NCBI RefSeq assembly: GCF_036669915.1
Contig: NC_089313.1
Span: 1,440,085-1,504,084, forward strand
Direction: 5' to 3'
DNA from: Pocillopora verrucosa
Lineage: Eukaryota; Cnidaria; Anthozoa; Scleractinia; Pocilloporidae
DNA length: 64,000 nucleotides
The notes under the pieces were generated by a model. That model had not been told where the DNA came from and searched no databases. It saw only the letters and a list, made by a program, of their open reading frames with translations. How positions within the stretch are numbered: the stretch's first letter is position 1; the number at the start of each line of letters is the position of its first letter. The translations under genes and the position numbers were made by a program. This document shows positions 1 to 64,000 of the stretch, piece after piece.

Positions 1-1
1 T

Positions 2-716
2 GGACCAGGGGGTCCAGGAGGACCAGGAGGCCCTGGGGGTCCAGGAGGTCCAGGAGGTCCAAATGGTCCTACAACTGCTCCTCCAGGAAAACCCGGAGGA
101 CCTGGAGGCCCCGGGGGACCAGGAGGACCAGGTGGTCCAGGCGGTCCTGGAGGCCCGAAAACGGCTCCACCTGGTCAACCAGGAGGCCCCGGAGGACCGG
201 GTGGTCCTGGAGGCCCAGGGGGCCCTGGAGGACCGGGTGGACCTGGAGGTCCAGGATGTGTCATGCGCCCAGGAGCGAAAACAACACCAAAAAGCGGCCC
301 AACAAAGCCTGGAGGTGCAAAGCCAACAACCGGAAAGCCTTGTATCACTATACCACCAGGTAACGTGATGATCCAGCATTTCAAGGAAACGTTCCTCGAT
401 CTTTAACCTTTCTTATCTTTTGCTTTGCATCAAGTTTATTGTCATTTAACAGTTGTCTTTATAACTCAAAAAACTAAAATGTTTGCAATTGTTCTGTTCC
501 TACGTCTTTTTTGGGTCAAACCGATAACCTTATGGAAGAACTAGTTTATTAAATTATAATACAGAATATAAAAACGACTTTCTACATGAAATAACTGCTT
601 TTATTTTTATATTCGAGGCTTTACTGTCGTGAAGAAACCAACAACTATTCCTACGCGGCCAGTCGGACCATCTGGCCCCACAACAGGACCTGCTGCCACA
701 ACAGCGCCTAACAAAG
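2..716 (+). CDS. Gene A exons 1-2: Gly-Gly-Pro repeat stretch plus Thr/Pro linker
   Basis: Frame 2 is open from base 2 to the donor at 360. It encodes three blocks of (Gly-Gly-Pro)n separated by linkers such as [11 protein letters not shown] and KTAPPGQP, followed by a single Cys and a Lys/Thr/Pro stretch. The repeat runs off the left edge, so more lies upstream. Exon 2 (618-716) continues with a Pro/Thr/Gly linker, and both exons end in phase 1. This is Gly-X-Y spacing with X = Gly, which is unusual for a true collagen. The minus strand reads as Gly-Pro-Pro but hits a stop near 175, so the plus strand, with its matching splice sites, is the coding one. Confidence 0.8.
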
Positions 717-3700
717 GTATTATTATTTTTCTTTTTCTCTTCAGTTGTGATTTAACTTTTAAGTTCAGCTTCATTTAAAAAAATTAATTTCGTCGCATTC
801 CCTTGCTTTTGGCAGCCTTCTCCTCTAACAGTAGTATAGTTACCAAAGATCCTGCTTTGTTTATGTCTCTAATCATACCAACATATTATTCGCACATGGT
901 TTTTGTGGGAAAAAGCCAGGACAAGTAAAATCAAGCAGACTAAACGTTAATATCATTTAACGACAAATTTTGCTGAGACGTAATTAGGAAATTATTTAAA
1001 CAATGCTATGAATTAAAAAAACCGTCGATTGTTCCACAGTGTGCAAAGTTAAGATGGACATTGGCTTCGTAATCGACGCAGCTGGCGGCCTTAAGAAAGT
1101 ATTCCACTTCATAAAGAAATTCGTCTTGGAATTGGTGGATTCCTTTACTGTCTCCAGTCAGAATGTCCGGATTGGTTTAATTACGAACTCGTATCGCCCT
1201 GCAGTCAAGATAAGCTTTGGTCAGTTTAACAAGCCGACGCAAATAAAACGCATCACCCGCCTGCTACAGCCCGACGGTGGAGCACGCCTATCAGGAAAAG
1301 CGTTGACCCTTGCATTAAAGCGGCTCTTTCCCGCTAGCAAGGGCAAGAAAACGTTGGTTTACCTAACTGCGGGTAAATCGTCCGACCGAGTGCTTGGCCC
1401 AGTACAACAGCTTGTTGCTATGGGAGTAAATATCTTCAGTATCGGCGTTGGAACTAATGCTGATCTCAGTGAGATTCTCACGGTAGCTAAAGATCCTCAG
1501 CACTCGTACAAGACCAACTTTAGAGGCCTGGGAACTATAGTGAAACGCATTAAAGACAAAGCATGCGCAGGTTGGTAAGCCTTTCCTGATTTCAGAGGCA
1601 ATTTTGAAGGAGAAATTAAGGAGTGTCAGCAGACAGTCTATCAAAAATGGGCAAACCTGTAGCCCAATGACGTGACGTAACATTTGTCATTGGTAAATTA
1701 GTGGAAGAAGTAAGTACAATGCAAACTAAAAGTGAGTCTCCTAATATTAGCAACAAAGAGTGTTACCAAACGACGGTCGTTTCATAAATACATGTTGGAT
1801 TCTAATCATCACCATAAAAACGCACATTACTTTTAGTAAGATGAATAGAGTCAGATTTTTATATGACTCTCTTGTTTTCCCCCGCAGAGGCAGGAGGCAG
1901 TGAACAGGGACCGAAAAAACCCACTAAGAAACCAAGTAAGTACATGAGCAATTAACATATCGCACATGATTCCAGAGTTCACGTTTAACCCCATTTCGAA
2001 TTTATTAAATTTCCGTATCAACAGAACCACCGAAGGCTGTCGCTATTTTCCCATTGAACCAAAAGACTCGAGGAAAAGACATTGGTCCCCTGAGGAACAG
2101 CCCAGGACTAATATATGGTGTTCGACCCGCTCGTGGACCTAATGGTCAGCCTGGTGGAGCCATCAAATTCCCGAGATTTAAGACCGGCTATGTGGAGTTT
2201 CCGAACAGTGGGAAACTGGACACCAAGAATTCCATAACAGTGACTGCTTGGGTCAAACCGGACGCGCCAGGGAAAATAATTGAGTTCAGACCGAGAGGGG
2301 TGACTTTCGGCATTCGATCGCCGGATATTTTGTACGCTCGTTTTGTCCGCCGTAACGGTCGACCAACCAAAACTGTAAAAACAAGACGACGAGGAGTTAC
2401 CTTGCGACAATGGAGTTACTTAGCCATCACCTATGACCAGCGAACGGGAATGGGAACTATTTGGCGGAACTCTCGACCCATTGCTTTTCAGAAGCTCGGC
2501 TGGATCAGGCTTGCTACAAAGAAACCTCTTAGGCTTGGAGGGTTGACCCGTGGTCGGCGACCATTCAGTGGCAGTATCACGTGTCTTCAAGTTTACAGCG
2601 ATGCTTTGACTGGGCCTCAGATAAAGAATGTACAGAATGTTTGCTTTAAACCAGGTACTAATCACCAACCTCGACGTAAGATATACACTTAAACCAATTG
2701 AATATTGAACAACAATCAACCTGACATTTTGTCCTGATGCTGCTCATTCCAAGCTGCAATTAAACCATTATTTTCAGTTCACCCACCCTCATAGTCTTGG
2801 ATTTGAGAAAGGCCATGAACATAATTACTTGCCATTACGCTAAATTCAAAAATATTTTATCTCTGTCAGTCTTAACAGTGAAGACTGAGGACACACGCTT
2901 TAATTCAAATTCTTAAGTTCTTCATCAAAGTAGGATGGGAATGTAGATATGCGGGCTAAGTTATAGAATATAAAGTAACCAGACACATTTTTTTGGTACA
3001 ACAGCTTTTAAAGATACGGTGTGCTGCAATATTCCAGAATATTTTAGGAGTACGAGACACGCATAGTGTACTTTTAAAAATATACCAGCGAAGTATTCGA
3101 GCATAGTCAAGACGAATACTCCAGGTGTGCGCGGGGTATTGTGCGCGACTCGAATACCCTAGGATTCTAAAGCACCACGATCACGTATTCCATACTCGAA
3201 TACCAGAGATTACTTTGATTTTGCGCAGTGTTAGCCACAGAAATGCATTTGGTTGTTTTATACCATACATATCGCGGGTTAATGTTTTTTATTCTGTTTC
3301 CAGGGCAACCGACTCCCACCAGACCACCAACAGCCCCTGTTCCAGGTAGGAGAGCAATCGACGGATACCACCCAGGAGTTCTTATTTGAACTGATCTATT
3401 TTGAAGTCTAGATTTTATAAAATTTAATCCAAACATAATGTCTTCATCTTGCAAGGGAAGGTTTTTATCTTGGTATAAACACGGTATGACCAATTCAGTA
3501 GCGTTCCAACCTCCTGCACTCCGTCCGCATTTCAGACTGTTAAGCCTTTTATCTTCTTGTTTTAAAGTTTTTGTACTCTGAAAATGATACTGTTGTTGTT
3601 GCATGTTACCAGCTCTACCTCCTGCGATGGCATTCTTCCCCTTGAAGTCTAAATATGGTGCCCGAGATATAAGCCCAACGAAAAACCGTCCGGGAAAAAT

Positions 3701-6700
3701 CGTGGGTGCCTTACCAGCCCGAGGTCCTGACGGCCAGCGTGGTAGTGCTTATAAGTTCCGAGGCCGTCCCGATAGCTTCATCGAGTTTCCGAACAACGGA
3801 CGATTAGATGCAAAGGATTCTATAACCATTCTTGCATATGTAAACCCGGAGAGTGCTGGACCGATCTTCAATTTTAATCCCAAAGGATTTGGAGTGCATT
3901 TCTGGATGGTTCGAAAGAATGTTCTCTTCGCACGCTTTGTGAAAAGGTCCAAGAAGTTTACACGGCCTGTGGCTACGAACAGAGTGAAACCGGGCACTTG
4001 GAACTGGCTTGCAGCTTCATACGATAAGAACACTGGGTACGCACGTTTGTTCGTGGATTCCAAAATCTCAGCTGAAAGAAATCTCGGCAGAATAAAGCTT
4101 GCCACCAATTATCCCGTTAGAATGGGTGCACGAAAGGGAGATCGTCGCTTCTTCCGGGGGAAAATAACTTGTGTTCAAGTTTACAATGAAGCCCTGACAA
4201 GCCGGCAAATCCGAGCCGCGAGAAAGAGCTGCTTCAGACCAGGTTTGTCGCAGACCTATTTAATCTGATTTTAAATTTTATTCAAGGAAAATAGAGTTAC
4301 TTTCACTCTCTCTACACTGTTTTTTCGGAAATAGTATCTCTAATGAGTCTGAATGAGTCGCCAGTCAACATTTTAAGAGCAATAGAGTTTCTCTCTTTTC
4401 CGGTGCAGTCGATTTTACTGCAAGTATTATTACTTCTAGCGCCTCATTATGGCCTTGAAGAGAGTTCCATCGTAAAGAAAATGTTTAAAATGTTTGAATT
4501 AAAACAAAATTATGTGAAACAATGTTAGTTTAAATGTTCATTTTAGACAAGTTTTTATCGAGCGTATTTTCTGTTTCAGGTAAAGTCAAACCCACAAAGC
4601 CAATTTTACCTGTTACCAAACCTACACCGGGTAAGTCTCGTTTCCTTTTTTTTTTTTTTCTACATCATAAAACTTAACAGTTGTAAGAGTCTTAACAAAA
4701 CGTTTCTTTAGGAAAATGTGTAAGATATTTTTGTCCTCTGTTCAAACAGCTATCCGTAACTTGGTGGCCGTGTACCCACTGGACGCTACTTCTGGTGCAC
4801 GTGACCTCAGCCCTACCAAGAATCTTCCAGGAAAGCTTTCGAGTGTAAATATCGCTCCAGGCCCTGACGGCAAACCGGACACTGCATTGCGATTCTCTGG
4901 CAGTCCTAACAGTTACATAGAGTTCCCAAATAATGGAAGACTGGACACCAGGCGTTCAATCACTTGCATAGCATGGGTGTACAATGAAGGAAGGGGAGGG
5001 CCGGTGTTCCAATACGATCCACGTGGAGTGGGGGTTGGGTTAAGAATCATCGGCTTGGATCGAATTGAAGCGCTCATTGTCAGCCGAAACAGACGAAAGA
5101 AAATTCCTGTCGTGACTCGAAAGAGGTTCTTTAAGCCCAGGACTTGGACTTACGTAGGATTCTCGTACGATTTCCTTTCTGGTATTGTCACATTGTACGT
5201 TAATGCCAGGCCAGTCTTACGTAGGATCATTGGTCGAGTTCAGCTTCTTACTAACAAACCAGCCCGCGCGGGCTCAACCAGGCGTGGAAAACGATTCTTC
5301 CGCGGTCGCTTATCGTGTATACAGGTGTACAGCAGAGCTCTGACCAGGCGCGAGATCATTGCAGTGAGAAAAAGGTGCTTCAAAGGAGGTATGATAGGTG
5401 CAACAGAAATTAATTGAAAATGTAAGCCAGATTACCTGCGGGTTAACTTGTATGATAAATCCATGGCCAGTCTGTAGTCTGGTGTTTTTCAAATTGTTTT
5501 CCTCAATAAAATTTAATGAGTGTAATTACATTAATCGTATGCCTTTATTTTACCTTTTTTATTTTGTATAGCATCGAAATAATGTTCAGAGAAATTCAAC
5601 TCAGAAATCAAATCCAGTAACTTAGCAAAATTACGGTAGGAATAAGAAAGAGGCAAAGGAAAAACTGAGTGCAACAAACTTACTTGCACGGATTGATCTT
5701 ACAATACTGTTTAAGTCATTTTGTATCACTTGTTTCTCATTTGCAGCCGGAATAATTCCAGGAAAACCTTCTACAGGTAAGAAGTGAATGTCATTGTTGC
5801 ATAAATCACTCTTCGTTGTTCAGCGATACTTAGATGCGTTAATGTACCTATGATGATTCCAGGTACCCCGACGCCTGTGGCTACATTCCCACTCAGTGGT
5901 GTACTCAGTGGACGGGATATCTCTCCAAATAAGAACCCACGAGCAAAACTCCGTAATGTGCGGCCAGACAACGGACCCGATGGGCTCCCTTCAGGTGCCA
6001 TTAAGTTGAGAGGTAGTCGAGATAGCTATGTGGTGTTTCCAAACTACGGAAAACTGGACACAACGGACGAAATAACGATCACTGTATGGGTGAAGCCCAA
6101 AAGCGCTGGACCAATCTTCCATTATAAGCCCCAATCCTGGGGTGGAGTACATGTCTGGGTTGTAGGACGACCCGGTAATCGAAAGTTTTTCGTCCGATTC
6201 TCCACGCGTAACGGCAAAACTGTTCCAGCACTAAGAAGTAGGAAAATCAAAATGGGACGATGGCATTATCTGGCTGTTACTTACGATAAAAAGAAGGGAG
6301 TTGGAACCATTTGGAGAAATGGCTTCATTGATGCTCAGGTATTACAGACATAACAATAGACTGTTTTCACCAACTTAACACATTTGGACCCATTGTCAGC
6401 AATTAAGGAGAGCGATATGTTCACAGTGGTGATGACAACAGTATCCAGAAAGAAGTCTCGCACACAGAGTTCAATTTCCAACTAAACCTAATTTCTTTGC
6501 TTTTTTTTTGCTGATAGTCGCAGTCTTACGTTTTAGTTTGTTTGTGTTGTTACCTTCGGCTGACTTCTAACCTTCTTTCCAGTACCCTTTCTCATGGAGA
6601 GTAACAGACGCAATAGGTTAATGAACAAAGCAGAGTATCAGTCATTAACAATATCATTTGTTCGCCATTTAGCGCCGTGTTGGAATTTACAAACTCGCCA

Positions 6701-9700
6701 CTAACTACCCTGCTATTATGGGGCGAAAACCAGGGGATCGCCGCGTATTAAGAGGAAGCATCTCGTGTTTGCAAATCTTCAAGAAAGCTTTGATTGGACC
6801 ACAGATTCGAGCACAGAAAAGGAAATGTTTCAGACGAAGTAAGAGCTGCTTGCTTACTCTTTTTATATAAGAATAATTTAAGTCAAACAGAGACAGACAG
6901 ATGAACAGGAAGGGAAAGGAAAACAGACTAACTGAAAAACGTACCTACAAACTTACAGACAAATGTGCTTAAAGAAAGATAAAAAGAAAGACAGAAAGAT
7001 CAGTGTATCAGTTTTCTTACATTTTACAACCTAAATTATCTGATACTGAACTTGTGTTTTCTCTGTATTTTCTCTTCCAAGAACCAAATCCTAAAAGGCC
7101 CAAGCCGAAGCCAGGTGAGTTGTTGCAATACATGTTTGTAAGTCTTAGGGGTGATATCAAAGGACTGCAAAGAGTCGACCACAAACATTTTTCGCCTAGT
7201 AAAGAAGGCTAAGGTTAAAGAGTTGATGATGACTCATTGATGAGTTGATTCACTTACACGGTGGGATCTGAGATAAGTACGAGATCATTTATTAGCTTGA
7301 GGCCTGGCAACGATGACATAAACGAACCAAATGAACAGTTCCTAATGTCTGTTGTTCATACATGTGGTTTCTTTCGTTTATTATTTTGTCATTTGCTTTC
7401 AGTACGGCTTCATCCTCTTATTTTGTACAAAAGCGCTTCATGGGATATTTTTTTGTCCTTATTCTACAGCTCAGCCGATGCTCATGGGGCTCTATCCGTT
7501 TGATCCAATCAGTAGAGGCCGAGACAGAAGCCCCAATAAAGCACCTAAAGCTTTGTTCAGCAACGTCGCTTTGACCAGCGGTCCCGATGGCCGCCCAAAA
7601 TCTGCCGTTAAACTGCGTGGCCTCCCAAACAGCTACATTGAAATTCCCAATAATGGAAAACTGCGCACGACCAATTCCATCTCCATGTTTGCTTGGGTCA
7701 AACCTACAGGGACAGCAGGACCAATTATCAACTACGGCAGGGGACCCGCCTGGGAGACACACCTGTGGCAGACAGACCCCAAAACGCTCTTTGTTCGATA
7801 TGTGAAGATAGGAGGTGCCCCCACTCCGGCCGTTACTAAGGCAGCGCTGACGCGAGGCGTTTGGAATTTCGTCGGTACAACTTACGATGGAACTTATGCT
7901 ACACTTTGGGTGAATGGTAAAAAGGTCGCTTCGCGTAAAATCAACAGCATTCGTTTGTCAACAATTGGACCGATAAGGATCGGAGTGAAGAACGGCGATA
8001 AGCGTTACTTTAAAGGCGCCGTAGCTTGTGTGCAGCTCTATCGAGTTGCTTTACAGAAAAAGCAGATACGGAGAGCCATGAAAAGATGTATGAGACGTAA
8101 GTATCTCAAAAATGGAATTGGTTTATGTGTTCTAGGTATTTCAGATTTAGTGCTGAGAAATATTTCAGTAAGAGAGGAAACATGTTAAACTTCACCTTTT
8201 GGTGAATAAGTCGACTTGCATTAAACTTAAGCGGATATAACCATGTGAGAGCAGTTTTCCCATAATTCCTCTAGCAAAGAAATCGGATAAAATCTTGCTT
8301 TAGTCAATTAAATTATTGTTTGCATAAGCAGATATATTATGACATTCCTGGAGAAACATTTAAAGATCAGAGAAACCATCACTTTCTTTCTATTCAAAAG
8401 GGCGCGGCCCAAACTGTAATTGAACTCGATAATCGCGCGAATTTCATATAGTTCTTGCTGATAATATAATTAGAGAGATAAATGCTTCACACATGAGGTT
8501 CTATGTTTTTACGTTTAGCAACGCTGACAATTGACAACTGTTTATTTAGGACGCCCGTCTGTTCCCCGTACCACTCCACCCCCACCGCCACCAACTCAGG
8601 CGCCAGCATGTAAGTACAAAGGATTACCAATCCTGATTTTACAAAAATGAAGGAACAACTGAAGCAGCTCAGAACTCGTATCAAAATCTCTATCGCCAAG
8701 CCTCTATGGAGGAAGCATCGTAGCTATGTCATTAACGCTACGATACATCTGGCTGAGCCCGGCTAGCTCAGTCGGTAGAGCATGAGACTCTTAATCTCAG
8801 GGTCGTGGGTTCGAGCCCCACGTTGGGCGTTGCATTTCTTTTTAGCAGAAATGATATCCAGATACTAATATAATCATCTATTGGATTACGTACAAGCAAT
8901 TCAAGGCATAAGTATTTCCAAATGACACAATGAAACTTTTAACATTGGAGAAGATAAAAAACAGACTGAGATTTGTGTTTTGTCATGTATTTCTCTAGAA
9001 CCGTACTTTTGTAATGACCACATATAAATAAACGCTATATTTCAACATTTTATCATAGTTACCCCCAAACCAGTTGTCGTTTACCCACTCAACAAGCGGT
9101 ACCGAGGAATGGAAAAGCTGGGTCGGAATCCTCCTGCAATACTGAGTGGGGTGCGGCTTGCACGCGGACCTGACAAACGACCCGGCGGCGCGTACCAGTT
9201 CACTGGTAAACCCAACAGCTTTGTCAAGATCCCTAACAAGGGAAGAATGGACACCATGAAGGCTATAACGGTCCTTATATGGGCACTACCCAAAAACCGT
9301 ATGGGCCCCATTGTTCAGTTCGCCGACAAAGGATCAGCCGTAAGACTGTGGATGATGAGGAGAAACATGGTGTTTGCAGAGTTTGTGACCAGGCAGTCAC
9401 GTGATACCAAACCATATTTGGCAAGCGTTGATGGCGTATTACCTTGGAAATGGAATCACTTTGGAATGTCCTACGACAAGGCTACTGGTATAGCTACACT
9501 GTTTGTGAACAGTAAGCCAGTCGTGCGTAAAAAGATTGGTTATTTTGATCTATCAACCAATCACGATGTGTATCTGGGAGCGAGGCCAGGCGACAAGCAC
9601 GCCTTCCGTGGTCGAGTGTCGTGTTTACAGTTTTTCGACAAAGCTCTTACAAGTCACCAGGTTAAGAAGATGGAGACGAAATGTCTCAGAGCACCTGGTA

Positions 9701-12700
9701 GGTTACCACGCCGGTGAAATAGTATACTTAAAACTCCATTCATCGATTACGCTTGGGATTTTGTCACCGCGACTCGACTATTTTAGACTTTCATTTAACA
9801 TTTCAGTCCAAAGTTAGGATTACATAATTATTAGTCTACTTGGAGCACTGAGCCTCTTATATAAAAGTTCTTGATGTTACCCTGAAAAGCTGTTTTCAAA
9901 ATTCCCGCGAGATGCAATATTAAGGAGACAAACAAGAGAAGCTGAACATTATACCAAATGATTAAGCTCCAGTTACACGATCAGAGTACCTATTGCCCGG
10001 CTAGCTCAGTCGGTAGAGCATGAGACTCTTAATCTCAGGGTCGTGGGTTCGAGCCCCACGTTGGGCGCTAATATTCGTTTTTCATGTTACTTTTTGTCTA
10101 TCATTCTCTGATGTTTTCTGTCTCTCAAACAAACAATTTTTTGACAGGTGTTCAGCCGTCTATTCAACCAACTGTGAAACCTCCTTATAAACCGAAGCCG
10201 AAACGTAAGTAAACAAATTGCATCTCTGGCAACTTGAGCTGGTAAACAATAACTGAGAACTCAAAGACTTCTATCATTTTTACAAATGTAAAAAAAAGCG
10301 ACCAACATGATTTTTTATCCCACCTATAGCTTGTCACAAAGTGGTTGCAGTTTACCCACTGACTGCTCAAGATCAAGGGCGGGACATAAGCCATAAACCC
10401 AATCGACCCGCGCGGTTGCGGGGTGTTTATCCTGTACCTGGTCCTGACGGTCAACCCGGGACAGCGTATCGCTTCACAGGAAGACGCAACAGTTTTATTG
10501 AGTTCCCCAATAGAGGTCCTTTGGATACAAAGGACTCTATCACTTTACTAGCGTGGATTTACCCCCAAGGAAAACCTGGACCCATTGCAAACTATCATCC
10601 AAACGGATGGGGTGTACATTTCTGGCTCGAAACGCCAAGGACTTTGATGGCTCGCTTTACGCGGCGTGGAAAACGCGGTAGACGAAGGCGGCGCTACACT
10701 GTTGCTTTACGAAGCAAACGGATCCGATTGAATCGTTGGCAATTTGTCGGTTGTAGCTACGACAGGAAAACAGGGACGGCGAGATTGTGGATCAACAACT
10801 ATCAAGTGGCACGGAAGTACATCGGAAGGATTCGGCTAGCCACCAATTATCCAATTAGAATGGGAGAAAAGATTGGAGATAAGCGCCGATATTCCGGAAG
10901 AATCTCTTGCTTCCAAGTGTTTAACTACGCGCTGACCCAAAGGGAGATAAGAGGAAGACAGAGGACTTGCTTCAAACAACGTAAGTGACAATTGCTAACA
11001 ATGAGTTCTAGCGTAAAATATGTCGAGGTAAGTTACATTGTAAAGCAATCATCTATTCATAAATTTTAGCGTCATAAAAATCAGCAAATGATAGTTCATT
11101 TCTTAATAAATGGATTATTTCTCGTGAGAAACGCGGCTGGAAGTGAAAGCAATTCCTGGTGAGTTGGTTGATAAGCGTATCATTGCAATGTTTTTGTCAT
11201 TGAGTATCACACCCCTCAATGTTAATCAATCAGTGTTAAAATGAAAATGTTAACAGATATTTAGTGTGAGCTGATCTTATCTGTTGATTCCCAAATGTAT
11301 AGGTAAAGGTCCTCTTCGACCACGCCCATCAACTGGACGGCCAGTTTGTAAGTATCAAATACTTTTACTGCTTACCTGAATACACCTAGATAATCTAACA
11401 TAGGTTTACATCTTTCTCAGCTTATAAATTTTATGAAAAAATTTAAAAAAGAAATTGAGTAAATATTGATAATCTAATTACGTCGATTTTCAGATCTTCC
11501 CAGACCAGTGGCGTTCTTCCCACTGAACAAAGGTGCCAGAGGAAGGGACCTCAGAAACAGGAGCCCTACAGGAAGGCTCAATCATGTTCGTGCGGCTCCA
11601 GGTCCTCTCGGCCGACCAGGCGGGTCCATTCAACTTCTCGGAAAACGGACTAGTTACGTTCAGTTTCCTAACAGGCGCGGAGGTGCACTCGATACGTCAT
11701 ACTCTATGACGGTCTTGGCATGGATTTATCCTGAAGGTACCGCAGGGCCCTTATTTAACTACCATCCAAGCGCCCGTGGAGTCCATTTCTGGCTAAAAAC
11801 TCCAAGAACGTTGTATGCCAGCTTTATGCGTCGAAAGGGAAGAAAATACACCGCGCCTGTGAGGAGCAGATCCATACAGCTAAGAAAATGGCAATTTGTC
11901 GGAGCAAGTTACAACAGAAATACGGGCACAGCAGCACTATGGAAAAATGGAAGAAAGATTGCTAAAAGATTTATCGGTCGAATACGACTTGCCACTAACT
12001 ATCCAGTACGCATGGGAGCTAGGTCTGGAGACAGACGCTACTTTAAAGGACGTGTTACTTGTCTGCAAGTCTATTCAGTGGCGCTAACTGCAGCGCAAGT
12101 GCGACGTGCCGCTAAGAAATGTTTCAAGGCGGGTGAGTTATAAAGCCTTCTAAGATAGTTATCTTTGATTATTTATCCAGCTGATAATTTTGTTTTTGTT
12201 TTCTTCACTTCTATTTGAAGAAACATCATTCAAAATGTGCAGCGCGACTTTGATGTGGCTGAAAATGATCTTTCGGGAAAGATATCCGTTTAAAACACTT
12301 CATTTGGCATATTTACTTTCTGAAATGAGCGCGCGAATGTAGGCTAAATAATTTGTTCAACGAAATAACCTCGCAAATAATGCTATCTGTACCCTCTTAC
12401 CACTTGACACACTGCATTGGGTTTTTGAACCTTTAATGCTGTCAAAGGAAAAATCCGATTAAATAAGACACGGTTATCTCACAACCAATTGTCTAAATCG
12501 TATTTGCAAGCACCATATTGCCGCATATGTCTTCAGCTGTTTTACTATCTTATAAAATGGCAAGGGGTTTGTGCAATCCTTATGGGAGACCTTGCTTTGT
12601 CGGATATGTTGTATTGTATGTTAATATTAGGTTTCAAAGTAATCCTGCGCAATATCTTGATAATAGCCAAATAACATTTTTGTTATTCGCCAGCTCCAGC

Positions 12701-15700
12701 TCCAGTACGGCCACGACCAACCCTCAGACCAACACGGCCCACTGCCCCCAGACGTGAGTAACAGTTTTAACATATTTCTATGCCAAAGAGAAATTTTAAC
12801 TCTAAAGCGTATTGTCAAATATTTGTCCATCTACTTGCAGCATCCTATAATCCTGTCGCCGTCTACCCATTGAGTGCCGCCACTAAAGGACGGGACATGA
12901 GCGCTCGCAAAAACCCTCGGGCCATCCTCGGTAGTGTTCGTCCGGCTCCGGGCCCCGACGGAAAGAAAAGAAGTTCGTATCAGTTTTTCGGCCGCCCGAA
13001 CAGTTACATACACCTTCCAAACAACGGCGCACTAGACACAGTGAATTCCATCACAGTATCCCTTTGGGTGTATCCCCAGGGGCCAGGACCGCTCGTCAAT
13101 TATAACCCCAAGGGACAGGGAATGCAGATTTGGATGGTCAGCCCGACGCAACTGTTTGTCAGGTTTGTCCGACGCCGAGGCCGCCGTCTAACCTCGCCTC
13201 TCATCTATAGAATATACCGCAGAAGTTGGAATTACGTGACAGCGGTATACAACCGAAGAACAGGAGTGGCGAGACTTTACGTAAATAACCGGCTGGTTAG
13301 ACGAAAACTGATCGGAAAGATACGCTTGGCAACTAATTATCCTGTTAGGCTTGGTGCTAAGATAAAGGGTCGCAGGAGTTTCAAAGGACGTTTGGCCTGT
13401 CTGCAAATCTACAATACTGCTTTGACAGGAAGGCAGATTGCTTTAAGAAAGAAGATGTGCTACAGAACACGCGGTAGGATTGGTTATGAGATTTCTTGCG
13501 CGTATCGTGGTGATTCAGAATGCTGTTTTTTTAACCACTTTATTTTGGCGTGGTACAGTTCAGATCCTTTTCAAGCAATTGCCTTTTCAAGTTTCTTAAA
13601 TGCTTAAGAGTGTTTGTGACACAGGACACATCAAATTAGGTTCCTTCGTTAACATCTCGAAATAGAAACTTATAACAAGTATCTTGAATTTATGTATTTT
13701 TTCATAGTAAAGGAGCCACATTCATTAATAGCACTGTGTAAATCCATTGATTTGTGACGTATACTTTAAACAGTCTTGATATGTATTTTTTATGTTCTAA
13801 AACCAATTTCTTTTCTCTGTTTTCTTTCAAAGGACCTCTTCCTATTTCATCTGCACCAAAACCGATCAGACCAGGTGAGTTTTAACTTTGAAAAATGTCA
13901 TATTCCTGAATTTACCACAATCAGAGCGGGAAAATAATTGTCGAACGGTATCTAACAACTGTTCACCGGAGTGGAGGTGGCCATGATAAAAATTTACTGG
14001 GTTGCAAAGCGACGAGGTAATCATAGATATCCACTGTTAGCCACGGACACTGAGTTGAAGAGCTGTTTTAGTATATACTAAAATAATGAGATGATGTAGC
14101 ACAAAACATGATTTTAACTCATTTATCCCTGCAACGATAACAATATTTTCGGGCGCAAATTCCGCGCGTGTTGCTCGAAGGTGAATAGCAAAGAATGTTC
14201 GGAGTCTGAGTTGCAAATCAGAGCGCACCTTCAACGCTATCCTCATATTTCTAGTATATACTAAACTGTGATATTTTCCATTGATTTTTTTTTGTGTGTA
14301 CATAAGCTTTTTGACGAGTTCTTAAACCTGAGTTTATTTTTTTCATTATTCCCAAGCATGCCAAAAGAGACTGGACATAGCATTCTTGTTGGAGAGCGGA
14401 AGAATAAGTTCCAGTAACTTCCAGCGCACTCTTCGTTTTATCAAGAGACTTGTGGTGTCATTCCCACGTGCTAGGTTTGGTCTCGTGTCGTATTCCAAGC
14501 GTGCCACCAAAGTCTTCGGATTTTACAGGTAATTGTTGTTATTTCGATGCATTTCAAACCAGACAATGATCTAAGAGACCGGTCAATATTGTCACCTGAG
14601 GGACTTAGGGGGTGGGGGGTCGGAGGTTTTTGGTTTTGTCACGATAGAATTTACCTGATCCCCATAAGGCCCTACAACAAAATATTCTCAAACTCCTGCT
14701 TTTATTGGCAGTTTCTTGGCGTTCAATTATTTTTTATAGCTTCCCATTTATACTCTGTTGATGACGACTAATTCCCCCTCTGTTCCCCAGAAAACCAAGT
14801 GATCTCCCCACAAAAATCAATCCCCCCTTCCCCCGCTATAATTAGTGACTGGTCACCAACTTAATAAAATCTTATTGGGTAAGGCGGCTATCTCCAGCGT
14901 GGTCGCTGAGTAAAACAAAAGAAATGACGTCTTTCTATAACACATTGCAGTCATTTTTATCTCACAACGCAATGATTCCTTTCAGTTTTAGAGGAAGAAG
15001 ACGGAGTTTGCTGAGTGCCATCAGCAGCGCTCCTTTCTTCAGAGGCGGACCTCGAACTGGTGCCGCCCTCATGTATGTCAAGAGCAATCTGTTCAGTGGT
15101 CGTTCTCGAGGCAGAAAAGTTCTTTTTGTAATAACGCACGACAGGTCATACGATAATGTTGCTCTCCCAGCAGCCTCCCTGCGTCGTGCTGGTGTTGAGG
15201 TTATCAGTATTGGCACCGGAAGAGCACCGAGTATTGGACAGCTGCGGCAAATGGCGGGAAAACGAACCGGTGCTGTGTTCACTTCAAGCTATAGAACTCT
15301 AATGTCCATTGTGAAAGCAGTTCAGCGGAAGGCTTGTGCAGGTAACATGATGTAGCAAAAGTACTCGTGGCAACACCCACGTTGTTCAACAATAAAAATT
15401 ACCGAATTTAACAAATTGAGAAGTACGAGATGATAGGAAGATATGAGAACGATTTGGGTTTAAAATTTTTAGGACCACAGTATTCATTCACGCATTTCTT
15501 TCGTTGTTATTTTAGGTGCCAGACCCTTCGTGAAGCCTCCGCCAGGAAGTGAGTGTCAATTTCAAGATCACAAATAAACTTAAATTAGGTTGAGTTTTTC
15601 CTTATTTTTTTTATTTAATCAAGCTGATGCGAAAGTATTTAAAATTAAACGTACCGATCTTTAAGTGTAAACAAAACATTTAATGTTTAAAGCAGGTTTA

Positions 15701-18700
15701 CGAGTCCACCAACATGTTTTTTAATTATAATACAATCGATGGTGTTTAATGAAATATTTTATTTTTTATCATTATCTGCAGTTATAATGCCAAAATTTCC
15801 AAAGCCAAGGCCTCATGGAAAAGGTCAGTACAGCTGATATTATCGTTTCACGTTTTGACATTCGTACGTCATTAAACCAGCTTTTAAATGTGTATTTATT
15901 GCTTCAAATATGAACTGCCTCTTACGATTAACAAAATGGCTTCGTCTCTGAAACGAACTGAACATAAACTAAAGGAGATCGTTTAATAAAATTCCTATTA
16001 ATTCAATTGACAAAAAAGTGGCACACGAGGCACAGCCGAGTGTGTCACTGATGTTCTTACCACATTTTGACGTCCTCTGTGATCTATTACTGAACAGACG
16101 CACGGAAACTTGGAATCTATTTGTTTTATATAATAAAGAACTAAAAAAAAGTTTTAATGATGACATCATCTATACGTCTGTCCTCCTATAGATCATAAGT
16201 GAGAACCAATCAGAATGCGTGCATAACCTAGCTTATTATATAATTTGAAATAGTTAATAGCTCAACCAACTATTGCGTATGTTTAAAGGCCGCTTTCGAT
16301 ATATATATTTCATTCTTTCAGTGTGTGCTCGTCCTATAGACATTGCCTTTATCGTGGACGCCTCTGCAAAAGTTGACAGGAAAAATTTCCTTTACATTCG
16401 CAACTTTTTGAAACAAATCGTGTCATCGTTCTCTGTGTCTGCCTCAATCACTCGTTTTGGTATGGTGGAATTCAGTACTAATCCCAGAAAATTGTTCGAC
16501 TTCAACCGCTTCACGAATCAGGCAACGTTAGTAAACTTGTTGGGTCGTGTGCCGTACATGGGGGGTGCACCGATGGCGGGAAAAGCGTTGAAATATGCCG
16601 CAGCCACACTCTTCGCACGTACCACGAGGCCGAAGGTTGCCATAGTGATCTCCAGTGGCAAGTCACTCGACTCGGTCATGGCTCCCGCGCGAATGTTACG
16701 GCGTGCTGGCGTGACGTTAATCGCGGTAGGCCTGGGTCAAAGTTTTAGTGTTACGCAACTGCGACAGATGGCTACCACCAGGAGACACGTGTTTGCGTCA
16801 CACTTTAAAACCGCGAACAACATCGTAAGATCGATCAAGGAAAAAGCTTGCAAAGGTACGAGCCATCTGTACTTGGAACAAAATTTTAAGCTGTGTTGAA
16901 ATACTGCTAATTTTAACTGTATTTGGCAAACATTTGAGTTCGAATAGTGATTTTTAAAGATTTAGGACTGATGTTTTTAACGCATTTTTGATGTAAAATT
17001 TGATGAAAGTCTATAAAAGCTAAGTTTTTTACTTTAAACGTTGGTGAACTTAAGGAATTTTTAAAGCCGATCAGGTGGAGTTTAAGAAAGAATTGTAATT
17101 TGCAATAAATAACTACCATAGCCCTGAGAATTCTACTCTACCGGGAGAAAGACAACTCGTTCAAATTCTGACTAGTATTTTTCTGTATGTATAATTCTCT
17201 TAGCTCCCAAATCTGTTCCTCGTCCTGTGCCAGGAAGACCTCGACCGGGTACGTTTGACTCACTATAATTATCAGTGATATTTTCCTTGTTAGGGATAAA
17301 TCGATTTATAAAATTCTGAGAAGAAAGAGTTGCTTTGACGCCGGGTTGTGAGGGACTGGGTTTGAGTCTTGCGTGTTAATTCTGTCCTGTTCTTTGGCGA
17401 GACACTTCAATCTCGTAACGCCTCTCCCCACCCAGGAACGCAAATGGGTACTCGTGAACCGTTAAGGGAAACTTCATGAAATTCTACCAGGTTACCCCCG
17501 AAGACTAACCGCCAATCCAGGTGAAGCAGGTAGACACCTAACTCCAGTCATTCTACAGAAACTGAGATACGCTTTGGTAGTAGAGAGCCACAAGGCTCGA
17601 AAGAATTAACCAAAGCTGAAAAGAAGGCTGAATTCCTCTTCCACGTTCCCCTTTTTTTCCTCTACATCTGCTAAAAGGTCCATCATGTAGCTACTGATCG
17701 ATCAATTTTAACTAAACTGCATTACAATTCTCCTTTGGTTACCAATAGGTGGAATACGTCCGTACAAATATGTTGGCGCTTACAAAGTTCCACCTCGCAA
17801 ATATCTTGGCCGACCAATTCGAATTAAGAATCCCATATACGGACGCAGGATATGCGAACGCATTGCCCGGCGGAATCGTTTCCGATCCTTTGCAGTGTTT
17901 GGCGGTCGCCTTTGTTTTCTCTCTCGTCGAGGCCCTCGTAAATTTATGATCGCTGGTCGAACAAAGTCGAAGAAGCCTAGAACCTACATTAAGGTCTTCA
18001 TTAAACCCAGAGGTTGGTGATAAGATCTGTCTCTCATAAATGATTATTTTGAACTTTCATATCATAATGCGAATTTCTGTCTTTTTTAACACATACGGAA
18101 CATCTGTCTTAATACATGACGGTAATAGGTCCATCAGGTGGAATCATGCCCAGACCACTTCGGCCAAGGCCCCGGCCTCGGCCTCCTCCTGGGACACCAG
18201 TGAGAAACAAGCCCCAACCAGTTAAATTGCCTTTGCCGAGGCCAAGGAGACCAGGTTAGATCATATCGACAGTAAAGTGTCAATCGAACATTATGACGAG
18301 CAATTGTGTTCTAAAATTAAACTGGTGATTTCCAATCAAACTTTCAACAAAATTATCTTTCCCTTTGGTTAATAATTGCAAGATATCTACCCTACCTAGA
18401 GTTCCCAGATTTTAAATATGTTTAGTTTTAACTGACAGTATCCTATTCCTCCTTCTAGCTGGACGAATAAGACCGAGGAAAAAACTAAGGCCGACCCCAG
18501 GTATGGCATTTTTTTTTATGGGGAAAAAGGTTACTTTGTCTTGAACAAACCATTTCCTTTGCAAGAGATTATAAAAACAGTTTATAATTATTCTCTTGTC
18601 CTTTGTTAATACCTGAATGCGCTAAGAAAGGAAGTCTTAACAATGTCTATTTTTCCTTCTTTTAAGGAGGAAAATATAGATACTATGGAATATATCGTGC

Positions 18701-21700
18701 TCCACCCGGCAGAAAACTTGGTAAACCCACAGTAATTCTAAAAAGCTTGAAGAATGCGAGAAGGAATTGTCAACGTCTAGCGCGCATGCGCCGCGCGTGG
18801 GCATTTGCTTTGCGGTTTGGTCGTCAGTGCTTTATCGCAAAAAACCATCCTCGCAAATTTCTGAGGTTTGGTCTTCCTCGAACGAAAATGCCTGGTGCCC
18901 TGAAGGTTTACATAGCCAGAGGTAAATACAAGATTGGATGATTTGGAGAGTTATGTGGAAAGTTGTAGCAGTAAAGAATGTTGTGCTTGAGAAAGTAAAA
19001 AAGTAAAGTAAATTTCAAAAGTATCGTAAAAAAGGTTGCCATTTTTCATCATGGTGAATTCACTTGTAATAAATTATGCCCCGCTACACGTTGTTGTCCA
19101 TCAAGAAAGAATGTTGTCTTAATTTCAAACCGCGGATGTAACTTTTACCCCTAATTTCATCCTTCTTCCAGTCTTAAATGATGTCAGTTATGCTGTCAAT
19201 CAAAAAATTAAAATTGACGTCTTCGTTTTTTTTAGGAGCTACCAGCATACTAAAAATTAGACCCAGGCCGAGACCGAGACCTTTACCTCCTCCCAGGCCA
19301 CGACCGAGACCAGGTAAGCAAGTAGGTCTATGTTAATTCCAAATACATAATAAGATATATTTTTCCTTCATTAACCCTTAAATCCCTAAGAGTGACAAGG
19401 TTCTAATTTCTCCTCACAATATCACCAGTGAATCAAATGTTTTAGTTCATGAGAATAAAGGAAATGATCATCTACTAACGAAGCTCTTATTGGTTTTACA
19501 AATTCTCCTTGTTAGAACCTAGGTTATGTATAGGGAGCAGTATGGAGAATATGCATACTGATGTTAGGGTGTAAAGGGTTAATTGTTTAAGAAGAAGCAA
19601 GCAAGCATCGGATGGACGGAGAATCTAAGCAGCTGAATGGGGAACTGATGGAGAGTGAGACCATAAAGAAGTTTAGATGTATTATGTGTCCTTTTAACTG
19701 AAATGAGACTGTTTCAAAGTATCATTGTAGTCATTTGATATTGTGTTTCTTACAGGAGGACGACCTCGAATCAGACCTCGTCCCAGGCCTCGTCCGAGAC
19801 CTCAAATTAGGCCTCGTCCAAGTAAGTTTTGTGTATTAAATTTGGTGCTGAGAAAATCCCGCACAATAAAAATTTGATTTTAAGGAAATTTTGAGAATTT
19901 TTTTTGCAAATTAGATAAGAAACAGAAAGTAAAAAACAAAATGCAACAAAAAAAACGCTTCTAACAAAGGGCTAACGCTCCGAACGTCAGCTTTATTATC
20001 TCTTTACGGTGGCCAATTTACATTATTATCAACCCAGTTGATAGAACTATGTTGTCTTGTAATAACCCCCCCCCTCCCCCCCACTGACGCAGCACCACAG
20101 AGTCGTTAGCAACTTGCTCCCTTTTTTCGTCAGGGCGTAAAAGATATATGTACGTCGGAAGTTACCGTCCACCGCCCAGTCGTATACTCGGACGACCAAT
20201 CATAACATTTAGAAGCAAAGTTAACATACGAAGGAGATGTGAAAAGATAGCAAGAACCGGAAATTACCGAGCATTTGCCCTACGGTACGGTCGACAATGT
20301 TACGTAGCTCGCCTGAAAAGTACGAAGTTTACAAGGTATGGGCGCTGGCGATTGATAAGACCTGGTGCACTCAAGGTCTTTGTAAGCACGACTGGTGAGT
20401 AGCAGACGAACTTTCAATTATTAATTATGCCTTTGCTCCTTTCGCGTTTCCTGAATTCCAAGTTTTTGTTTATCTTTTGATCATCTCAGCAGGTAAACCT
20501 ATACGCCCTCGCCCCAGGCCACGCCCGAGGCCGAAGTTACCAGGTATGGTACATGATCGAGATTTATTCGTCTCCATGAGAGTTCAATGATTTTTATGCG
20601 TAGACAGCTCTCACTCTCGGATACAAGGATAATATTCCATTTCCCATCCATTTTATGGATCAGGTCACTATCTTATTGCTATTTCTTTGAGTAAAAAATT
20701 AAGAATGATGATAAATTTTGAGTTCCATCGTTGATTAAGGAGAGATGTTATCATTTCAAGAGAGATACAATTAAAGTCTGGGTCCCCGCGAGAATTAGAA
20801 CCCAGAATGTTTTAGTTCATGTGTGAATACTCTATGACTGTGTTGCATAAAACCCACTGGTGAGCTAACCCACTCAGTAGGTTCAAATGAAACACGCGCC
20901 CTACTTACTGCTGGGATCAGCCGTGAGGAAAACCTCGTGTGTCTACACCAGATAGTACGTCATTAGGACTATCGTTGAATAAATACAGAAGTCAGCATTG
21001 TTAAAAGCGTGGAACAAATACTTTTCTCTTTTGCCAACAAATACTGACACCTCTGAACTGCTTGCGTTGTTCTGCATCATCTTGAATCTGAACAGCAGAG
21101 GTTGAATGTCATTGATTCTAGGAAGAAGATTTGTGCCTAAATACATCGGAAGGTACCGCACTCCTCGTAGATTGGGAAGAGCTGTCCGCACTTTCAGACG
21201 ACGTTCGTCCGCTCTACGGAACTGCTACCGCTTGGCTCGAGCACGAAGGGCGAGAGCATTTGCTGTCCGTGCCGGAGTAAGCTGCTACTTATCTAAAATG
21301 ACGTCGGTCAAGTTTACAAGGCTCGGAAGGACTCGAGTAGGGGGCCTCAAAGTTTACGTGATAAAGAGAGGTGGGTGCTACTTCTTAAGATCAATAGTTT
21401 GTCAGGTTAAACAGATGACCGACTAGCCTTTATTGTTGCAAACAACACGAATCATCGCGCATTCCTCCAGAACAAAAAAATTATTGGCCTAACGTTCCAG
21501 TTGTCGTGTAACTCAGCTGTCTCCAAGTAGTACAACGCAAACTATTCCCCGGGTTCTATGATAAAAAATGGATTTCTTTATTGTCTGTCATGATCGTGAC
21601 AACATATTGGAGATATTTTTATTCCAGTAATTGCTGCGCTAAGTGAGGTGGCCAAAGATTTCTATTGTGAGACAACGTGGTTTAGCAAAAACCTGGAGAT

Positions 21701-24700
21701 GGTTCTGATGATTTCTACCTTACATAAGTGACAATCTGTGCTGTTAAGGCTTGAAGCCGTGCCTGTCTACGTGTTATGTATAAATGCACAAAGAAATAAA
21801 TGCCATCATTTACAACTTCAGGTACATCTAGGCCCCGGCCTCGACCCAGGCCGTCGCGACGCTTATGGAACTATCGTCGCCTCGGTACATACAAAGTACC
21901 ACGGGGCCGTTCATCTCCAGGCCGCAGATACTTAGGCACGGTCAGACCCAGATTAAACCCCGCCAAGCAGTGCGCTATCATGGCGCGAAAGGCAAGATAT
22001 CGCTATTTCGGAGTACGAAGCAGACGCTACTGCTATGGAGCAAGCTTACGTTCACCACTGACAAGATTTGGAAAAACGTTTGGTGTTGGAGGAATGGTTG
22101 TTTACAAGATTGGAAGAGGTGAGCTATGAAAACTCTGGATCTCCGGTTTCAACGGCAGAACTGAAAAACGTTTGCGCATGTCACGAACTTCCAAAGCAAT
22201 AGCATACCTTGATTAACATGGCGACATTTTTAAAAAAGTGAAAAGCGTTGATACCCTCTATTCACAACAAGTGTTGTTGTGGAAACTTAAACAAACTAAT
22301 ATCCCTGGGACTGCTTAAGCCAAATGTCGACGAATTTGCTGCTCAGCTATCACAAAATGTAATTTTTCGCTCGAAAGACAACAGTTTTTACCTAAATTTA
22401 GGCAATTGTTTCAGGATAAAAATGTGATTTTCAATAGAAAGTCAAAGGAAGATTTACAACGAAAGAATTGAGCCCAACATCTCCACTAACTCAGTGAAGT
22501 GTTGCTGTTGTTTCTGCATAGCCTCGCGCAAACATTCTATCGACTTGCTGTTTGAGTCGTAAACATTTTCCGACGTGAAACTGTAAGTGTAAGCTTTATG
22601 ATAGAACTCACTGAAGAATAAATTATGTTTATGTGACCTGCAGGGCGTCTGAGACCTAGGCCAAAGACAACAGTGTGGCATTATCGATACGTCGGCCGCT
22701 ACAAATCACCCACTTCAACGCGTTTGGGTCGATTTATTGGAAGGATGAGAGGGAAAACGAAAGTGTTTGAATGTGCACGGCGTGCCAAAAGGATGGGATA
22801 CCGTGCATTTGCTTTGCGCAACCGAGGAGATTGTTACGTGTCAAGATACTCGTCAACTTACTCCACTAAACCTAGGGTGTTTGGGCGCTTCATGGCGAGC
22901 ACTGGTGGACCGCGTGCTATAGATGCTTATGTGATCAGGAAAGGTAAGATACAGCGTAAAAAAGCTAAGCTTTTGAGAATTGAATGCTGATTAGGGTGGA
23001 TACAGTGCGGTTGAAGCTCCTAGGTAATCCTTTGATGGTGAGCCATTCAAAAATTGATGGCACTGCAAAAAAGTTGTGACGTCTTTATCGTCGGTGCCTG
23101 CTCAGTAATTACACAGACATCGGATAGGACCTTAAGCTACTTTTATTGACAGAAATACCGGACAGAAATGTAAAGAGATCTTATTGATTTATTCAGCATA
23201 ACGTCGAATTAGCCGTAATAAACTGCCTTTTAACCCCATTCATCGATGAGCATCAAATCAAACATGTCAGTAAGCCCTATTTACGAGACTCTACCTTGTG
23301 ATTGGTCTCACTCAATTTTCGTTTGCTTTATTAAGGTCGTTTCAAGCCTCGCCCCAGGCCTCGTAAAGGAGGCTTTGCCTGGCATTACCGTTGGTTGGGA
23401 CGATTCAGATCGCTAAAAGGAAGAGGTTTGGGCACGAAAATAGGTAGAGTGACAGGGAGAAAGAAGGTGTTCAGCTGCGCTCTCTTAGCAAAACGCCGAG
23501 GTTTCAAAGCATTCGCTTTACGTCGGAATGGAATCTGCTACGGAACTCGATCATCTAGAACGTATGCAACCAAACCCATAATCAAGGGTCGCTTCAGAGC
23601 TGGCGCAGGAGGATCACGTTTCATTGATGCTTACATGATAGGGAAAGGTATGTGATACAGCCGCGACCCTTGATCGTAGTGAAATACTTTCGTCAAGTTT
23701 CTTCTTAAAAATAAAAACTTCACCCTTGCTACCCCCAAGTACTGTAAGTATTGTAATTTTCACCCATATTGAGCGGTCGTGGTCATCCTTCACTGACTCC
23801 CAACGGCCAGTTTGTATTGTCTAACGCATATTGGGAACGATAGCTCAACGCCGAACTACTCAAATAAACTAAGGATAATCTCTCAAGTAGAATTTAAACC
23901 ATGTTTATCTCCCGGAATCAGTGTCAGTACTTTAAGTTCAAATGTCCCCACGCATTGCAGATTGCCTTTCTTTTTTGGACATACTACGCATTAACATCAC
24001 GGTCAAACTGTATTAAGTGGTCAGTCTGTATTAAACGGTCGCCATTCCTCAAGGTTGACCGCTTGATAGAGGTTTGACTGCAATGGTTTTGTTACCTGTT
24101 CTGTAACTTCATCATGATAATTATTCTTTTGTAGGTCATTACAGACGACCATTGAGAAAAGGCAAGTTGTACATTTGCTATGGTTCTCTTTGATTTAAAT
24201 AACGGTTTGTTGATGATTTTTAACCAACACACCTGTTAGGCCCGACAGGCTTTGGCAAAACTACAGCCATTGATATGTTTCAAGTCTTGCACACTTCAGC
24301 TCTCTTCAGTGACTTTCGTTTCGGGTGAGGAAACCTGGTTCAGCGCTTAAGGTCGAGAGCTCACAGATTAATCGTCAGGCGACAACTTAAAACTCCTCAC
24401 GTAGAAACTTATCAGGATAAAGGAAACGAAAACAGGAAAAAAAAAACGACAAGAAAAAATGTTTACTCTTTTAATTTCGTCTCACCCAGAAACTTACCAA
24501 CATGCCTCGACCTCATGTGCTCGACCCTGTTTTACACGCGGCCTAACATAAGGCACATGATCCTTTGATAATGTAAGTGACTGATCACTAGTCACTAGTA
24601 CATTAATCTTTGATCAAATGCCATAAATAAGCTTGCCCATGTTTATTTTTGCAGGAGTTAAGGGTCGCTCTCGGAAAGCAAGACAACGAAAGCGAATGAA

Positions 24701-27626
24701 GCAAATAAGAGCTGTAAGGAGAAGAGTGAGACGAACTAAGAGAAAGCAGCGGCGAGTGGCAAAAACTAGAAAACTGAAATTTAGAATAATAAAACGAATC
24801 AGACTGCTGAAGGTTTTGAAGAGGAAGGTGATCCGAGTTGTTGTACGGGTCCGTCGTTTGAAACGACTGGGGAACATAAAACGCCTCAGGTTGGCAAGAA
24901 AAGCAAAAATTGTCTTGGTTAAAAGAGTGCGAAAAATGAAGAGGAAAATACAGACACGCAAGTTAAGACTCAAACTACGATTAGCGCGATTGAAGGCAGC
25001 AAAACATCGAGCTAGAATCCAGCGAGCTAGACGACGGGCCATGAGGTTGTTGCGATTCAGAATGAAGCAGCGCATGCGGAGATTGAAGTTACTTGCTCAG
25101 CAGAGGAGGGCTCGTGCCCTTCGAATAGCCAGGCTGAAACGTCTGAGGCGATATCGTCAGTTAGCCATGCTGCGCGCACGTCAAAGAGCGCAAGCAGCGC
25201 GCATGAGACTGTTGATAAGGCAAAGGATGCTTCAAATCAAGCGGAAACTAGCTCTGAGACAAAGAATACTCAGATCAAGATACCTGAGGAGACGACAAAG
25301 AACGTCGAGACTACGTATCCAGGCGTTTAGGGTCAAAGCTCGTCAACGAAGAGCAAGACAGCAGCTTTCAGTTCTAAGGAAACAGTTGGTCAATGTGGCG
25401 AAGAGGATGGTGTACTACAGGAAATATCGGCAATACAGATATTTGATGATGATGCGAGCCCAGAGGCGACAGCTGATGAAACGAGCGAGTAATGCTCGAG
25501 TCCGTTGGTTCCGATATCAGAAACAGCTACAGGAGAACAGACGCAGACAGCGCATGCTCGTGCTCAGACAACAGCGAGCGAACAAGAGCTTCAGGCAGTT
25601 CCAAAGGAAAAAGAGATTGTTGTTTGCGCAACAACAGCAGAAACTGAGAAAACTCATACAACGGATGAAGAGTACGCGTCGAGTACGAGGTGCGTATCTT
25701 ATTTTTTAATGGATTGTTTATTTATTTGGTCAGCTTTTGCCGACTGAAAAAAAAATCTTGCGTAACAGAGAAATAGAGGTTTTTCTGAGGTGCCTCTCTT
25801 TAGCGAGGTGCCACTGCTTATAACATACTAATATTACCTATCATAGTGCACGACTTAGCTTCACTTTGTTATGTAAAAATTGCAGTTGGAAAGAAGAGAG
25901 GAGACATTCTCAAGAAAAAGCCCTCGATGACAAGTTTGAATAGCAAGAAAGTTAAAGAAGCCAATACTGGTAAGATAATGTAAAGCGACTCCAATGATGA
26001 GTTCCGCTCAGGTTGTCGAAACGTCAGTCAACACAATCGACAACAGTCCTACTCAAGACTACCCTCACCTGGATGAACAGACCACGCGATCAAAGACAAT
26101 AATATTATCACAAATTTAAAAATCACAGAATGGCTTCATTTCGAAACGAAATCTCGGTCCCTCGTATCCAGAACATTTGTCAGTAAATTAAACCGTACGC
26201 ATGATAGCCCATAACCTACATCATACATTATGGCCTCTCTGTAAGTTGTAGCGAACTTATCCGAGATGAGATCAAACTGAAAGTTGTTGGGACGCGATAA
26301 CGGACCGGAATTTAGAGAGACAACAGTAAATGAGAAAATAGAGTCAAGTTAAGTCATATTTATTTAGGCAGGGTGGCCATTTCAGCAATAGGCTGGTATC
26401 AACAAGGGCCCTAATCAGATAATTCCCTAACTACTATACCAATGATTTACCAGACCAAGGGGAAGAAGCTAAGCCACAAGTATTTAGAATTCGTTTATTC
26501 TTTCTCCCCTCAGCAGTTCCCAAAGAGTTTCAGTCAGCTGATTTTTTCTGGTCGTTTGAAGATGCATCGGGCGCGTACATATCCCATGATACTGTTCAAA
26601 AGCGTCCAGCGCGGCTCATGGGAGGATCACGAGTTGTCCCAGAGACCGAACGGGGTCTGGTGGCCAGCACTGGTAAAGCAAGAGGATGGATCTCTCTCGG
26701 AGACTTTACAGGTGATAAGGAGAGAGAAATAATATATCAACCAAAGGAAAATTTTGGATTAAACGCAAAATTTTTATAGCTAAACTTTAAGAAAAATATG
26801 ACAGATATTACAGAAAATTGACATTTAGATTGTTTTTCTCGTTAAGTGTTATCACTCTATCTCGCCAGGAAAATGCTTCAGCGATCCAGACCAATGTAGA
26901 GATCACGGAATGACAATGATGACTTCGCTTAAACTTGACAAGAAATACTTCCACAAGAAATCCAGCTCGTATTTCTTGTCCAGCGGAGGTCAGACCACCC
27001 AGGCCCGAGGCTTCGCTCTCCTTCATATTCTAAACCGCTACATCCTCATACTCAGCACAAAAAATAACCAGTGGAAGTTGGAAACACGTGACCTTCCAGA
27101 TGGATGGTTCAACATTGCCTTTTCCTGGGAGAAGAAGGGTTTACTTAAGCTGTATGTAAACGGAAAGGAAGTGTCTAGGGGAGAAGCTATGAGTGTTTCA
27201 AGACCGAAGGATTCTTTCTCCACGTTGCAAGTTGGACGACCAAACAATTCTCACTCTCCAAAGTTTAGAGTACCGCTGGAAATGGATAATATTGCTCTCT
27301 GGGAGAGAGCTCTCTCGAGCAAGGAGATAGGCGCCTTGGCTGATAAGGGTAAGAATCGGGCGTCAAACGTGCAAAATCGTGCCAAAATTATCCTCGAGTT
27401 TTAGTGAAAGATCATCCCTAAGTGATTTGTTACGTGACTGCAATAAATTTTGTGCATTACAACACGTACATTTTTCGCAGAATCTTTCCATATGCAAGTT
27501 GCTAATTTATTTAATTCCCATCCTCTGTACGAGTTATCGCCATAATTAATTAGTAGTCAAGCCCACTTTATTTCTTTCCGATTAGATTTGAAGACAACTT
27601 CCAAAACAAAGGAAAAGAAAGATTGA
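2..27626 (+). CDS. Giant cationic modular secreted/ECM protein (gene A), 5'-partial, 47 exons
   Basis: No named homologue is recognised. Exons: 2-359, 618-716, 1040-1570, 1888-1935, 2025-2654, 3304-3345, 3613-4242, 4580-4630, 4750-5388, 5747-5776, 5863-6338, 6673-6838, 7082-7114, 7470-8096, 8550-8609, 9059-9697, 10148-10204, 10330-10980, 11303-11347, 11494-12132, 12694-12753, 12841-13473, 13833-13874, 14357-14528, 14986-15341, 15516-15548, 15782-15823, 16322-16855, 17204-17248, 17749-18012, 18129-18254, 18459-18500, 18667-18921, 19236-19313, 19756-19821, 20134-20394, 20493-20543, 21122-21370, 21822-22118, 22644-22943, 23336-23647, 24136-24162, 24655-25689, 25886-25969, 26517-26711, 26869-27348, 27586-27626. 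They sum to 12,531 nt, exactly 4,177 codons including TGA, with no internal stop. Introns are GT-AG except one GC-AG, and nearly all are phase 1. The module order suggests a secreted matrix, mucus or capsule protein (inference). The start lies upstream of the window. Introns over 300 bases not listed separately show nothing I recognise. Confidence 0.9.
1040..1570 (+). CDS. Gene A exon 3: VWA domain 1
   Basis: One phase 1-1 exon encodes a ~177-residue von Willebrand factor A fold. It opens with [16 protein letters not shown], has the central [13 protein letters not shown] and [14 protein letters not shown] strands, and ends [10 protein letters not shown]. Family VWAs bind Mg2+ through DxSxS plus downstream Thr and Asp. 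Here DxSxS reads D-A-A-G-G and the Asp of the usual LTDGKS is Ala, so metal binding is probably lost. The flanking Cys residues are the usual domain-closing pair. Confidence 0.9.
2025..2654 (+). CDS. Gene A exon 5: LamG-like domain 1
   Basis: A single phase 1-1 exon of 630 nt encodes a concanavalin-A-like/laminin G jelly roll. Repeat hallmarks are [44 protein letters not shown] and [13 protein letters not shown], with two C-terminal Cys (ITCLQV and NVCFKPG). The domain is unusually rich in Arg and Lys. It is preceded by a 48-nt linker exon at 1888-1935. Confidence 0.9.
3613..4242 (+). CDS. Gene A exon 7: LamG-like domain 2
   Basis: This 630-nt phase 1-1 exon shares its layout with domain 1: [63 protein letters not shown] and VQVYNEALT. 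Linker exons flank it at 3304-3345 (Pro/Thr-rich) and 4580-4630 (Lys/Pro-rich). It is strongly basic in the second half. Confidence 0.9.
4750..5388 (+). CDS. Gene A exon 9: LamG-like domain 3
   Basis: This 639-nt phase 1-1 exon carries [43 protein letters not shown] and [10 protein letters not shown]. The loop that normally carries a conserved Trp before the central strand instead reads GLRIIGLDR. The start at 4750 is set by the CAG acceptor and the phase 1 donor at 4631. Next comes a 30-nt linker exon at 5747-5776. Confidence 0.9.
5863..6838 (+). CDS. Gene A exons 11-12: LamG-like domain 4 (split by an intron)
   Basis: This is the only one of the nine LamG copies interrupted by an intron, a phase 0 intron at 6339-6672 after FIDAQ. 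Exon 11 carries [22 protein letters not shown] and [13 protein letters not shown]. Exon 12 resumes with [13 protein letters not shown] and ends [13 protein letters not shown] and KCFRR. The split is best explained by intron gain in this copy, since the other eight are intronless within the domain. Confidence 0.88.
7470..8096 (+). CDS. Gene A exon 14: LamG-like domain 5
   Basis: This 627-nt phase 1-1 exon carries [50 protein letters not shown] and [10 protein letters not shown]. The acceptor at 7468-7469 and the preceding 33-nt linker exon (7082-7114, Lys/Pro) fix the start. Longer open frames reaching upstream of 7470 are intron read-through. Confidence 0.9.
8757..8829 (+). tRNA. tRNA-Lys (anticodon CTT), intronic copy 1
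   Basis: The 73-nt cloverleaf has acceptor GCCCGGC pairing with GTTGGGC, A-box TAGCTCAGTCGGTAGAGC, anticodon loop CTCTTAA, B-box GGTTCGAGCCC and discriminator G. A run of five T follows at 8839-8843. It lies in the intron between gene A exons 15 and 16, on the same strand. Confidence 0.95.
9059..9697 (+). CDS. Gene A exon 16: LamG-like domain 6
   Basis: This 639-nt phase 1-1 exon carries [49 protein letters not shown] and [14 protein letters not shown]. It is among the more divergent copies; its GRDISP-like motif is degraded. Both flanking introns contain an identical tRNA-Lys gene. Confidence 0.9.
9995..10067 (+). tRNA. tRNA-Lys (anticodon CTT), intronic copy 2
   Basis: Its sequence is identical over 73 nt to the copy at 8757, but the flanks differ, so this is not simply a recent large duplication. 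A T run follows at 10078-10082. It lies in the next intron, between exons 16 and 17. Confidence 0.95.
10330..10980 (+). CDS. Gene A exon 18: LamG-like domain 7 with Arg-rich loop
   Basis: At 651 nt this is the longest LamG exon. It carries [50 protein letters not shown] and [13 protein letters not shown]. The extra length is an Arg/Lys run ([14 protein letters not shown]) in the loop after the ARF strand, which also creates multibasic sites of the kind proprotein convertases cut. The domain is phase 1-1. Confidence 0.9.
11494..12132 (+). CDS. Gene A exon 20: LamG-like domain 8
   Basis: This 639-nt phase 1-1 exon carries [45 protein letters not shown] and [14 protein letters not shown] linker exon at 11303-11347 (Arg/Pro/Gly) precedes it. 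The fold is conserved but much of the surface is Arg/Lys. Confidence 0.9.
12841..13473 (+). CDS. Gene A exon 22: LamG-like domain 9
   Basis: This 633-nt phase 1-1 exon carries [49 protein letters not shown] and [13 protein letters not shown]. The conserved SYD motif has become VYN. A 60-nt linker exon (12694-12753) precedes it and a 42-nt linker (13833-13874) follows, ending the LamG block. Confidence 0.9.
14357..15341 (+). CDS. Gene A exons 24-25: VWA domain 2 (split by a phase 2 intron)
   Basis: Exon 24 (14357-14528) begins [18 protein letters not shown] and breaks at FGFYS. Exon 25 (14986-15341) continues [38 protein letters not shown] and ends VQRKACAG. DxSxS reads E-S-G-R-I, so the primary metal-site Asp is gone. 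The intron between them holds a repeat (14577-14854). An upstream acceptor-like CAG at about 14950 would break frame with exon 24 and is not used in this model. Confidence 0.85.
14577..14854. repeat. MITE-like element in the VWA2 intron
   Basis: The ends GACCGGTCA and TGACTGGTC form imperfect terminal inverted repeats. Inside are G-run and C-run segments (GGGGGTGGGGGGTCGGAGG and CCCCCCTTCCCCC) that pair as larger imperfect arms. No coding capacity is visible. The class is uncertain. Confidence 0.45.
15980..16260. repeat. Probable interspersed repeat in the intron before VWA3
   Basis: This intron segment has a sequence texture that I associate from memory with repeats of coral genomes, but no internal repeat or TSD proves it here. 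It has no coding potential. Confidence 0.25.
16322..16855 (+). CDS. Gene A exon 28: VWA domain 3
   Basis: This single 534-nt phase 1-1 exon begins [19 protein letters not shown] and contains [43 protein letters not shown] and IKEKACKG. It keeps more of the metal-site motif (D-A-S-A-K) than domains 1 and 2, but the second Asp (usual TDGKS) is Ser. Linker exons 15516-15548 and 15782-15823 precede it, and 17204-17248 follows. Confidence 0.9.
17341..17607 (+). mobile_element. tRNA-derived SINE-like element
   Basis: A B-box-like GGGTTTGAGTC lies at 17358-17368, followed by a body typical of invertebrate SINEs: TGTTCTTTGGCGAGACACTTC, then a CTCTCCCCACCCAGG block, then an AAATGGGTAC block. It lies in the intron before the first two-Cys module. 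The 3' end is indistinct and no TSD was identified. Confidence 0.5.
17749..18012 (+). CDS. Gene A exon 30: basic two-Cys module, copy 1
   Basis: This phase 1-1 exon is the first of seven homologous ~85-100-residue modules. It opens [11 protein letters not shown], has a helix-like stretch with the first Cys (RRICERIA), the core [13 protein letters not shown], and a final strand [11 protein letters not shown]. The pattern C-x(n)-FA(V/L)xxGxxC resembles a short domain common in cnidarian secreted proteins alongside LamG and VWA, but here it is very Arg-rich. I cannot assign a named family. Confidence 0.8.
18129..20543 (+). CDS. Gene A Arg-Pro linker exons (31, 32, 34, 35, 37)
   Basis: Exons 18129-18254, 18459-18500, 19236-19313, 19756-19821 and 20493-20543 sit between the two-Cys modules. 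They encode near-pure Arg-Pro dipeptide runs, for example [16 protein letters not shown] and [17 protein letters not shown]. Each is phase 1-1, so each can be skipped without a frame change. Such sequence is expected to adopt extended polyproline-II rods carrying a high positive charge. Exon 37 has a NAGNAG acceptor (ctcagcag, 20485-20492). Confidence 0.85.
18667..18921 (+). CDS. Gene A exon 33: basic two-Cys module, copy 2
   Basis: This phase 1-1 exon encodes [11 protein letters not shown], then [10 protein letters not shown], the core [13 protein letters not shown], and ends [11 protein letters not shown]. It aligns to copy 1 across its full length. Arg and Lys dominate, and I see no acidic residue in the core. 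Confidence 0.82.
19371..19582. mobile_element. TTAA-ended MITE copy (212 bp)
   Basis: It starts TTAACCCTTAAATCCC and ends GGGTGTAAAGGGTTAA, an inverted pair. The interior CTAATTTCTCC and GAGAATATGCATACTGATG blocks recur in other copies of the window. It is the only clear copy inside gene A. Confidence 0.7.
20064..20083. repeat. Poly-C tract in an intron
   Basis: A low-complexity run of C with single interruptions lies upstream of the exon 36 acceptor. It is likely a homopolymer of variable length. Confidence 0.7.
20134..20394 (+). CDS. Gene A exon 36: basic two-Cys module, copy 3
   Basis: This phase 1-1 exon encodes [21 protein letters not shown], the core [13 protein letters not shown] and [12 protein letters not shown]. 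It closely resembles copy 2. Confidence 0.82.
21122..21370 (+). CDS. Gene A exon 38: basic two-Cys module, copy 4
   Basis: This phase 1-1 exon encodes [24 protein letters not shown], the core [13 protein letters not shown] and [11 protein letters not shown]. It is preceded by a 578-base intron in which I see no element I am confident of. Confidence 0.82.
21822..22118 (+). CDS. Gene A exon 39: basic two-Cys module, copy 5, fused to its linker
   Basis: This is the first copy in which an Arg-Pro linker ([14 protein letters not shown]) and the module share one exon. It then reads [24 protein letters not shown], the core [13 protein letters not shown] and [11 protein letters not shown]. It is phase 1-1. 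Intron loss between linker and module is the likely origin. Confidence 0.82.
22644..22943 (+). CDS. Gene A exon 40: basic two-Cys module, copy 6
   Basis: This exon carries a short RLRPRPKTT linker, then [20 protein letters not shown], the core [13 protein letters not shown] and [11 protein letters not shown]. With copy 7 it forms a subfamily having a longer loop ([11 protein letters not shown]) and the GGPRAID ending. Confidence 0.82.
23336..23647 (+). CDS. Gene A exon 41: basic two-Cys module, copy 7
   Basis: This exon carries linker [12 protein letters not shown], then [22 protein letters not shown], the core [13 protein letters not shown] and [11 protein letters not shown]. It is the closest match to copy 6, suggesting a recent tandem duplication of the last two modules. 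Confidence 0.82.
24136..24162 (+). CDS. Gene A exon 42: 27-nt microexon before a GC-AG intron
   Basis: The microexon encodes HYRRPLRK plus split codons and is phase 1-1. Its donor is GCAAGT rather than GTAAGT, after a consensus AAAAG exon end. Without it the neighbouring exons still join in frame, so it may be optional. Confidence 0.6.
24655..25689 (+). CDS. Gene A exon 43: ~345-residue Arg/Lys/Leu/Gln helix region
   Basis: This single 1,035-nt phase 1-1 exon has no Pro, no Cys, no Asp and one Glu that I can find. In 50-residue stretches I counted, Arg plus Lys make up about 38-56%. The rest is mostly Leu, Ile, Val, Ala, Gln and Met with Tyr/Phe toward the end. Spacing such as [19 protein letters not shown] suggests a long cationic amphipathic or single alpha-helix. 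It follows a GTTTATTTTTGCAG acceptor and ends at GTGCGT. It could bind polyanions such as nucleic acid, sulphated glycans or polyglutamate (inference). Dibasic sites are so dense that it could alternatively be cut into peptides. Confidence 0.85.
25886..25969 (+). CDS. Gene A exon 44: Lys-rich linker
   Basis: This 84-nt phase 1-1 exon encodes [27 protein letters not shown]. It links the cationic helix to the C-terminal LamG domain and is where acidic residues reappear. Confidence 0.8.
25991..26114 (+). mobile_element. Retroelement 3'-tail fragment (probable)
   Basis: The block around CGCTCAGGTTGTCGAAACGT and the following CACCTGGATGAACAGACC segment resemble a 3' tail that I recall as common among interspersed elements in cnidarian and other invertebrate genomes. 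It is not coding here. It lies in the intron before exon 45. Confidence 0.4.
26517..27348 (+). CDS. Gene A exons 45-46: C-terminal LamG-type domain of normal charge
   Basis: Exon 45 (26517-26711, after a CAGCAG tandem acceptor) reads [26 protein letters not shown] and [10 protein letters not shown]. Exon 46 (26869-27348) continues [58 protein letters not shown] and [15 protein letters not shown]. It is a jelly-roll lectin/LamG fold of a type unlike the nine basic copies, with normal acidic content. It may be the ancestral end of the gene and the ligand-binding module. Confidence 0.88.
27586..27626 (+). CDS. Gene A exon 47: terminal exon
   Basis: It encodes the last residues [12 protein letters not shown] and stops at TGA 27624-27626, after an ATTAG acceptor in phase 1. 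No transmembrane segment or GPI-type tail is present, which supports a secreted product. I see no clear AATAAA within the next 200 bases. Confidence 0.75.
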
Positions 27627-29947
27627 AATACAGATCAAACAATGTAGAAGCAAGGTAAGATAATCATGACTCACAAATAACGAATTGATAACTGGGGTAG
27701 AGGATTGCTCCAGAATGAACCAGTAATGTAGAATGCACATGATTATCTTTAGAAACTTTACAAAATACTGCTTCTTCAGTACCATGTTCTTTTTAAAAGC
27801 CGCATAACCAGTCCAGTTTCTAAACCCTCCCTCTCGCTGAGTTTGAAATCTCTCTCTCTCTCTCTTCACCCTCTCGGGTTCAACCGCTGTACACAATGCA
27901 GAATGAAGCATTAAAGAACTGGACTACCAAAGACGTATAATTCAACCAAGACAGCAGAGCATGCGCAGAGTAGAGTCTATGTACGACAATGTTCTCTATA
28001 CAGCCAATCTTATTTCAAATCGTGCTTACATTTCAGATTCACCGTCACCAAGAGCAGTGAAAAGACGTTTTATTTCCAATACTTCTCAGTACGTTTGATA
28101 ATATTTTTATTTACTTGCTCATCGTCGCGATGATTCAGTGGGAGGCTGTTAGCCAGATGATGACGAGTTTGTTGCTCCAGTGCCGTTCTATTTGCGGACA
28201 AATCACCTTGAATCAGGGAACTATAATAACAAATGAAGTGCTACGAAAAATTGAAATCATCCTTGAATCAAAGTAATCGCTATAGTGTATAGCGATTACT
28301 TTGCTATAAATCTGATTCTAGCAGTAACGTTATTATATGAGACTTTGTAACCTGGCTACAACAGTTTTTCATCGGATTCTAAACTTTATTGTATGACGCT
28401 TTGTAATCTTGTGACAAAAGTTTTATATTGTAGTCTAGCACCACAGTTTTGCTATTCTAACTCTCTGCCTAAATTCTATCGCAATTTTTTTGCATTTGAT
28501 AAGACTTTTATGGTCTTAATTATTTGAGAAAAATGATAGGCGATTGTTCGCCGGAAATTTGGAACTATATTTGAGCTCAGATTTTAGGGGCGGTTTTACA
28601 TAACACTGTGTAATTTTTTAATAATTTTGTGCGGTCAGTTATTGGGTGTAAGATTTAGACTGATATTTGACGGACGAAAGTATTAGTTTTCTTCTGGTCG
28701 CGAAAAAATCCAGTGGATGGTATTTTGAATCTGTGATTTTTTGGAGTTATATGACCAAGATTATAGCCGTAGTTGGGTTAGAGTTTGTTTTTAGGCCTCG
28801 GATGAGTAGGACAGAGATTGTTGAATTATCTAGTTTAGTTCAGTATTACTTGTAGAGAGGTAATTTAAACTCAATAAACAAAACATAACCATCCACACGA
28901 AATTCTTTTTATGAACTTGATCGTATTAACAGGAAACAAATCTGATCTAGGGACAAATTGTCGACCCAGAAACGTAGCTTGGCAGCCTAGACATATTTTA
29001 TTCTCCTTGACTGATGCGCAAAAGAAAAGAGCCTTGCAGTTTAGATGAGTGTAAGGTCTTAAAACGAACATGGTCTAAATCTGGTAATAACGAATAGACA
29101 TCCTCATCCTCTCCCTTACCTCTCAGAGAGCGTTGGTCTCTTATATTATCAATATTGGCCGTAAGGGAAAAGCTGGTGGAAAGTTTGATGGAAAGAGAGA
29201 TCTTCTGCTCCTCTTCTCTCTCTCTCTCTCATACTTTGTCCCATGTGTATGCATTCTGTTGGTTGCTTAGCACTGGTTACCATTGGCGACTTTACACTTT
29301 CTGCCATGCGTTGTTTTCGTTACTTTTTGAGTTCTCCTTTAGATAGCAGAGAGTGTCCTTAGCGTGCGTTTAATTGCCCGTCACACGTTCTTGTTTAAAA
29401 ACCATTATATTAAACCGCACTTTGAACTGCACACGCATTTCAACTTGAACTGAGTCAGTGGTGTCTAGTAGAAAACGGGTTTTCTACAGCACCCCCACTA
29501 TCTTTCAGCCTCTGCGCTTAGCATGTACCTGCTAACGAGAACACTGAAAATACAATAAATGGCCGACAGCTTTTATCTCCAGTCATAAATTATTACTGGT
29601 GCCTGCTCATACCTCCGAACGAACGTAATTTCCTCCAAATTTTATCCACAAAATATTGTTTTCTAATCAAGCCGCCGCTGTTTGTGGATGGAATAATAGT
29701 TTAATCGAAATACTGTATTGTTGGCGTTGAAAGTTATGCCGATCTTACTTGATCTTCTCCAAAGGAAAGGTTTGTCTAAAATATATTTTTGTTACTGCAC
29801 TTTCAAAAGCGAGAGGCGAGAATTATGTTTGTATACTGACCCGGTTGTTTAAACTTTGTGACAATATATCCCTCAAACGTACGAATGATCCAAAACATCT
29901 TGTCTTAACATTTTGACCAGTCTAGGGAAGAGGAAGCGACCGCAGTA
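27627..29947. other. Intergenic region between gene A and the SUEL cluster
   Basis: There is no convincing coding exon on either strand. It contains a CT microsatellite (about 27849-27867), a second CT run (about 29212-29230) and a perfect 16-bp palindrome at 28269-28303. It presumably holds the 3' UTR of gene A and the promoter of the first SUEL copy, but no specific site is supportable. Confidence 0.6.
28269..28303. repeat. Perfect inverted repeat, 16-bp arms, 3-nt loop
   Basis: CAAAGTAATCGCTATA is followed by GTG and then its exact reverse complement. It could be the relic end-to-end core of a MITE or a cruciform-forming site. Nothing else in the window matches it. Confidence 0.85.
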
Positions 29948-31844
29948 ATGGAGGGAAAGCTTGTTTTTCACCTCATAGCCATCGTGATTATGACGGGTAA
30001 GTAGTTTGTGTCGTGAACAGCTTTGTGTTAATTCCAGTATCTACTCTCTTGCTCTGTAAACTTCAAACTAAAGTTATTTGACTACAAAATTTTTTTCTTC
30101 AATTTCATCTTGACGGAGAAAATGTTCTCGCTGAACCAACTATAATGAACACGTGACGTATTCATTTTTACGAAACAGGCCTTTCTACTCCAAAGGGGGT
30201 TAGATCCTCACACATGTACAGCTGTTCGTGGAAATAGGAAATCATTGATAGTCTAAAACGTTTACATCTTTTAGTTGAAATGATAGCGGGGAAGTATCTA
30301 AATCTCTTAACGATAAAGTCGCAGTTGTATCGTAGGGAACTACATTGCACTCAACCAAACTGACTTCCATGTCGAAAGAGAAATGGACTAAAATCAAGAC
30401 TGAACGCCGGCTAAACCTAATGGACAAACAGTATCAAATTGAAGGCTATTCAAATTAAATTAGCCCTTTTTTAATTTACTGTCGTTAGGGTATGTCTGCA
30501 GCACGCATCAAGGTCACAAGAGAACTTTGACTTCCTTGGCGGCAGGTGAGACATGGAGAATGAATTGAATGATCTTTTTTTAATTGGTCATCCAATTTGA
30601 CATCAAATATACCGCACAGAGTTCTAAGTCTGCCCCCACACTATGATTAATAAGGGAGTGGACACTTTAAAAAGGCGTGGCCCATTAACTCATTCGAGCA
30701 CGGAACACAGTAGTTGAAATATACATAGTACACGAGTGCCAGAGGTTGATGATTCAAGCTAATAGCTCTCATCTTTACTCAATGGAATTAAGATGCATTT
30801 GGCAGAAAATCTTATCATAACTTGAGGAACGAAGTTCTAAATTCCGAAATGGGTAACTTTATGAATGAGTAGTAGGAGAAGTCTCCTTTCATTTTAAGAA
30901 AACGTAGGGATTATTTGAGTCCATCACTAAAAAGTCTAAAAGAAGAAGATTATGCCAGTTTCATGAAGTGGAACACGATGGGTGACTTTGTGAATGCAAT
31001 GAGCTAATAACGTTTATAGTAAAGACAATCAACCCGGAGATTGATCGTCAAATAGTGGTATTTGGCCGCACAAATAACATGCATCATGCAGTATGAGACT
31101 GGTGTCATAAAATGTTAGAGAGAGTCAGCACGTACGTACATTAGCCAGGCCAAGTAGTACTGATAATAATCCGCCTCTTCATATTTTCCAGAGAACGAGT
31201 AACGGTTTGTTCTAAACGAAAGAGTCCACTCACATGCGAGTCACCTGATCAGCTATCGCTATAACAGGGGTCTTTTGGGTCGGGAATCCCCTAATATTTC
31301 CCCTCGGATGACGGCGATCCGGTGACAAACTGTCACACAGCCCCGAGACGGAACACATCGTCAAGGAAATGTGCGAAGGATGGGAGAAGTGTGTACTGGA
31401 AGGAAAAGCCGACAAGCTGCAGAAAACAAAGCATTGTTTCGGTGTCTCGAAATATCTCTCGGTGAACTATACTGTGTACCTCAGAATAAAGAAGCGATTT
31501 TGTGCGACTCGGAGCGATCAATGATTACCTGCCCGTCTGACTGGCTTCTTAGAATAAAATACAGTTTCTGGGGCCGTGACAGAACTGAAGTTTGTCCATC
31601 TGCGAAAGGGCAGGAACTCTGCCCCGGCGCATCAGAGACTGTCTCTAAACTAAGGAGTAGATGTAACAATATTCCTTTCTGCCCTTTACAAGCGTTTTAC
31701 AAAGGCAACCGAAAAACTGTCCTCGTATCTGAGAAGTACCTCGTAGTGAACTACAGTTGTCGACCCAGTCCTGAAATCGGACGGCGCGGTCAGCTCGGCC
31801 TTATTCCTCTTTCAGTTACCGCGGACTTCGAGCCCGATCGCTAA
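29948..31844 (+). pseudogene. SUEL-type lectin gene copy 1, frameshifted and tail-less
   Basis: Exon 1 (29948-29996) encodes signal peptide MEGKLVFHLIAIVIMTG. Exon 2 (30489-30545, 57 nt, phase 1-1) matches exon 2 of copy 2 in length. Exon 3 (from 31194) should encode two SUEL galactose/rhamnose-binding domains. The first is spread over all three frames by about four or five frameshifts between 31240 and 31480: TVCSKRKSPLTC, then ITGVFW, GRESPN, SDDGDPVTNC, and EHIVKEMCEG. The second (about 31475-31770) is open: EAILCDSERSMITCPSDW, YSFWGRDRTEVCP, EKYLVVNYSC. The frame then stops at TAA 31842-31844 with no donor and no basic tail. Frameshifts fall beside short homopolymers. Confidence 0.8.
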
Positions 31845-33988
31845 TTTGGAAACCATCCCCAATGATAGGAGGAATAATTTCGAAATAGCGAGTTTCCGGA
31901 AAAAAAAACTTCATTTGTAGGGTGCTAACGTATGTCAAAACGATCAAGTAAAAGTCATGCCCAGCATAGTATTTCACTTATAGTCCAAGCAGGCATACGG
32001 AGTATTCTTTGCGGCATAAGTTTCCGGCTCCTTCTTACAATACACATGTACGTCAATGCAAAAATAAACAATGCCTCCATTTATCCACCACTTATAACAG
32101 AGTCCCCCTGCTTACACATACCCATTGTCATAAAGAAATAGTTTGTATATAGTAAAACCGTGCCCCCTTTATATCGGTGGGTGTTTGTTGGTTTGTTGTT
32201 TTTTTTGAAGTGTTGCTGTATGCCTTCACAAAATTATGTGTCATATCCCCTTGGCAACCAAAGAAATAAATGATGGTCTTTCGACTGACCTTATCAGGAG
32301 TCCAAACTGTGATTAAATTCCGTGATATTGCGCCAAAATAACAAACTGTTGCAAAGCGAATCTTACCGAAGAGTTGGTTGTTGATCACAACTTTGGATAC
32401 TCGAAAATTGCACTCGTTTAATTAATAAATAAAATCAGTTAATAAACAGCATATTAAGGTTTTTTCTGATCGAAAACAAATTCTCGGAGTTTGTGCATCC
32501 TCTCTTAGATCTTAGGTTACCACCTTACATCTATGCACGCACTAAACGATGTGTAACCCCCACCCTCCCTACCATCAAGGTCTCTACATGAAAATAGACA
32601 GGGCGAAGACTGGTGAGAGAGAAATATTGTACATGGGGCCGCAGAGGCATTATTCTCTTCGATTCTTAACAGGAGGAGAGTAAATTTTGTGCCATCTTAT
32701 CCAGCGGAGACTTAGTAAAGCGCAAGGCATTATGAATAACTTGTCAAAGGTCCCAAACCACAGCAACACCAGGATAGGAGATCAAAGGTACCCATACCTA
32801 GTATTCTTGCGAGTGCTAAGTTCAGAATAATAAGATTTTAACAAAGAAAGAAGAACTACAATTAGCGAAACGTTTTGCTGTTATCTGCTCTACATCTCTT
32901 AAAGATCCTCGTGAGGTTTCTCTCCTCCGACTTGGGTTGAAAACAGTCGCTAAAAGTCGCTAAGTGGAAATAATTCTCCTGCTTTTCAAGAATCTTCAGT
33001 TCGAATAATATGACACCGAGTTTAAATAATGCACGAGCGGAAACCCACCCGCAAAAAGCAGAAATTATGAAGTGTATCAAACTGAAATACGAGGAGGTTC
33101 CGCTAAAATTTTTAGAATTTGACATGGCTTGTTCATGAAAAAGAATTATTAGATCACTGCGGTCCTGTTTCCAACTACGATCCGGATACATCGTGAGTGA
33201 CGTCATACAATTCCTGCATAATTCACGTTTTCCGCCTGCGGTCACACAAGGATTAAAAAGAAACAAAAAAGGCAACGTGAAAAGGCCCCAACACAAGGTA
33301 ACTTAGATAGTTTGAACTTACTGCTATTTTCTATTCCTCCCCCTGAATAAGAGGTTGTCATTTTGGAAACAAGACTCGTTGTCATCTTCTCAAAGTAAAC
33401 CAGGCAAAGAAGAATCTTTTCGTGATAACCTGTCGTTTACAAGGCGTGAATGGTGACTAATGAAACATCGCCGGAACCCTATTTTTTTTTTCGCGAAGGT
33501 TTCTGGAGGAATGCTTTTAATCAAATATTGTTACTATAATGTTTTTTTGATACACTTGTTGAACAATAATATTCAAACTGTTTAGTCTAGTGTTGGGTTA
33601 TATAGCTGAGATTTGCCTTTGTTGTTAAATTTCAAGCACGTAATCTTTAACAATGAGTCCTCCTGAGGTTATCTTATTTTTGATTTGACGCAGAAGTCAT
33701 AGGATTTCAGTGAACTTCGCAATTATACTGATTTTCGATACAAACACGTTAAAACGTCCTTATCTGAACAAACTGGACTAAATTTCACTCTTGACTGATC
33801 CAGGTGAAAAAAACAAATTTGACCTGTTCTCAAATTGTTACCACCCGTTAAGAAAGTTATTCTCGGTTTGATCTTGTGGTAACATCAAATCACAGGTACA
33901 AAACTTTGGCGCCTATTTGACCAATTCTTCGATAAAAATAAATATTAGTTCTCATATTTTTATTTGCTTTGCTTTTGCAAGGGCAGCG
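31845..33988. other. Intergenic region, SUEL copy 1 to copy 2
   Basis: No coding exon is supported. The 144-codon minus-strand open frame at 32862-33296 has no domain or splice support. The stretch around 33180-33300 looks like an interspersed-repeat remnant, but this cannot be shown from one copy. Confidence 0.5.
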
Positions 33989-36627
33989 ATGGCAAAAAGC
34001 CGTTTCATTCACCAAATATTTGCTCTCGTCGCCTTTCTGAACGTAGCATTGGCTTATGTACAAGGTAAGTCTGGTATACCCACATGCTTAGATGTGTGCA
34101 AACGCTAAATGTTAGTGGATAAGACACACAAACGCTTTTACTTGCAGTGCACAAATCTGAAAAATGTTTGAAAAGTCGTCCAGTAGTTCAGCCTCTAAAA
34201 AGAAATTTTTTCCTCGCCGTCTACATGCCTGTGGAACCAATGCGTCATCCCTTGAATTGGAGTAGGCTCCCACGTCGCCCAAGGAAAAAAATTTTTTTTC
34301 ATATATGGTGATACTGACTTCGCTGCGTTTTTTTCTCTGAGGTGGAGTTCACAATCAAGATGCAGGGGCTGGTTTGAGTCAGATTGACCTCGAAGCTTGT
34401 GAGTATCAAGGCTCTCATAAAAAGATTAACACGTGAACATTTGCTTGCAAGAGGACTTGTTCGCTTTTTACTACTTTTCAAGCAAACGGCACCTCAATGT
34501 ATTAGCACTCAACTATGCTCTCGCGTTAATGGTAACTAATGTTTACCATAAATTAAAGAATACGAGTCAAGAGTAAACTTCCTTTTGGCCAGGCACTTTT
34601 GGCGACCCTCAGGAAAGTTTATGGAGCGCACATAAAGATTAATGTTTGACTTCTTTTATAAGGTGAACTGTTCGCGTTTAAACTAACTATTTTGGTGAAT
34701 GTATTTTGGTGAATGGAACACACTCCACACCAGGATTAATGCTTGTGACTGTTTGTTCGCCCATCTTAAAAAGTGCAGCTCTGTGATAAAATGATTCTTG
34801 CTCAGTTCTATTATTTATTTGTTTCCAGCCAAGGAAATCACCGTTTGTACAACACAGAGGAAACCGCTGAGCTGCTCATACCGGGCTCAAACATCGCAGT
34901 TACAGGTGTATCTGGGTCGCGGTCGCAAGTCTGCTGTGATATGTCCTTCAGATGATGGAGATACAATGCTTGACTGCTTCACTGCACCGGAGTCAGAGGG
35001 AATAGTGAAGGGAAGATGCGAAGGAAAAGAATCATGTGAACTTGAAGCCAGACATGCCTTGCTACAGAACACAGGATCACAACACTGCCCTGGCGTAAAT
35101 AAATATTTAACTGTCAATTACACGTGTGTGCCTGATGCAAAAGAAGTCGTCATTTGTGATTCTGAAAACTCAAGCCTCACCTGCCCGGCTTCATGGAAGA
35201 TTGGCGTCAATTCAGTTTTCTGGGGACGCCAGTCAACCACTGTCTGTCCGCAGAGAACGGACAGACCATGTGCACTGGGGCCCCTGAGAGTCTTGGGATT
35301 GTGAAGAAGTCATGTGATGGGTTGACCAGGTGTGACGTGCATTCTTCTTATGATCAAGTACAAAATGGCGCCGAAAACTGCCCCGGAGTTCAGAAATACT
35401 TGATAATCAACTACAGCTGTAAACCGCATCCAAACATAGGTAGGGTGTGTGGAGTTGGTAATGCATCTCAGGAAACCGTTTTATTAAACAATCTGTGACT
35501 TTTCCAACATGTTGGATCGTGTGGTTCAAAGCACTTATTCGGATTAAAGCTGTGCGGTACCTCGAGGTTACTACATGCACAGTTTACGAGGAGCGGTTGT
35601 ATCGGATTTTGAACAACCCAACCCTGGTGCACGTTGTACCCTGTCTCAGTAACTGTTGATTTTGGATGGTTTCTCTTGCTTAGTCTGTTAAATATCTACG
35701 AAATGCTAAGGGAACGCAAAAAGGGGAGTAGTGATGCTCCTTGTCGCTTAATGCTTAGGAAACCGGGAAAAGTCCCGGCTGGCTGGGCCACTTGGCTTGA
35801 GTACAGACTTAACATCTTTTTTTTTATTTATCCACATCGTAGGTACGGAAGAGGATGCCATTCAGAATGACCAAGAGGCAGTTCCCATGAAGGTCCCTCC
35901 TGCCAAACCCAAATCAGGACTGGCACCAAACGTTGTGAACGATCTTAAACAGCTGGACGGCGGGGGCCAACAGATTGTGAAAATACCAGCTGAAGAGGGG
36001 AATAGTGTTGTTGGAGAGAACTTGAATATTGGACGACTGGGCATGGGAGGCCTCAAGGCTCTGGAGAAGATCAACAATCTTATCAAAGCGTCTGCTGAAA
36101 CGCAAGATGGCGACGATCCTGGGTCGGACAATGGTTTGACAGATGAACAAGCGCAGGCTATTGAACGTATGATAATTGAAGGAATCCATCATATAAAGAA
36201 AAAGCCGTCATTGCCATTGCCTTCTGGTACAGAGAGAGCCTCTATTCCTCGTCAGAAGAACATGCAGAAATCAATTCCCAAGCTACCGCAGGCGGCGAGA
36301 AGGAAAGGCGACCCTGTACCACTTCCGACAAAGCTTGTATCTCAAAAGAAAGCAACCAGAGCTCTACCCACTGCAGTACAGGTGGGGGTACCAGGCTACA
36401 GAAAGAAGGGCTAACGGCAAGGGAACACCGCCAGGTAATCAGGATCAGATGAAAAAAAACAGTACCTGGACTAAAAGGACCTCGCTCAACGAAATAGTCC
36501 AAGTTCCAACAAAAAGAGACCTGTTCCTGTTCTTAAAAACCAGTTCGCGGAACAAAGAAAAAACTCGCAGCCTCAGAAGCTTCGTGGCTTAGGACTTGGA
36601 AATGCAGGAGCTGGAAATTCACCTTAA
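33989..36627 (+). CDS. SUEL-type lectin gene copy 2, frame-disrupted
   Basis: Exons: 33989-34064 (signal peptide MAKSRFIHQIFALVAFLNVALAYV; phase 1), 34342-34398 (57 nt linker), 34829 to about 35440 (two SUEL domains, donor GTAGGG), and 35843 to about 36627 (tail). SUEL 1: KEITVCTTQRKPLSC, SDDGDTMLDC, CEGKESCELEARH, HCPGVNKYLTVNYTC. A short segment at about 34884-34925 is read in the wrong frame; the lost PGSNIAVTGV motif is present in frame +1. SUEL 2 starts VVICDSENSSLTCPASW and shifts frame at about 35250 before AENGQTMCTGAPES. The tail is polar and Lys-rich (GLTDEQAQAIERMIIEGIH) and shifts frame after 36380, ending near NAGAGNSP. SUEL family proteins bind rhamnose or galactose. It is either a recent pseudogene or carries consensus errors. 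Confidence 0.7.
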
Positions 36628-36636
36628 TGTATGAAA

Positions 36637-36642
36637 AATAAA
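36637..36642 (+). terminator. Polyadenylation signal AATAAA of SUEL copy 2
   Basis: An exact AATAAA lies about 10 bases after the last plausible stop of the copy 2 tail, which supports the tail ending near 36627 rather than at 36414. Confidence 0.6.
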
Positions 36643-38782
36643 GTCAGCGGCATCGAATCAAAAGGCATGGCGGAAATCCATCCGAGTTGATATTGCAACG
36701 GTTGCCTTAAATTGTTTGTTTGTTCGTTTGTTTGTTTTTTATATAGGAAACCGATCCACCTTTTTGATAGATGCTTAGCGCTAGGATAATTGGCTAAGAG
36801 ATTTTAGCTGATATTGTAACCGAATACGAGACTCTAGTAAAATAAGCCGAGTAAAAGTAAGTAACACTATTTTTTCACCAACAAAAAAAATTATGCACCC
36901 TGGGGTCAAGGGTAGGGTGTATGATACTAGGTTATAGATCATGGTTATACGCAGGGAGCATGAAAAAGCTTAGGTAAACTTTCACATGAACGACTCAATA
37001 ACTGCAAACATACCCAAACGAACTGAATACAGCTTTTACGCTTTCCGAGTGAACTCTATTACCTAACTTAATGATGCTCAAATGTTTCAATAAAGAACAC
37101 AGTGAAACCATCAGATTTGGTTTTTCCTCCTAAGAAAACTTTCAACGGTCATTCTAATTCCTTTGTTCCTTCCTCTTGTATCAGACCATTTCCTAGAATC
37201 TTATGTCTCCTTTCACAGGTTTTTCGCATCTCTGTTTTTTGTCTTTTTGGTTAACGCAACATGAAGAATTAACGTGGTGCAAAATCTAGCTGAAGCTGCA
37301 GAAATGCTGATTTGCTTTCCTAACAAAATGTAGCACGGAGTAAAATATAAAAAAAACGTATTCAGGGTCAGTCAGCACAACTAGACGAGGTTAATGCAGC
37401 CCAAAGGGGTTGAAAAACTCCTCTTCGCAACACAGTGAGCATAGTTAGTAGTCTCCTCTACTAATTATGCAGTGAGTGAAGAGAAATTGTTATCTCCGGC
37501 AAAAACTGAAACGTAGTAAGCGCGTGTATCTACAGAATTGTTTTCCATACTTTTCTCATCGTCCTCATAGTGCGCGCAACACAGGGTTGCGTTGGGGTAG
37601 AAAGGGTTTACGTGTGATTTTCCTGACTTAATGGGAGGCACACTTATGAACTCAATGTAACAAGTCTTTTACGTTAATTCTATCATAAATCGACTCAAAC
37701 GTGGACATGCGTATAAAAAACAATAAGTACTCGACGCTTCCGAGTTCGCGGCCTACGTCTTCAGCGCTCTCTGTCTTTCAACAGTGCGCGCTCTATGGAA
37801 AATTAACTCGCGCACCTGCAAAGTTTTGCCGTTCGACTTTTAGTGCCCTTCTAATAGGAGAAAAGCGTTAGCGAAACAGTGATCATGGCCCAGTTCCAAA
37901 GTGGTATGGCAGTAAGATGTCGATCATTCTACAAGAATTCAAATGCAATTTTTAAACAACTGATTAGTTTTTTCACGACAAAAAGGCCAGTTTAAAAATG
38001 CGACAAACCGGTTCAACATATTTATATGCCCTGGAATTATGAATTGAATTAAGTTTTTTTTTTCCGGTAAAACTCCAGCTTCAGATAGTTTACCAGGTTA
38101 TTGTTCCACAACTGTCTGAGTTAACTCCAGTCTAAACAGTAATGGTGTATTTTGAGGTCTCTGAAGGTTCTTTGGTATTATGACACACACCACGCATCCA
38201 CCGTGACACTTCAAAACCACAAGCACGATGATTATCACCCGCTTCCCTCGATTCTCAAACATTTCAGTAACCTTCCGCTCCACCCCCCTGGGGGTAAACT
38301 GAGCCAAGACACTTCTAAATCTAGAGCCTAACACACTAGGACCAGGCCTTTGTGTTCCCAAAGTATTGACACGGTTCTCGTAGATCTAAGAGAGATATCT
38401 CTTAGAGGTCTTAGTGAGCCTGACGTAAGACTTACAGATACAACCAACATGCATGAAATCAAACAAATTCCTTTTCTAGACAAATAAACACAGTGCTAAC
38501 CAACAGTTTGGCAAGTGAAATAGAAACAAATTTCTGTTCCGTTGAAAACATTTAAAACGGAATACAAAATGTTCATAAATATTAAAAGCAAACTGCGACA
38601 TTCTGACTTTTTCAGTTTGTGAGCAAGGTGACCTCCAACTGGTGCCTGGTCAGCAAAATGCATAGTCTACGGTTCACTTAATGGCCTTAAAATCGACTGA
38701 GGATATGATAAAATCGGTGTGGAAAACAAACCATATTGCGGAGAAAAATCCAACGGAAGATGTGATAGAATGTTGTCTAAGA
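36643..38782. other. Intergenic region, SUEL copy 2 to copy 3
   Basis: No coding exon is supported on either strand. It includes a TTTG-repeat patch (about 36714-36740, just inside the 3' flank) and AT-rich sequence. The promoter of copy 3 must lie here or upstream of its first exon; I cannot point to a TATA or initiator with confidence. Confidence 0.5.
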
Positions 38783-41700
38783 ATGAAGAAATACTTGGTA
38801 ACTTTCGTGTGGCTTTTGTCTTCTTTGTTTATCGATAGGGTGGAATCGACTGGTACTTTGGACCAATTATCAGGTAGGGTAAAGACCTAATTCTGTCATG
38901 GTATAGTTTAGGCTACCAAAATAACAATACCAATGTTTGTGCAATATTAAAAATCTTTAATTACTTTCATATAAACGCTTCTTGTAGAAATGCTATCGTG
39001 AAACGAGAAAGCGTTAAATGGACCGAAAACATTGCGAATCGTGTTTTTTTAATAGCGTTGGATGGTTAGTCTGTTCAAGCGTTCCATCAAAGGCTTATAT
39101 TCCCTGATATACGATTTTTAAGCGGTCATGTTACCGTTCGGTCGGACCAAACCGGGCTAACGGGCCAGACGTAACCATGTCACAGACCTTTCGGGTCTTA
39201 GTTTTTAGGTCTTCGTTTTCAAGTCTTCGTTTTCGGATCTTGGTTTGAGAGCTTACATGATAGAGGTACTTAAAGGTGTTACGAGACAATGAATGCAACT
39301 GTTTGTAAATATATGTAAGCGATAGAAATGATCAAATTTCGAAATTTATTATTTTCGTACAGGAAATATGCCTTTCCATTACAGTATGTCAATTTTCTTT
39401 GAGATCTCACAAGTATTAACCTGCAAAGAAAAGTACCCTCTTTGGTTTTTTTAGTTTGAAATGAAGTTGACAGAAAATACAAGTTTAAGAAAAAACAGAA
39501 GTATTGGGAAGATTTTTTATGGGAATTATTCAGTAAGTTTCTTTTTGTTAATTATTCCTTACTGTATCAATCTGCAGTTCGAACAGCAACCCCAGGTTCA
39601 TCAGGGAGCCCAAGAAGCGAAATTGATTTGGAAACAGGTGAGATGCTGGTTGAATAGATCACAACATATCGATAAAGTGCATGCGAATACGAGTAAAATT
39701 TTCATCTGGCAAGTGCAGTATGTTATATCATAGTTGTAGTTCAAGAATTACTCAAGCTGGCCTGGCCATTGAGAAAAACACCATACTCTTGCGCTGCCTC
39801 CCTCAGCGTAAAAATCGGATCCAGAAAATCAATGAGTATCAGAAAATTATCGATGGAACCACATAAATGTTTGCGTCTGACTTAAGTTAAAACCTGCAGG
39901 AAGACAGAAGGACAGAAGGGGTGGGGGAGTGGAACATGCGTTGCCATCACTGAATAAGTTAACGAACCAATCCATGGGTAACTTTGGAGCATGTCTGAAC
40001 CAGAACATTTGCGAGCAGAAAGATTTTCTGCATAAAACATTAACTGTCCAGTTTAATTTTTTTCTGTCTTAGATAAGTCTGTCATTATTTGTGCTGGTCA
40101 GAACAAGTCATTGGAATGTTTCTCTCCTGGATCAACCATCGCTATAGAGGAAGCTTTCTGGGGACGCTTGTCAGCCGAAATATGCCCTTCGGAGGACGGA
40201 GACCCTGTCACGAACTGCCTCAGTGATCCCACCACCACACCTATCGTACGGAATCTGTGCGATGATAAGGAATACTGCGAGATACCCGCCCGGCACAACA
40301 TTCTACAGCCCCAGGGGTTAAACACTGCCCCGGTAAATAAATATTTGGCTGTTAAGTATACATGTATGCCTGAAAAACGAAAATTTGTGCTGTGCAACGG
40401 TGAGACAACTGAGCTTCAGTGCGGTCAGGGATGGAAGATACATATCATGTCAGCCTACTGGGGTAGAGATTCGCCTTCTACTTGCCCTACTCCCCTGGGG
40501 AAGTTCTTCACCTGCGCAAACTCAGCAAGCAGCATTTTAGCTTTGAAGGAGAGATGTTCTGGAAGGGAGAGTTGCATTGTAACGGCAGATGATAAACATC
40601 TCACTAAAGATGGAAACCACTGTCCAGGGATTGACAAGTATGCTCTGATCAGCTACAGATGCCAGCCACCTAGTGATGTCGTGGGTAAGTGAGCTGAGCC
40701 AAAGTTGATATAAGCAATAAAATTTTTTTCATCTGGCGTTTTCCTCCCTCGAGGACTGAGGTGTGAATCCTCGTGAAGTCTCTTATCTTTTCATCAAGAG
40801 AATGCTTTTATTGACCCACGCCAGTGATTAGTAAAAACAGCTTATCTTTCCTAATTCGAAGACGGGAGATACTATTACACCATCGCTCTTCAACTAATCA
40901 GGCTTTCAACTTTGCTGATCCGAACTGTGGGCAGGACGCTTGTAACATATGAACCTAGTGGTTGGACCAGAGGTCTTAAGCTCGTTTTATGACAATTGAT
41001 TAAGACATCTTTCTGTACATTTTGTTATCTTAGCAGATCTGCCCAACTCAGATGGCGAAAAGCAGCTGCTTGAAGCATCACAACAGGACACAGTCAGACC
41101 ACTACACTCCTTGCTTCATCTGACACCAAATGCGAAGACTCCATTCCCGCTCAGAGAGTTGGTGAACTAAACTTAAGCATGTTGCTTCCAGTTCCTCAGT
41201 ACAATCATTCTGATCAGCTAAAACCAATTTTCGATTTTCTCGGAGGACAAAGTGACGGAAAGAGTAAATCATTGCTCGGAGAAAATCTTCCTGTTCCAAA
41301 AGATTCCCGGCCGCTTTTGTCAAACAAAAAGGACACCTCAACTTCAGCAGCTCAAGGTGGCATTGGAGCTTCTTCACTCGCGAAACACAAGGGTATAACA
41401 CTATCAAGAAAGCTGCCTGTGGCTAACCTCGCTTTGAACTCTGAACCGGGCGTGGGTAATAGCCAGGAGTCTCCCACAAAAAAACCTGAGGTTATCTCAC
41501 GTGTAAATCCAACTTCCTCCATGAAGTCAGTATCATCTAATGAAGCGAACGTTCACGATGTCTTAAATGCGATATCGCCTCTGTCTAAAAATTCCCCTCC
41601 ACAAACATCTTTAGAGTCTTCAATGAATCAATCACCAACCCGCAAGTCTCTACTACAATAGAGCCATTTGAGAGCCTTATAAAAACTTTTTTGACGAGCA

Positions 41701-44700
41701 AATTTGGACAAACGTTGTCGAAAAGTCTACTTGACTCGGGTAGAACCGAGGATTCTTCATACAAAAACATAATGGCGCAGCATTTTGGCTCTGCTGTTCA
41801 AGCAAGCCCACCTTCAGTCAGTAAGACATCAACAAACGAACACACGATCGCAAATCTCCTATCCGGCCTGATACATCAACCGTCAGGCCATGGACCAGCA
41901 AGAATTTCGGCCGCAAACAAGGACAATGAACAGATAGCCACTAAGGGTAACAACAAAATATCCTCTGCGACGATTTCTATAGGAAATAAAGAATTTTCAT
42001 TGGGATTTATCCAAAGCCTTAAACAACGATCAGGAGGCTCCAAATGAATTACAAAGTACAAAAACAGAAGTTCAGTCATCAAAAGAGAGTCACAAGCAGC
42101 GAACCAAAGAGAAAATTAGGAAGCTAAATGAAAAGATTGCCACACTAGAAACTCTAAGCGATGCATTGGATGCTTTAACAACGCGACTATCGCCAGAGGA
42201 AAGCCAAGGAGAAAACAAGCAGGAAGAAATCTCGCCCAGCTCAGAGGAACCAGTCTCTTCAGGGCGAGACAGACGTAGAAAGCATCATACGCATCATCGT
42301 CGTCATCATCAAAGTTATGAGTTCACGCAAGACATGAATATGATAGGATCCCTCTTAGGTTGGGATACACCCGATACAGAGGTAGAGAAGGAAACTCCTC
42401 TCGTTCGAAAAAAGGATGAGGATTCGAACTCAATTGAGGGGATAAAAGGGAATAAAGGGTTAAGTTCAAAAGACTTACAAACTTTGCAAAGCAAGATAAA
42501 TCAGGCGATAGAGGTGGCTGAAACTGCAGGAAGAAAGAACGATTCTAAGAGGCCAACTCCATCCGCGTTGTTACCGCTCCTTTTATCGGGAAAGTTAGGT
42601 GAAGATGTTGGGGCACAAACACGAGAAGAAGTAGCAACCATTCATTCCAGCCAAGGATCATCAAAAGGTTCTTCCAGCCACGGACAAGGAGCTGCAAGCG
42701 TTGCAAGATATTTTAACTAGGCTGATTGACAACGCCATGAGAAAGGGTACATTGAAGCAGTTAGTGAAACGATGGGATAAGAGTGGAGGTCCGTTTGCAG
42801 ACATTGCAAGAAACATATCAGAATATTTAAAGGGAAACAGCAAAATGAAAAGACCAGTTACACTGCTGGGAGTTGCAAAAAACTTTGCCGGTAAAGGTGC
42901 AACAGTTCCAGGTAATTTGACTCCCAGTTGTCAAAAGGCGCTGCGGGTCAAAACAGTAGATTTAACGATATCAAAACGTCTGCTCTTTTTACTGAAGCTG
43001 TGAACGAACTGCTTGGAGCACTTTCGAAGCGCCATGGACTACACAGAAGAAATTCCACGAACCGTTCGTCATTTGTGTCAACTAATACTCTCGTTAACTT
43101 TAAAGGAGTACTTCTTGGAGGGCGCATTAACAAGCTCCCACCCCAGAAGATCCGCTAGCTGTCATGGAAAGTAAGGTCCTTGCAGAAATCTTGAGCGGAA
43201 AACAAAACAAAACGCTCGTCAAAAATTCTTCTGGAGCTAACAAAGCACTGAATAAAGATAGCAGCAGAATTGACCTGACGCACAATAATCACACACAACT
43301 GGTTCAACATCCTTTAGGTGAACAGAGTAAACAAAAACTCTCTTCTCAAGCTATGAAAAAAAGAATGTATCTAAAAGCATTCGGAATAACACCTTAATGG
43401 ATTTCATGAACAGTATGGAGATATCTGAGAGAGCTAAAAGCCTTCCAAAGAATGCTAAACCTGGTAATAAACATTCTAAAGTGAGTCCTCATATCGATGA
43501 TTTGATGACGGTGATTGCAGCAAGTCTATTAGATCTTAATGAGGTCAAAGAGGGGAACTCTTCAAAACACAAGCCATTAATAAAATACGACGAAAGTGGT
43601 ATTGATAAATTTCCAAATGACCATAAGATAAGCGACTTTTCTAGTGGAGACGCTATACTGCAAGCACCCACAGATCACTCAGCAAATGTTACCAGCAATA
43701 CCAGCAGCAGTAATCGATCCAGTGAGCTGAATAAGTCTACGAAATTGCCTATTAAAGTTACTTTGCAACAGAATAATACGAAAGACGTTTTACCAATGAA
43801 AAAGCCAAAGTTACAGCTGGAGGAACCCAGAAAATTGACTCCGGTGATCAGACAGTAACGTTAACTTTGGAAACGTTAGATGACGTTCCCACGCCCTCCC
43901 AGCCACCCGATGAAACGTCAACGATACAAACCGGATTACGTAATAACAAGTGCCACATTACCTCAACGTTCAATCAGTGGTAACACTAGGTAAAATAAAC
44001 GCCACTCATGCGAAAGATAAAGAGCATTCCTTTACACAAAGAATAATCAAAGAGGAACCAAAGGTGGAATCTGATTTTACCGCAGACACAAGGAAGCCTG
44101 AAGTAGCTTTGCCATCAGATGATGACGGAAAATTAACGACCATCTCGGCTTCCCCTGAGTTAAATCCTGAAACTGAGGAAAATACCCAGAAGCCCTCAAA
44201 CCCAGATCTTCCCCTAAATTTGCAAATGAATGCCATAGGTAGAATAGCAGGAAATACTGACCAGTCATCCTTCACACCCGCTGATCTATCTGCTGCCTTG
44301 ACGTCGATTCCAGAGCTCTCCCCTGGATCCTTGGCCTCTAACAATGGCGAGACAAAATCTTTCGAAGACAAAGTTTTACCAATAGCCTCAGATTTAACAC
44401 TTTCAACCGATTCTAAAAGTAGAGAAACCGAGAGTATCGTTTCAAAAGTGTCACCTTCTAATGATTACAATTCTAGCCTTAACAAACCAAGTTCTACTAC
44501 TAACACAAGGAGGCGACACCACACCAACTGCGGCTGAAATACGAGAAATATCAACCTCAATCAAGGCTTTGTTGAAAGTTCTGAACACCTATTCAAAGAA
44601 GTTAAGACTTGAGGACGATCAAGGCGAAGAAGCTTCACCGAAGGGCACACTCCCTACAAGTAGCAGCACAGTCAGTAAAATGAACACTAGTGGTACAAAA

Positions 44701-45784
44701 GTAAAGGAAGAGGAGCTGAAAAAAACCTTGGAAAACAGAGCTTCCCGCAACAAAGTATACCAGCAACGTATATGCAAGCTTTCTGTCTCATCACCGACAC
44801 TACCCAAATATGCTGATAGTGGCGTGTTCGAAAATATTCAGGAACAGCCACGTACAGAAGCAAGTAACTTCAATTGGAATCCAACACAAGAGCGCATGCG
44901 TGCCAATTACCTTTCGACGTGAGCCCCACGAAGACAAGCTTGGAGCCTCAAATGGGTGCTGAACAGTGGAGGCCTGGGAACGAAATGAATACCATCGGTG
45001 AAGAGCTTAAAGAGTTGAATTTACCTTCCATTGAGGATGACCCCACAGTGCGAGCAGTTCAAAAAATGGTTGCAGACGAAAATGCGTTGATAAGCCAGAA
45101 ACGAAAAGCGATTCAAAGGGTCAAGCCTCAGGTTTCTAGTACGGCTAAGAGTCAACCGCCAGGTAGGCTAGGAGTGTTCAGTCGCAATAAAATACCGAAA
45201 CAAAGAGGTCATCCAAGAAATAGTTCACTTGTGGAAGGTAAAAGAACCACAAGAAATTTCCTTCTCTGGATCAAAGTAACAAGAAAATGAAGAAGGATGC
45301 AAGAGGCAGGAACATCATCGCAAAGCTGAGCAACGACACGAGTTCTCACCACAACACATCGATTGTTGGTAACATAACAACCCCCCTACCTACCCCACAA
45401 AGGAATGTAACCCACCAAAATGATAAAAAATTCTACGTTAAAAAAGTGATACGGAAAAACACACACTATACCAAGACAATGAGGAACAGAGACGAAATAC
45501 CCGGCGAACCCGTCAATACACATAGACTTAACGATTCTGCGTATGAATTGCAAGACAAGTGGAATATTCAGAAAGGGCCGGTTCACACAAACATAACTTC
45601 TGCTGGAGTGTCTGCGGCTCTGAAAAGTACCAAGCACGGAAAACGAAAAGGGAAAACTTCCGCTGAAGAAAAAAGTTATGACGGATCACACCGCACTAAT
45701 GTCGTCAGTAATGTAAAAAGTGTCAAGAAAATCACAAAAGGAAAACTAAACGTCGCTGTCATTAAAGGAATCGCCCCAATATAA
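38783..45784 (+). CDS. SUEL-type lectin gene copy 3 with very long polar tail, tail frame-disrupted
   Basis: Exons: 38783-38873 (signal peptide MKKYLVTFVWLLSSLFI; phase 1), 39578-39637 (60-nt linker), 40073-40684 (two SUEL domains, fully open), 41037-45784 (tail). SUEL 1: SVIICAGQNKSLEC, AFWGRLSAEICPSEDGD, CDDKEYCEIPARH. SUEL 2: FVLCNGETTELQCGQGW, AYWGRDSPSTCP, CSGRESCIVTADD, HCPGIDKYALISYRC. In SUEL 1 the usual HCPGVNKY reads LNTAPVNKY, a local frame slip that costs one Cys. The ~1,580-codon tail is Ser/Lys/Asn/Glu-rich with short Leu-rich helices (LSDALDALTTRL, LQALQDILTRLIDNAM) and a His/Arg cluster (RDRRRKHHTHHRRHH, about 42265-42310). Frame changes occur near 41130, 41630, 42040, 42680, 42930, 43145, 43370, 43860, 44490, 44900 and 45280, each flanked by coding-like sequence. 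An in-frame upstream ATG (38681) would bury the signal peptide, so 38783 is preferred. Confidence 0.7.
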
Positions 45785-45836
45785 ATGGAACTGTTTTAAA
45801 ACAGAACCACGATAAACCATCAAACGTCACAAGCAA

Positions 45837-45842
45837 AATAAA
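45837..45842 (+). terminator. Polyadenylation signal AATAAA of SUEL copy 3
   Basis: An exact AATAAA lies 53 bases after the TAA stop at 45782-45784, in the position expected for the end of copy 3. Confidence 0.6.
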
Positions 45843-45909
45843 CTAGCGACTTAAACTTTAAATCCTTGCACGAGAGATCAGCCGGGTTACGTCATAAATG
45901 CATACTAGG

Positions 45910-46143
45910 TTAGCCCTTTAACCTCAAAGAGCGCTTGGACACTAATTTCTCCCCACAGTATCACCCATAAATCAAATTGTAAAGTTCATGATCAAAGTAA
46001 AGTCAAATACTAACCAATTTACAGAATGTCCCGATCGTTCTGAACAATTCGCGTTGGTTCAGTACACCTATAGGAAAAGTAAATGAGTACAGACTGTGGA
46101 GAATTTGAAATACCAATGTTAGGGTGTAATTTTAAGGGTGAAG
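45910..46143. mobile_element. Degenerate TTAA-type MITE copy
   Basis: It starts TTAGCCCTTTAACCTC and ends near AGGGTGTAATTTTAAGGGTG. The interior ACTAATTTCTCCCCACA and CAATGTTAGGGTGTAA blocks match the copy at 19371. The ends have diverged. Confidence 0.55.
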
Positions 46144-47891
46144 CAAATAGATTTCTTGGATCATCGTGATGTTAAAGATGTACAATGCGTTACTAGCGAA
46201 TAAATTGAAATGAGCTCCATGCTCCTACTACGATAAGTCTTTATTTTTAAATGCATATACGTTGAATGCTATCAATACAACATATCGCGTTGTAATCAAA
46301 AAGAGCGAGTGTGTGTGAAACAACCAGACTGCGTCGAAGTCTTATAATGAACAAATACAACTTTCAAGTTGGATTGTTAAGACATACAAACTAAATTTAA
46401 AATTATTACCCATCCAACTGAACAGCAATCATGCGACCTTCTGTAGAAGTAATTGAACGCACACTGTGTCAGAACCAAATCTCAGACATGACATACCTCA
46501 ATATTATTCTATCTCTTACACTCAACCGATCACCAGAATTAATAATGAAGGAATAAAGACACCGCCATAGTATTCCCTCATGTCGGTATACTATGAAAAA
46601 TTACAAAATAACAGATAGGTTCATCGACCTCTTTGGGTTCAGTTTGTTAATGATGAAATCAATTGTGTATCTACACATACATCGGCGACACTTTTCGGTA
46701 ATGATCAATGGTCAATGTCAGGATGCATTTATACTTTGTCAAAGTTATGAAATATAGCGAGAGTTGTTCACTAATTGAGAAATTAAGGGCAATGACTGTG
46801 ACAAAAGGAAGCCATAGCTAGTTGCGCTGGGTTTAAGTTTTTTTTCTATTTAAAAGCAGAAATATGTACGCCTCAGTTCCTCTCACTGAAATAATTTATT
46901 GATCTTATTTCATTTCAATTAAAACTTATCACCAAACCAAGATGTTTTATATGTATTTATAATCTCACCTGTAAATAAGTTGGCGGCAATACTATGAAAA
47001 TTATGTGCTACTCGCGTGATTAAGAAGTGACGAAGCAACTGTATAATTAACAGAACCTATGTGGTGAAAACCAACGGATAAAACATCAATCATTCTCATT
47101 GAGTCTTGGGTATAGTCGAATGCGTTTAACATGTATCATTTAGAATATAGCTGTTTTTTAGCTTGTAAAAAAGACACAAACTCTCTCTATCTCTCCCGGT
47201 TACAAAAATTCACAGTGAAATGGTGTAACAAAGATTTTTTATGGTATTTACTCCTATATGCAAAACGGAACACAACGCGGGTACAACAGTCAAATAATCA
47301 CACATCCAAAAATGTTTAAATTCTACACACAGTAACAGCAATCATTCTATGGTATAATAATACACGGTTCTGCGGTCTGAGTTAGAAGTAATATATCGCA
47401 GAAGAGGTAACAATGGAAATTTGTACACGTTAATATTCATCTTCTCTGCCCAAATTCCAGTAAAAAAGAAGGAAGCTGTAAATCAGTTCGAATCTATCGG
47501 CTGATTGTTGCTGATCGATAAAATTTAGCTTCCACAGTCTTGAAGTAATATCTAAGAGGTTTACATAAGTTTTAAATAAAAATCCAATCAGAGAAAAAAT
47601 GTCATGGTTGGCTGCTATTTACAAAGCGTTATTTGCACATCAGAATTATTAATTTTTTGACACGGCAATGAAATAGCGATCGATGTATGTAAAGTAAACC
47701 TGTGCCATTGAAACATATTTAAGACTGATGATTTTGCATCGGTGAGAAGCTGAGATAAAATAACGGCTGTGATCTAAACCGGAAGTTGTTATTTACTGAT
47801 CCATTTAAAATCTTAAACGGGTGTGAGCGGACTTTTATTTGCCAGACTGTCACGATGTCAATAAGGAAAGCGACCACCATAGCACAAAAAA

Positions 47892-50800
47892 ATGGCGGCC
47901 GTCAACTATGTTTTCATAATAATAGTAATTGTAATTTCTTCCTACATTACTGGAACTAAATCTGGAGGATTTTGTGATGTTCGGAGGAAGAGAATTGTCT
48001 CGTCTTTAGTACACGAAGGCTACAGTCATAACGAAGATCTGAAATGGTTTGCTCCGATCTCTCGTGTATCAACCATCGCAACATCGCCCGTCTACACAGA
48101 ATTGGCAAATCAGTGTACAATCGTGAATTGCTCGCCATTCAAATAACTGAAAATCCACGGATAAGGAAGCCAGGAAAACCGATGTTCAAATAGGTCGGAA
48201 CCATTGCACGGAAATGAAGCAGTGGGCAGACAAGTGCTGATTTATCTCATTGCTTACTTACTCGAAAATTATGGTCAAAACGATCGAGTCACTAAGTTGG
48301 TTAACAACACTGATATATTTATTATGCCTTCAATGAACCCGGATGGCTTGAAAAAGCAATAGAAGGTATTTGCCTTGGTGAAATTGGACGTCCTAATCGT
48401 AACGGGCTGTCGATATAAATCGTAATTTTCCCGATCAGTTCAATAATTGGAACGACTACAATGTCAGATCAGCCCAACCGGAAACAAAAGCCATGTTGAA
48501 GTGGATTCTGGAAACTCCTTTCGTATTGTCGGCGAATTTACACGGTGGGTCCCTTGTAGCAAGCTAGCCATATGATAGCAATAACGAACTCATAAGGTCT
48601 GGTGGATACAGCGCATCACCGGATGATAATCTCTTCAGACATTTAGCTAGCGTTTATGCCACGAAACACCCGACAATGGGTAAAATGGGGAAAAGAGACT
48701 GCACCCGTGGCCAGTTTACAGGGGGTATTACTAACGGTGCCTACTGGTATGATGTCTCGGGTGGCATGCAAGACGTCAACTACCTGATTAGCAATTGCTT
48801 TGAAATCACACTTGAATTATCCTGTTGTAAATATCCATCCAAAAGCCATTTGCCAAGAGAGTGGAATAACAATCGCGAGGCGTTGTTGGCATACATAGAA
48901 CAAGTGCATAGAGGAATCAAAGGGTTTGTCAAAGATCAACATGGGGTTGGTATCCAAAATGCAGTGGTTCATGTGCATGGAATAGATCATAACATAACAA
49001 CAACATTGCATGGTGACTTCTGGCGTCTTTTGTTGCCAGGGGTGTATACAGTCAGTGTTTATGCTTCAGGACACAATTGCCAAAACTGAGTAATGTTAGT
49101 GTGAGCTCTGAAGAAGCTACACCATTAGAATTTGTGTTAGAGAGAAATGAAAATCAGAGAGCTACCCCTTTGCGTCATGTTCCATGGCTCACAGAACGGT
49201 TCTTTAGAACCAGGAGAGATCTGTCTTCCAGCTCTCAACTTGCTAACCATAAAGTTGAAGTTCCCTTCACAAGTATCAGCCTTACCAGTACAGATTACAC
49301 TCAAGTTGTTAATGACTGGGAGAAACCGAGGATATTCAAAAACCATAATTTTCATGACATGACAACATTTCTACAGACAATAATAAAGTTGTATCCAAAT
49401 ATCACTAAGCTGTACTCAGTTGGAAAGTCAGTGCAAGGAAGGGAGTTGTGGGTGATTGAAATTACTGACAACCCAGGAATTCATGAACCAGGAGAACCAG
49501 AGTTTAAGTACGTTGGAAACATGCATGGTGACGAGGTTGTTGGAAGAGAAACCCTTTTGCTTTTAATTCAAGCCCTTTGTGAGAACTACGGCAAAGTACC
49601 TGCAATAACAGCACTTGTAGATTACACTCGCATCCATATCATGCCCTCAATGAACCCTGATGGATATGAGCGAGATACTCGTGAAAATGCCAGAAATGTT
49701 GATCTAAACAGAAACTTTCCAGACCAGTTTTGGCCATATATGAATAGGATTCACCAGCCAGAAACTTCTGCTGTCATGAAATGGATAACTTCCATGCCAT
49801 TTGTGCTGTCAGCAAATCTTCACGGGGGCTCCATTGTAGCAAACTATCCATATGACGATTCACCTGGCAAACAAAAAAGTTCATACAGCAGGAGCCCAGA
49901 TGATGCTGTCTTCCGACAGTTAGCATTGTCCTACTCCAAGGCACACCCTACTATGGGAGGAGGACGCCCTGTTCTGATTACCCGGATGAATATTTCAAAG
50001 ATGGTATTACTAATGGGGCAGAATGGTACAGTGTTATAGGTGGAATGCAAGACTACAACTATGTACACTCAAACTGCTTTGAAATTACTATAGAGATGAG
50101 TTGTGTGAAGTTTCCTCCTGAGTCTAAACTCAAATCCTATTGGGATGCCCATAAAGTGTCTCTTTTGACATTTATGTCTCAGGTCCACACTGGTGTGAAA
50201 GGCTTCATAAAAATGAGCAAGGGGTTGGAATTTCCCATGCCACCATTTCTCTTTCTGGAATAAGACATAACATCAGCACTGCCAATGATGGTGACTACTG
50301 GAGACTCCTAGTTCCAGGGAGCTACATTATTACTGCCTCTGCTGCAGGTTACATTTCTTCTACCCAAAGTGTTGTTGTTCCTTCTGGTCTAGCTACAGAA
50401 CTAAATTTTGTATTGAGACAGGTTGGACAGCCCTCAATTGCCACAGAGAAGATACCCCTCCAAAGTTTCACTACACAAAAACTTTATCCTGTGGAAACAA
50501 TACAACCCCTCAAGAAACAGCTTTTTCCCAACAAACCTCTGTACCTCAGCCAACTTCGAGTTCTGTTGCTTCAAGTCCTGCGGAAATAAAATCAACTGTT
50601 AAAGTCCTGGTCCCTTCTCCATCAGTAGGTAGGTTGAATTTAATCTTATCTAGTATGTTTAAGTTTACACCTCTCAGAAAAAAAAAACTGGTTTATTTCT
50701 GTCTATATGCCAAAAAATGGTTGGAAAATAATTAAATTGTCAAGAGGTGGTTTATCTCTTTGGCTGCTTGGAGTTGAATAGCACTCGTAATCACTTCCAA

Positions 50801-53800
50801 ACCGCCAATCAGCATGCAATAACAATGTCACCCTCAAGTACTCATTAAGGCTAGGAGAATAAAGGGAATTATCACCACCTAAAGAAGCTCTTGATTGTTA
50901 AACAAATTCTCCTTGTCAGCACCTTAGGAAATGCATAGGTTACAGTATTGAGAATGCATACTGATGTTAGGATGGAAAGGGTTTAAGATACATCATATTG
51001 AACATGAGATACACAAAAAGAACAACAAATAAGAGAGCACAAGAACAATGTAAGATGTCCTACTAGTTTGGATTAACCCTTTAACTCCCAGAAGTGATTA
51101 ACATAAAACTTCTCCCTACAATATCCATACATTCTTCAGCAAACAGGTAATGAGAATATTCAAACTTATCAGGTAGAAGCTGCTGTATTGATCTAGCACC
51201 AAGTTCTCATAAATAATTTACAAGGAAATGTGTAGCAGCTACAGGGGAGAATTAACAATTTCAGATCTTGGGAGTTAAAGGGTTAAGAGTCCTCATGGTA
51301 GCTTTTCCATCTAGGAATGTTAGAAATTAAAGAATGTTTATTTTATGGAAAGCCTGTGAAATATAAGAGGACAAACAGAAAGTTTTACCATCCTGTTTAG
51401 GATTAAAAAAAGTACCAAAATGCTCTTATATCATTAACCCACATACTCTAATGTCATTTTGGATAAGATACAAACCAGTTTTTTTTCATATTTCCTTCAC
51501 CAGACTTGTCGGTGAATTACTCTCAACACAATTACCAGCAGCTGACATCTTTTCTTAAAGAGCAAGCTAACAAGTGTTCTAGCATAACCAAGCTGACAAC
51601 TATTGGAACTAGCCGTGAAGGAAGGGAAATCTATTCGTGGGTAATGACAGTGATGTCTGCACATGAAGCAGGTAAAGCTCATGTTGGACTTGTTGGTAGT
51701 TTACAAGGAACTGACATAACTGGGAAAGAGCTGCTTCTTAAAATGATTGAGTACCTTTGCAACAAATATCAAGGAAAGGACGATAGTGTCACCAAACTTC
51801 TTCAGAGCACAGTTCTTCACATTGTTCCAGCAGTAGATCTTGATGGAAATGAAAAGGCAAGAGAGGGTGATTGTAGTGGAATAATGGAACCTAAAGATGA
51901 CTTATCAAGAAGTTTTTATTTCAACCTAACTCAGAGCAAGCAGAGTACACTGCCAAAGAATATTGAAGAGGTGAGATGTGGTGATTTTTACTTAGATGTT
52001 TTATTCTTAATGTTGACAGTAGTGAGTGGCATCAAAGGGGAAAGGAAAATTAGTTGCAACCAGAGCATGGTGGAATACAAGTAAACCTTGCTCTTGGGAT
52101 CTTTCTCTTCCTCCTGCCACTAGGAGGTTGAAAGAGGAGGAACCATTCAATTTAGGCTGGTGATAAAGGGGCTTGTAAGAGCTTCAGCTGTGAAAAAACT
52201 GTTCCCTTCTCCCTGCTACCATCTCTATAAAAATGGAAGCAGCATAGGATAGTGTTTGTTTGCCTATCAGTTTCTTGAATGTCAGGTTAAGATCTCAAGA
52301 TTAGCCAACAAACTTTTCCTGTTGCTTAGATCTGTGGTTAAAGTGGAAGGATTTTTAAGACAAAAATTTAAACTGATACCTAGAATGTTTCTTTTATTCT
52401 AGTTTCTTCAGTCAGCCGCTGATGAACCTCAGGAAGTTAAACATTTGAAAAAGTGGATGAACGAGCATAACTTTGTACTTCTGGCTGACTTTAGTGGAGG
52501 TGAATTGGTGGCAAGGTGAGGAGTGCAAAATTGTTTCTTTTGTTTTGCGGGGAGGGGGAAGTTGTTGTTGTTGTTATAAATCTTATTTCATAATTATCTT
52601 ATTTCTTATATTCTCATGTAAAAATAACACTTTTTTTATCGTACAACAACTTGAAGTGTCATTCTGCCATTTCTTTCGTCCAAACAGTTCAGACAAACGA
52701 GACAAGCGCGAAGCGAGCGCAACGGGTGACTCAAGCGCAAGTGGAGAAGACTGGAAACAAATACGTCCACAGGGAAACCAGACTTTTTTTGTCACGCTTC
52801 TCGCCTAGCGCGTTCTCACCCCCGTGCTTGTCCGGCACTTACTGCAGCTTGTCTGAAAAACGTAATTGATGACGCCTATCCCGTGGGCAACTTGAAATCG
52901 AGTTCCATCCTTTGCCTAAATATAATCTTCCACTTCATTTCACAGGTATCCCATGAGCGTCCATACCTCCCACAGTGAATATGTGAAAGGTTCGGTGACA
53001 ACAGATGACAAGTTATTTAAAGAGCTTGCTCTTAGCTATTCCACGAAGCATCCCACAATGTCATATGGAAGCAGTTGTAATGAATCTGCCGCTGGGTTTC
53101 CAAATGGAATAGTGAATGGGGCACAGTGGAAAGAGGCTTATTACACCATGCAGGACTACGCCTATTTGAGTCTGGGCATTCCACAACTCTCGTTCTTCAT
53201 TTCCTGTTGCAAGTACCCACCGCTCAAAGAACTAGATAGTATTTGGGAGGCAAATCGTCAGGCGCTGTTAGGCTTTTTAGAAAAAGCTCATCAAGGAGTA
53301 CAAGGTGTTATTCACAACCTAGATCACCGTCCGGTAAATGACACTACAGTCACAATAAGGAGCCCAAACGCAGACATTGTCCTCAAACAAAATGGAGCAA
53401 AATTCTATCGACCTCTTGCCAAGGGGAAGTATAAGATCACTGTGAATGCACCGGGTTATTCAAGTACTACCAAAGAGGTGACGATCAGTGAAGGTTTAAG
53501 GGCAAACATCATGTTTAATTTGCATAAAATACCACGATTTTTCCATCATAAATATGCCGCCATGGAGAGGTTTCTTCGAAACATATCGTCCACATGTCCA
53601 GGCATCACAAGGCTGTACAGCATTGGACAAACTGTTCAGTTCCGCAATATCTGGGTCATGGAGATCTCAGATAACCCCGGAGTTCATGAACCAGGGGAGC
53701 CAGAGTTTAGCTATGTGGGTGGCGTCCATGGTAATGAAGTAGTTGGTAAAGAGATGCTGCTGATGATGATTCAGCATCTGTGTTTGAGTTACGGTAAAGA

Positions 53801-56023
53801 TGACTTGGTCACGCGGTTGGTAAACAGCACTAGAATACATATCTTGCCTGCCCTGAACTCAGATGGATACGAACTGGCCTCCGAAGGAGACTGTTCATCG
53901 GACAAGGGAAGGAATAATGCTAGAGACGTGGATATCAACGCTGATTTTCCGGGTATGTTCTCGTCTTTGAATTCAAAATAATCTCATTAAGGAGCATTTG
54001 ATGAATCGTTTCGTGTCCAAGGTGATGTTTTTGTATAGGACTCATTGAGCACTAATTCAAAACAGTCAAATTTCCATAGATACCTCGTAGTATAAGCTTC
54101 GTAACAACCATTCCATCCTTTCAACTCCTAAGGTTAGTTTTTAACTTTCGTGGATGGTTACATTACATTTCCTCTCAAATAAGTTCTGAATTGGGCGCTA
54201 AATCAAAATGACACCATCTAACTGACCAGGTCTCATAACCTGTTTGCTGGATAAGATGTCGATGTTGTAAGGAGAAGTGAAATGTTAATCAGTTGAGGGT
54301 TTGATGTCTATCTGTACGTTTACCAATGTACTGATACGTTTCGCTATTCCAATCACCGGTCTGCTGGATGATGCACTAGTGTTGCAAGAAGAGATCGAGG
54401 TTAAAACACTTCTGGAAGTAGTAGGGTTGGTTCTTCTATACGTTTGTCCTTCACAGTATGCCGCTAATTTATGGAAGATGTCGCACACTAGAAACTCTCT
54501 TCTGCCTTTGGGTGTCCAGTTCATCTTTTGGCGATACACATATAGCACATTCAATTATCTTGCTGTTGTTGTGTTTTACAGAGTCTTCTGAGTCATCGCA
54601 AAAGGTTTTGGAGGCTGAAACAAACGCCATAGTAAAGTGGAGTAAGAAATATCCGTTTGTATTGGCGGCCAGTTTATATGGAGGTTCACTTGTTGCAAGC
54701 TATCCCTTTGATGCCCACCCTAAGGGTCGCTCACTTCCCCACCCTACCAATGACGACGACGTCTTCCGTTACTTAGCAAGTACTTATGCTAACTCACATC
54801 CATCGATGCATTATGGGAAGCCGTTATGTCCAGGCCCTTCGGTCGGGGAGGAGTTTCCTAAAGGTATCACAAATGGAGCAGCTTGGAAGAGCAAGGAAGG
54901 TGGCATGAAAGATTACATGTACCAAAATTCCAACTGTTTTGAGATCGGAATACACATGGGCTGTTGTAAATTTCCCTACGCACAGGAGTTGGAGCATCAT
55001 TGGAAAGAACACAAGGACCCTCTGTTCTTTTTTGTGTTTCAGGTAAGGAACATAACTCTTCGAAAATTAAACTTTGCTTTTCGCACCGTCAACTTCATGC
55101 AGATGGGAGAACATGAGAACTTTAGTTCCTGAACTCTAATGAATACATCGCGACGCGAGCCACCCGCGCACACACGATGCGAGCCACTTAACCGTACCTA
55201 GTACTGTACCGTACCGTACCTCATTACAGACATGATGAAGGTTCACCTTCACCGCGTCTCTCTTCCAGTATACTCGAAGTATGGCTAGTCACCAATTATT
55301 TGGGGAACTTGAAAAAAGTTATGGAATAAGTATCTAGTTTGAAACGAGGATGCCTTTAGTCTTTTCTTCGTAAAGATCTGAGCAGAATTAACTCTCTCTC
55401 TATTTTGTGATACCTCTGACCGATGAACTTAATTTAATATAAATCAGCTGTATTCTTGTCTTTTATCTTTTTATATTCTATGAGTGATAAGATGCTGTTT
55501 TCTTTTTGGGCAGGTTCATCGAGGTGTAAAAGGCTTCGTTTATGATGATGCAGGCTCCCCTATCTCTAACGCAGTAATCTCAGTAGAAGGCCGTGATCAT
55601 GACGTCACAACTACCAAAGACGGCGATTTTTGGCGAATTCTTACTCCAGGGAAGTATAAAGTTTCCGCTTCAGCGCCAGAGCGGCAAAAAGTGACGTTGG
55701 ACGTCCAAGTTCATCCAAATGAGCCTGCGTTACAAGTTAAATTTACCCTGCCTCGACAACATTTAGTGTTTGGCCTACCAGCGGCTGTTATGGTGGGAAT
55801 ATGCGTCCTGGTAGCAGCAGTGTTCCTCCTATTTGTCATAGGACTGTGGCGTTTGGCGCGTTACAGAAAACAACTCACCGTGCGGAGAAATGGATATTTG
55901 ATGGATTTTGAACACGAACGATCGATAAATTCGTTTAATTCTAAGGCGTTACTGAACAATGAGTATTCAGATGATACTGACGATGACGAAGAGGATATAG
56001 TTTTAGAGAATGTCAGACGATAA
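47892..56023 (+). CDS. CPD: Carboxypeptidase D-like, four carboxypeptidase units, 5' exon frame-disrupted
   Basis: Exons: 47892-50628 (no intron), 51504-51970, 52403-52515, 52946-53952, 54582-55042, 55514-56023; about 1,764 residues if frame is restored in the first exon. The start gives signal peptide [21 protein letters not shown]. Four M14 metallocarboxypeptidase plus transthyretin-like units follow, then a transmembrane helix ([22 protein letters not shown]) and an acidic cytoplasmic tail. Vertebrate CPD has three units; it removes C-terminal Lys/Arg from convertase-cut proteins in the trans-Golgi. Units 1-2 keep [21 protein letters not shown] and ITLE/ITIE; units 3-4 have lost catalytic residues. 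Exon 1 carries two Tyr-to-TAG codons (48191, 48565) and several frameshifts. Confidence 0.85.
48020..49080 (+). pseudogene. CPD unit 1 with two TAG codons and several frameshifts
   Basis: Family motifs appear in changing frames: [49 protein letters not shown], then INRNFPDQF after a shift near 48415, [35 protein letters not shown], and the transthyretin-like [21 protein letters not shown] at 48191-48193 replaces the Tyr of FKYVG, and TAG at 48565-48567 replaces the Tyr of VASYPYD. Other breaks lie near 48060, 48205, 48350 and 49075. All catalytic residues survive in the sequence, so loss is recent or is a consensus artefact. Confidence 0.75.
49330..50460 (+). CDS. CPD unit 2, catalytic residues present, frameshifts near 49965 and 50210
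   Basis: The unit is open from 49077 to about 49965: [28 protein letters not shown], split into conserved motifs [12 protein letters not shown] (zinc His and Glu), [17 protein letters not shown] (substrate Asn-Arg) and [15 protein letters not shown] (zinc His). After a one-base slip at about 49965 it continues [22 protein letters not shown] (catalytic Glu) and VHTGVKGF. A second slip near 50210 restores [13 protein letters not shown] and [14 protein letters not shown]. It is the best candidate for enzymatic activity in this gene. Confidence 0.8.
50749..50986. mobile_element. Degenerate TTAA-type MITE in a CPD intron
   Basis: Interior blocks CAAATTCTCCTTGTCAGCACC and GAGAATGCATACTGATGTTAGG match the copy at 19371. 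The right end AAAGGGTTTAA is partly preserved; the left end is lost. Confidence 0.55.
51073..51286. mobile_element. TTAA-ended MITE, best preserved copy (214 bp)
   Basis: It starts TTAACCCTTTAACTCCCA and ends with its exact reverse complement, TGGGAGTTAAAGGGTTAA, an 18-bp perfect pair. A TTAA target with a CCCTTT start is the signature of piggyBac-type elements; no transposase is encoded. Confidence 0.85.
51504..53530 (+). CDS. CPD unit 3, inactive pseudo-carboxypeptidase
   Basis: Exons 51504-51970, 52403-52515 and the first part of 52946-53952. The fold is clear ([64 protein letters not shown]) but the active site is gone. HGNE becomes QGTD, NRNF becomes SRSF, LHGGS becomes FSGGE, and the catalytic Glu region reads FFISCC. 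This parallels the inactive third unit of vertebrate CPD. The introns are phase 0 and phase 2 and the frame is intact. Confidence 0.85.
53530..55740 (+). CDS. CPD unit 4, partly degenerate active site
   Basis: It is encoded by the end of exon 52946-53952 plus 54582-55042 and 55514-56023. It keeps [10 protein letters not shown] (zinc ligands) and [12 protein letters not shown]. However, NRNF reads NADF, the third zinc His is Tyr ([14 protein letters not shown]), and the catalytic Glu is replaced in [11 protein letters not shown] complete transthyretin-like fold ([18 protein letters not shown] to [10 protein letters not shown]) follows, then the membrane segment. It is probably non-catalytic. 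Confidence 0.82.
54110..54300. mobile_element. Degenerate TTAA-type MITE in a CPD intron
   Basis: It contains CTTTCAACTCCTAAGG at the left, ACCTGTTTGCTGGATAAG and TGTTGTAAGGAGAAGTG inside, and TTAATCAGTTGAGGGTTT at the right, matching other copies. It is strongly diverged. Confidence 0.5.
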
Positions 56024-56507
56024 TAATGCAATTTAGATTAGTCATCAAAAAGAATTGAAAGCCATCATTTTGCAAGTGGCTTTTGTTATAGCTTTTAGTG
56101 TCTCTGGGCTTCAGACACTTTTGAAAATTCAAATTTATCTATTTTTGGACACTGTACAATCTGAGTAATTCTAAGTGGAAAAATTGATGTTGAAATAATT
56201 TTAAATTGAAAAATGAAAATGATGGAAATGATACTTGTTAATCACTTTAGGGAGTTAAGGTTTAAGAGTACAATTGTTAATAGGGCTGGAATATGGCCGC
56301 TGGGGGGGGTTCATCATAATTTCGTTTCCTATTTTTGTACCGAATGGAAAACTGATCAGTAGCTCTGCTGAAAGTCAGATATGTTGTTTGTGTCTTGACA
56401 CAGAATTGTTTATTCTCAATAACTCAACAAAATGAAGAATGTATTGTACTTCTAAGGTATTATTACATCCCGCTACAGTTGTTGGGTACAATTTCTTTTA
56501 TAAGTAA

Positions 56508-56513
56508 AATAAA
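56508..56513 (+). terminator. Polyadenylation signal AATAAA of the CPD gene
   Basis: It is an exact AATAAA about 485 bases after the CPD stop, with no nearer AATAAA noticed on the plus strand. Confidence 0.5.
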
Positions 56514-56565
56514 GGAATAGAAAAGTTGCCAGTGGAGGGTGCAGCTGTCACAGTTAATATCTTAC

Positions 56566-56868
56566 ATGAACATAGCATCCCTATGGAGGCTTGCTAACAG
56601 ACCACCGTTTGACAAAGGGGAAGTGAGTAGTTTGTGCGGGCAGAAACGCTTTTTTTACGATCCCTTGGCCTCAAACGGGGGTGTGTGGGTAGACTGGTTA
56701 CTGAAGGCCGAAAAGATTCTCCTCAATCTTGCCTCAAATTACAGATACAGGGTGTTTGTGCAAAGTGAACTTGAATGGAATGAAGACACATTGCGTATTC
56801 ACGGGAAGTGCAAATTGTTTTCTGGCAAGACATACGTGGATTTCGCTGTTCCCGGTAAAGGATTCTGA
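56566..56868 (+). CDS. Orphan open frame of ~100 codons, unrecognised
   Basis: It lies between the CPD poly(A) signal and INO80B. From the ATG it reads MNIASLWRLANRPPF and continues with coding-like composition (GGVWVDWLLKAEKILLNLA, VQSELEWNEDTLRIHGK) to FAVPGKGF and TGA. No signal peptide, domain or splice partner is evident. It could be a small gene, an isolated exon, or a remnant of a mobile element. Confidence 0.3.
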   Translation: MNIASLWRLANRPPFDKGEVSSLCGQKRFFYDPLASNGGVWVDWLLKAEKILLNLASNYRYRVFVQSELEWNEDTLRIHGKCKLFSGKTYVDFAVPGKGF

Positions 56869-57197
56869 TCGGCAGCAGAGATTCAACTGGTTTGGGTTCG
56901 TATTTTGAGGCATGATACGATTGTAGAATTGAAATGTAACCTGGTGTTAACCCTTCCCCAATGTCTAATAACATATAGAGCGGTTGCGTGAAAATGAATA
57001 CCACACACGTGTTCACACTTACAAAGAATGTCGAATCCGAGCTGACCATACAAGGGCGCCAGCGTGCAAAACTAGGTTAAAAGTAACTTTTTAAGACCCA
57101 TCCACACGCTCTGCGTTTCCGCGCGCGTGGTATCGCGTGGGAGAATTGCCATGAAAGCGAGGCTGGCGCCATCTTGAAACGCGAATAAGAAAGAAAG

Positions 57198-60100
57198 ATG
57201 CCGAAGCGGAAAGAAGCAAACGAAGAGGATACAAAAGGTTGGTAGAAGTCTCTATTCTACACTAGTTTGAACTGTAATGAACTACAAATACTAGATTTTA
57301 TACCATCGAGTTCTCTTATGCTGTGTTTGAGAGCCCCTCGTAACCATATCATCTGGCGGAGACGACTCATGGTTTCAGCTGATATGTTTTGGAACAGTTT
57401 CGTTCTTTAATGCTTGTGTTTTAATCAAGTATAAAACTCTCTCGGTGAGCATCAAGGCTAAATTTGTGGCCATCTAGTAATCTAGCATTTATGTCAAGGA
57501 ATAAGTGATTTCATAAAGGAGAGGTTAGCTTTTGATCAGAAGACACAAGGAGCATGTATGTTTTGTTGGTTTTGTTTATCATGTTGATAAATAGAATTAA
57601 TTTCTTGTGGCATTTTATGCTCAATCAAAAATCACAGCGATAAAATTAAAGGATTTTCTTACTGTTTAAAGTGCAGTAAACACTCAAAATGACAAATATA
57701 TAAACAAACTGAAGAATCAAACAGGTTGCAAAATTAACCTTAACACCCAAACATCAGCATCCACATTCTCCATACTGTTCTCTATCCATTTTCTTTGGTA
57801 CTGTCAAGGGAAATTGGTTTATCAATCCAAGCTTTAGATGCTGGTCACTCAAAGGGTTGGAAGGGAGTTGTGGATGAAACTTATTACTGGAGGAATCAGG
57901 GGTGTATGAAAAAGAAAGACAGTAGAGTGTTCTTTGATGAAGATTTTTAGAACCAAACACAGATGTACATGAGAGAGCTATTTAACTGGAAGTGGTCCCT
58001 TTTTTTGCATTAGAATCATCATCCACTTCTCCTAAAAAGAAACACAAGCACAAACACAAGAAGCACAAGAAGAAGAAGGATCATGGACCAGAGGGACTTG
58101 AAGAACCTCGCAAAAAGGAAAAGAACAAAGATAAGAGTAAATCACGAGAGAAAGACAAGGACAGGGATAGCAATAAAGATGAGGGAAAAGCCGTGACTCT
58201 TAAGATAAAACTTGGGGGTGAAACATTAGCAACAACACAGTGAGTAGATTGAAATGACACCCTAGGTTTTAGTGCATCAGTCTTACATGTAGCAATATAA
58301 ATTAACCCCATCACACCGCACTCACATGACACAACAAACAAAACAGTGAATCCATTTGGGCATCTTTAATGAGGAAACTGAGAGTCTCTGAGAGCTCAAG
58401 GAAAGTCTTTGGAATGGGAGGGAGGGAAATGATGGCATGAACGAATGGAAATGATCAAATGTCAAGCAAATGCCAGTCAACAGAAAGGAATCAATTAGGG
58501 GAACATTAGTTGATGGAACACCAAAAGCTAATATCATAGAGTTGTACGGCAGACAGCAAGGAGAATTACAAATGAGATCTTGTGAGTGAAAGGAGTAAAC
58601 TGGTGTAATTAAGATGAACCAGCCCATCTTATGGAAATATGTAATGGTAGATTAGAGTTTTTTCAAATATTTCAAATATTCAATAACCCATCAAACTGGC
58701 TGGTGTTCTAGTATTCAAAACAAAGTGTAATAACTGAACATTTTGCTGGCTTGTGTTTTTAGAATGGCAAAAATAGTTCCTGTGAAACCGCCAGAGGCTG
58801 TAATAACCAGTGGAGAGGAGGAAGACGAAGATAGTTATCAGCCATCTTGGCAAGGTTTGCTGAATAGACAAGTATTCACTATATAAGCATCATTAACCCT
58901 TTAACTACCATGAGTGACCAAGACAGAATTTCTCTCTATAATATTATCACAATATCAGGCAGACAAGTGATAATAATAGAGAAAAATATCAACTGGGTAT
59001 TATTAGCTAATGTAATATCAACTTCTCCAAAGTAACATCTTATGAATTGTATAGCAGACAATAAAGCAAATTTCTTATGAGATCCTGGGAGTGAAGGTGG
59101 TAAAAGTATCTTCAACGTTGTTAAGTGTACTCTTCATACCACATATCCATGGTTCATAGGCTATTGACCCTTTAACTTCTGAGATCTGATTGTTAATTCT
59201 CCCCTCTAGCTGCTACACATTTCCTTGTAAATTAGTTATGAGAACTTGGTGCTAGATCAAGATAGCAGCTTCTACCTGATAAGTTTGAATATTCTCATTA
59301 CCTGTTTGCTGAAGAATGTATGGATATTGTAGAGAGAAGTTTTATGTTAATCACTTCTGGGAGTTTAAGGGTTAATAATAAAATCAAACTGTTCCCCTAA
59401 ACATGGCGTGATTCATAGAAATCTTCTGCATCAGTTTTATCAAGTAATGCTTATTTTGTGAAAGATTGTTATTCAGTAAATGACACAGGTATACTTGGAA
59501 AAAAGAACGGGGAGTGCTCCCAATAGGAGCACTTTGTGGGTAGCTTCGCAAGTGAGATGTAGTGTGTCAGTATTTAGAAATGATAACTTTGAGAGTTAAT
59601 TAGGTTGTGTGGTGTTGTTTCTAAGGAAGTGAAAAAGACGAGAAAGATGAGCCTGAAGTTGCTGAGAAACGTGGCGATTCTGATGAGTATGTTTTTTAGT
59701 TTTACACTCATAGTTGCAACACAGCTAAAAAGAATATTTTACTTCAGATCTACGGTTGAACAGTTGAAGTGGGTTTTCTGACCTTATGGGACTGACCTCA
59801 CAAGTTTATTAAAAGGGACTTTATTGTTTTCCAATCATACCGTTCCTAAGGTATAAACAAGTAGAATTATTTTAACAATCAAGAACTTCTTGATATTGTA
59901 AGGGAAAATTAGATGTGGGTCACTCTTTGTGGTCAAAAGGTTGAGACATTTTATCAAATTATCCAGAATAAGAAAGGTCTTCACTTAAAGTAGGGTTGTT
60001 TAAATGAGCTTTGACTGTAGTGATGTTATTTGACAGTCAAGAAGAACAGAAATGGTTAGATGCATTAGAGAAAGGTGAACTGGATGACTATGGTCGCGTC

Positions 60101-62052
60101 AAACAAGACAAGGATGTGAGCATGATGACTGCCAGACAGGTAGGATTCCTTTGAACCAAAACTGTTTGGTTTTTTTTTTGTTTGTCAAAACTTGTGATAA
60201 TTTTTATTTTGAAGAAATCTATATTAAATCATACCCTGCTAGTTTGAACTCTGAATAACACTGTCCACTGTATAAAACTGGATAGCACAGTATATTTTTG
60301 AACAAGTATGTGCTGGAGAGCGATTCGTCCATTGGCCAGCATTAACCCTTTACACCTTAACATCAAAATGCATATTCTCCATACTGTCCTCTTTATATAT
60401 TGTAAGGTGCTGACAAGGAGAATTTGTGTAACAAAGAAGTGAAATGGGGATCATTGTCTATATTGTAGTGACCTTAATGTGTGCTTCAGGGGTGATCTTG
60501 TAAGGAGAAATTAGATGCTAGTCACTCTTACGTGTTAAAGGGTTACATGTAACTGCCCCATGAACAACTGGGTTCATCATTCAAGTTATGGGAAAAACCA
60601 TTTACACTTTTTAACATGCAAAGTAACAAAAGTTAGTGAAATTGTCTTTGCTATGATAATCACCATCCTCAGCTTGGCTGTTAAGGTGTAGTAATTACAA
60701 TTCCTAGTAATGCAAACTTTTGTGTCTTTGTCAGAGAGCCATGCTTGGACATGAAATAGAGGGAGAAAATCAACTTTTGGAGCTTCCAACAGGTAAGATG
60801 TTTGTGAAAGAAACCAAAATTGTCAGAACTGACTCAAGGCTAAGGCAACTTGTGGCATTGATATTAACCTGCAAAGTTAGGGGAAGGATGAAACTATACA
60901 AGAAGATGATTTCTATTGGATAAACTTCTTTTCAAGTTAATTTTCATTCACTCCTTAATGTCCTTGTAAAGCTTTCTAGAGATTTATGTCTGGAAAAAAT
61001 GCAGAGATTCCACCTAGAGGTTATAATGGAAGCTGATTTTCAGTGGTCTACTGCAGCCTATAAAGCTTTGTGAGGTCTCTTACCATTCCCATGTAGAATT
61101 TTTGTTTGTAAGATTTTTGTGAGCTTTTTGATGGACACAGCTGCATGTTTGCTATAAGCAATCACTCAGTGACTTTGTGTTCATTATGTCATTGTTCTTA
61201 CATCTATGTCACTAATGAAAGGCAACGCATGATTTCAGAACCAAGACGGAAGAATGAAGACACTGAAGAAGCTCAGAGAAGACGGAAACAAAGAGCTAAG
61301 AAGAGAAAACAGCAAATGCAGAAAAAAATTGAAGAAAATAAGGTACCTCAATGGTGTATGAAATCAATAATAACTTAAAAAGCTATGTTTAGAGCCAAGG
61401 TGTTGTTAACAGACATGTCTGTGTGCACACATTTCAGAGGTACCCCTTCTATCAATTACAATACTACTATACTTAAAATGAACTAAGTTTTTGTGGCAGA
61501 GGAGATGCTGATTAGTATAACTCACAATCAATAATTTCACTTTTCCTAGACACAAACTGTGAAGAAACTGTTGGATAGAGAAGCTACAAGGTCACGCAAA
61601 GAGGAGGAGAAGGTAAAGCTCATGAAAAATTCACATGCTTTACAGAAGCCAAATTTTATACCAATTTTTATGGCAGCTGACCATTACCATACACTTAAGG
61701 TAGATGGGTGAAGGGTACAGTTACAGACAACTTGCTATCCTTGCCCAAGTTGATCGAAGTAACTCCCAGAGCAACACAGCTCTATTTTGTGGCCAATCTA
61801 GGACTGCTGTAAATTTTTTTCAGTGGACACAGCCTAGAGTGCTTGAGATTAATTATTTTGAGAGGTGTTGGCACTTAACTTTCCTAGTAGGAAACTGTCT
61901 ATTCTGGTTTTTAGCAGGCACGAAAAAAGAAGCAGGAGGTTCCTCACATCAGATATGTCAGTAATTACCAGGGATTTGCTATGTCCTTTTCAACCGGCTT
62001 GGAGTTTCCATTACAAATGCAGTCATCTCAGGGGTAGGTTTTAAAAGGTGGA

Positions 62053-62099
<47 letters not shown>

Positions 62100-62387
62100 T
62101 GATAATAATAATAATAACAATGACAATAAATAATAATGACCACTTTAATATTTTGGAGTATAACATACCTATGGGAACTTTTCATTTCTTATTTGTGTGC
62201 TCTGTGGTCAACTAAATTTTTTTGGGATATATTTTTCAGGCCTCCAAAACCAAGATCAGCATGCTCAGCTCAGGGATGTACAAACCTGAAGAAATATTCA
62301 TGTTCTAGTAATAATCTGCCAGTTTGCAGCATGGCATGTTACAAGAAGGTTCAACTGATTCCTCGGCAAACCGCAACTGCAGTCTAA
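57198..62387 (+). CDS. INO80B: INO80 complex subunit B, 10 exons, complete
   Basis: Exons: 57198-57237, 58014-58239, 58763-58854, 59626-59686, 60037-60139, 60735-60792, 61239-61342, 61550-61612, 61918-62033, 62240-62387; 1,011 nt, 336 residues, no internal stop. The N-terminus is Lys/His-rich (KKKHKHKHKKHKKKK), followed by VTLKIKLGGE, an acidic Ser/Glu stretch, and the PAPA-1-type coiled basic region (EEAQRRRKQRAKKRKQQMQ to TQTVKKLLDREATRSRKEEEK). The C-terminus is a HIT zinc finger: CSAQGC, YSC, VCSMAC. In other animals this is a core accessory subunit of the INO80 nucleosome-remodelling ATPase in the nucleus. Exon 7 begins at the acceptor TTTCAG 61238; upstream ORF sequence there is intron. 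MITEs litter its introns. Confidence 0.92.
58893..59104. mobile_element. TTAA-type MITE in an INO80B intron
   Basis: It starts TTAACCCTTTAACTACCATG and ends CTGGGAGTGAAGGTGGTAA. The interior ATTTCTCTCTATAATATTATC block is shared with other copies, and the inverted ends are mildly diverged. Confidence 0.7.
59164..59375. mobile_element. TTAA-type MITE in an INO80B intron, inverse of the 51073 copy
   Basis: It starts TTGACCCTTTAACTTCTGAG and ends CTGGGAGTTTAAGGGTTAA. The interior CAGCTGCTACACATTT and mirrored blocks show it is the 51073 element in the opposite orientation. Only about 60 bp separate it from the copy at 58893. Confidence 0.8.
60342..60545. mobile_element. TTAA-type MITE in an INO80B intron
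   Basis: It starts TTAACCCTTTACACCTTAAC and ends CGTGTTAAAGGGTTA. The interior TGCATATTCTCCATACTG and GTAAGGAGAAATTAGATG blocks match the 19371 copy in inverse orientation. Confidence 0.75.
62054..62138. repeat. AAT trinucleotide microsatellite
   Basis: A long run of ATA/AAT repeats with a few ACAATG interruptions lies in the last INO80B intron. Confidence 0.95.
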
Positions 62388-62480
62388 CCAAGCAAATAGA
62401 TGTAATAGAGGGCTTTTACAATTGAGCATTATAAAACCAAAGCCAAAGTAATCACAACGGCGAATCAAAAGAAAGGAAAA

Positions 62481-62697
62481 AACCTTTAACCTTTTCACTC
62501 CCAAGATCTAATTAGTAACTCTCCTTACTATCTGCCGTACAATTCTTATGATGTTAGTTCAGAGAATTTGATATTGGATCAACTAATAATCCCATAATTG
62601 ATATTCTTCTCTATTCTCATCACCTGTCTGCTTGATATTGTATTGATATTGTAAGGAGAAATTCTGTCTTGGTCACTTGTGGGAGTGAAATGGTTAA
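62481..62697. mobile_element. TTAA-type MITE in the INO80B 3' region
   Basis: It runs from AACCTTTAACCTTTTCACTCC to GTGGGAGTGAAATGGTTAA. The interior CTCCTTACTATCTGCCG and TATTGTAAGGAGAAATTCTG blocks match other copies. Confidence 0.65.
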
Positions 62698-62944
62698 GAG
62701 CCCATAGGAACATTTAAGTTAAAACAAGAAAACTTTGAAAAGGGTGGGAAAATGCACGTGCCCCAATAAGGGTTGGTTTTAGTTTTGCATCTGATTGGTT
62801 ATGAGATTAGTGGAAGTTTTCTGGATCAGTAACAAAGCGAAGTAAGGCAAAAACAAAGCAATCCCATTTTGACACTATTGAAAATTGCTCTACCAACAAT
62901 CCTTACATTACAGATTCCTTGCAATGAATCCAAGCTGATACTAT

Positions 62945-63081
62945 GGATCAATATCAGTATCTGGGCAACTGCCCACCTACCCCTCCCCAAACCCAGTATT
63001 AACCCTAAGTTGTTATCAATAGACTGTTGTTGGGTTAGGGGAGGGGTAGGTGGGCAGTTGCCCTGATACTGATATTGATCC
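62945..63081. mobile_element. Long-hairpin MITE (foldback element) in the INO80B 3' UTR
   Basis: The first 50 bases (from GGATCAATATCAGTATCTGG) and the last 50 are reverse complements with only two mismatches, leaving a spacer of about 37 bases. No TSD was resolved and it has no coding capacity. The transcript would form a strong stem-loop if the 3' end is at the signal at 63147. Confidence 0.85.
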
Positions 63082-63146
63082 GATACTATTTTGTGCCAGT
63101 TGAATTCTTTTGAACAGGTTCAGATTGTACTTTAGTTACAACACTC

Positions 63147-63152
63147 AATAAA
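63147..63152 (+). terminator. Polyadenylation signal AATAAA, probable INO80B 3' end
   Basis: This is the first clear AATAAA on the plus strand after the INO80B stop, 760 bases downstream. It faces the minus-strand signal at 63173. Confidence 0.5.
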
Positions 63153-63172
63153 GCACATTTAGGATTAAATAT

Positions 63173-63178
63173 TTTATT
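63173..63178 (-). terminator. Polyadenylation signal AATAAA (minus strand), probable POLD4 3' end
   Basis: TTTATT on the plus strand is AATAAA on the minus strand. A second minus-strand AATAAA lies near 63230. Both are downstream of the POLD4 coding exon. Confidence 0.45.
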
Positions 63179-63826
63179 GTACTGTTACAAATTCCTGAGG
63201 TTCTACTGGTCTCTCCTACATACTCTGCTATTTATTCCTAATAATAGATTAGTGGCCACCTGATAAAAAACATAAAACCTAATGACAAGAACGACCTTAC
63301 TTGTACTAGTTTGGTGTAAGTAATTCTACAGGCAGATATTCCATACCTTAACACCTGCACCTTTTACATGCACAATAATAAGTTGAGTTTGTGAACTAAC
63401 ATTAATGGACAAGCATTCTACTGTCAGTAGCTTACACACACAAGGACTGCAAACTGTACATAAGATAGTGCAATTTTCTGGAACAAAATTCATATTTACA
63501 GCAGACAACACTAGGTTATTATTCTCTTATCTACCTAAACAGGGACATTTCATGCAAGTATATATACATATGTAGACCTTACTGGGAACTCGTGAAAGTT
63601 TTTTTCCTAAAATAATTCTTGAAGATAAAAGAATGTTTTGTTGTACAGTACAACATGTTGTGTACATATGGTTCAAACACTTTGTTTCGTTTCAAAGATT
63701 GGCATCAAACCATACACTGAAAGAAAGTAAAGATATATTTGGTTAACTAGCGTTGACTGATAACTCAGAGCCCGCACCGCTAAGTATAAAGGTTACACTG
63801 TCTAGAGCAGAACAAGCAAAATGTAT

Positions 63827-63942
63827 TTACCACTCTGTGAATGCTATGTCATTGGGATGTCTTAGAATTATTTCCTTGACTTCCTCAGGAGGAAAAAGTC
63901 CATATTCTTTAGCTCGTTCCCATCTTTGTAGTCTGGTTATTC
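63827..63942 (-). CDS. POLD4: DNA polymerase delta subunit 4, C-terminal exon (partial gene)
   Basis: The minus-strand exon starts after a TTTTAG acceptor and encodes ITRLQRWERAKEYGLFPPEEV then KEIILRHPNDIAFTEW and TAA. The run ITRLQRW-RA, GL-PPEEV and HP-D is the conserved C-terminus of POLD4/p12, the small accessory subunit of DNA polymerase delta. The family usually ends with a Leu-Trp, Tyr-Pro-Leu-type tail that is missing here. GAGTG|GTAAAT at the stop could be a donor to a further short exon. Upstream exons lie beyond the right edge. Confidence 0.8.
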
Positions 63943-64000
63943 CTAAAAGTAAATAGGAAAGCCCGTACGCGAAGATAAGCTACAAATAACATTAAATCAC

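What the first reader, a model, noticed from the sequence alone, without database searches (positions are those of the whole stretch)
2..27626. A >4,100-residue, pervasively Arg/Lys-rich mosaic of GGP repeat, VWA, LamG and two-Cys modules
Forty-seven exons splice in frame into one cationic protein. The individual domain types are well known in cnidarian secreted proteins, but there they are usually neutral or acidic. Here nearly every module and linker has been shifted to Arg/Lys, which implies selection for charge. The partner could be a polyanion such as mucus glycans, nematocyst polyglutamate, bacterial surfaces or acidic skeletal proteins (inference).
Basis: partly seen in the sequence, partly recalled or inferred. 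Interest (0 to 1): 0.8.

Follow-up and report, generated by a model that had tools for sequence, protein, structure and literature searches.

The report
Giant, intensely positively charged modular protein
An animal gene predicts a giant modular secreted-type protein in which almost every building block has become strongly positively charged, probably so that it can hold on to negatively charged polymers; no experiment has tested this yet.

Summary
Positions 2-27404 (+ strand) give 47 exons in one open frame: 4,199 residues, 950 Lys/Arg against 140 Asp/Glu, net +810, with the 5' end outside the window. 44 of 46 introns are phase 1. Modules: GGP repeat, VWA, 9 LamG_3, 2 VWA, 7 two-Cys modules, a 345-residue helix-forming block (104 Arg, 42 Lys, 1 Glu), and a last LamG that is hardly shifted (+12 over 244 residues).

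New here: (1) the two-Cys modules look like WSC/PAN domains reduced to one of four disulphides; the pair sits 20 residues apart in 7 of 7, as in yeast Wsc1. (2) Charge density rises from N to C terminus, and N-glycosylation sequons are scarce (3 against 16.0 in shuffles). (3) Neighbouring ORFs and some solved homologues are near neutral; base composition does not explain the bias.

Most likely it is a secreted structural polycation that cross-links polyanions. Giant cationic glue proteins (flatworms) and alkaline octocoral skeletal proteins are already known. Species, expression and partner are unknown; paralogues could not be searched. New variant of a known kind.

The parts
2..359 (+). exon 1 (5'-truncated): GGP repeat then Lys/Pro/Thr linker with 2 Cys
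   Evidence: mixed synonymous codons in the repeat
618..716 (+). exon 2, K/P/T linker
1040..1570 (+). exon 3, VWA 1
   Evidence: Pfam VWA E 5.5e-25
1888..1935 (+). exon 4, linker
2025..2675 (+). exon 5, LamG 1
   Evidence: Laminin_G_3 E 4.6e-17; 9 of 9 LamG match
3304..3345 (+). exon 6, linker
3613..4242 (+). exon 7, LamG 2
   Evidence: Laminin_G_3 E 1.7e-17
4580..4630 (+). exon 8, linker
4750..5388 (+). exon 9, LamG 3
5747..5776 (+). exon 10, linker (short, weaker)
5863..6838 (+). exons 11 (5863-6338) and 12 (6673-6838), LamG 4 split by a phase-0 intron
7082..7114 (+). exon 13, linker
7470..8096 (+). exon 14, LamG 5
8550..8609 (+). exon 15, linker
9059..9697 (+). exon 16, LamG 6
10148..10204 (+). 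exon 17, linker
10330..10980 (+). exon 18, LamG 7
11129..11347 (+). exons 19 (11129-11158) and 20 (11303-11347), linkers (weaker)
11494..12132 (+). exon 21, LamG 8
12694..12753 (+). exon 22, linker
12841..13473 (+). exon 23, LamG 9
13833..13874 (+). exon 24, linker
14357..15341 (+). exons 25 (14357-14528) and 26 (14992-15341), VWA 2, phase-2 intron
   Evidence: Pfam VWA E 2.4e-26
15516..15823 (+). exons 27 (15516-15548) and 28 (15782-15823), linkers
16322..16855 (+). exon 29, VWA 3
   Evidence: Pfam VWA E 1.7e-36
17204..17520 (+). exons 30 (17204-17248) and 31 (17491-17520), linkers
17749..18012 (+). exon 32, two-Cys (WSC/PAN-like) module 1
   Evidence: alignments A3/A4; Cys spacing 20
18129..18500 (+). 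exons 33 (18129-18254) and 34 (18459-18500), Arg-Pro linkers
   Evidence: exon 33 codons
18667..18921 (+). exon 35, two-Cys module 2
19236..19821 (+). exons 36 (19236-19313) and 37 (19756-19821), (RP)n linkers
20134..20394 (+). exon 38, two-Cys module 3
20490..20543 (+). exon 39, (RP)n linker
21122..21370 (+). exon 40, two-Cys module 4
21822..22118 (+). exon 41, two-Cys module 5 with RP lead-in
22644..22943 (+). exon 42, two-Cys module 6 (the one modelled)
   Evidence: Pfam WSC E 0.034, 14.8 bits against cut-off 27.8; model; Foldseek
23336..23647 (+). exon 43, two-Cys module 7
24655..25689 (+). exon 44, 345-residue Arg/Lys block (R 104, K 42, E 1, D 0, P 0), predicted long helices
25886..25969 (+). 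exon 45, Lys-rich linker (acceptor moved by hand from 25808)
   Evidence: phase 1-1
26514..27404 (+). exons 46 (26514-26711) and 47 (26869-27404), C-terminal LamG, near neutral; TAG stop, AATAAA at 27442
   Evidence: Laminin_G_3 E 3.1e-10

Best explanation
One gene encodes a giant secreted structural protein that acts as a polycation. Shown by sequence: a chain of extracellular-type modules (VWA, LamG_3, WSC/PAN-like) on phase-1 exons, joined by Pro-Lys/Pro-Arg linkers, with charge density rising from the GGP end (about +0.07 per residue) to an almost purely basic helix-forming block (+0.42), few acidic residues and few N-glycan sites, capped by an ordinary LamG. Inferred: it is secreted; the modules serve as rigid, non-metal-dependent beads carrying positive charge; GGP and proline-rich parts are extended spacers; the molecule condenses with and cross-links extracellular polyanions (poly-gamma-glutamate or chondroitin of a stinging capsule, sulphated mucus glycans, or acidic skeletal/adhesive proteins) by many weak ionic contacts, the R/K block gripping most tightly. 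The site is open. If the animal is a cnidarian, the stinging capsule is one good candidate beside skeleton, glue and mucus (inference).
For: 47 exons in one frame, net +810, pI 11.9; 44 of 46 introns phase 1. VWA 3 of 3 over the Pfam cut-off, LamG_3 9 of 9 matched. Charge is not compositional: expected K+R 0.115-0.138 and D+E 0.060-0.070, observed 0.226 and 0.033. Controls near neutral: 5 solved VWA segments (collagen VI, mussel PTMP1) -0.052 to +0.006 per residue against +0.107 to +0.167 for the three VWAs here; 2 solved LamG parts -0.055 and +0.023; 3 of 4 bacterial LamG matches -0.046 to -0.020, the fourth (111 nt) not used; 14 downstream ORFs, chosen by me from 27 listed beyond 28 kb, +0.011, and the 5 of the carboxypeptidase gene -0.001. 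(RP)n and GGP repeats use mixed synonymous codons, as for old protein-level repeats. Net charge of the 7 two-Cys modules is 24-29, less variable than permuted columns (24 of 2000). N-to-C charge gradient over exons 1-44, rho 0.72. Sequons 3 against 16.0 +/- 3.7, 0 of 2000 shuffles as low. Published setting: capsule proteins with LamG3 and mention of WSC (PMC6134521, passages) and vWA/WSC domains (PMC5566210, passages); cationic tubules and anionic outer material in jellyfish nematocytes (PMC4595111, passages); heparin stops flatworm attachment, which its authors ascribe to masking of a cationic cohesive protein (PMC9229212, passages).
Against: No transcript, proteomic, expression or species data. 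Secretion is inferred; the N-terminus is outside the window. LamG net charge is not held constant beyond permutation (704 of 2000), and the gradient within 8 of the 9 LamGs is not significant (rho 0.50, p 0.21), so much of the gradient is a difference between module types. Sequon scarcity is inflated by kinship among repeats. The C-terminal LamG is hardly shifted. R/K exon: synonymous codon usage does not favour its frame over the other two (0.034, 0.046, -0.013), and it was not recovered whole by the neutral-trained finder. The two-Cys profile found no WSC chain in the PDB by sequence; its 9 listed hits are all exosome DIS3/Rrp44 at E 0.21-0.40, read as chance. Charge controls are not from cnidarian members of these families.
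Confidence: 0.5

Rival explanations
1. The positive charge is an old trait of this LamG/WSC-like family in the lineage, inherited by duplication, and says little about selection on this gene; charged paralogues exist elsewhere in the genome.
For: The 9 LamGs are paralogues (the other eight 34-45% identical to the first), all basic, so a basic founder copied many times would suffice; LamG charge is not held constant beyond permutation (704 of 2000).
Against: Three different folds (VWA, LamG, WSC/PAN), the linkers and the R/K block are all basic in one gene, while its last LamG and the neighbouring ORFs are not. Two-Cys modules keep net charge more constant than permuted columns (24 of 2000).
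Confidence: 0.25
2. It is an antimicrobial or microbe-agglutinating secreted protein: lectin-like LamG and WSC folds plus cationic, PR-rich and helical segments bind bacterial surface polyanions.
For: (RP)n linkers and a cationic helical block resemble host-defence peptides (resemblance recalled); 202 dibasic pairs.
Against: The R/K block shows no amphipathic periodicity at 100 degrees: mean helical moment 0.71 against 0.76 in shuffles, 228 of 300 shuffles as high. A scaffold of at least 475 kDa is unusual for this role (general knowledge). The Pfam scans of the modules named no defence domain; the defence library was not searched.
Confidence: 0.12
3. It is specifically a skeletal or adhesive matrix protein (octocoral axis, scleractinian skeleton, pedal disc glue), not a stinging-capsule protein.
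For: 9 of 24 octocoral-only skeletal proteins have pI above 9 (PMC7853314, passages) and octocoral skeletal collagens recombine with VWA and laminin G (PMC11959691, passages); a coral skeletal protein carries three VWA domains with TSP-1 (PMC4890752, passages); two VWA collagens are upregulated in an anemone pedal disc (PMC6626399, passages); flatworm glue proteins are giant and cationic.
Against: No expression or proteome data, species unknown; no acidic mineral-binding stretch is present in the model.
Confidence: 0.3
4. The model joins two or more genes, or the R/K exon is not coding, and the giant is partly an artefact.
For: No transcript; the R/K exon's donor (GAG|GTGCGT) looks weak and the frame could instead end at TAA 25707; the exon is only partly recovered by a neutral-trained finder.
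Against: Unforced phase-1 chain across all module types; by eye no start or signal-peptide exon lies between the R/K block and 26514, whereas the next gene shows one near 33989 (by eye, no predictor run); the R/K frame has 0 stops in 344 codons against 37 and 9 in the other frames, and 0 of 5000 simulations reach this length.
Confidence: 0.1

Closest known systems
Flatworm adhesive/cohesive proteins (Mlig-ap1, Tmed-ap3)
   Same: Giant secreted polycations; cohesion proposed to rest on positive charge, and heparin stops attachment (PMC9229212, passages).
   Different: There the charge sits in low-complexity GRK/GRKHS repeats; here mostly in VWA, LamG and WSC/PAN-like modules plus one helical block.
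Octocoral skeletal organic-matrix proteins, including scleritin and collagen/VWA/laminin G recombinants
   Same: VWA and laminin G domains joined to collagens (PMC11959691, passages); 9 of 24 octocoral-only proteins with pI above 9 (PMC7853314, passages).
   Different: No protein of this size, module order or charge appears in the passages read; supplements were not read.
Nematocyst structural proteins with LamG3 (NSP1, NSP2/nb012) and vWA/WSC capsule proteins
   Same: Same domain types in a compartment rich in polyanion (PMC6134521, PMC5566210, passages).
   Different: NSP2 has a single LamG3 and NSP1 has TSP1 plus LamG3; their charge was not compared here.
Collagen VI alpha-3 VWA arrays and mussel PTMP1
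   Same: Best solved VWA matches; several collagen VI domains also lack metal-site residues; PTMP1 domains share the terminal Cys pair.
   Different: The five segments measured are near neutral or acidic.
WSC domain (yeast Wsc1, Kremen)
   Same: Top fold match of the two-Cys module; Cys spacing of 20 equals Wsc1 C49-C69.
   Different: 6 of 8 Cys lost; 189 K/R against 6 D/E over 7 modules.

Membership tests
WSC domain (PF01822) | Pfam WSC profile score above the gathering cut-off | tested here: not met
   2 of 7 modules match at E 10 or better, best E 0.021 (bits not shown); exon 42 scores 14.8 against 27.8 bits
WSC domain (PF01822) | eight conserved Cys forming four disulphides (PMC9024836, passages) | tested here: not met
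   2 Cys in 7 of 7 modules; the residue at the Wsc1 C53 position, read off by spacing, is Ala in 7 of 7
WSC domain (PF01822) | PAN/Apple fold with helix tied to strand beta-4 | tested here: inconclusive
   For: AlphaFold model pLDDT 72.6, pTM 0.64; Foldseek top hits Wsc1 E 4.3e-3 prob 1.00, Kremen and HGF below; Cys spacing 20 in 7 of 7. Against: none of 152 matches at E 0.001 or better, loose fit (TMq 0.56, rmsd 8.5), and no WSC chain by sequence profile
VWA domain (PF00092) | Pfam VWA score above cut-off | tested here: met
   3 of 3, E 5.5e-25, 2.4e-26, 1.7e-36
VWA domain (PF00092) | intact MIDAS metal site (DxSxS, T, D; motif recalled) | tested here: not met
   by eye, 0 of 3 modules keep all positions; several collagen VI domains lack them too, so it does not exclude the family
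Laminin_G_3 (PF13385) | Pfam match | tested here: met
   9 of 9 in the array at E 0.01 or better plus the C-terminal one, E 3.1e-10
Collagen | Gly-X-Y triple-helix repeat recognised by Pfam | tested here: not met
   exon 1 gives no Pfam match at E 1; GGP has Gly every third residue, but low complexity and truncation limit the test
Nematocyst structural protein | expression in cnidocytes / presence in capsule proteome | not testable with these tools
   no transcriptome, proteome or named species
Giant cationic bioadhesive protein | secretion from adhesive glands | not testable with these tools
   N-terminus outside the window, no expression data

The most novel reading that the evidence does not exclude
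A whole multidomain extracellular protein has been recoded into a graded polyelectrolyte: three different folds and nearly all linkers converted to net positive charge, WSC/PAN modules stripped to one disulphide, N-glycan sites purged, and charge density ramping toward a nearly acid-free 345-residue helical grip, so that the chain is in effect a folded-domain polycation brush for organising an extracellular polyanion.
Probability: 0.35. Interest if true: 0.75.

Novelty: new variant of a known kind. Interest (0 to 1): 0.56.

Why it matters
If real, it shows that a natural modular protein of over 4,000 residues can be pushed to net +810 while VWA and LamG folds remain recognisable, a natural counterpart of engineered supercharged proteins. 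It would also supply a concrete polycation to test as partner of poly-gamma-glutamate, sulphated mucus or acidic skeletal proteins.

Tried and rejected
Exon chaining with a low exon penalty gave 133 exons with many tiny pieces and was rejected. A search for further phase 1-1 exons of 15-300 nt inside introns found none over the threshold.

One LamG (exon 21) as a single protein found no relative in viral contigs (2 pattern matches, none confirmed) or genome contigs (46, none confirmed), none among phages, and two weak bacterial records among plasmids. The other LamGs, the VWAs and the two-Cys modules were not used as single queries. So family reach is unknown; no animal genome collection is searchable here.

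Solved structures by sequence: one LamG (exon 7) found only chance-level matches (3, best E 0.15); the LamG profile reached PTX3 and other LamG/pentraxin folds (34 matches up to E 1, best E 4.3e-6); the two-Cys profile found only DIS3/Rrp44 at E 0.21-0.40 (9 of 9); the R/K block found nothing. NCBIfam gave nothing for the R/K block, two two-Cys modules and one LamG (0 of 4). The R/K block's fold was not searched because arrangement confidence is low (pTM 0.28).

MIDAS loss as a consequence of the charge shift: considered and not adopted, because collagen VI domains also lack these residues. Amphipathic antimicrobial helix for the R/K block: not supported. Acidic reading in another frame of the R/K exon: expected from AGA/CGA codons out of frame, and that frame holds 9 stops. 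A stricter sequon pattern gave 2 instead of 3.

Literature: 10 answered searches; none listed a paper that I recognised as describing this architecture. This covers open-licence PMC papers only. Ten papers were seen as passages, none whole; the rest only as listings.

Full report
What was checked. The finding claims one cationic protein of more than 4,100 residues, from 47 exons, over 2-27626 of the + strand. I rebuilt the gene with an exon-chaining script (splice-site scores plus codon log-odds). One search gave 52 exons over 1-34000; I kept 45 unchanged, adjusted two and dropped five. The result is 47 exons, 4,199 residues, 950 K+R, 140 D+E, net +810, calculated pI 11.9 and 475 kDa, with the 5' end beyond the window. 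Introns have a median of 315.5 nt, and 44 of 46 are phase 1, the usual pattern of shuffled extracellular modules (established knowledge). Because the codon model was trained on this gene, I repeated the chaining with a model from 7 near-neutral downstream ORFs: 39 of 47 exons were exact at penalty 9 and 32 of 47 at penalty 7, and the R/K exon came back only in one or three fragments.

Ends. The last exon reads to TAG 27402-27404 with AATAAA at 27442. Exon 45 joins the R/K block to the last LamG in phase. The next gene appears to begin near 33989 with a signal-peptide-like start (judged by eye); SUEL lectin domains lie on both sides of that point.

Modules. Three VWA domains score E 5.5e-25, 2.4e-26 and 1.7e-36. 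All nine LamG modules of the array match Laminin_G_3, and the C-terminal one matches at 3.1e-10. The seven two-Cys modules match Pfam WSC only weakly (2 of 7, best E 0.021; the one score shown is 14.8 against 27.8 bits). An AlphaFold model of exon 42 with the other six as alignment (pLDDT 72.6, pTM 0.64) has the yeast Wsc1 WSC domain as its top Foldseek match (E 4.3e-3, probability 1.00), followed by a glyoxal oxidase, then HGF/PAN and Kremen structures. None of the 152 matches reached E 0.001 and the superposition is loose (TMq 0.56, rmsd 8.5). A sequence profile of the seven found no WSC chain in the PDB, only DIS3/Rrp44 at E 0.21-0.40. In Wsc1 the helix is tied to strand beta-4 by C49-C69 and C53-C71 (PMC9024836, passages). 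In all seven modules the two Cys are 20 residues apart, the C53 position is Ala, and the C71 position is V, L, I or G. I read them as WSC/PAN domains reduced to one core disulphide; they fail the sequence definition of WSC.

Charge. Net charge per residue is 0.107-0.167 in the VWAs, 0.122-0.188 in the nine LamGs, 0.240-0.325 in the two-Cys modules and 0.420 in the R/K block. The last LamG has only 0.049. Base composition would give K+R 11.5-13.8% and D+E 6.0-7.0%. Controls are near neutral: five solved VWA segments and two solved LamG parts, three of four bacterial LamG matches, and 14 downstream ORFs chosen from the 27 of at least 100 residues beyond 28 kb (+0.011; some hold non-coding ends; single ORFs reach +24 in 180 residues). 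None of these controls is a cnidarian LamG, VWA or WSC. The LamGs keep acidic residues in six columns that are acidic in most copies, while the two-Cys modules have 6 acidic residues in 646.

Is it selection on charge? Net charge of the two-Cys modules varies less than when residues are permuted within columns (variance 3.8 against 19.1, 24 of 2000 as low), as stabilising selection on charge would give; the same test on LamG is not significant (704 of 2000). Charge density rises along exons 1-44 (rho 0.72), over 18 unsplit module exons (rho 0.80; split modules left out) and over 21 linkers (rho 0.65), but not significantly within 8 LamGs (rho 0.50, p 0.21). Sequons N-x-S/T number 3 against 16.0 +/- 3.7 in exon-wise shuffles, although related repeats are not independent; the 14 downstream ORFs hold 38 in 3,026 residues. 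Repeats such as RP and GGP are written with mixed synonymous codons, arguing against fresh microsatellite growth.

R/K block. 344 full codons have no stop, against 37 and 9 stops in the other frames, and none of 5,000 Markov simulations was open this long (longest 220). Synonymous codon use does not distinguish the frame. Its composition is R 104, K 42, L 44, Q 36, A 30, E 1, with no D or P. Folded alone it is predicted as three long helices (pLDDT 80.7, pTM 0.28), without an amphipathic period at 100 degrees or any family or PDB sequence match.

How it probably works. The metal sites of the VWAs look lost (motif recalled), so metal-dependent ligand binding is unlikely. The simplest reading is a secreted polycation whose folded beads and proline-rich spacers present charge, ending in a very basic grip, that condenses with extracellular polyanions. 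Published settings fit this: jellyfish nematocytes stain with cationic tubules and anionic outer material (PMC4595111, passages); capsules carry LamG3, vWA and WSC proteins (PMC6134521, PMC5566210, passages); octocoral skeletons carry alkaline proteins and VWA/laminin G collagens (PMC7853314, PMC11959691, passages); flatworm glue uses giant cationic proteins, and heparin stops attachment (PMC9229212, passages). A sea anemone matrisome paper (PMC12549020, passages) places 176 of 551 matrix genes in the cnidocyte lineage but the passages named no match to this protein. Which setting applies is open, and the animal is not named.

Novelty. The domains are known and giant cationic secreted proteins are known. 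Charge spread through VWA, LamG and stripped WSC/PAN modules is what I did not find in ten literature searches of an open-licence library. I call it a new variant of a known kind.

Noticed in passing
8757-8829 and 9995-10068 (+): Two tRNA-Lys(CTT) genes lie in consecutive introns of this Lys/Arg-rich gene, on its strand; they match base for base across the shared body, flanks are unrelated and T runs follow both. Probably coincidence, but curious.
   Followed up: partly
31326-31841, 34795-35495, 40057-40689 (+): SUEL galactose/rhamnose lectin domains in a neighbouring gene or genes; a signal-peptide-like start lies near 33989, and long ORFs follow to about 45781 without a Pfam match in the two that were scanned.
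   Followed up: partly
48568-56020 (+): Multi-domain zinc carboxypeptidase gene (Peptidase_M14 in the two ORFs scanned), resembling carboxypeptidase D (name recalled), near-neutral in charge.
   Followed up: no
57986-58240 (+): Short ORF rich in Lys/His runs, no Pfam match at E 0.01; possibly a nuclear protein of another gene (guess).
   Followed up: no
62053-62137 (+): (AAT)n microsatellite of about 28 copies.
   Followed up: no
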